This document shows positions 1-31,369 of a stretch of DNA of 31,369 bases, piece by piece. The stretch comes from a virus: the IMG/VR virus record IMGVR_UViG_3300035204_002432, positions 1 through 31,369 of that record. One strand, given 5' to 3'. Numbering within the stretch: position 1 is the first letter of the stretch; each line of letters begins with the position of its first letter. The notes under the pieces were generated by a model, which saw only the letters and a list, made by a program, of their open reading frames with translations, was not told the DNA's origin and did no database searches. Both the position numbers and the translations under genes were made by a program.

Positions 1-281
1 TGTAGCTGCACCGATGAAGTTTCTGGATGCATCAACAACATAGTTTCCAGAAGCATCTAAACCAGCACCAAGTTGTGTATCATTAAGTTCAACTTGCAGA
101 GCGCCTTCAGCATTTGTTGCACGGGTTGCTTCATCTCCAATAGCAGTTTCATTAAGCTTAACCTTAGCATCAAGCAAGTGGTCTGCATTATCAAGACTTG
201 TAGCTGCACCGATGAAGTTTCTGGATGCATCAACAACATAGTTTCCAGAAGCATCTAAACCAGCACCAAGTTGTGTATCAT
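1..281. repeat. Direct repeat, 83 bp identical, period 198 bp
   Basis: Bases 1-83 and 199-281 are identical, then diverge by single substitutions. A third, more divergent copy begins near 376 (period 177 bp). The copies encode the repeat unit of the fibre-like protein. Identity at the DNA level between two copies points to recent duplication or gene conversion. Confidence 0.9.
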
Positions 282-606
282 CAAGCTCAGCTTGTAGACC
301 ACCAGTACCGGCCGCGACCGCATCAGCATTAGCCCTAACCTGAAGAGATAGTTTGTGATCAGCATCATCAAGACTTGTAGCTGCACCGATGTAGTCTCTG
401 CCTACAACAGCAACATAGTGTCCAGACGGATCTAAACCAGCACCAGTTTGTGTGAAATCAAGTTCATCTTGGATAGCCGCGTCCTGAAGGTCCATATCGG
501 CTCTCAATGGGTCAGCGGTTATTACGCCATTCCCATTATCAGCAAAGTCAACGCCCTGAAAAAGGCCCTGCTTAAATACAAATTTTGTTTTTCTATTACC
601 AGCCAT
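1..606 (-). CDS. Fibre-like repeat protein, N-terminal part (3' end beyond window)
   Basis: The frame is open for 202 codons from the ATG at 604-606 to the left edge, so the gene is truncated by the window. The start follows an AGGAG site eight bases upstream. After a short N-terminus (MAGNRKTKFVF) the protein is made of repeats: the segment containing DTQLGAGLDASGNYVVDA and RNFIGAATSLD occurs at periods of 59 and 66 residues, linked by stretches such as DEATRATNAEGALQ that look like short coiled coil. Repeats of this type are typical of phage tail fibres and other virion appendages. The receptor-binding end would lie beyond the window. Function is inferred from repeat style only; another virion surface protein is possible. 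Confidence 0.75.
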   Translation of the reverse strand, partial: MAGNRKTKFVFKQGLFQGVDFADNGNGVITADPLRADMDLQDAAIQDELDFTQTGAGLDPSGHYVAVVGRDYIGAATSLDDADHKLSLQVRANADAVAAGTGGLQAELDDTQLGAGLDASGNYVVDASRNFIGAATSLDNADHLLDAKVKLNETAIGDEATRATNAEGALQVELNDTQLGAGLDASGNYVVDASRNFIGAAT

Positions 607-641
607 TATAATTTCTCCTATAATGTTTTGTTAATTATTAT

Positions 642-663
642 TTCTTAATTAAAAAATTAAGAA
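642..663. repeat. AT-rich inverted repeat upstream of the fibre-like gene
   Basis: Arms TTCTTAATT and AATTAAGAA (9 bp, perfect) enclose four A bases in the 100 bp gap between the J-domain gene and the fibre-like gene. There is no T-run after the hairpin on the minus strand, so a terminator is not supported; it could be a leader hairpin or an operator. Confidence 0.4.
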
Positions 664-706
664 GTTATTTAACTTATTAAAAACAAAGACTTGTACCACA
701 ATATAT

Positions 707-1303
707 TTAAACTTTTTCAGCATATAAGGCTATAATCTTCTTACGCCGTTCAAGGGTTGAGTTTGCCCAAACCCACGGATAAGTGCCTTTTAAGCTTTTT
801 ATCTCTTTTTCATACTCTGCACAGCTTTTGGCTAATCCAGATATGTGTGATTCTGATATGTCCGAAATTTCAATCCCTAATTCAATAGCCACGTCCGTAA
901 TCAAATACCAGTTTGATTCATTTGCCGCGTTAATAGCCGCCGAACATAATTTTGAATATTTATTTTTTAAATCCTCATCCTCTATGCTTGACGTTTTATC
1001 TGGGTGAATCTTTAACATTATTTTCCTATATATCTTTTTAAGATCAGGATGAATGTTGTTTTTGCTTATTTCGCAAATTTTATCACGATCCGATGAAGAG
1101 TCTGAGTTTAAATCTTTTAATAGATTTTTTGTACAATTTTCTATTTTAGATTTAACATCTTTGTTTATTTGCTTCATGTGTAAAGATAATTCTTCAGAAA
1201 AATCCTTTTTATATTGTTCAAATAAATAATTATGCTCTTCTAGCTCTGCTGATAAATATTTTGCTTTTAAAAACAATTTGTTATACCTTCTGTTTATTTG
1301 CAT
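707..1303 (-). CDS. J-domain (DnaJ-like) co-chaperone protein
   Basis: A 198-residue protein from the ATG at 1303; an upstream GTG at 1315 stays open but sits directly on the GGAG site, so the ATG is preferred. Residues 1-60 are charged and probably coiled coil. Residues about 86-145 resemble a J-domain: helix LKKIYRKIMLKIHPDK carries the diagnostic HPD tripeptide at 100-102, followed by KNKYSKLCSAAINAA and a second helix ending VAIELGI. J-domains stimulate Hsp70 ATPase. Short HPD proteins of this kind occur in many T4-like and marine phages, where their partner is usually unknown. No DnaJ zinc or substrate domains are present. It sits between small accessory genes and the fibre-like gene, so a fibre or tail assembly role is possible but unproven. 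Confidence 0.75.
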   Translation of the reverse strand: MQINRRYNKLFLKAKYLSAELEEHNYLFEQYKKDFSEELSLHMKQINKDVKSKIENCTKNLLKDLNSDSSSDRDKICEISKNNIHPDLKKIYRKIMLKIHPDKTSSIEDEDLKNKYSKLCSAAINAANESNWYLITDVAIELGIEISDISESHISGLAKSCAEYEKEIKSLKGTYPWVWANSTLERRKKIIALYAEKV

Positions 1304-1646
1304 TACCCAAAACACTCCAAGAGATTTAAGTTATTTTCTATTAGGAGTAAACTTATTCTTAATATAACTTTTTGCTCTTGCAACATTTATTGCACACAAA
1401 TCCTATGCTCTTAATTGTATAATTAAAAACAAACAGACTATAACTGTAGATCAGCCCAATGCAACGCGCTTTACATACGAGCACTTAAAAAACTATTACT
1501 TTGACTGAAATTTGGGACTATTTCTGAACATTTTTTAATATATTAGTAGTTTTTTTTCAGCATATCTGCTGGCTATTAAAAAACTTTATAAACATCAAAT
1601 GAAAAAAAAATTAAAATAATTTTAAAAATAAAAAACTATACTTAAA
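1304..1646. other. 343 bp AT-rich non-coding gap
   Basis: No plausible gene on either strand and no tRNA-like arm with a GTTC loop. It holds a sigma70-like promoter candidate at 1437-1464, a short hairpin at 1558-1571 (CAGCA/TGCTG) whose flanking homopolymer is A rather than T on the transcribed strand, and a small AT inverted repeat near 1411-1426. It is the longest gene-free stretch in the window and is the likely leader of the J-domain and fibre-like genes. Confidence 0.6.
1437..1464 (-). promoter_or_regulatory. Candidate sigma70-type promoter
   Basis: On the minus strand TTGCAT, 16 bases, TATAGT, placed about 135 bases before the J-domain start codon, inside the largest intergenic gap. 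AT-rich DNA makes chance matches common, so this is only suggestive. Confidence 0.3.
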
Positions 1647-1868
1647 TTAATTAGAATATAAGATCTTCTTAAGAGATCTCACCTGGTTATCAAACTTGCA
1701 AAAATCACTACTAAAATACTCTAATGACAACGTATCTGCGTTTCCATCCGGATCTTCTATAATAAACTGAAATCTTCCAGATAAAAGTTTTTTAGCACTA
1801 ATAAGCTTAAGTCCTTTGAATGTAAGGTATGCGGCAAGCGCTAAGTCTGATGTCTCATATTGATTCAT
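1647..1868 (-). CDS. Small DUF5659-like protein
   Basis: A 73-residue protein with an ATG at 1868 preceded by GAGGG at good spacing. The N-terminus YETSDLALAAYLTFKG, then a lysine-rich strand and RFQFIIEDPDG, and a C-terminus with SLKKIL, match my memory of the DUF5659 pattern (T-S-D-L-x-L-A-A-Y-L, then F-x-F-x-D, then a short helix) seen in phage and bacterial small proteins. No function is established for that family. The assignment rests on pattern recall only. It lies alone between the zinc-motif gene and a 343 bp gap, so it is probably the last gene of its transcript. Confidence 0.7.
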   Translation of the reverse strand: MNQYETSDLALAAYLTFKGLKLISAKKLLSGRFQFIIEDPDGNADTLSLEYFSSDFCKFDNQVRSLKKILYSN

Positions 1869-1916
1869 ATAAGTTCCCTCTTGTACAAAATCATTTTAAA
1901 TTAATAGAAGCATATC

Positions 1917-2402
1917 CTATTTTAAACCATGTTTGTCTATATAGCGTTTATGAGTAGAACAAATAGTGCAGCCCTTTGGAGCCTGTCTTTTGCATCTGTT
2001 TCCATCATTTTTAACAAAGTCACACTGTACAAACTCAAACCCAACAACATCTGTATATTTCTTATTTTCTTTATTATCAATAAATAAACTTGACGGCACT
2101 TCTTCGGTACATTCTTCCATAGCGATTGGAGCAAAAGAGTCTAATTCTTCCTCTTCTATTTCCTCCAATATAACAAAAGGCTCCGAATCAATCATTTCTG
2201 TATATTGTTCACCAGATGGTTTTAAATCTGCTAGCTCCTCCTCATAGTCGAAAAATGTGTCATATTTTTCTAACCCATCATCTTCGTCTTCCATGACAAC
2301 ACAGTTTTTGCCTCGCCTGGAATACTCAGAAGTTTGAGCACGATTCTTCAAAGGAGTTGCTTTTATCACCTTTAGCCTGGCCTGTAACTTTTTAGATATC
2401 AC
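1917..2402 (-). CDS. Acidic protein with C-terminal zinc-binding motif
   Basis: A 161-residue protein starting at a GTG (2402) with AAGGA just upstream; no better ATG exists. The N-terminal 35 residues are basic, the middle (about 37-103) is strongly acidic with runs of E and D, and the C-terminus carries C127-x9-C137-x7-C145-x2-C148-x2-H151, with the core DGNRCKRQAPKGCTICSTH. This resembles the short Cys/His motif found in many viral small proteins (C...G-x-x-C-K-R...C-x-x-H), usually assumed to bind zinc. No enzymatic motif is visible. It is the first gene after the capsid-gene terminator, so it begins a separate unit. Role unknown; nucleic acid or protein contact is plausible. Confidence 0.7.
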   Translation of the reverse strand: MISKKLQARLKVIKATPLKNRAQTSEYSRRGKNCVVMEDEDDGLEKYDTFFDYEEELADLKPSGEQYTEMIDSEPFVILEEIEEEELDSFAPIAMEECTEEVPSSLFIDNKENKKYTDVVGFEFVQCDFVKNDGNRCKRQAPKGCTICSTHKRYIDKHGLK

Positions 2403-2443
2403 TTCTTCTTCCTTATCCTAATAGAGGAAAAATAGTATAAAAC

Positions 2444-2475
2444 AAAAAAGGCACGGCGTTTCCACCGTGCCTTTA
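2444..2475 (-). terminator. Rho-independent terminator after the major capsid gene
   Basis: On the minus strand a perfect stem AAAGGCACGG / CCGTGCCTTT (2465-2474 with 2447-2456) closes an 8-base loop and continues into a run of T (AAAAAA on the plus strand, 2444-2449). It lies 23 bases after the capsid stop codon. GC-rich stem, short loop and T-run make this a textbook intrinsic terminator. Confidence 0.92.
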
Positions 2476-2497
2476 AAGTGTAGGTTAAAGACTAATT

Positions 2498-3520
2498 CTA
2501 AGTCATTGTACCAGTAGAGACACCACGGGGATTGACAATGCCAATTCCGATAATCTCATTAACAACCCAACCAAGCTTCAACTGCTTGGGCTCATCGGCG
2601 GGAAGAACCTCAACGTCCTGACGGACAGGCATCACACCAACAAACTCAGGATCAGCACAAGCAAACCCTCGACCAGCCGGGACAACCTTGGATACGATAA
2701 TGTCGGCACCAAAGATGTGACCATAAAGGCCGGTCTGAAGCAGTTCACGCTGAGTGACTGGATCGACCTGAGAAGCTCCCTGCTGACCACCTGCAGATTC
2801 CCAAGCAAGAATGTCAGTAAATTCATTAATGTTGAGGAAATACTTAGAAGTAACTAAGTCCCAACGATCAATCTGACGCTTGAGATTGAGCAAGCCATTC
2901 TTGTCCAAATCACCATTGGTAGTAACGGGATCAAGAATAACAGCAGCGTTTTCGCCACCCTGGTTGCTATCTCCAGCAAACTCAAGTGCAGCAAAGACGT
3001 TTGCGTCTTCCTGTGCCTGAATTTCCTGACGAGCCTTTTGCTGCGCACGATCAACAACGTTGAATCGACGCCGCTTGACTTCAGCAATACGAACCGTTGG
3101 GTTTGAGACAACCTCAAACTCAGGAACGGTCACGCGGTCACCAAAGACACGAGACTCTGGAGCAGCACCATTGCTGGATACAACTACAGCCGCGACATCA
3201 ATATCACGGTCATAAACAGGCAGAGCACCCTGAGGTAGAGGATCCACGACTAGGGCTTTGCGAGCAACTCCCTGATAATCGAGGTTTCTACGGATGGGGT
3301 TAGCCATTGCCTGACCGAGGGCGATTTTACCCTCTTGTGTCATCAAAGCCTGCTTGATCATCTCATCTCTCTGGCTATCATTCAAGCCAGGCGCGGTGGC
3401 CTGAGCGTTGCTTGATGGCTGAAGATCTTCAATAACCGAAGCATACTTAACTATCTGAGATAGCGCCTCCTGAACATTGGAGGCATTAATTTCACCATGT
3501 GTGTTAAATAATGTAGACAT
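2498..3520 (-). CDS. Major capsid protein (HK97 fold, predicted)
   Basis: A 340-residue protein, ATG at 3520 with AGGAGG eight bases upstream. After a short helical N-terminal arm (about 1-75) comes RRNLDYQGVARKALVVDPL and PLPQGALPVYDRDIDVAA, a pattern I associate with phage major capsid proteins, then a long helix region KARQEIQAQEDANVFAALEF typical of the HK97 spine helix, and a beta-rich C-terminal part. Length fits HK97-fold capsids without large insertions. Position supports it: directly after a probable decoration protein, followed by a strong terminator. Its DNA is clearly richer in G and C than most neighbours, as expected for a very highly expressed gene. A prohead protease candidate is encoded upstream; a cleavable N-terminal arm is possible but no site can be proven. 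Confidence 0.85.
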   Translation of the reverse strand: MSTLFNTHGEINASNVQEALSQIVKYASVIEDLQPSSNAQATAPGLNDSQRDEMIKQALMTQEGKIALGQAMANPIRRNLDYQGVARKALVVDPLPQGALPVYDRDIDVAAVVVSSNGAAPESRVFGDRVTVPEFEVVSNPTVRIAEVKRRRFNVVDRAQQKARQEIQAQEDANVFAALEFAGDSNQGGENAAVILDPVTTNGDLDKNGLLNLKRQIDRWDLVTSKYFLNINEFTDILAWESAGGQQGASQVDPVTQRELLQTGLYGHIFGADIIVSKVVPAGRGFACADPEFVGVMPVRQDVEVLPADEPKQLKLGWVVNEIIGIGIVNPRGVSTGTMT

Positions 3521-3532
3521 ATTCTTTCCCTC

Positions 3533-4177
3533 CTAGAGAAGTGCGTTACCCAAGTACCACACTGCGTGATACTCTGTAGCTGCAGCTAATCCAACTGCGG
3601 TTTGTGTAGTGGAGACGAGTGACGAATCTGTCATACGTCCAACGTAAATACCAAGCTGAACCCCAGCCCCTGTGGTCAAAAGGCCTGCAGCGGTAGCAGC
3701 AACAGCCGCATTTACAGTAGAGGATGCAGCGCCAAGTGTATCAGCGGCATCATCTACTCCGTATAGTCCGGCCTGTGACCAAACAGTCACCTTTCCAGAA
3801 CCACGATTGGTTGCTGGCCCGATAACTACAGCACCGCCACCGGCGACCTGTGTTGCCTGACCTGCTGTTTGACCAATTAACGAACCGAATAGTGTACCAT
3901 AGCCACCAGAAACTTCGCCGCCATCATCGCTGAGTCCGCCTAAGCTTCCCTGAACACGCACCTTGCGTATAAAAGAAACACCAGTTGGAGCACCAATGGC
4001 GGGCGTGCCACCAGGGGATGGGCCAGATGCTACATCTGCAGCATAACCTTCTGCACCAGGACCCGTCATGTTGGCGAGTTCAACATACTCACCGCCTTCG
4101 AGTGCTCCATTATCAGCGTCATCAAGGTCGAACTGCCCAAGAGGTCTTAAACCAGGATTTAATAGTTTTAAAGACAT
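3533..4177 (-). CDS. Probable capsid decoration or head structural protein
   Basis: A 214-residue protein, ATG at 4177 after AAGGAG. It starts MSLKLLNPGLRPLGQFDLDD and is rich in G, A, S, T and V with few charged or aromatic residues, as in secreted or virion surface beta-structured proteins. No catalytic motif, no transmembrane helix and no cysteine are visible. It ends 12 bases before the major capsid start codon and shares that gene's higher GC content and strong ribosome binding site, so the two are likely made in similar amounts. Decoration or head-stabilising proteins often sit immediately next to the capsid gene, which is the basis of this call. A head fibre or other abundant virion protein is an alternative. 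Confidence 0.6.
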   Translation of the reverse strand: MSLKLLNPGLRPLGQFDLDDADNGALEGGEYVELANMTGPGAEGYAADVASGPSPGGTPAIGAPTGVSFIRKVRVQGSLGGLSDDGGEVSGGYGTLFGSLIGQTAGQATQVAGGGAVVIGPATNRGSGKVTVWSQAGLYGVDDAADTLGAASSTVNAAVAATAAGLLTTGAGVQLGIYVGRMTDSSLVSTTQTAVGLAAATEYHAVWYLGNALL

Positions 4178-4208
4178 TTTTTATTCTCCTTATAAAAATT
4201 TTACATTA

Positions 4209-4233
4209 AATATATTCAACCATTGAATATATT
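4209..4233. repeat. 11 bp perfect inverted repeat before the decoration/capsid genes
   Basis: Arms AATATATTCAA and TTGAATATATT flank the loop CCA in the gap between the 744-residue protein gene and the decoration gene. On the minus strand it is followed by TTTAATG and a later TTTTT, so it could be a weak terminator, a 5' mRNA stabiliser for the abundant capsid transcripts, or an operator. Confidence 0.5.
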
Positions 4234-4270
4234 GTCTAGGTTTATTAAACTAACTTGAAAGTTGATTATT

Positions 4271-6505
4271 TTAACTAGTTTTCTTGAACGAGTCACGCAA
4301 CCAAGCGTAATTTGCTCTATAGTTTCCTGTAGGACTGCTGAAAGCCACATCCTGTGTCTGACGCTGTTGTTCTAATCCGTTTTCAACAAGCCCTCCTCTT
4401 CCGATAGAGTCTGAGACTACTATCGCCTTTGGATGAGCCGAGTTAACTAAATCAGCACCGGTTTCGTCATGCACATTGTACAGGGTTTTATAATCGCCCT
4501 TCGGGGTTTCCGATTTTTCGTCGTACAGTCTACCTAGACCTGCAAAATATGATCGGAGATACTGGTCACTATTACTTAGATCTGTTACAGCATCCTTGTA
4601 ATAGGCCTTTGAAAAATCATCAGCCTTCTTTGAAAGCCTTGAATTATCATCATTTAAATTGATATTAGTAGAATTTGAAGCTTGCGTTGCTAGCTTCTTT
4701 AATAAATTAAATCTTTTTTCGTTATTCATGTTAGATTCCTTAAACATTTCCGAGTTTTTTAACAAAGAATCAACATCTTCAGATGCCAGCGCAGAAAGCT
4801 CTCTTATCAGGTCTCTTTGCCTTCTTCTTTCTTTTCTGGTCAACCGGTGCTTGCCTCGGCTGGCGACTCCTGCTCCTGGCTTTCCTCCGATTCTATCATC
4901 TCTTGTTATTCTTTTCGCCCTGTTTGATCCAGATCCCGGGCCTACCAGGCCAGAGCCTAAACTATAATCTAAAAGTAACTCAAATGCTTCATTCACAGCT
5001 ATCTGTCCATCTGGAACTGCTTTTGCAAACTCTTCAAAGCTTGTGAATTGATTGCCTCCTCCTAGCATTCCGGGGCTTTGATTTGCCGCCTCATAGACAA
5101 CCATATCTGCGCCTCTTCTCTTGCTTAAAAATTCTCTGGCAACACTGACTGCTCCTTCGTTATCCCACTTAGAGCTATTCACAAACACCCAACTCATGCG
5201 CCCGCTCCCAAAAGAGTATGGGGGAACTAGCTCTATATAATAGTCTTTATCATAAACATATGACGCAAGTCTTTCTAAGGTTTTTCTTAGAAGCTCTCTA
5301 TCTCCAGACTTTTGTATATCTCTAAGAATATTCTGAGTTTCTTCCCAATTTCCTCTTTCAGCATTCGTTACAGCATCCTGAGTTTGTGGATGAACATAAT
5401 CGGGGCTTCCTGGACCATGAACAGAAGGCTCATCTTCGTCCCCCTCTCCAAACTTATCCATAATTACATCCCATAAATCTGGGCCAATCGTAACACCAAG
5501 GGCCAGGAGGCCGCCAGCAATAAGCATTCGCTTGCCTGGAACTAAGCTTCTGAGTATAAACTTTTGGTCCATAGGATTAAGCCTTCTAAGCCAGCCAGCT
5601 GCAGTTATATCTTCGCCAGCTTCAGCTGCTCGACCAATAATTTTCGCCGCCCTTGCCTTTCCTGTGTCAGTTTTCATTAATTGCTTCATTATTTTGTCTG
5701 TATCACTATCGCTCATCTTTTTCAGAACCTTAACAGCATCATCTAGCTCTAACTCTTCAATGACTTTTGCTGCAGCAACTACGTCTGTTTTTGCAAGATC
5801 AGATACATTCTTTGCAGCAAGTTCTACGCCATTCTTATCTAGCGCTCCGCCCAGGCCGGAAGCAGGCGGATCACCGCCCGGCGGAGTAGGTCTAGGAGCA
5901 GGCGGATCACCGCCCGGCGGAGTAGGTCTAGGGGTCGGAGTAGGTCCGTCAGGGATGAGACCCTTAGATCTGGCAAGTTCCTCGTAAGTTAAAGCGCTTG
6001 GCCTAGAAAGTGTTGGGGCGCCAGCTATATTGTCTGCAAGTTTAGCGGCATTAACCGTATCTCCAGCAGAGCCCATAGCGGCTACCATGAAATCAGCAAC
6101 ATCCTGATTGCTTGATCCTGGAGGCATATTGTTTTTTATAGCTTTAAATAGCGCCTTGGCACATTCGTCCTCACACCCACTGGGCCAGGCCACGCCGGCA
6201 TCAAGCTTTGTAAAGACAGCCCCAACTTCCGTTTGCATCGCAGTAAACTTGGTTGCCAATTGAGCATCATCCGCTGCTCCCAAAAGTTTCTTAAGACCCT
6301 CAATGGCGTCAGGGTTAGTTCTTGCTATATCAGCCAAATCAGTATTTTGAAGAGCAGACCTAGAGCTTCTCAGTATGTCATCAGATACTTTTATAGCAAC
6401 CTTGGAAAGGTCAGAGCCCATAGGGGGCGCTCCCTTGTTAAAATTAGACATCGTTTCGAAATATGAGTCCAAAGCGCTTTGATCTGAAACCTTCTTTATT
6501 CGCAT
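4271..6505 (-). CDS. Large protein with proline-rich linker and one hydrophobic segment
   Basis: A 744-residue protein I do not recognise; ATG at 6505 with AGGA upstream, overlapping the previous gene by 10 bp. Residues 1-185 are mostly helical and A-rich; 187-214 is a proline/glycine linker with two exact copies of RPTPPGGDPPAP-type 12-mers; 215-310 is helical; 326-342 (MLIAGGLLALGVTIGP) is hydrophobic enough to be a membrane segment; an acidic stretch with GEGDEDEP follows; then a mixed alpha/beta part, a basic cluster KHRLTRKERRRQRDLIRE and a C-terminus ending NYRANYAWLRDSFKKT. Position between head genes suggests a virion protein. A hydrophobic segment in an internal or ejected protein would fit membrane interaction during DNA delivery, but this is inference. 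Confidence 0.7.
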   Translation of the reverse strand: MRIKKVSDQSALDSYFETMSNFNKGAPPMGSDLSKVAIKVSDDILRSSRSALQNTDLADIARTNPDAIEGLKKLLGAADDAQLATKFTAMQTEVGAVFTKLDAGVAWPSGCEDECAKALFKAIKNNMPPGSSNQDVADFMVAAMGSAGDTVNAAKLADNIAGAPTLSRPSALTYEELARSKGLIPDGPTPTPRPTPPGGDPPAPRPTPPGGDPPASGLGGALDKNGVELAAKNVSDLAKTDVVAAAKVIEELELDDAVKVLKKMSDSDTDKIMKQLMKTDTGKARAAKIIGRAAEAGEDITAAGWLRRLNPMDQKFILRSLVPGKRMLIAGGLLALGVTIGPDLWDVIMDKFGEGDEDEPSVHGPGSPDYVHPQTQDAVTNAERGNWEETQNILRDIQKSGDRELLRKTLERLASYVYDKDYYIELVPPYSFGSGRMSWVFVNSSKWDNEGAVSVAREFLSKRRGADMVVYEAANQSPGMLGGGNQFTSFEEFAKAVPDGQIAVNEAFELLLDYSLGSGLVGPGSGSNRAKRITRDDRIGGKPGAGVASRGKHRLTRKERRRQRDLIRELSALASEDVDSLLKNSEMFKESNMNNEKRFNLLKKLATQASNSTNINLNDDNSRLSKKADDFSKAYYKDAVTDLSNSDQYLRSYFAGLGRLYDEKSETPKGDYKTLYNVHDETGADLVNSAHPKAIVVSDSIGRGGLVENGLEQQRQTQDVAFSSPTGNYRANYAWLRDSFKKTS
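5861..5932. repeat. 36 bp tandem repeat, two exact copies
   Basis: Bases 5861-5896 and 5897-5932 are identical 36-mers (starting AGCAGGCGGATCACCGCCCG). They encode the 12-residue proline/glycine linker unit of the 744-residue protein. The unit is far richer in GC than the surrounding gene. Confidence 0.92.
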
Positions 6506-6900
6506 GCGACTTCCTGCTCCAATATTTCATCTATTGTTCGCTCTATTCTGTAAGCTAGTTTTATATTATTTTCGTCAAGAGCAGCTTGAGCCAAGACTCT
6601 TAGATCATCAATAACTTCGCCTTGCAGCTCTTCCTCAAGAGCATCTACGGCAACTTCATCAGAAGCTTCATCAAAAAGATCATCTTCCGCTGGAGAGGCG
6701 TTTTTTCCCGCAGCATATTGTCCCTTTTCTTCAGGCGACATATTTTGGGTGGCAGCCGTGTCATCAGGTGTCCACTCAGCAATTTTATTTTGTAATATTT
6801 CAGCTCTCTTAACTGTATCAATAACTCTTTTTTCAAGCTCTTTGAATACTTCGCTTTTATCAAAATTGGCTAAGTCTTCTTTGCTCCATGAATTAATCAT
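6496..6900 (-). CDS. Small acidic helical protein, unknown function
   Basis: A 134-residue protein, ATG at 6900 after AGGAG. It is acidic overall, with a basic/helical N-terminal half (KELEKRVIDTVKRAEILQNK), a disordered middle rich in E, D and A, and a C-terminal helix pair containing LRVLAQAALDENNIKLAYRI, which loosely resembles the helical motif shared by other proteins in this window. Its stop codon lies inside the start of the 744-residue gene (10 bp overlap), so translation of the two is probably coupled. No family recognised; a virion or assembly chaperone role would fit the position. Confidence 0.65.
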   Translation of the reverse strand: MINSWSKEDLANFDKSEVFKELEKRVIDTVKRAEILQNKIAEWTPDDTAATQNMSPEEKGQYAAGKNASPAEDDLFDEASDEVAVDALEEELQGEVIDDLRVLAQAALDENNIKLAYRIERTIDEILEQEVACE

Positions 6901-6957
6901 TTGGATCTCCTAAGAATGTGTAAGTATATCATAACATTTTGAATAATTAGTAGTTTG

Positions 6958-7650
6958 TTAGAGCAACATAAACTCTAACGTTCCAATGGATGCAGACGGA
7001 GGACCTGTGCATATCGCAACGCCAGGATGTCCATCCGTAGGCTGCTGAGAAGATAGCTTTCCATCTAGGCCTATATATAAAGTGCAGTTAACAGGATAGA
7101 CCTGAGTTGTATCAAATTGATCAGTTGCATATATTCCTCGTTGATAATGAATAGTTACTCGGCCACTGCCAATCGTAGTGTCATCTCCTGGTTTGCCAGA
7201 TACTCTGTAAATATAATTTACAATAATTCTAAAACTATCAAAAGTGCCATCGCCATCTGAATCATGATTTAGCTCTGTTCCGGAAGGAACTGTGATAACA
7301 CCATTGACAGTATTTAATACAACAGAAACCGTAGAAGTAAAACTATTTTCAATAATATTTGGAAACTCTAATATGCCAGTAACATCAACTGAACTAACCC
7401 TATTTCCATTGCTATCTATCTCAGAACTTTGAGCATCAATAACTACTATCTCATCTACCTGAGCTTTGGTAAAGGCAGAGGTTCTAACATCATCAATAAT
7501 TCCCAAGGGAGCTGTTCCATCGCTAATGCTGGCAACAATGTCGTTTCCAATGAGTCCAAGCTGGGCAAACATGCCTGGCTCAAACTCAGCAGTTGGGTCT
7601 ACGGGTAGACTCATCGGTAAGGCATTGCCGCTATGAATAACTTTTAACAA
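6958..7650 (-). CDS. Probable virion structural protein with Ca-loop-like segment
   Basis: A 230-residue protein that starts at TTG (7650); AGGAG lies six bases upstream and the next ATG is twelve codons in, so TTG is the better start. Sequence is beta-rich and low in charge: EPGMFAQLGLIGNDIVASIS and TAPLGIIDDVRT near the N-terminus, then strands rich in V, I, T and S. Residues around 130-140 (NHDSDGDGTFDS) form an acidic D-x-D-x-D-G loop like calcium-binding loops. It is the first gene after a terminator at 7671-7705, so it has its own promoter or depends on read-through. I infer a head or neck structural protein from position and composition; no precise family is recognised. Confidence 0.65.
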   Translation of the reverse strand: MLKVIHSGNALPMSLPVDPTAEFEPGMFAQLGLIGNDIVASISDGTAPLGIIDDVRTSAFTKAQVDEIVVIDAQSSEIDSNGNRVSSVDVTGILEFPNIIENSFTSTVSVVLNTVNGVITVPSGTELNHDSDGDGTFDSFRIIVNYIYRVSGKPGDDTTIGSGRVTIHYQRGIYATDQFDTTQVYPVNCTLYIGLDGKLSSQQPTDGHPGVAICTGPPSASIGTLEFMLL

Positions 7651-7670
7651 CCTTGTCTCCTAGAATAAAA

Positions 7671-7705
7671 ATATTAAAAGGGAAGGGAAAACTCCCCTCC
7701 CTTTT
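7671..7705 (-). terminator. Rho-independent terminator
   Basis: On the minus strand AAAAGGGAGGGG and CCCTTCCCTTTT (7694-7705 with 7676-7687) pair in 11 of 12 positions around a 6-base loop, followed by AATATTTTTATT. It lies 25 bases past the stop of the 191-residue gene and before the TTG-started gene. A small palindrome ACTATTAATAGT (7711-7722) sits just upstream of the stem. Confidence 0.85.
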
Positions 7706-7730
7706 ATTTTACTATTAATAGTAAATATTT

Positions 7731-8306
7731 TTAGTTTCTGATTTTGTTTATGGTAGCTTTAACCATATCTGCAGCAAAGCTATCTCCATTATTATCAAAC
7801 TCAGAAGCCAACTTATCAAGAGATTGATACAGCTCTGACTTTCTCTGTGCTTCCTTTACAAGGTCGCCCCTAATGCTAAAAGCTGTAGCTTCGACTACAT
7901 CTGCAGCAAAACCCTCACCTTTAGCTCTCAGACTTGCAGAGATTTTCCCCAGACCATTCATAATGTATTGACCTGTAGGGTCAGCAGTTTTGTGGTTTTC
8001 AGAAACACTCTTTGTCACAGTTCTTTTTCTCATAGGAGCCGGGCCATCTGCGGCCATTGAGTCATCCAGATAATCCATCATTTCACTGATTTGATCTTCA
8101 ACGTTATCACCAGACTCAACATCATCAACCAGCAGGTCTTTCAGGCTCTCATCATCTGCATAAGAAGTTTCCTCCAAGGCTTCGTCCTCTGTGAGGCTCA
8201 TCTCCTCTTCCTCTTGGGCAAGTTTTTTTATTTTTGTTTGGCTATCGCCCAAGATGTTAAAAAACTCTTGGGCGATATTGTTACCATTGCCTCTAATGCT
8301 ATACAT
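7731..8306 (-). CDS. Protein with two copies of a recurrent helical motif
   Basis: A 191-residue protein; ATG at 8306 has a perfect AAGGAGG that overlaps the stop of the preceding protease-scaffold gene. Residues 30-100 are acidic and probably disordered. The C-terminal third holds two related helical units: GKISASLRAKGEGFAADVVE (about 120-139) and DKLASEFDNNGDSFAADMVK (about 164-183), each ending A-x-x-I-R/K-I-R or similar. The second fits the pattern L-A-x-x-L/F-D-x-x-G-x-x-x-E/A-A-D also found in two other genes of this window. No function is known to me. It is likely co-translated with the protease-scaffold protein, so an assembly partner or minor head protein is a fair guess. Confidence 0.75.
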   Translation of the reverse strand: MYSIRGNGNNIAQEFFNILGDSQTKIKKLAQEEEEMSLTEDEALEETSYADDESLKDLLVDDVESGDNVEDQISEMMDYLDDSMAADGPAPMRKRTVTKSVSENHKTADPTGQYIMNGLGKISASLRAKGEGFAADVVEATAFSIRGDLVKEAQRKSELYQSLDKLASEFDNNGDSFAADMVKATINKIRN

Positions 8307-8315
8307 TATGCCTCC

Positions 8316-11300
8316 TTATTCCCACATAGATGCCAGACCATTGGCAGACAGTAGTGATGTGTTAGAAACCGGCTGAGATCCAGAATCGGACTCTACCCCA
8401 ATATTTACTCCTCCAAGATCTGATGCGATCTTAACACTTCCCACTGGACGTGCATTACCGATACTTCTCTTGAATGCTTCAAATGCATTATTATCAAAAG
8501 ACATAATCTCATCAACTTGGCTATCTAGAGCAGTTTTTGTTGTAGACAAAAGACCCTTTCTCTGCATTTCAAGGCCAACATCATAGGCTCTGCGAAGCTT
8601 AACTCTGTATGACTCCCGCTCCTCATCAACTCTCTTTGAAGCAAGGCGTTCGTTTAGAGCTTTCTTTACAGAGCTTTTAGCTTTAGCTTCCACAGTCTGC
8701 TTTGGAGCAGAAGGCTTAGCAGCCTTTGTGGGAGTTTGAGCCGCACCATTAGAAGCCTGACTTACACTGTTTTTAGCTGCAGAATTTTCTGCTTGCTTCA
8801 AAAAGCTAGCCCTCTTATTAGCTCTGTCACTCAGAATTCGATCCTCTGCTTGCTTCAGTATTGCATTGCGTCGAGAACGTCTAAGGTTCATAGCCTCTGA
8901 CACGAGACTGTCAACCGCTGAATCATCAGCATTGTCGATTGAGTCAACAACGGCATTGATAGAATCTTCAGCCGCATCTTCAGCTGCATCTTCAGCTGCA
9001 TCTTCAGCTGCATCTTCAACATAGTTGACTGAATCTTCAACATTATTTGAAGTGCCAAAGTCCATTGAATTAGCCAGCCTCACAAGAGCCTTCGTTTCTC
9101 CTGTAATCTGATCGGCGTCTCTTAGCGCCGAACCAGCAAGCTTAACGAACTGTCCTCGCTGTGTTGAAGATAGCTTTGATATATTATCATATGTCTCTGC
9201 GACCATAGATAACTCATCTGCCGAATCATCAAGCTTTCTGTAAGCCTTCTTGAGATTGCTAAGAACATGACTAGAAAGCGCACCTAGCTCTCCGCCTAAG
9301 TCTCCGCCCTCTGCACCAATATCTTCGCCAGGAGCGCCCTTATCTTTGCCTGTAAAAACATTTACATCAACATCGGCAAGTCTATCGTCCTGAAGCGTTG
9401 CAACAAGATCTCTTACCTCGTCAAGAAGCTGCTCAATCTCTGCAAGCCTATTGTCGATGCCTTCTGCGGGATCTTCAGGCTCTTCTTCGCCCTCTTCTCC
9501 TTCTAAGTCAGCACCCTCATCGAGCGGGGGAAGAGGAGGGAGATCCCCTTCGGCCTCGGGAGGAGCGGCTTCTGCACCACCTGCATCGGGAAGGGGAGGC
9601 AGAGGAGGTAGCTCTTCTCCTCCAGCTTCTTGAGCAGACTTTAAAAGGTTTGCAACATTATCTAATCCAAAGGATCTAATTTGATCACAAACTTCCTTGC
9701 CATAGCTCTGACTCTTTAACCAGTTCCAGTTATCTTTTAGTTCTGGACCAAAAATATCTCCAGCAGTAGCAGATATAACTCTCTTTTTGCCAGCAAAAAC
9801 TTCAAAAAGACTTTTGCCATGATTTATAGACCCATTTGAATTACGACGAACAGTAAAGCGAGTGCTTAGACCGGGACCACTATACGCCTGCTTCTTCAGC
9901 CCCTGGCGCGCAAGTTCTGCTCTATGCAGGTTTTCCTTTGTCTGAGAGTCTCCGGGAAACATTCCAGATGCTCCACCCATATTCCCTGTCTGCTGCATTT
10001 GCTTGTCTTGATTGTCTCGAACATTTTTATAATCTTCAGACTTATAAGTATTGGGCTCAGCGCCATCTGCGCCACCCTGCATGTAAGCAAGTCTACGCAA
10101 CCTTCTCTCTTCAAGCTTGGCTCTGCTCAGTTTTTCCTTGGTTTCTTTGTCTCCAGGAAACATTCCATTGTCGCCGCCCATGCCCTTGTCTTGCTGCATT
10201 TGCTTATCTTTTTTAAAATCAAACGTTTCGCCCTTATAAGTATTGGGCTCAGCGCCATCTGCTCCACCCTGCATGTATGCTACACGACGGCGAAGCTCTG
10301 CTCTCTTCCTTAATCTTGACTCATTCATGATATCCTCCACTATTGAATTTATTGAAAAGTCGTCCACATAATCAATGTCACTACCATTATTGGCAAGTTT
10401 AACATTATGATTCGTGTTATCCGTAGCAAGCTCCGTCAAAACATGACCGCCAGACGGAGATGATAGGGGGTCGCCTTCTGCTGGAAAACCATCAACTGCC
10501 TCTGTTTGCCCGCCACCTAGCAAACCCCTTTTAGAACTAACTCCACTATATTCAGATACGTCTCCGGGCAGTTTAGAGCCTTCCAGGTTTTCGCCTGTAG
10601 TAAACTCTGTTCTGGGAGCCGGACTAATATCTGATTTAGTTGTTGTGTTTAACTTGTTAATTAAACTGCTTATTACATCTTTAACCTCAGAGGATACGCC
10701 CTCATCCGCTAGGACGTTCGTAGCCTCTGATACTGCAGATAAAGTTTCTGCTATATTTCTATCTCTTTCTGAATTATCAGTAAATCCGCCAGCAGCGGTT
10801 TTTAATAATCCATTATTTTCTAAGAACCCTCTTACTATGCTTCTTCTATCTTCCACCGAACATCCGCTTTCGCCGCAAGCAGTCTTCATTATGCCGTCCA
10901 GATGCTCTGCCTGCTTCAAGCTGAGCCGCCCCAACATAGTGCTTACATCGTCTACCCCATAGTTCATAAACTCGCCGGAATACTCCTTCAGGGAGGCTAT
11001 GCACTTTAATAGCACAGCTCCTGGCTCTGCAGGCTGAACAACAAGGCTGTACTCAATGGGCTTTAGACCAACGTTAATTTCACCATGAGCAGTTTTATTG
11101 TTAATATGATTACAATACTCATCTTGCGTAGTAGCACGATTACCACACTCAGAACAAATAGAGGTTTCAACCGCCGTGCCCATAGAGCCGTACCTTACAA
11201 GGCCTGTTTCAACCTTTCTTGCCAACTCTGGATAGTTTACTTTGTCTAATGCGCATAGTCCTATGATTTGTTTAAATTTTTCATCGTAATGTGTATCTAG

Positions 11301-11714
11301 AATTATTCCTCTGATTCCATCTACAGAGCTTGACTCGTGATCTCTGCACAAAGGTAGCCCGACCCAGCTGTTTGCAGCCTTTTTTAATTCAGACTCTGGA
11401 AAGATATCTTTGTTATTATTCCTATGAGGCTGAACATTTCCATTCCAGTTCCAATTTTCATCAAAAAAGCCCCAAGCATCTTCTCCGCTTGAGACCTTTT
11501 TAATATTCCCTTTTTCGTCAAGCATAGCTGATTCAGCCGCTTTAAGAAAGACTATTGAAAAATAAAGGAAGTCATCAGACTTTGGAGCTATGTTCTTTAT
11601 GCTCTGAGCAAGCTTTGTAAATCTCCGGACGAGCTTTGGATTGGCAAGTATATCTTGCCGATCATGTGTGCCCACGATATTATTTTCCGGAGAAAAACAT
11701 ACTTTCTTAAACAT
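8316..11714 (-). CDS. Putative prohead protease fused to long scaffold-like region
   Basis: A 1132-residue protein. The reading frame opens at a TTG (11747), but the ATG at 11714 has GAGGGG six bases upstream and is chosen. Residues about 115-185 resemble the phage prohead protease fold (S78/gp21 type): VGLPLCRDHESSSVDGIRG with H126, a strand IIGLCALDK, a helix PELARKVETG, then LVRYGSMGTAVE with S177. The His-Ser spacing of 51 fits those proteases, making H126 and S177 the likely dyad. A C187-x2-C190-x10-C201-x-H203 zinc-like motif follows directly. The rest is scaffold-like: two 64-residue repeats around YMQGGADGAEPNTYK (about 480-605), proline/acidic tracts (700-750), coiled-coil helices, an AEDA repeat (about 899-916) and a basic Ala/Lys-rich C-terminus. 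Such a fusion would be both scaffold and maturation enzyme. Protease assignment is from motif and spacing only. Confidence 0.65.
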   Translation of the reverse strand: MFKKVCFSPENNIVGTHDRQDILANPKLVRRFTKLAQSIKNIAPKSDDFLYFSIVFLKAAESAMLDEKGNIKKVSSGEDAWGFFDENWNWNGNVQPHRNNNKDIFPESELKKAANSWVGLPLCRDHESSSVDGIRGIILDTHYDEKFKQIIGLCALDKVNYPELARKVETGLVRYGSMGTAVETSICSECGNRATTQDEYCNHINNKTAHGEINVGLKPIEYSLVVQPAEPGAVLLKCIASLKEYSGEFMNYGVDDVSTMLGRLSLKQAEHLDGIMKTACGESGCSVEDRRSIVRGFLENNGLLKTAAGGFTDNSERDRNIAETLSAVSEATNVLADEGVSSEVKDVISSLINKLNTTTKSDISPAPRTEFTTGENLEGSKLPGDVSEYSGVSSKRGLLGGGQTEAVDGFPAEGDPLSSPSGGHVLTELATDNTNHNVKLANNGSDIDYVDDFSINSIVEDIMNESRLRKRAELRRRVAYMQGGADGAEPNTYKGETFDFKKDKQMQQDKGMGGDNGMFPGDKETKEKLSRAKLEERRLRRLAYMQGGADGAEPNTYKSEDYKNVRDNQDKQMQQTGNMGGASGMFPGDSQTKENLHRAELARQGLKKQAYSGPGLSTRFTVRRNSNGSINHGKSLFEVFAGKKRVISATAGDIFGPELKDNWNWLKSQSYGKEVCDQIRSFGLDNVANLLKSAQEAGGEELPPLPPLPDAGGAEAAPPEAEGDLPPLPPLDEGADLEGEEGEEEPEDPAEGIDNRLAEIEQLLDEVRDLVATLQDDRLADVDVNVFTGKDKGAPGEDIGAEGGDLGGELGALSSHVLSNLKKAYRKLDDSADELSMVAETYDNISKLSSTQRGQFVKLAGSALRDADQITGETKALVRLANSMDFGTSNNVEDSVNYVEDAAEDAAEDAAEDAAEDSINAVVDSIDNADDSAVDSLVSEAMNLRRSRRNAILKQAEDRILSDRANKRASFLKQAENSAAKNSVSQASNGAAQTPTKAAKPSAPKQTVEAKAKSSVKKALNERLASKRVDEERESYRVKLRRAYDVGLEMQRKGLLSTTKTALDSQVDEIMSFDNNAFEAFKRSIGNARPVGSVKIASDLGGVNIGVESDSGSQPVSNTSLLSANGLASMWE
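8974..9018. repeat. 12 bp tandem repeat, 3.75 copies
   Basis: Unit GCATCTTCAGCT on the plus strand, exact in all copies, encoding the AEDA repeat in the scaffold-like region of the 1132-residue protein. A slippage-prone minisatellite. Confidence 0.9.
10041..10282. repeat. Direct repeat of about 50 bp with 192 bp period
   Basis: Bases 10041-10090 and 10233-10282 differ at only a few positions. They encode the conserved AYMQGGADGAEPNTYK segment of two successive 64-residue repeats in the scaffold-like part of the protease-scaffold protein. The rest of the two repeat units is more diverged, so this segment is under stronger constraint or was recently homogenised. Confidence 0.85.
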
Positions 11715-11746
11715 AGATAACCCCTCTAAATAAACAGTACAATTCA

Positions 11747-11764
11747 AATATTTATATAAATATT
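11747..11764 (-). promoter_or_regulatory. Palindrome containing a T4-late-like TATAAATA box
   Basis: The 18 bp sequence AATATTTATATAAATATT is its own reverse complement. On the minus strand it includes TATAAATA (11756 to 11749), identical to the T4 late promoter core, and it sits 35 bases before the ATG of the protease-scaffold gene, the right distance for a short leader. I found no second exact copy upstream of other genes here, so chance in AT-rich DNA is possible. Confidence 0.4.
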
Positions 11765-11810
11765 AGTTTTTAAACTTTTTGTGTAATTTTTTTTTGAATT
11801 ACATAGTTTT

Positions 11811-11993
11811 TTATGGCTTGTTTTCTTCAGATTCTTCAGAAGAATACTCTTTTAACACCTTTATTCTTCTATCATCTTCCTCTTCTGAGTCTAAATAAAT
11901 AGTATTTTCTTCTTGAATATCATTATTATTTAATTTTTCTTTTGAATTTTTAACTATGATTCTCTTGGTTTTATCACCAAACTTAATAAACAT
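11811..11993 (-). CDS. Small acidic/basic protein, unknown
   Basis: A 60-residue protein, ATG at 11993 with CGGAG five bases upstream, starting two bases after the stop of the DUF192-containing gene. The first 20 residues are basic with a beta-like stretch (MFIKFGDKTKRIIVKNSKEK); the rest is acidic (SEEEDDRR, SSEESEENKP) and likely disordered. No family recognised. Tight packing and a good ribosome binding site support that it is real. Confidence 0.65.
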   Translation of the reverse strand: MFIKFGDKTKRIIVKNSKEKLNNNDIQEENTIYLDSEEEDDRRIKVLKEYSSEESEENKP

Positions 11994-11995
11994 AT

Positions 11996-14293
11996 TTACT
12001 CCGATAAGATTAATATACCCAAAATATCTGAATTTATATACTCTTTAGCCCTAGATAAGGCAAGCTTTAAGTCGTTAAGCATATTCTCTGTATTCTGAGT
12101 TTTTTGAGTACATTGATTTATAAAATCATCCGATTCTAATATATTTATTAAATCAAAAACTTCTTTTATCACTTTAGAGGTATTCTTAGAAGAATCAGCA
12201 ATAGCGCTAATTACTTCAGATGTTGTAGATATATCTTTTATTTCATTAAGTATTTTAATACCATTTTTTATATTCATCAACATTCTTTTTGTTATTCTAG
12301 TATTTCTTTTTGAAGATTGATTATATTGTCCTTTGCTATTTGTTATAGCTTCTTGCTTTCCTTGTATTTTTTGATACTCGGCAAGGTTTTTGTTAAAATT
12401 TTCAATCAAAGTGTCGCACAAACCTCTTGCTCTGTCAAGGTACCTTAAAGCGTGCTTGGCCTTTCCTTTTATATCGTCTGGAACAGGGATTCCAGCAGAC
12501 TTAACCAACGCACGACTATATAGCTCTACATTGCTTTCAGAATACTTCTCTTTTAAAGCCGAAAAGGCGTCTCTCGTTCCATATCCTTCAGGAATTGTAA
12601 CTAGATCGCTTGATATTGAGATCTTCTTTCCATTTTTAATCTCTATTTCTTTTTCAAGAATATTTTCCAAAATTATTTTATCATTATCTTTTTTTGACAC
12701 AAAGGCGATGCGCTTTCTGGAGTTGGAAATAACTTCACATATTTTGCTTAACGCCTTATCTCTTTCTTCATTATCAAGGTCTGAAAATCTCATAGATTCG
12801 CCTGGAATCATGGAATAAGTCGAGTTAATATTCTTATAAAAGCCCTTAGATACAATGTCTGACAAGGTAACTTCGATAAAGTTTTCTTTATTTGCAGAAA
12901 AGACCTCATTGTATAGTCCTCTAAATATTCTGCTATCCTCATCAGGTGCGGCGTGCTTATATAGCTTTATTTTAAATTTATCATTTAAAAACAAGTTATC
13001 AACATCAAAAGCAATTACATCTTTTTCTTCATCATAGTTTAATGAAGCATTTTTAACTATTTGTGCAATAGAATGCTGATTTTCATTGTTATTTACAACA
13101 TAAATTTTATTATCTAGAATGTTATAAAACCCAGACTTTAATACGCTAGATCTCTTAAAAATACATTTATTAAAACCCGAATGATCAGTCACATTGGCTA
13201 TCTTTAACAAGTCATCATGAAAATCTGCTCCCTGCTCAATATAAATAGAGTTTGACTGCTTAATCCCCAAAACATCTGACAGACCTCCAGATATCTCTAA
13301 AACATATTTTACATTTGCGCAACCATACACTTCTATAGATCCGGGTTGAACATTTTTACAAATCTTTTTTATTTTAAAATCTTCATCTATAAATATTATA
13401 TCAATAGGATAACCAACACTTCCCATGTGATAAAAGACATCTGTGGGCCTATCATATGGGAATAGTAAGCCTGCCTCATTTCCTAGTTTAGAATATACTT
13501 GCAGCCCATCTATTTTTTCCCTAGTAGTTTTTGCAACATCACATCTAAAAACAATAGCTGCGTCATCATTATCTTCTTTGTTGTAGCACCTTACTATAGC
13601 GGTCTTATCTAGATCGTTTTTAGAAATTAAATATTTTCCAATTTTATTTATATGCTTCTCTATTATTTTGAATCCTGCTTTTTCCATATTAAAAGAAAAG
13701 TCTTCCGAATTGCCAAGAACTACTAGACCTGTACTTTTTGGTCTAAGTTGATTATAAATATTATTTAAAATAATATCTAAGGAATTATTATTTACAGAAG
13801 CATTTGTTATGTAAAATCCATCAAATCTTTTTCGAAAAGTATGAAACATTGGATTTCCATATTCTTGATGAAATTTATATATATTTACTTTGCTTTTTGC
13901 ATCTTTGGATAAATTAATTAAGTTATGTCCTTTGTTTAATATTATAGATGCATTTTTATCGGTCTGCTTGCCAACCCCCAATATTGTAGATTCTTTTCTC
14001 ATTAAGCTTAAAAACCTCTTAGACATGTCAGCTAGAGCGAAAAACTCCTCTGTATCAATCACGTCTGTTGTAAGGTCATCTAATGGAAAGATCATTCCTT
14101 CGGAGTAACCTATAGGCTCATCTGGAGAAAGCTCTTCTAACTCTCCTGGTCCAGAGGCTGTGCTTGAGCCAGAAGTTGTACTCTTTCCTTCTCCAACGAA
14201 TGTGTCGTATGTATTTGAGTCCATAGCAATTGGATCTACGCCTTCTTCCATCAAGTTCAAATCTGAATATGGTGGCCAAGATAATTTTTTCAT
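11996..14293 (-). CDS. Large protein with embedded DUF192 domain
   Basis: A 765-residue protein, ATG at 14293 after TTGGAG. Residues 30-60 are a Ser/Gly/Thr-rich linker. Residues about 250-352 match the DUF192 pattern: IDGLQVYSKLGNEAGLLFPY, then FYHMGSVGYPIDIIFID in the place of the usual W-M-K-N-T-x-x-P-L-D-x-x-F-I-D, then KYVLEISGGLSDVLGIKQ matching Y-V-L-E-x-x-A-G with the following G-I. DUF192 is a small beta-barrel family of unknown function; when found in phage it is usually unexplained. The remainder has an alpha/beta N-terminal part and a helical C-terminus from about residue 600 with several coiled-coil-like stretches. It lies between portal-linked genes and the protease-scaffold gene, so a head or neck role is likely. 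The gene is AT-rich compared with the capsid genes. Confidence 0.75.
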   Translation of the reverse strand: MKKLSWPPYSDLNLMEEGVDPIAMDSNTYDTFVGEGKSTTSGSSTASGPGELEELSPDEPIGYSEGMIFPLDDLTTDVIDTEEFFALADMSKRFLSLMRKESTILGVGKQTDKNASIILNKGHNLINLSKDAKSKVNIYKFHQEYGNPMFHTFRKRFDGFYITNASVNNNSLDIILNNIYNQLRPKSTGLVVLGNSEDFSFNMEKAGFKIIEKHINKIGKYLISKNDLDKTAIVRCYNKEDNDDAAIVFRCDVAKTTREKIDGLQVYSKLGNEAGLLFPYDRPTDVFYHMGSVGYPIDIIFIDEDFKIKKICKNVQPGSIEVYGCANVKYVLEISGGLSDVLGIKQSNSIYIEQGADFHDDLLKIANVTDHSGFNKCIFKRSSVLKSGFYNILDNKIYVVNNNENQHSIAQIVKNASLNYDEEKDVIAFDVDNLFLNDKFKIKLYKHAAPDEDSRIFRGLYNEVFSANKENFIEVTLSDIVSKGFYKNINSTYSMIPGESMRFSDLDNEERDKALSKICEVISNSRKRIAFVSKKDNDKIILENILEKEIEIKNGKKISISSDLVTIPEGYGTRDAFSALKEKYSESNVELYSRALVKSAGIPVPDDIKGKAKHALRYLDRARGLCDTLIENFNKNLAEYQKIQGKQEAITNSKGQYNQSSKRNTRITKRMLMNIKNGIKILNEIKDISTTSEVISAIADSSKNTSKVIKEVFDLINILESDDFINQCTQKTQNTENMLNDLKLALSRAKEYINSDILGILILSE

Positions 14294-14337
14294 TTTAACT
14301 CCAAATAATCATATCTTATATTAAAAATAGCAGAATA

Positions 14338-14637
14338 TCAAAGCCTTCTCATCAACTCGCTTAGGACAACATTTATAAAATATGGATCCTTTCCATTTAA
14401 AACATTTTTTATAAGACCAAGGCTAACTCCGATGGCTGCCCCGCCTGGTGCCCGCTTGCCCGCTATCTCCATAACATTAAATTGTTGTATCTTGTTTGAG
14501 ACATTCATATAAGACCTCGGCCTAGCCTCCAAAGACATTCTAGATATCATAATTTTTATTATATTATGCAACTCTTGAGCAACATATACAGCATTTTGTT
14601 CAAGTAGTTGTGCTTTTTTATCTATCTTCTTCGACAT
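14338..14637 (-). CDS. Small helical protein between portal and DUF192 genes
   Basis: A 99-residue protein starting at the ATG at 14637 (MSKKIDKKAQLLEQ), with AAAGG about ten bases upstream. An in-frame ATG at 14685 would add 16 residues but has a poor ribosome binding site and a longer overlap. The chosen start overlaps the previous gene by 20 bp. The protein is mostly helical with a small glycine-rich turn (KRAPGGAAIG). No family recognised. Conserved placement among head genes suggests a small structural or assembly factor; this is inference. Confidence 0.65.
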   Translation of the reverse strand: MSKKIDKKAQLLEQNAVYVAQELHNIIKIMISRMSLEARPRSYMNVSNKIQQFNVMEIAGKRAPGGAAIGVSLGLIKNVLNGKDPYFINVVLSELMRRL

Positions 14638-15178
14638 ATTTCTTCGCCTTTGATACACTGGATTGATAAGCTTCTCTTTTTGCATCTTTCATTTCTGCGC
14701 CTAACTCTACATGCATTTTTAATAATTCATTAAACTGCCGCGTTACTTCTATAAGAATTTCTTCTTGATTATTAAGATCTGACTCAACAATTTTAATTAA
14801 TAAATCTCTAAACAATAAAGAGTAGTCTAAAGACTTTTGAGTAGCAACTTTCTTTATTAAAAAATCTGCAAAATTAGCCAAAGCTAATTCATCGTTATGA
14901 TCTAAATTATCTCCTAAGTTTACGAAGTAATCTAGTAGTTCGCCATAGTCTATAGACTTAAATTTTCTATCTTTTCTTTTTAAGAAAATAGGCTCATCTT
15001 CTTGATCGCTATGCATAGGGGGCATAACGGGTTCGCCAGGAAGAGCGAGACCTCGACCTACGCCGCTGCTGGTATCGCCTGATAGCCCCTCCTCGCCAAC
15101 GTGAACGCTAGGAAGGTCTTTTGGACTAAGCTTCTCCATTACTTCTGGTTTTTTATTTCTATAAGATATTTTTTTCAT
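14618..15178 (-). CDS. Helical protein in portal cluster, weak copy of recurrent motif
   Basis: A 186-residue protein. Its ATG (15178) overlaps the TGA of the previous gene as ATGA, so translation is probably coupled; the local ribosome binding site is only A-rich. Residues 1-60 are a flexible region rich in G, P and S (VGEEGLSGDTSSGVGRG). From about residue 75 it is helical: YFVNLGDNLDHNDELALANF resembles the LAxxLD...AD motif of other genes here but lacks the glycine. A later helix (FNELLKMHVELGAEMKDAKR) ends in a charged tail. No family recognised. Confidence 0.7.
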   Translation of the reverse strand: MKKISYRNKKPEVMEKLSPKDLPSVHVGEEGLSGDTSSGVGRGLALPGEPVMPPMHSDQEDEPIFLKRKDRKFKSIDYGELLDYFVNLGDNLDHNDELALANFADFLIKKVATQKSLDYSLLFRDLLIKIVESDLNNQEEILIEVTRQFNELLKMHVELGAEMKDAKREAYQSSVSKAKKYVEEDR

Positions 15179-15450
15179 TTTTTCTTTTTTTTACCTGACT
15201 TGAGACCTCTTTTGACTTTTCCAAACTCTTTAGATGTAACCCGATCTGATAAAGACTTGCCTTTTCTTTTCTTTGGCTTAAACTTATTTCCCTTCGCATC
15301 CTTCAATTTTCCTCCTCCAATTACTAAATCTGCTGGAGTAAAACTAATACGATCTCCGCTTGGAGAAACTGTTTCATACAATGGTGTTGTATTAAATCCG
15401 CTGGATAATTTTTTCAAATCATCCAATAATTTTTTATCCATCTCCTTCAT
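15175..15450 (-). CDS. Small lysine-rich protein after portal
   Basis: A 91-residue protein; ATG at 15450 has GAGGGG upstream, overlapping the portal stop region. Residues 1-20 form a charged helix, 25-50 are probably beta (SPSGDRISFTPADLVIGGGK), and the C-terminal 40 residues are very basic, ending KRGLKSGKKKKK. Such a tail could bind DNA or an acidic protein surface. Its stop overlaps the next start (ATGA). No family recognised. Confidence 0.7.
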   Translation of the reverse strand: MKEMDKKLLDDLKKLSSGFNTTPLYETVSPSGDRISFTPADLVIGGGKLKDAKGNKFKPKKRKGKSLSDRVTSKEFGKVKRGLKSGKKKKK

Positions 15451-15453
15451 GAT

Positions 15454-17172
15454 TTACCCCTCTGGAGGCCCTCCCATTGGCGGTGCTGGCGGAGGTGGTG
15501 GCGCCTCAGGCCCGCCGCCGCCCATCTCAGGCCCACCCGGCATCGGAGGGACTCCGGGCAAGCCTTCTGCCCCAGGTGCCGCCCCCAGACCCTCAGGAGG
15601 CTCTGTTATAGCCTTGCCTGGGTCGAGACCTAACAGTTCAGATAGCTTCATAGCCCCTAATGCCTGCTGCTCTTTAGCAAATATTTGCTCATCAATCATC
15701 TCTTCTCTAATTCTACGTCTTTCGTCTTCGTATCCAAGCCCAAGACTACGATGCAAGGTCTGCAAGGATATTTGCTTATTACCAACGAAAGTGCCGATTG
15801 ATGTTATAAAGTCAGCCATATCGTACAGATTCATATGGTTAAAGTCAATAGATGGGACCAATAATCTTTTTTCTCCGTCCTTATATTCAAAGAAATCTTG
15901 AATTTCACATATAGGTGCAAAGATTTTTCTCTCAAGCCACTTCTTCATCATGTTTCTAAATATATCATATCGCTGCCTAAGAACCTCTAACCCAACAGAA
16001 GAGCTTGCGTAAGTTGCAGCCTCTTGGTCCATCAATGCTTTTGGAGTCATAAGCCCTGCATATAGATTGTTTATAATAAGCTCAATGTCTGTGCCTATCT
16101 CAAGGACTCCTCCGGAGAATCCGTTTCTCTCTATTTTTACACCATTATGAGTAACAATTTTAAAATCTTTATCATACTGAGCTTCTTCTAGAAGATCCTT
16201 AAACGCCTCAATGTCTGATTGGGTGGGGCGGTAATCACCCTCTCCGCCCAAAGTAACTAAGGTTAGAGGGTTTACCATGCCATCCGCCTGGGCAAACTTA
16301 CTCTCTCTAAGCTTGTCATAAAGCATTAAATCTTTATATATAGATACAATGACAGAAGTTCCTCTTACATCATATGGAGAGCTTAAAAGCTTTAAGTGCG
16401 CCACGTTAAATGCGTCTAATGGAATATTTTGCCCTTTTTTAACATAATTTATAATATGTTTCGGAATATATTTTCTTAAAGACAAATCTGCAGGAGAGGT
16501 TGAGCTGATAATTCTTTGCAAATTTGCATCTGGCCGAAGAGAAACCAGTGTATGATTCCCTATGACAGACTTTTTAACATGTACATAATCTGGATTTAAT
16601 ATTGTTATTCTATTCCAGACCCCAAGGCTTTCATCTAGTTCGGCATAAGGAAATGCCTCACCCATCTTCCAAAACTCTAAGGCGGCCCCATAAACAACAG
16701 AATATAAATCAATTTTTTCCGCCATCTCCATAAAAAATTGTTGTACTTTTTTGTTCTTACAAGTTATGTTTATTTTACTAATAGGATAAGAGGCATGAAG
16801 GTTAATGGCATTTCTAACTATAGGGTGTGTATCATAAAAAACGCGATTCCACGCGTTCATAGTCACGCGATCCCTAGGAAGGTTTAGGTTAGCCAGCTGA
16901 AATAAAGGCGAGTAAATCTCGGGAGACATCCTGTCCGTTGTAGAAGAAACAGTTGGACTAGCCATAGGCGAAGCTATAGACGCATTTTTTATCATATTTA
17001 AGCTATCTCTTCTAAAGCCTGGGCTGTGAGCTATTGAGCCATAAATGCCGGCCTCACTCTCTTGATCTATTTGCTTGTTTGCCGCGTCTGTTATTTGCGC
17101 CCTTCTTACTTCAGAGATGGAGCCGGCTGCTTTCTTTGAAATCTTAGTCTTGGGTCTATCTGTTCTTCTCAT
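15454..17172 (-). CDS. Portal protein
   Basis: A 572-residue protein, ATG at 17172 after AAGGAG, starting two bases after the terminase stop. Residues about 85-140 contain the typical portal start region (NLPRDRVTMNAWNRVFYDTH then PIVRNAINLHASYPISK). Further on are KLLSSPYDVRGTSVIVSIYK, where portal proteins usually have the P-x-x-x-x-G-x-S segment near the clip/stem, and a helix region LEVLRQRYDIFRNMMKKWLE matching the wing/crown helices. The last 40 residues are a Pro/Gly-rich tail. The portal forms the dodecameric ring at one capsid vertex through which TerL pumps DNA. Order terminase-portal is classic. Length and position make this a confident call despite no single catalytic motif. Confidence 0.85.
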   Translation of the reverse strand: MRRTDRPKTKISKKAAGSISEVRRAQITDAANKQIDQESEAGIYGSIAHSPGFRRDSLNMIKNASIASPMASPTVSSTTDRMSPEIYSPLFQLANLNLPRDRVTMNAWNRVFYDTHPIVRNAINLHASYPISKINITCKNKKVQQFFMEMAEKIDLYSVVYGAALEFWKMGEAFPYAELDESLGVWNRITILNPDYVHVKKSVIGNHTLVSLRPDANLQRIISSTSPADLSLRKYIPKHIINYVKKGQNIPLDAFNVAHLKLLSSPYDVRGTSVIVSIYKDLMLYDKLRESKFAQADGMVNPLTLVTLGGEGDYRPTQSDIEAFKDLLEEAQYDKDFKIVTHNGVKIERNGFSGGVLEIGTDIELIINNLYAGLMTPKALMDQEAATYASSSVGLEVLRQRYDIFRNMMKKWLERKIFAPICEIQDFFEYKDGEKRLLVPSIDFNHMNLYDMADFITSIGTFVGNKQISLQTLHRSLGLGYEDERRRIREEMIDEQIFAKEQQALGAMKLSELLGLDPGKAITEPPEGLGAAPGAEGLPGVPPMPGGPEMGGGGPEAPPPPPAPPMGGPPEG

Positions 17173-17174
17173 TT

Positions 17175-18947
17175 TTAAATTCTCCTTTTAACATTTGCTA
17201 TTGTAGACCTCAGATAATCTGACTTTCTCTCTAAACCAGGTTTAATAGTAAAACCTTTTGTTATATCAAATTTATATGCAATATAAGCATACATAAGAGC
17301 CATAAGTCCATCATTTGGTGTCGATCCTTTTACAAATACTTTTATTGGCTGTCCGCCAGATACTCTAACCTTCGATTCCATAGATGTACAATGATCTATC
17401 AACCACTCTAGATATTCATAGCTTTTCCAGGGAAACCTTATTTTCCCCTTTCTAAATAAATCAAAAAGCTCATCAATTAAAAGATCTTTATTATAAGAAA
17501 TTATTAATTCATCTTCTCTGTATTTTATAGGCTTTATTAAACTGCCGCTCCCCTGTGCTCCCAAAAACTTTTCTCTATAAATACTTTGTAGATCATGCAC
17601 AACATCTTGCCCGAAGAACCAGTCAGACACCCCACGGTGAACACCAAATCTTCTATACATCTCTTTTATTGTATCTTTCTTAAAATCAAAATTATTTTTT
17701 CTTAATTTATGAGCATGCTCAACCAACAATGTTCCATCAGGCTCTGCCGACAAAACAACTACGCAAGAATATGATTGGCCTCCACGAGAGTTTGGATCAT
17801 CGTCTTTCCCGCCCCAGTCAACCCCTAGATAAACAGACTTATCATGTGGATTAATTTTCTTTGAAAAGCTTCGCTCTGAATCTCTGCAAAGATTATATAT
17901 TTCAGCCTTAGTAAGGGGAGATCCGGCACCAGAGTAAAACTCTCCAACCACTTCGTTTTGCCAAATTCTTTCCGTTTGAGCGGGATTATTTTCTGGCATT
18001 AATTTTTCAATATTTTCTTTTGTAAAATAAGGAATATATAGTTGATTTATATGAAACCCAACAAACTCGCTATTTTCGGCACCATCTGAGCCCACCCACC
18101 TTCCAAGCTCTGTTGCTTGTACTTTTTTCTGCTTTGTTCCGCACAATGGACACTGAATTGTATTTTCATATAGCCATATAGATCTCCACCTATCATCATT
18201 TGGTAAATAAAATGGGTATGTTTTTTTACAATTAATACAACCTAGATGATAATATCTTTGGTCTGACATATCCCAAATCGTAGAAAAATAACTGCCCTTT
18301 TGTTTTGGTGTTCCGAAGTAAACCTGAACACCTTGACCGACAGGTCCATACTTTGCTGCTGTTAAAATTTTTGTAGCGTTTCCAATGGCATGACCAAACA
18401 TGTCTTGTACCTCATCAAAAAATACAATATCGGCTGTCATACCACGAATTCTGTCTCCATCTGACCCAAGACTATCGACCCACAAGGTTCCAGCATTAAA
18501 CTGCTTCATAGTCAAGTTATCTACAGAATTTGAGCTAATAAGCTTATTTTTATTGATAAAATCATTTTTAGCAGTTCGAATCAATGTTTCAAGCTTATCT
18601 TGGGAAAACTTTTTAACCTGACCTAGCGCTGGAAATAAATGTACGACTCTAACATTTGGATTATCAAACAATCCGCTGTTTGTAAAAAACAAATCAAGAG
18701 CGCCAGCCATCACGGTGGCTCCAACCTGACGCCCCTTCTTTATAACAACTGGCTTTCCATCTTTTCTGGTAGCTTGCAAGGCAATATATCTATATATATC
18801 AGCCATAAACTTCCATCCATTATCTAGGACACTAAATTCTGCTCCATCTAAAGTAAGATTGTTTTGAACAAAATGAGCTGGATCGAAATCTAGGAAGCTT
18901 GTTTTGAGTTGATTAAAAAGTTGTTCTTTGCTTTGTTTCTTTGACAT
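17175..18947 (-). CDS. Terminase large subunit with zinc-ribbon insertion
   Basis: A 590-residue DNA-packaging motor and nuclease, ATG at 18947. ATPase: Walker A-like KKGRQVGATV (70-79), Walker B IVFFDE (174-179) with the catalytic E179, and coupling motif FGTPKQKGS (211-219). Between ATPase and nuclease sits a zinc-ribbon: C237-x2-C240 and C266-x2-C269, as in lambda gpA-like terminases. The RNase H-like nuclease has LGVDWGG (D377), GVSDWFFGQD (D442) and a C-terminal NDGLMALMYAY segment near the usual third acidic position. All key residues are present, so the enzyme looks active. It is followed directly by the portal gene. A possible small subunit is the helix-turn-helix protein at 24212-24895, which is not adjacent. 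Confidence 0.93.
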   Translation of the reverse strand: MSKKQSKEQLFNQLKTSFLDFDPAHFVQNNLTLDGAEFSVLDNGWKFMADIYRYIALQATRKDGKPVVIKKGRQVGATVMAGALDLFFTNSGLFDNPNVRVVHLFPALGQVKKFSQDKLETLIRTAKNDFINKNKLISSNSVDNLTMKQFNAGTLWVDSLGSDGDRIRGMTADIVFFDEVQDMFGHAIGNATKILTAAKYGPVGQGVQVYFGTPKQKGSYFSTIWDMSDQRYYHLGCINCKKTYPFYLPNDDRWRSIWLYENTIQCPLCGTKQKKVQATELGRWVGSDGAENSEFVGFHINQLYIPYFTKENIEKLMPENNPAQTERIWQNEVVGEFYSGAGSPLTKAEIYNLCRDSERSFSKKINPHDKSVYLGVDWGGKDDDPNSRGGQSYSCVVVLSAEPDGTLLVEHAHKLRKNNFDFKKDTIKEMYRRFGVHRGVSDWFFGQDVVHDLQSIYREKFLGAQGSGSLIKPIKYREDELIISYNKDLLIDELFDLFRKGKIRFPWKSYEYLEWLIDHCTSMESKVRVSGGQPIKVFVKGSTPNDGLMALMYAYIAYKFDITKGFTIKPGLERKSDYLRSTIANVKRRI

Positions 18948-18949
18948 TA

Positions 18950-19543
18950 TTATCCGGATGCATGAGCCATATAATCTGCTATGTCATCTCCAAATGTTGA
19001 TGGCATATCTGCTTCAGATATATATTCTACTTTTTCCGGATCAATTTTGTGTTTTTTGAGAATCTTTTCAATCAAGCTTTTGAACTTATTGTGATCTATC
19101 TTGCTTTCAATTCTGTCGAATCCTAGTTTGGGATGCTCTCTGCAGTGATTTACGATTGTTCCATAGCTTATATCTGAACGATCTTTTGCAAAAGCTTCAA
19201 TATATTCTAATATAGATCTAAGAGTTTTTAATATATCCTCTTGAGTGCTGCCGCCACAAGAGCCGCATTTTCCTTTACCAGCCTTTTCCGAGCAGCAATC
19301 GTCTTCACATCCAGCAGATTTTATATTTTTATTATTTTCTGTATTAATGTTTTTAACTAGATTAAAGCCGGCACGCTCTTTTAGGTCTGCCATTTTTTCT
19401 TCTATTGTAGAGAAATCATTGCGTCTTTTCATAACCGAACGAAGATTGCTGAGATAATCAGCATTCTTTTCTAAGCTTCTTACAAAGCTGCTAACACATT
19501 CTGAAGCTCTTTGATCACGCACTCTGTTTATTTTAAAAGACAT
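18950..19543 (-). CDS. Helical protein with cysteine-rich centre
   Basis: A 197-residue protein, ATG at 19543 with AAGGA upstream, ending two bases before the terminase start. The N-terminal 75 residues are helical and charged; residues 79-98 form a compact cysteine cluster C79-x3-C83-C84-x8-C93-x2-C96 followed by GG, a candidate metal site; the C-terminal half is helical (KFKSLIEKILKKHKIDPEKV) and ends near FGDDIADYMAHASG. No family recognised. Its position directly before TerL suggests a packaging or assembly role. Confidence 0.7.
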   Translation of the reverse strand: MSFKINRVRDQRASECVSSFVRSLEKNADYLSNLRSVMKRRNDFSTIEEKMADLKERAGFNLVKNINTENNKNIKSAGCEDDCCSEKAGKGKCGSCGGSTQEDILKTLRSILEYIEAFAKDRSDISYGTIVNHCREHPKLGFDRIESKIDHNKFKSLIEKILKKHKIDPEKVEYISEADMPSTFGDDIADYMAHASG

Positions 19544-19574
19544 ATTTTAAATCCTTAATTAATTAAAAGAAACT

Positions 19575-20003
19575 CTAAAGATCACTAAGCTTTTCTGGAA
19601 CTCCACCAAGGGTCTTCAAAACCTCTGCGACAACGGCTTTAAATGCTTCGGCCAAATCAGCTTCAGCGAGACAGCCTTTGGCAATCTCCAATACATTTTT
19701 AGGTATTTCGTCTTTAACTAATGGATTTCCCATTTTATTCTTAATGCAGACCAAAAACTTTTCCGCCTCTGCCTTGAAGAAAAAATATCCAGGGATATTC
19801 TCTAGCGCTTCTTGTATATCTTCGATAGAAACCTGGGAATGCGGCATATCTCCAGGCAAAATGGAATCACTGGGCGGTTCGCCGCTCAGCTTCGTTAAAA
19901 CCATATCAACAAAATCTGCCTCTTTAGTTTTTCCTATATTATCCAAATGATTGGCAAGCTTAGTAAGATCTTTAGTTATAGACTCTATTTTGTAATTATT
20001 CAT
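19575..20003 (-). CDS. Small protein with N-terminal LANHLD...EAD motif
   Basis: A 142-residue protein; ATG at 20003 follows AGGAG and an eight-base gap from the previous stop. Residues about 13-38 contain the recurrent helix pair KLANHLDNIGKTKEADFVDM, nearly the same as in the gene at 24991-25881. The remainder is helical: IQEALENIPGYFFFKAEAEK, then a segment ending AEAFKAVVAEVLKTLGGVP. No known family. The shared motif suggests it binds the same partner as the other motif-bearing proteins. Confidence 0.75.
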   Translation of the reverse strand: MNNYKIESITKDLTKLANHLDNIGKTKEADFVDMVLTKLSGEPPSDSILPGDMPHSQVSIEDIQEALENIPGYFFFKAEAEKFLVCIKNKMGNPLVKDEIPKNVLEIAKGCLAEADLAEAFKAVVAEVLKTLGGVPEKLSDL

Positions 20004-20011
20004 TTTTTCTC

Positions 20012-21016
20012 CTATGCAAAATAATTTCTCATGAAATCAACACCGGCCTTGCCATCGGCATCTTTGCTATCGGCATTATTTGGGGAGTATGTCCCACGAT
20101 CTTTGAAGATGTGAAACCCACTATCCATACATAGTTGCATTATTGCAAGTTCTTCCCTGTCATCAATGGAGTACTTCTTCGCCAGGAATCCATAAACATC
20201 CTCCATAGAATGTCCACCAGATACATGTGCGTTAATCATAATGCCAGATATAGCCCTCTCAAAAGGACTAACCGCTATAACTATATTATTTGGAGTGCCA
20301 GCCTCTTTTTTTAATTCTTTGTAGTCAACTTCTTTTCCGGAGCTATTTGTCCACTTCGGAATCCCACCGGAATCCAGCGAGGACTCCTTCGTGTGCTCTT
20401 CTTTAAACTTCTTCTTTAATTTTCCAAGATGGTTTTTTAGCACCAAGATATCCTTCATTATGTTTACTCTAACACTCTCAAGAGATTGCACATCCAAGGC
20501 GTTATCCCCATCCTCACGAATGGCACCTGAGATTTGAGAATTTAACTTGTCCAAAAATGTTATAGCCTTTTCGCATCCCACCATGCTTCTGCCATCATGC
20601 TGAGGGATGTTTGCAGGATATTGATCTCCAATGTAATCCATAAATTTAGACAAATCACCATCATTTACATAATCAGTCTCTTTGTCTTTGGCATCATCTT
20701 CAAAATCTTGCAGGAAAACCTCAGGAGCACCAGGCAGCGGTTCATCTCCATGCTTTTCCACAAACTCTGTTATGCTATCATCAAGGTCTCCAAGGCTATC
20801 TTCGCCCTCAATTAATGGCTCAAAGAATTCCGCTACAGTCTCTGCCTCAGAATTACCTTCATCGCCTACCGACGCCATACCTGCTCCAAAGATCTCCTCT
20901 TCACTCAAGCCTTCAAATGCATCTTCAGCATAAGAAACATGATCATCTTCAGCATAAGAAACAGCCTCCTCAAAGGTTGCTTCTTTAAAAATTGTTGTTT
21001 CTAAATTATTAGCCAT
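20012..21016 (-). CDS. Large acidic protein, unknown function
   Basis: A 334-residue protein, ATG at 21016 after AGGAG. The first 120 residues are strongly acidic, with an 8-residue duplication (VSYAEDDH then VSYAEDAF) near residue 20-34. Residues 130-225 are helical with a basic stretch KNHLGKLKKKFKEEH; the C-terminal part from about 245 (NNIVIAVSPFERAISGIMIN) looks like a compact alpha domain ending in FMRNYFA. No catalytic motif or membrane segment seen. The acidic N-terminus could mimic DNA or mark a scaffold-like protein; neither is proven. Confidence 0.7.
   Translation of the reverse strand: MANNLETTIFKEATFEEAVSYAEDDHVSYAEDAFEGLSEEEIFGAGMASVGDEGNSEAETVAEFFEPLIEGEDSLGDLDDSITEFVEKHGDEPLPGAPEVFLQDFEDDAKDKETDYVNDGDLSKFMDYIGDQYPANIPQHDGRSMVGCEKAITFLDKLNSQISGAIREDGDNALDVQSLESVRVNIMKDILVLKNHLGKLKKKFKEEHTKESSLDSGGIPKWTNSSGKEVDYKELKKEAGTPNNIVIAVSPFERAISGIMINAHVSGGHSMEDVYGFLAKKYSIDDREELAIMQLCMDSGFHIFKDRGTYSPNNADSKDADGKAGVDFMRNYFA
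20920..20963. repeat. 20 bp direct repeat, period 24 bp
   Basis: CATCTTCAGCATAAGAAACA occurs at 20920-20939 and 20944-20963. It encodes the duplicated VSYAED segment near the start of the 334-residue acidic protein. Confidence 0.85.
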
Positions 21017-21024
21017 TTTTACTC

Positions 21025-21459
21025 CTACCCTATTAAGCTATAAAGTCCATAATATACGTTTCTACTTTCATTATTATCAGAATAATAATCCAACGGATAA
21101 CCATATTGAGCTTCTGGCATATTGCCAATCATAATATGTGGATACAACGGGCTTCCGTTGAGTCCTACATTACCCGCAGGAATAGTAGATAAATCTGGAT
21201 TATCCGGATCATACTTACAATCAACAGATTCTTCCTTAAGGGTTACGTCTGCGAATGGACATTTTGAAATCTCTGCTCCAGATGCAGCCAACATCGTCTC
21301 TCTCCATGTTTCTAGGTTTTCTTCAACAATAGCTTTGGCATCTTCCTCATTATCTGCTAGTTCCACAGGGGTTAGCCTTCTGATGGCTAACCCCGCTGTT
21401 TTGCAGCCATCTGTTATAGGAAGTCCAAATGGACATTTGTTTGATTTTCCTCTGATCAT
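21025..21459 (-). CDS. Small protein with two CPF...C motifs
   Basis: A 144-residue protein, ATG at 21459, AGGA ten bases upstream. It holds two related cysteine motifs: KCPFGLPITDGCK (C9, C19) and KCPFADVTLKEESVDCKYD (C67, C81), separated by a charged helix. The four cysteines could form one metal site or two disulfides. The C-terminal half is rich in G, N, P and Y (MPEAQYGYPLDYYSDNNESR). I have the impression of similar CPFG proteins in uncultured marine phages, but cannot name a family. Role unknown. Confidence 0.7.
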   Translation of the reverse strand: MIRGKSNKCPFGLPITDGCKTAGLAIRRLTPVELADNEEDAKAIVEENLETWRETMLAASGAEISKCPFADVTLKEESVDCKYDPDNPDLSTIPAGNVGLNGSPLYPHIMIGNMPEAQYGYPLDYYSDNNESRNVYYGLYSLIG

Positions 21460-21498
21460 GGTTAGTATATCCTGTAATTAAAATAAATATTAGTATGT

Positions 21499-22347
21499 CT
21501 AAATATTCAATGTTTTTAACTTATACTCAGACAAATTAATTACATCATCTAAATATTTATTTATCAACTTTCTTTTAATCAATTCTTCTTTAAAGTTACC
21601 AACCAACGGAACTGTTGGAAGAAGATTCATTTCTGATAAATAATGCATTGTTATATCTGCGTTTTTATTGATGGACTCACCTATAATGGATGTTATAAAG
21701 GCTTCCTTTAGAACCCATTTGTTTTCTCCAGTAAACTTATCCCTATTTTCTCGTGTATAATCAATAATATCTCCATCTATAGAGAGGCCAAAACGAGCGG
21801 CAAAATTAATTGATCTAAAAACACGCCTAAAATCATCATTCAAAGTTATTCGAGCAGGAACAGGGGTTCTTAGGATTTTATTATCCAAATCCTCTTTTCC
21901 TTTGTTTATAAAGTCTAAAATTTTATCATCAAAAAATTTCTTATGCAAAGTATTTATTGTAAAATCTCTACTATAAACTTCGAATAATTTTCTATCTTTA
22001 ATATTTAATTCTTTCGTTATATAGTCAACTACATCTACAGAAATAAAGTTGCTTGAAAAATCAAGAACTGCATCTTTTATATAAATAGTGAGGTGCCCAT
22101 CCTTAAAAAACTTAAACCTTTCTTGCATATAGTCTGCACAGGTTATGCCCAACCTTGTAGTTTCAGAATCATTGGTGGTTATATCTATATCTCTAAATTC
22201 GTCTTCCGAGTTTGCATAAAAAGAATCACGCTCCTCCTGAAGGTTGAGGTATAAGTTTCGAGGAACACCTCCAACTATATAGGGTTCAACTATATAATTT
22301 TCTTTGCATATTTTTAATATATTTGAATATATGTTATCAAGATTCAT
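21499..22347 (-). CDS. CCA-adding enzyme/poly(A) polymerase-like nucleotidyltransferase
   Basis: A 282-residue protein; the ATG at 22347 has AAAGGGG seven bases upstream (an adjacent TTG at 22350 is unlikely). It shows the class II Pol-beta nucleotidyltransferase motifs in order: YIVGGVPRNLYL (26-31 is GGVPRN), metal-binding DID at 53-55 (FRDIDITT), a third-acid strand SVDVVDY near 103-108, SRDFTINTL (126-134) matching R-R-D-F-T-x-N, and NDDFRRVFRSINFAARFGL (170-188) matching the template-arginine helix. Family members add or repair tRNA CCA ends or add poly(A). The protein is short; bacterial CCA enzymes are usually about 400 residues, so the C-terminal RNA-binding body/tail is reduced. GGVPRN has N where D is usual. 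It may act on viral or host tRNA ends. Confidence 0.8.
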   Translation of the reverse strand: MNLDNIYSNILKICKENYIVEPYIVGGVPRNLYLNLQEERDSFYANSEDEFRDIDITTNDSETTRLGITCADYMQERFKFFKDGHLTIYIKDAVLDFSSNFISVDVVDYITKELNIKDRKLFEVYSRDFTINTLHKKFFDDKILDFINKGKEDLDNKILRTPVPARITLNDDFRRVFRSINFAARFGLSIDGDIIDYTRENRDKFTGENKWVLKEAFITSIIGESINKNADITMHYLSEMNLLPTVPLVGNFKEELIKRKLINKYLDDVINLSEYKLKTLNI

Positions 22348-22366
22348 CAAGAAACCCCTTTAAACT

Positions 22367-23953
22367 TTATTGAGGCATCCCTAATTCTTCTGCAGCGGGG
22401 GCCTCTTCTGCAGCGGGGGCCTCGGCCGCCTCCTCTTCTTGCGGCCCAGAAGCATCTTCTGTTCCAGGTATAGTATTTTGAGCCTGAACTAAGGCCTTAG
22501 CATTTGCAAGTTGCCCCATCATCTTCGTTACCCTCGTTAAAGCGTATGAGAATGCATCAATCAACTTACTTTGAGACTCTGCAAGCTCTGGAAACATAGA
22601 TGCTATACCTATTTTGTCTAACATTATGTCAAATTCGGCTAATTGGCGAATTATTCTTCTATCCGCAAGCATACCAGCAACTTCATCGAGCTTTGCGGCA
22701 GCGTCTTCAAGCTTTATCTCTCCAGCAAGCTCGCTGTACTCACCCTGCCTAGCTCCAGGGATCGGAGTAATATCCTCAAAAGAAACTGGCTCTACATCGT
22801 CTGACTTTGGAATCCCATCTTTAGGCTCTGGGGGAGATGTGTCCTCTGTAGCTTCGCCTTCTGGGGCGGCCTCTAAAACTGGACCAACCCCTCCCTCTGC
22901 GGGTGGTTGCACAGGCGCCTCCTGTTGCTCTTCAAGCCTGGGATCTGGCCGAGCCTCCAAAGGCGGTTGCTCCGGAACCTCTTGGGCTATTTTCTTTAAA
23001 ATTTCAGCTCCCTCTTTGTGTCCCAGCTTGGTAAAGCTATTCGCCGTCTTGTAAGTTACATCTGACATGGTATTGCTTAATTTTAACATTTGAACTTGCA
23101 AACTTAGATTCATAAGATGCTCTGCAAGAATCCTATAGGTATCTGAATCCATATACTTGTCTGTTCTCAAAAGCTTATCTATACGTCTAATTGCAGTATG
23201 AAGCTTGCCCTTCCAGCCGCTAAAGGCATCTTTGTCTCGAACGGCTTTATCGGCGTTTGATGACACATGATCAAAAAGATGTTGATCAAGGCTGTCTCCG
23301 GGCATATTATAACCCGTATTTTCTCCCAAATATGCACTTCCTCCGCCGGCATAATATGGGCTATTTCCCTGTCCCATATCGCTAATGTAAACAGCTTTCT
23401 TTTTCATATCTTTATCCTCTTTTGAACTGTATTTCAAATGTTCACCGTTACTATAATATTTAAACCATTTTTTAAACTTTTCATCTTCATCTTCTTCTAT
23501 ATTTAAAAAATTACTATAATAATCCAAAGCATTCTCCTTTGTCATCTCCTGACTTGCAACTGAATCATAGATAAGGTGAACAACCTTTAACCAATTATTA
23601 ACATCAAATTCTTCTCGAACGTCTTCTCTGAATCCGCCTACGTTTGGATAGGCAACCTTTTTTATTTGTCCTTTCTCTAATTTCATTCCAACTATATTAT
23701 AATAAGCATCATTTAAATTTCTTGTTTTTAATTTTAATAATTCTATTTTTTCTTCTGTGGAAAGCTTTATTTTAAAGCTTTTTGATGCTGATTTTAATAA
23801 AAAATACTTTTTAAATTTTTCATCGCTATCGATGCCAAGGCTGGTTAGCTCCTCAGACTTTTCAGATATATGATCAAATTCAGGCGAACTAGCGCTGATA
23901 GACAAACTTGCCAGTTTTTTAATAAAATAATTATTTATTTTATCTTTACTCAC
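22367..23953 (-). CDS. Multi-domain helical protein with Pro/Glu linkers, unknown
   Basis: A 528-residue protein. The frame also opens at a GTG at 24019, but the GTG at 23953 overlaps the upstream TGA as GTGA and has GAGG six bases before it, so it is preferred. Residues 1-165 are helical and charged; 170-225 contain a Gly-rich turn (SPYYAGGGSAYLGENTGY); 245-325 are helical (DTYRILAEHLMNLSLQVQML); 327-400 is a Pro/Glu-rich linker; 410-490 is a second helical domain with QLAEFDIMLDKIGIASMFPE and QSKLIDAFSYALTRVTKMMG; the tail is Ala/Glu-rich. No family recognised. The LAEFDIMLDKIG segment faintly recalls the recurrent helical motif in this window. Domain-and-linker layout suggests a structural or scaffold-like protein. 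Confidence 0.7.
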   Translation of the reverse strand: MSKDKINNYFIKKLASLSISASSPEFDHISEKSEELTSLGIDSDEKFKKYFLLKSASKSFKIKLSTEEKIELLKLKTRNLNDAYYNIVGMKLEKGQIKKVAYPNVGGFREDVREEFDVNNWLKVVHLIYDSVASQEMTKENALDYYSNFLNIEEDEDEKFKKWFKYYSNGEHLKYSSKEDKDMKKKAVYISDMGQGNSPYYAGGGSAYLGENTGYNMPGDSLDQHLFDHVSSNADKAVRDKDAFSGWKGKLHTAIRRIDKLLRTDKYMDSDTYRILAEHLMNLSLQVQMLKLSNTMSDVTYKTANSFTKLGHKEGAEILKKIAQEVPEQPPLEARPDPRLEEQQEAPVQPPAEGGVGPVLEAAPEGEATEDTSPPEPKDGIPKSDDVEPVSFEDITPIPGARQGEYSELAGEIKLEDAAAKLDEVAGMLADRRIIRQLAEFDIMLDKIGIASMFPELAESQSKLIDAFSYALTRVTKMMGQLANAKALVQAQNTIPGTEDASGPQEEEAAEAPAAEEAPAAEELGMPQ

Positions 23954-24219
23954 ACTGACCGCCTCGTCCACTCTGTCAAGCTTTCTACTCCCAATATTCC
24001 TTTGATCTCTTTTTTCCACTCGTTTACCACTTCTCCGTTTAATTCAGAAAGTTTTGGAATAATATATTCTTTTAAGAATTTCTCTACATGATTGGTTTTA
24101 ACATCAGATATTTCGCTATATATAGAGAGATTCTCTACTAGCCAGTTCTTAAAAGATATTTCACTATTTAAATCTTTTAGGTCAAGACGTTTTTCGTATA
24201 TTTCGTTTTCACTAGACAT
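23950..24219 (-). CDS. Small protein coupled to both neighbours
   Basis: An 89-residue protein; ATG at 24219 with GGGAG nine bases upstream, overlapping the stop of the helix-turn-helix gene by 8 bp. It ends in GTGA, so the next gene starts inside its stop codon. Sequence is helical and charged (FKNWLVENLSIYSEISDVKT, FLKEYIIPKLSELNGEVV). No family recognised. The double overlap means three genes here are probably translated as one coupled unit. Confidence 0.65.
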   Translation of the reverse strand: MSSENEIYEKRLDLKDLNSEISFKNWLVENLSIYSEISDVKTNHVEKFLKEYIIPKLSELNGEVVNEWKKEIKGILGVESLTEWTRRSV

Positions 24220-24895
24220 CTATAACTTCTCCCTGAATATAATCTAGACTTTCTCCGTTTAGCTCTCGCGTCTTAACGTCTAATCTGTCAATAAAAATTG
24301 GCACAAGATTTGGGCTTAACTCCTGCAACACGTCTAGCACGGCCTCCTTTAAAATTCTAGCCTGTTCATTTACTACATTAATATTAATATTATGTTCAAT
24401 TTTTTTATCTGCAACACCTTCAATGTACTTCTTCCAATCCTGCATCAATGTCTTCATAGTGTTTATATATTCAATGAAAATCTTATCCTCCCGAAGTGAG
24501 CCTCCTTCTTGTAGTAAGTTATAATAGTATTCGATTCTAGAATTTATAAGACTATCTAACTCAAGGAGTCTTTTTGCGACATCTAATTCAGATGTTGCAA
24601 TTTCATCAATCTTCTGCTGGTATGATGAAGAAGCCTTTATGATCATGCGAGCCTCAGCCTCTGTAGCCTCCCTATCTATCTCTCCTCTTCTGTTTTTAAT
24701 ATCATCTAAAACCTCGCCCTTTAAATTTAGGTGTTCACCCCTAAACTTTTGCAAAGTCATATAGGAGACATGGAGCCTTCTGGTTCTTGGATACTTATCT
24801 TTAAGCCAGCGCTCTACCTCTTTTACGGAGTCGCCTTCCAAAAGCTTTTTTATAAGCTCCTCTTTGTCTGGATGGTTTAATACTTTTTTGCTCAT
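24212..24895 (-). CDS. Helix-turn-helix protein, possible terminase small subunit
   Basis: A 227-residue protein; ATG at 24895 after GAGG. The N-terminal 50 residues contain a helix-turn-helix-like region: HPDKEELIKKLLEGDSVKEV followed by a basic YPRTRRLHVSYMTLQKFRGE recognition segment. Residues 60-170 are long helices, some likely coiled coil (SELDVAKRLLELDSLINSRI), and the C-terminal part (VNEQARILKEAVLDVLQELS) is helical. DNA-binding N-terminus plus helical oligomerisation core is the layout of phage small terminase subunits, which recognise the packaging site. It is not adjacent to TerL, so other DNA-binding roles are possible. It starts just after a strong terminator. Confidence 0.65.
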   Translation of the reverse strand: MSKKVLNHPDKEELIKKLLEGDSVKEVERWLKDKYPRTRRLHVSYMTLQKFRGEHLNLKGEVLDDIKNRRGEIDREATEAEARMIIKASSSYQQKIDEIATSELDVAKRLLELDSLINSRIEYYYNLLQEGGSLREDKIFIEYINTMKTLMQDWKKYIEGVADKKIEHNININVVNEQARILKEAVLDVLQELSPNLVPIFIDRLDVKTRELNGESLDYIQGEVIDV

Positions 24896-24905
24896 ATTTG
24901 CCTCT

Positions 24906-24945
24906 AAAAATAAAAAGTCCCAGCTTTATATTACTAAGCCAGGAC
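24906..24945 (-). terminator. Rho-independent terminator with wobble stem
   Basis: In minus-strand RNA GUCCUGGCUU pairs with AAGCUGGGAC over all 10 positions (two G-U pairs) around a 9-base loop, followed by UUUUUAUUUUU. The wobble pairs work only in this orientation. It follows the stop codon at 24991 by about 45 bases and divides the replication-side genes from the packaging module. Confidence 0.9.
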
Positions 24946-24990
24946 ATTAATATTTAATTTATAAGTCAATTGAAATCAGCAGCCCAAAGC

Positions 24991-25881
24991 CTACCCTGCC
25001 TCAGGATCTCCAGCCTCATCTAGATCCGCTTGGCCACCTGCCGACTGATCCTTGATCTCGGCCGCTGTCATCTCTTCAGCCGGGATATCGATACCCGGCG
25101 ACGGTAGCGGAACCCAATCATGCGTCTCCAAGGAGGCCGCCGACTGCACAAGTTCCAATATCGCCTGAGCCTCAACAGGCGTAAGATCCTCTGCACTGCT
25201 TCTTAATAAAGATGTTATTTGCTTAACATAGGATCTGACAGTCTCTCTTAAGGCTCTATCCTCTCCCTTTTGACCCTTTAACGCTCTAATCTCTTCTATG
25301 AGTTGTCTTTTTTTCTCCGGATTAGACTCAAATACCTTCTTAAGGGTAAGGCCAAAAATTGATCTTGATTCTTTTACCAAAGAGTCTAAATAATCAGCCT
25401 CTTTTACTAAGCCGATCTTATCCAAATGATTTGCCAAATGCATCATGCTGGACTGTAATGCTGCGCCACCACCAGGAAACTCTCTGCCGTCTTCCGTTTT
25501 AAAGCCTTCATTGTAATCGTAAACCTTATTGGTAAAGGGATCTTGAAATACACCATCAGACACGCGCATAGCCTGCACGCCCACGCGATCTGGAGAGTAT
25601 CTAGTTGATAAATGTGTTGCGCCAGTCTCGCTGGGAACATATGAATCTTCATGGTCAGGAGTTATTCCATATAGGCTATCGGTATCTCTACCTAAAAGCT
25701 CCCCGCCCCTAGTTGCTAAATACCTTTCACGAGTTGCATACTCTGCCACATTTGATTGAAAGTGCTGAAAAGCACCATGCTGATCTCCGAGAGCAAACTT
25801 TCTGAGAGCTTTTCTTCTATTTGGCTCATTGCTTTTGGAGCTTTTTAATATATTTTTTATTTTTTTAACTCTATTGCCCAT
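24991..25881 (-). CDS. Protein with central LANHLD...EAD motif, unknown
   Basis: A 296-residue protein; ATG at 25881 with AAGGA overlapping the previous stop (TAAGGA). The N-terminus is basic (MGNRVKKIKNILKSSKSN), residues 30-140 look loosely structured with G, D, Y and S, then residues 147-170 contain the recurrent helix pair HLANHLDKIGLVKEADYLDS. A helical part follows (KKRQLIEEIRALKGQKGEDR, ILELVQSAASLETHD), and the C-terminus is acidic (ADLDEAGDPEAG). No family recognised. It is the last gene before the terminator at 24906-24945. Confidence 0.75.
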   Translation of the reverse strand: MGNRVKKIKNILKSSKSNEPNRRKALRKFALGDQHGAFQHFQSNVAEYATRERYLATRGGELLGRDTDSLYGITPDHEDSYVPSETGATHLSTRYSPDRVGVQAMRVSDGVFQDPFTNKVYDYNEGFKTEDGREFPGGGAALQSSMMHLANHLDKIGLVKEADYLDSLVKESRSIFGLTLKKVFESNPEKKRQLIEEIRALKGQKGEDRALRETVRSYVKQITSLLRSSAEDLTPVEAQAILELVQSAASLETHDWVPLPSPGIDIPAEEMTAAEIKDQSAGGQADLDEAGDPEAG

Positions 25882-25890
25882 GTTATTTCC

Positions 25891-27450
25891 TTATGACAAA
25901 GTAACTCTTGATGATGAAATTACTGCCCCTAGACTATCAAGCTCTTCCGCCTGAGCACTTCTTCTCATTGGCACAGGTCTGCCCTTGGCATCGAAATCAA
26001 CCTTGCTAACTGGCAACCCTAGTTTTGGACAATATGGCTGAACAGACGTAGGAACTCTTATTAAATCTCCATTTTCTAAAGCTTTTTTGATCATAGCCTC
26101 TCTCTCTGTTCCGTTGGATGCATGCTTTAGCAGCTTTGTAAACTTATCAAGTGCTGCCAAATACTGTGTTCCATCAAACTTATCGCCTATAACGCTGAGT
26201 GCGTCTTCGGCCTGTCTATAGTCAGTCCTGGAGACTCCATCTACCATTCTATCAACAAGCTGTGCGTATGATAATCTTGACATCTCAACCACTTCTCTAG
26301 AGACTTTATTTAGATCCTCTACATGGTTTGAAGCTTTAATAACAGTTCTGAGTCCAGCCTCATTTAGCTTATAACCCCTGCCTTTAGCTACAAAGCTATT
26401 CGGAATAACTGGTCGGCCGTTTGGCATATCAACAGGAATATCTATTTCAACCCGGCCATGAGGCGTCGGTATATCCGCAGCAAAGGCAAGCACCTTATCT
26501 GTCGAATACGAAACACGAACCTGAGGATTTGGAACCCCGAGACTAGCAAGCTCTGCCGCAACAACTCCTGTAGCAACTCTAATCTGATCTCTGCTAAAAG
26601 ATGAAGCGGCAGTCACCAACTTGTTCTCCAAGTCAGCATATTTCTCTAACGCAACAGGAACAACTGGTGTATCAACCTTGAAGTCTCTAGAGTTTCTCTG
26701 CTCTGCAAATCTGCTAGCCGCAGTCTTCTTGATAAAATTATTTTTATCTTTTATAAAAACATAAACATTTTCTTTATTTAGCTTTACAAGCTTATCTTCT
26801 TGTACAAAATGACTTGGCAACGAGGGGATGCCGTTTGTTACTTGAACTGGAATTGGAATATTTACCTGTGTGAAGTCTGACGTATCAACAGATGCGTTAC
26901 AAAGAATGAAGTGATCATTTGTTCTAATAGCCTTAACCTCTTGAGGCACACAACCCAGAGATACTAATTGTAATCTTGCAAACTTTTCGGCCTTTTTAAT
27001 CGAATTATTAGATAATGCAGAAAAAGAAGACTGCTTGTCCAGAGAGAATACTCCAGCCAACTCTTTAGATAGCTCGTTATCTTCAAACAGTGGAGACAAC
27101 TTTTCTTCATACGGAATTCTTGCACTTTCAGCGCCTTTTTTTGCCTCTTTTAAAATCGCATGCTTATCTGGCAGCAAATCACCAAGCTCTCTTCTGAAGT
27201 TAGACCTGCCACTAGCAAGGCCGCACAGATGGTCATGAACTTCTGCAATTTCCTTTTGCGTAATAAATTGTTGGCTGCCAACTTTTCTTGCAACAACATC
27301 TCTGGCATGACAAATTAATACATCCCTAGAGTTGCTTGCAGCAGCGCTTTCCAGGCGACCTAAGACATAGCTAGTAGTAAAAGTCTTGCCATTCTCTATT
27401 TTGTCCAAGGCCTTCTTTGCCTGTGATACAATATGCTTTATTTCATTCAT
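25891..27450 (-). CDS. Protein with internal domain duplication, unknown
   Basis: A 519-residue protein, ATG at 27450 after GAGGA. Residues 1-100 are helical (RDVLICHARDVVARKVGSQQ, EIAEVHDHLCGLASGRSNFR). Two related domains of about 80 residues follow: A at 152-235 and B at 291-373. Each has a helix ending in A/V-S-L-G, a strand with I or L, then IPI/DIPV, G-I/R-P, P-S/N-S/H-F-V, K-L-N and V-x-I-K, as in GIPSLPSHFVQEDKLVKLNK versus GRPVIPNSFVAKGRGYKLNE. The C-terminal 145 residues are helical, with a final segment KGRPVPMRRSAQAEELDS. No known family recognised. Duplication suggests a two-lobed or ring-forming protein. Well-spaced ribosome site and length make it certainly real. Confidence 0.8.
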   Translation of the reverse strand: MNEIKHIVSQAKKALDKIENGKTFTTSYVLGRLESAAASNSRDVLICHARDVVARKVGSQQFITQKEIAEVHDHLCGLASGRSNFRRELGDLLPDKHAILKEAKKGAESARIPYEEKLSPLFEDNELSKELAGVFSLDKQSSFSALSNNSIKKAEKFARLQLVSLGCVPQEVKAIRTNDHFILCNASVDTSDFTQVNIPIPVQVTNGIPSLPSHFVQEDKLVKLNKENVYVFIKDKNNFIKKTAASRFAEQRNSRDFKVDTPVVPVALEKYADLENKLVTAASSFSRDQIRVATGVVAAELASLGVPNPQVRVSYSTDKVLAFAADIPTPHGRVEIDIPVDMPNGRPVIPNSFVAKGRGYKLNEAGLRTVIKASNHVEDLNKVSREVVEMSRLSYAQLVDRMVDGVSRTDYRQAEDALSVIGDKFDGTQYLAALDKFTKLLKHASNGTEREAMIKKALENGDLIRVPTSVQPYCPKLGLPVSKVDFDAKGRPVPMRRSAQAEELDSLGAVISSSRVTLS

Positions 27451-27464
27451 TATTCATTCCTCAT

Positions 27465-27941
27465 CTATTTGTTTTTTAGTATTTCTGGAAAAAGATTATT
27501 GATAACTTCTGCTTTTGCCTTCGGCTGACTTGCTACAACCTTCTTAACAAACTCTTCATCTGAGTCAATAACATCTAGCAATGCTGACTTAAACGTAAAA
27601 ATATCATCGCTAGAAAATCCATATTCATCTGATGAAAAACTACAAATAGGGATATTTTTATAAGAAAGAGTTACATGGTTATGATCATAATTACTAGAAG
27701 CGCTCCAATCTCCGCCTTCTTTCTTTTGATATTTTGGATCAGAGCTTCTAACTAAAAAGTTTGTTCCGTCTATTTCTTCAACCTTCCACAAATCATCGTA
27801 CTGATCTCCCATCACCTTATACATATCAAACGCAATCTTTTTAATCTTTAGATCATTCGTTATTGGGATTATATCTTTAACAGATATATCAGATGATTGT
27901 TTTTTGAAAAAATCAATCAGAACGTCGTCTAACTCAGACAT
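27465..27941 (-). CDS. Unknown 158-residue protein
   Basis: The ATG at 27941 has AAGGAG seven bases upstream; a GTG two codons earlier lies too close to that site. The protein starts MSELDDVLIDFFKKQSSD, has a mixed alpha/beta middle with DQYDDLWKVEEIDGTNFLVR and NHVTLSYKNIPICSFS, and a helical acidic C-terminus ending NLFPEILKNK. The order helix, strand pair (with a W and repeated aromatic residues), helix suggests a small compact domain. No family recognised. Confidence 0.7.
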   Translation of the reverse strand: MSELDDVLIDFFKKQSSDISVKDIIPITNDLKIKKIAFDMYKVMGDQYDDLWKVEEIDGTNFLVRSSDPKYQKKEGGDWSASSNYDHNHVTLSYKNIPICSFSSDEYGFSSDDIFTFKSALLDVIDSDEEFVKKVVASQPKAKAEVINNLFPEILKNK

Positions 27942-28057
27942 GAACACTCTCCTTGCTGTAAAATTTATCTTTATTAATAGAAATATATTTTCTTGATCTT
28001 ATGATAAACATCGCTAATTATCTATAGAAAAAATATTAATAAAAACATTACTTGGAA

Positions 28058-28495
28058 TCATTCTGGATCTCCATGATTAATTTTAGCGATCTCTTCCAAG
28101 ATCTCATTTATCCTAGAGTGTGTTTTGCATATTTTTTGTAATTTTTTAACAATACCGCCGTATCGCTTTTTTTGATTTTTATAATCTATATTGCCATGCA
28201 TAGCCTTATGAACAGCAGATTGAGTTATTCCCAAGTGTTCGGCAATTTCGTTTTGCGTTTTACCCATAAGGCGCATAAATAATATCTTTTTCTGATGCTC
28301 TGTTAGATAGGCGCCATTTACTATGTCATAAATTTCATCTAACAACTCTTCTTTTAAATCAGAGATTCTTTCATCAGAAGCATTATCCATCAGAACCTGA
28401 CTAATACCTCTATCTGAAGAAAAATTATTTAACTTTGCGGCTTCAAATGATATTTCTACAATTTTATATTGATATGTTTTGCTTTTTCTGCCCAC
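28058..28495 (-). CDS. Sigma factor region 4-like helix-turn-helix protein
   Basis: A 145-residue protein beginning at a GTG (28495) with AGGG upstream, a few bases after the primase stop. Residues about 64-105 form a sigma-70 region 4/LuxR-like helix-turn-helix: LTEHQKKILFMRLMGKTQNE, then IAEHLGITQSAVHKAMHG. Region 4 contacts the -35 element. The N-terminus (about 1-60) is helical and acidic, which could hold a reduced region 2, but no clear -10-binding motif is visible. A C-terminal basic extension (KNQKKRYGGIVKKLQKICKT) follows. It may be a phage sigma-like late regulator or a simple DNA-binding regulator. Confidence 0.75.
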   Translation of the reverse strand: MGRKSKTYQYKIVEISFEAAKLNNFSSDRGISQVLMDNASDERISDLKEELLDEIYDIVNGAYLTEHQKKILFMRLMGKTQNEIAEHLGITQSAVHKAMHGNIDYKNQKKRYGGIVKKLQKICKTHSRINEILEEIAKINHGDPE

Positions 28496-28500
28496 TTACC

Positions 28501-29259
28501 CTACCATATTTCTGGAATTATTTGTTTAAAATCTTTAAAAAATGTAATTTTGTTTTTTTCTGGATCAGAAAAATATTCATCAATATCTTTGTATGACTCT
28601 GGCACCTTAAGGAACCTTAGTTTTAGCCCTCTGTTTATATACTTAGCATATATTCTCTGTGCAGACTTCATGCCTGCATCATCCGAATCTAATATGAAAG
28701 TTATTCTACTCGTATATCTTGCAAGCTTTAAAAAATGACCTTGGGAAAATGCAGTTCCACAAATTGCCACAGAATTTAGAAGATTATTCTTCTCCATAGA
28801 TAATTGATCAAAGTATCCTTCTACAACATATGCATTGTCAGAATTTAAAATATGCTGCTTGGAAAAGTTTAAACCATATAAAACATTGCTTTTTTTATAA
28901 GATGAGTTCTTATACTTTGGAATACCCAATAGGGTTCTGTCATAATCATCCAATAAAGTTCTTCCGCTTATACCTATTGGCTTATTATATTCCGAATAAA
29001 TGGGAAAAACCAAAAAGAAGTAATCAGAAAAATCACTTCCTTTTGAATAATTTAATATATTAAGTTTATTTAATAACTCTTCTGATACATATTTTGTTAA
29101 AATTCCTGGATTTTGTGGGAAAAAGCCTATTTTGTTATTAACTATAGACTCTTTTGTCAACAATCGATCATTAACCAGGTACTTTAAACACTTTTTAGAG
29201 TTTTTTAAATTACTATGACAAATATCTACAAGCTTATTTAGTTCTTCACTCTGACTCAT
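28501..29259 (-). CDS. DnaG-type primase lacking the zinc domain
   Basis: A 252-residue protein, ATG at 29259, overlapping the zinc-ribbon gene by 14 bp. Residues 20-50 (CLKYLVNDRLLTKESIVNNK) match the start of the DnaG RNA polymerase domain; 90-135 (KPIGISGRTLLDDYDRTLLG, then LYGLNFSKQHIL) match the central subdomain; and the TOPRIM fold has VVEGYFD (E147), CGTAFSQGHF (167-176) and ILDSDDAG (D191, D193), the catalytic metal residues. The N-terminal CHC2 zinc-binding domain and the C-terminal helicase-binding domain are absent. The upstream zinc-ribbon protein may supply the missing zinc function; that is inference. Role: RNA primers for phage DNA replication. Confidence 0.85.
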   Translation of the reverse strand: MSQSEELNKLVDICHSNLKNSKKCLKYLVNDRLLTKESIVNNKIGFFPQNPGILTKYVSEELLNKLNILNYSKGSDFSDYFFLVFPIYSEYNKPIGISGRTLLDDYDRTLLGIPKYKNSSYKKSNVLYGLNFSKQHILNSDNAYVVEGYFDQLSMEKNNLLNSVAICGTAFSQGHFLKLARYTSRITFILDSDDAGMKSAQRIYAKYINRGLKLRFLKVPESYKDIDEYFSDPEKNKITFFKDFKQIIPEIW

Positions 29260-29614
29260 CTGCCTCTACCTTTTTTAGCTTCTTCTGTGTTTCTTCGATT
29301 GCGACAATCATATGTTCAGTTACGTTTATTTTGCAACCAACCTGATCATTCATGCACTCTTTTCCAACCAGAACTCCATTTAAAAATTGTGCCTCAACAT
29401 TATTCTCACAAACTTGACAGGGGAACATAAATGCTTTTCTATTTTTTGATCTTATAATGTCTCCATTAGTCTTCATAGAGAGCTTGGTATAAGAAGATAC
29501 GTCTTTTAGAACCTCTCCGCACTCATTACACATTGCATCATTTGTATCTACGTCTAAAGAGCCATCTGTAAAACCATCACTCTTTTTGCATCCCGGATTG
29601 CATCTTACTATCAT
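29246..29614 (-). CDS. Double zinc-ribbon protein next to primase
   Basis: A 122-residue protein, ATG at 29614 after AGGAG. Two four-cysteine clusters: C5-x3-C9 with C29-x2-C32, and C66-x2-C69 with C87-x6-C94, consistent with two zinc ribbons. Sequence between is beta-like (KLSMKTNGDIIRSKNRKAF). The C-terminus is a charged helix (EETQKKLKKVEADESE). No family recognised. It ends inside the primase start, so both are probably translated together. A DNA- or RNA-binding accessory to the primase is the simplest reading. Confidence 0.7.
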   Translation of the reverse strand: MIVRCNPGCKKSDGFTDGSLDVDTNDAMCNECGEVLKDVSSYTKLSMKTNGDIIRSKNRKAFMFPCQVCENNVEAQFLNGVLVGKECMNDQVGCKINVTEHMIVAIEETQKKLKKVEADESE

Positions 29615-29622
29615 ACTATCTC

Positions 29623-30771
29623 CTACTCTATGGCTTCTATTAATGGATTATGTGCCTCTTCTGTTTCCATATTAGCAGTGGTAATGCCTTCGTTTCCAAG
29701 ATATATATCTCTAACGGCCTGATCATATGCCTCTGCTGTTGATGAGTTAGCAGAAAAAGCCTTTGCAGCACTATCACGGCCTCTTATTTTCTCTCCATCT
29801 ACGATATAGCTCTGACTATTAGGCCTTTCTATTAGGTTATATTTTACAGCCAAATCAAAGACCTCCTCCTCTGTATTTACGATTCCCTTCACATATTCTA
29901 CTTTATACTCTGCTTGCCGAAAAGGTGCTCCTACTTTATTTTTTTGAACTTTGGCCCTAACTGTATGTCCGATCCTTTCGCCAGAATCATTTTTTATTAC
30001 AGAATCTGACCCAAAAACAGGTGCCATATTTATCATCAAGCTACATGCATGCTTTAACGCCTTTCCGCCTGGAGAGGTAGTCGGATCGCCAAACATTTGA
30101 CCCAAATTTACACGAACTTGGTTTATACCAATAAAAGCAACATTTGCTTGGGCCACGACTGGAGTGAGCTTTTTCAGCTCCGTAGATAGAAATCTTGGAA
30201 TCGGAGCCATATTTGCCTTGCCTATATCCGCAGCAACTTCTAATGGAGTATTTAATACCGCTATAGAGTCAAGAACTATTATTCCTAAGTTTTTAAACCT
30301 TGGGTCTACACCCTCGATCACATGATCCAATATCCCCTTCATCTTTTTTGAAACTTTTTTAGTATTTGAATTGACACTAGTTATTCCAATAAGGCCTTGA
30401 AATATTGCCTTTGCATCATTAGTCTTTATAACCATAACTCTGGATATATCAACACCCTGACTCTTGGCCCATTCAGGGTCATAAGTATATTCTGCATCAA
30501 TGAAGAGAGCTGTATTGTCAGGATTTTCGTTTAAATAATTTTTTATACAAGATAATGCCAACATTGTTTTGCCAGAACTCTCCTTGCCTGCAAGTTGAGT
30601 TATTCTCCCCATAGGAATGCCTCCTATACCTATAGCTTCGTCTAACTTTGGACTGCCAGTGCTTATTGCATCATATTTTGTAGATATATTTCCATCAAAG
30701 AAGATCGTGTCATCTCCAAAAAACTTTAGAACTTCCTTTTCAGCTTCGGTTGCTGATATTTTTTTCGACAT
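29623..30771 (-). CDS. recA: RecA-type recombinase
   Basis: A 382-residue protein. The reading frame opens at a TTG (30777), but the ATG at 30771 has AAAGGAG six bases upstream and is chosen. It has all RecA landmarks: LDEAIGIGGIPMGRITQLAG, Walker A GKESSGKT (62-69), IDAEYTYDPEWAKSQGVD, Walker B IIVLDSIA (164-171), loop 2 INQVRVNLGQMFGDPTTSPG (216-235) then GKALKH, and a C-terminal domain (KVQKNKVGAPFRQAEYKVEY, VDGEKIRGRDSAAKAF). Closer to bacterial RecA than to T4 UvsX by eye. It catalyses strand exchange on ssDNA for recombination-dependent replication and repair. Residues 135-160 (NTKKVSKKMKGILDHVIEGV) look like an insertion before Walker B. It follows the GroEL gene by 11 bases. Confidence 0.93.
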   Translation of the reverse strand: MSKKISATEAEKEVLKFFGDDTIFFDGNISTKYDAISTGSPKLDEAIGIGGIPMGRITQLAGKESSGKTMLALSCIKNYLNENPDNTALFIDAEYTYDPEWAKSQGVDISRVMVIKTNDAKAIFQGLIGITSVNSNTKKVSKKMKGILDHVIEGVDPRFKNLGIIVLDSIAVLNTPLEVAADIGKANMAPIPRFLSTELKKLTPVVAQANVAFIGINQVRVNLGQMFGDPTTSPGGKALKHACSLMINMAPVFGSDSVIKNDSGERIGHTVRAKVQKNKVGAPFRQAEYKVEYVKGIVNTEEEVFDLAVKYNLIERPNSQSYIVDGEKIRGRDSAAKAFSANSSTAEAYDQAVRDIYLGNEGITTANMETEEAHNPLIEAIE

Positions 30772-30782
30772 GCTCAACTCCT

Positions 30783-31369
30783 TTAATATTTGTGTTCTAA
30801 CCCACCCTCGTTTGGCGGACGCCAGCCGACAGGTGGTTGCCAGCTAGACGGATTATCCGCCTGTTCTGACACAATTGCTTCTGTGTTTATTAATAATAAC
30901 GAAATGCTAGCAGCATTTTGCAACGCCGTTCTTGTAACCTTCATTGGGTCAATAACTCCAGCTTTAACTAAATCTTCAAACTTTCCATTTGCAGCATTAT
31001 AGCCAAAGTTTACATTTTTTGAGCTTAAAACCCTCTTTATTATCTTACCAGAATCTTCAAAAGCATTTTCAACAATCTGCGTGATTGGACGCACACACGC
31101 GTCTAGGAGTACCTTTGCAGCTGGAACCAAATCTTTATCTAACTCTGATAGATCAACCTTATTTGCAGCCTTAAGCAGCGATATCCCTCCTCCGGGAATA
31201 TATCCCTCTTCTATTGCCGCTCGGGTCGCACAAATAGCGTCATCAACCCGATCACCCTTCTCTCTAAGCTCAAGCTCTGTAGAATAGCCTACTGTTATTA
31301 TGGCGGCCTTATTCTTTAGAAATGCAATTCTGCTTCTTGTATCCATTCTTGCTGAGTCGCCAATAAGGG
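30783..31369 (-). CDS. groEL: GroEL-type chaperonin, C-terminal part (5' end beyond window)
   Basis: The reading frame runs in from the right edge and ends with TAA at 30783-30785; about 195 codons are visible, roughly the last third of a chaperonin. It matches GroEL: KAAIITVGYSTELELREKGD, RVDDAICATRAAIEEGYIPG (including the nucleotide-site aspartate region), GGGISLLKAA, a helix LLDACVRPITQIVENAFEDS, FGYNAANGKFEDLVKAGVID, DPMKVTRTALQNAASISLLL and NTEAIVSEQ. Equatorial-domain residues look intact. The usual GGM-rich tail is replaced by QPPVGWRPPNEGGLEHKY. Phage GroELs are known from some large phages and fold phage proteins without, or with, host GroES. No groES is visible here. Confidence 0.92.
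   Translation of the reverse strand, partial: LIGDSARMDTRSRIAFLKNKAAIITVGYSTELELREKGDRVDDAICATRAAIEEGYIPGGGISLLKAANKVDLSELDKDLVPAAKVLLDACVRPITQIVENAFEDSGKIIKRVLSSKNVNFGYNAANGKFEDLVKAGVIDPMKVTRTALQNAASISLLLINTEAIVSEQADNPSSWQPPVGWRPPNEGGLEHKY

Follow-up and report, generated by a model that had tools for sequence, protein, structure and literature searches.

A short helical hairpin shared by unrelated proteins in a clade of uncultured jumbo phages: a candidate docking tag for prohead cargo

Introduction

The internal-protein genes of bacteriophage T4 vary in their bodies and share an N-terminal capsid-targeting sequence (CTS), a short propeptide of 10–19 residues that targets the proteins to the prohead core (PMC9026906). 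In SPN3US, gp53 and gp54 have an identical start, though they have otherwise diverged (PMC5694885). Similarly, the propeptides of phiKZ and SPN3US are N-terminal extensions on packaged head or ejection proteins of jumbo phages; several of them exceed 100 residues, they are cleaved after AXE and, unlike the element described here, they do not form one common sequence module. Our search of open-access papers for this element or its clade returned the T4 and SPN3US precedents only, and an earlier description elsewhere is possible.

Here we describe a tag of about 30 residues carried by many otherwise unrelated proteins of a phage clade. It is a real, bounded module, larger in extent than could be seen in the preliminary description of this DNA, which had proposed a shared helical motif, and we suggest that it could dock cargo at the prohead core.

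Results

The window, by which we mean the whole stretch of DNA analysed, is the complete IMG/VR record IMGVR_UViG_3300035204_002432 (31,369 bases). It contains a tailed-phage head operon that encodes terminase, portal, a head maturation protease bearing a long extension, and major capsid protein. Gene calls are mechanical, made by an ORF caller, and ORF counts take in some spurious ORFs. The head genes are as follows.

2498..3520, minus strand: major capsid protein (context; phrog_2522, E 2e-71)
8316..11747, minus strand: head maturation protease with a long C-terminal extension (phrog_18299, E 4.6e-13, residues 120-221)
15454..17172, minus strand: portal protein (context; phrog_16240, E 7e-51)
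17175..18947, minus strand: terminase large subunit (context, and the query for finding relatives; phrog_675, E 4e-61)

The closest isolate is Bacillus phage G, whose gp27 shares 50% identity with the capsid protein; the terminase shares about 25% identity at most with those of isolates. A terminase search returned at least 80 related viral contigs or loci of up to 395 kb. The capsid match and these terminase relatives argue for placing the window in an uncultured jumbo-phage clade that is related to phage G.

Within this clade, a strict regular expression for the motif found 29 copies in 81 related records, and none in 20 shuffles or in reversed proteins. An iterated 30-column profile, the scan of related phages from clear copies that had been suggested at the outset, raised the number to more than 100, the best shuffled-control match to the final profile having an E of 0.66. 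Because that profile was trained on families that it later scored, profile–profile comparison and profiles built from one family only or from N-terminal tags only serve as independent checks. At the DNA level, a pattern for LAxxLDxxGxxxEA[DN]xxD matched 99 stretches in IMG/VR, and the same pattern shifted one base out of frame, used as a chance control, had 0 matches in IMG/VR viral contigs and 4 in genomes. Nearly all of 39 further motif-bearing records are linked to the clade through a shared terminase or through other proteins compared with the motif masked. The Leu/Ala/Lys/Glu-rich composition of the tag might invite the view that these are chance similarities among helical low-complexity segments. 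This idea is refuted by the shuffled, reversed and out-of-frame controls together with a search of 682 bacterial genomes of two phyla, in which the tag profile had no match, and we give it a negligible probability. Equal-rate matching of random proteins, named beforehand as one outcome that would count against the motif, was likewise not seen.

Outside the clade, no PDB sequence matched the tag at E 1 or better, no Pfam, PHROGs or NCBIfam model covers it, and in these collections 2 of 97 tagged proteins is the most that any one family matches. A tblastn search of INPHARED with the 31-residue consensus, run without a positive control, gave no match at E 10. Although the phage G capsid is 50% identical to that of the window, the 497 kb phage G genome has no tag copy at E 1 or better; none was found in four other jumbo-phage records, and no isolate was found carrying the motif. 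Among the sequences searched, these results place the tag in this clade only. The lack of a tagged isolate among phage G and the four other records bears on docking at the head, and we count it against that reading.

Aligning 67 unrelated N-tagged proteins gave the clade consensus MIKELIKLANxLDxKGLxKEADYLDSIIKKAA, a conserved block of about 32 residues. Information content stays high between the initiator Met and column 30, and is approximately zero from column 31. D11 is invariant, and G14, A19 and D23 are almost invariant. Masking the motif left 243 tagged proteins in 97 clusters without other similarity, as the preliminary description had held for the few proteins it considered. It also placed the motif at the N-terminus, in the middle or at the C-terminus, which is correct but undersells an N-terminal bias: among cluster representatives, 71 of 102 copies begin no later than residue 12, and 38 begin exactly at residue 3.

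All the peptides quoted in the preliminary description are present in the genes it named. Copies in the window, with the genes that carry them, are listed below.

24991..25881, minus strand: FAM1, a conserved core of ~110 residues (about 26-138) plus tag; many relatives have a second, C-terminal tag
25363..25452, minus strand: tag copy SSMMHLANHLDKIGLVKEADYLDSLVKESR, residues 144-173 of the 24991-25881 protein (HMM E 2e-14, hhalign P 98%)
19575..20003, minus strand: tagged cargo gene in a variable slot, between conserved 20012-21016 and 18950-19543, just upstream of terminase
19884..19973, minus strand: its N-terminal tag KDLTKLANHLDNIGKTKEADFVDMVLTKLS, residues 11-40 (HMM E 6.5e-13, hhalign P 99%, N-tag-only profile E 1.2e-12)
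14618..15178, minus strand: FAM0, a head-operon protein between portal and protease, conserved in ~37 related loci
14843..14932, minus strand: divergent tag-like hairpin DYFVNLGDNLDHNDELALANFADFLIKKVA, residues 83-112 (HMM E 1.5e-9, hhalign P 97%)
7731..8306, minus strand: FAM3, an acidic protein encoded immediately after the protease/scaffold gene, with two probable copies at its C-terminal end
7869..7958, minus strand: probable divergent copy NGLGKISASLRAKGEGFAADVVEATAFSIR, residues 117-146 (E 4e-7, reached only by an iterated profile trained on its family as well)
7737..7826, minus strand: probable divergent copy QSLDKLASEFDNNGDSFAADMVKATINKIR, residues 161-190 (E 2e-11 after iteration, hhalign P 26%)
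19442..19483, minus strand: possible half-motif around LEKNADYLSNLRS, residues 21-34 (hhalign P 64%, columns 12-25 only)

The copies at 24991-25881 and 19575-20003 bear out the claim of a shared motif. SSMMHLANHLDKIGLVKEADYLDSLVKESR lies directly after the conserved core of its protein and was recovered at E 1.5e-12 by a profile built only from the N-terminal tags of unrelated proteins. The copy at 14618-15178 had been called weak, and here we read it as firm because a profile made from its orthologues alone, with no cargo tags, matches N-terminal tags elsewhere at E ~2e-6. The pair at 7731-8306 had been presented as clear, and is better described as a probable, divergent pair of copies. Its E value drops only when its family sits in the training set: relatives reach E 0.15-0.32 with the N-terminal-tag-only profile and 0.003 with profile A1, the protein itself is reached neither by that tag-only profile nor by the 14618-15178-only profile, and NGLGKISASLRAKGEGFAADVVEATAFSIR is not found by hhalign or the N-tag-only profile. 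LEKNADYLSNLRS belongs to the conserved gene adjoining the slot, and its reading as half a motif is uncertain. Two further weak versions did not hold up: 6496-6900 (hhalign P 0.1%) scored no better than reversed controls and 22367-23953 (P 2.5%, scored as 22367-24019) little better, and both were rejected.

An AlphaFold model of the 14618-15178 protein, built with 30 homologues, has a mean pLDDT of 75.6 and places the motif (83-112) in a helix at 78-94, a three-residue turn and a second helix at 98-115, with pLDDT ~87. The tag is thus predicted to be a helical hairpin, two helices joined at the conserved Asp/Gly turn. A structure search with this model returned no credible fold relative, and the model of the 24991-25881 protein was poor (pLDDT 58). 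The spacing of Leu, Ala, Leu, Gly and Glu-Ala in the tag is similar to that of a TPR helix pair, although the tag forms single hairpins and not tandem arrays; TPR identity, an idea taken from this spacing, was rejected because only 1 of 40 motif copies matches the TPR model, at E 0.08. One could also imagine the hairpin as a general pairing or solubility module, in which tags bind each other to form mixed oligomers with no fixed address. The amphipathic two-helix pattern, with conserved hydrophobic or small residues at L, A, L, A, L and I positions, would suit such a module, as would the finding of as many as three copies on a single protein (L015, L181). It would nevertheless need neither a start at residue 3, nor the dominance of one gene slot, nor the invariant D-xx-G turn and conserved Asp at column 23, and we consider it quite unlikely.

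That dominant slot lies between 20012-21016 and 18950-19543, directly upstream of terminase, and is empty in most phages. Where it is filled, 12 of the 15 occupant families are N-tagged and mutually non-homologous outside the tag; a LysM/cell-wall hydrolase and a PilZ protein are among these tagged families, and the L012 slot gene is a homologue of a tagged gene whose tag has decayed. The genome-wide fraction of N-tagged ORFs is 2.1% (26/1254), and the resulting P of ~1e-17 is a guide rather than an exact value, spurious ORFs being counted and the profile being partly seeded from slot genes. The pattern in the slot is one in which the body is exchanged and the tag kept. Across the clade, domains found on tagged cargo include LysM with cell-wall hydrolase, ArdC-N, methyltransferase, PilZ, cupin and beta-solenoid; among them are wall-degrading, host-modifying and, for ArdC-N, anti-restriction-like types.

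Within one genome, tags on unrelated proteins average 57% identity (74% in G042). Their fourfold silent sites agree at 40% within genomes (38% in G042) versus 33% between genomes. Silent sites are therefore near-saturated while amino acids are kept, so the tag is under selection as a protein and is not freshly copied DNA. This result bears on the possibility that the tag is a sequence that spreads as recombination copies it into gene starts, and that does nothing for the phage. Several clustered copies per genome, and the somewhat greater likeness of tags within a genome, would be expected of such a sequence, but saturation of silent sites beneath conserved amino acids would not, and we find it very improbable.

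FAM1 records how the tag moves relative to its host domains. In most phages the FAM1 core is followed by the tag, where the protein often ends; in six (L184, L214, L225, L207, L174, L209) tags lie N-terminal to the core, and in the most distant relatives (L062, L065, L067, L056, L045, L050) the core stops where the tag would begin. A Met stands just before the motif in 15 of 32 internal copies, some of these being start-codon choices of the ORF caller, as expected if internal copies were former N-termini fused to another domain. These arrangements argue that the tag is mobile relative to its host domains.

Discussion

In several respects the tag resembles the CTS of T4 IPI-III and Alt. Both are sequences common to otherwise divergent phage accessory proteins with variable cargo, and the tag shares the predominantly N-terminal position on unrelated proteins. 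The phage encodes its own head maturation protease (8316-11747), and gene order in the tagged clade is T4-like, the order in T4 being portal, small core proteins, protease and capsid. The 14618-15178 gene occupies what we take to be the position of T4 gp67/gp68. The differences are equally clear. The tag has its own sequence and, as a predicted hairpin, is longer than the CTS; it also stands at internal and C-terminal positions on head-operon proteins, it is found on dozens of cargo families compared with a handful in T4, and a place in the virion is proposed for it. In addition, the T4 CTS is cleaved, whereas the tag has no visible cleavage site: apart from the tag's own K-x-A end, no cleavage motif was clearly enriched after it, although the specificity of this clade's protease may differ. 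The preliminary description had envisaged a mobile helix pair acting as a docking or capsid-targeting tag. Its picture of a mobile helix pair is borne out, in that the module is bounded, mobile, selected as protein, helical in a fair AlphaFold model and present on both head-operon proteins and cargo; capsid targeting stays a proposal, and the T4 parallel does not extend to the protease site.

We propose that the tag is a docking tag that would bring varied cargo to one phage receptor, most likely in the prohead core, a reading in which we place evenly balanced confidence. We favor the prohead because related hairpins occur both on conserved proteins of the head operon and on exchangeable cargo, because of the cargo domain types, and because of an association in copy number: the nine genomes with tagged FAM1 have ~1.4-8 further copies per 100 kb versus 0-0.9 in four without it, an association confounded by descent. 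In this model, many different accessory proteins would be brought by the tag to a common receptor, probably part of the prohead core, where the conserved 14618-15178 protein, the 24991-25881 protein and probably the 7731-8306 protein would present the same hairpin. The 8316..11747 protein is a candidate scaffold and a candidate docking partner. Cargo would become part of the head and might be delivered with the DNA, and its body could be freely exchanged as long as the tag was retained. More specifically, a single prohead receptor may gather up to ~20 tagged proteins per phage, with cargo recruited by gain of the tag and swapped in the terminase-side slot; this fuller version we advance tentatively, and think it slightly likelier to fail than to hold.

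The hairpin might instead label another phage-made place, such as the tail, the ejection apparatus, a compartment for replication or assembly, or a phage-encoded early-effector hub; the head-operon copies would then reflect a docking fold employed in both settings. Clusters of tagged genes often lie at a distance from the head operon (G003 33-42 kb, G011 1.9-5.4 kb, G026 53-62 kb), the cargo includes enzymes that could act in the infected cell, and no protease site was found after the tag. The conserved copies on head-operon proteins such as 14618-15178, and a cargo slot that adjoins the terminase gene, speak for the head and make another destination unlikely overall, though with an appreciable chance. 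The distance of so many tagged genes from the head operon, the lack of a conserved protease site, the poor FAM1 model and the near-absence of copies in some clade members are also counted against head docking. A small remaining share of probability goes to spreading or chance copies and to roles not foreseen here.

Should the tag prove to be a head address, each tagged gene would become a candidate injected protein, which would suggest functions for dozens of unannotated families. The tag would then offer a signal, movable between proteins, for loading very large capsids, and would illustrate clearly how phages recruit new virion cargo by attaching a short shared module.

Tag copies number up to 13 in one relative (G011) and up to 22 in another (G026), often in rows of neighbouring small genes, and the 395 kb clade member G001 has almost none. 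Since some members of the clade are nearly copy-free, the tag is not essential to this head type.

A second motif on tagged proteins

The hairpin tag, a helical hairpin of about 30 residues common to otherwise unrelated proteins of this jumbo-phage clade, is accompanied in some of them by a second common motif, DRINKLAELMSREFTTxxxGxFRR, which forms the extreme C-terminus of eight proteins. All eight also carry the tag, and no credible copy of the motif was found in any untagged protein. Sites (G and L handles denote other viral records or loci, mostly of this clade):

G004 190716-193380, C-terminal motif
G009 72340-73149, C-terminal motif
G011 32229-33155, C-terminal motif
G003 33283-34050, C-terminal motif
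G008, C-terminal motif
G014, C-terminal motif

In the window, the conserved gene at 18950-19543, which adjoins the variable cargo slot upstream of the terminase, contains a possible half-motif, LEKNADYLSNLRS, to which hhalign gives a probability of 64% and which may be a shortened form of the tag.

Enzyme-like and membrane-like tagged proteins

One conserved protein of several phages combines the tag with an HEYGH metallopeptidase-like signature, either as a single fused gene or as two to three adjoining tagged genes, and some phages add a repeat resembling peptidoglycan-binding domains:

G003 68751-70463, HEYGH protein
G004 192430-193380, HEYGH protein
G005 155125-156459, HEYGH protein
G012 78680-80029, HEYGH protein

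The tagged proteins at L175 4833-5600 and L161 6932-7774 resemble divergent protein kinases by eye (GDLDLMNMG...LVILDVG); the Pfam kinase model matched neither. At L226 2659-3165, a hydrophobic stretch directly follows the tag and ends in a lipobox-like GASGC, as if this protein also bore a membrane or lipoprotein signal.

Other genes of the window

A tRNA nucleotidyltransferase-like gene (21499-22350; phrog_2244, E 3e-12) lies within the head operon and is also kept by relatives. Within the long extension of the head maturation protease (8316-11747), a unit of about 55 residues (AYMQGGADGAEPNTYK...QMQQ...GMFPGD..TKE.L) recurs as an imperfect direct repeat; the extension also has an acidic EDAAEDAAEDAAED stretch. 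Relative to gp27 of Bacillus phage G, whose start coincides with that of the conserved part, the major capsid protein (2498-3520) has about 45 extra N-terminal residues, which could be a propeptide. By eye, we also noted:

707-1315, J-domain-like C-terminus
29623-30777, RecA-like protein
30783-31346, GroEL-like chaperonin, C-terminal half
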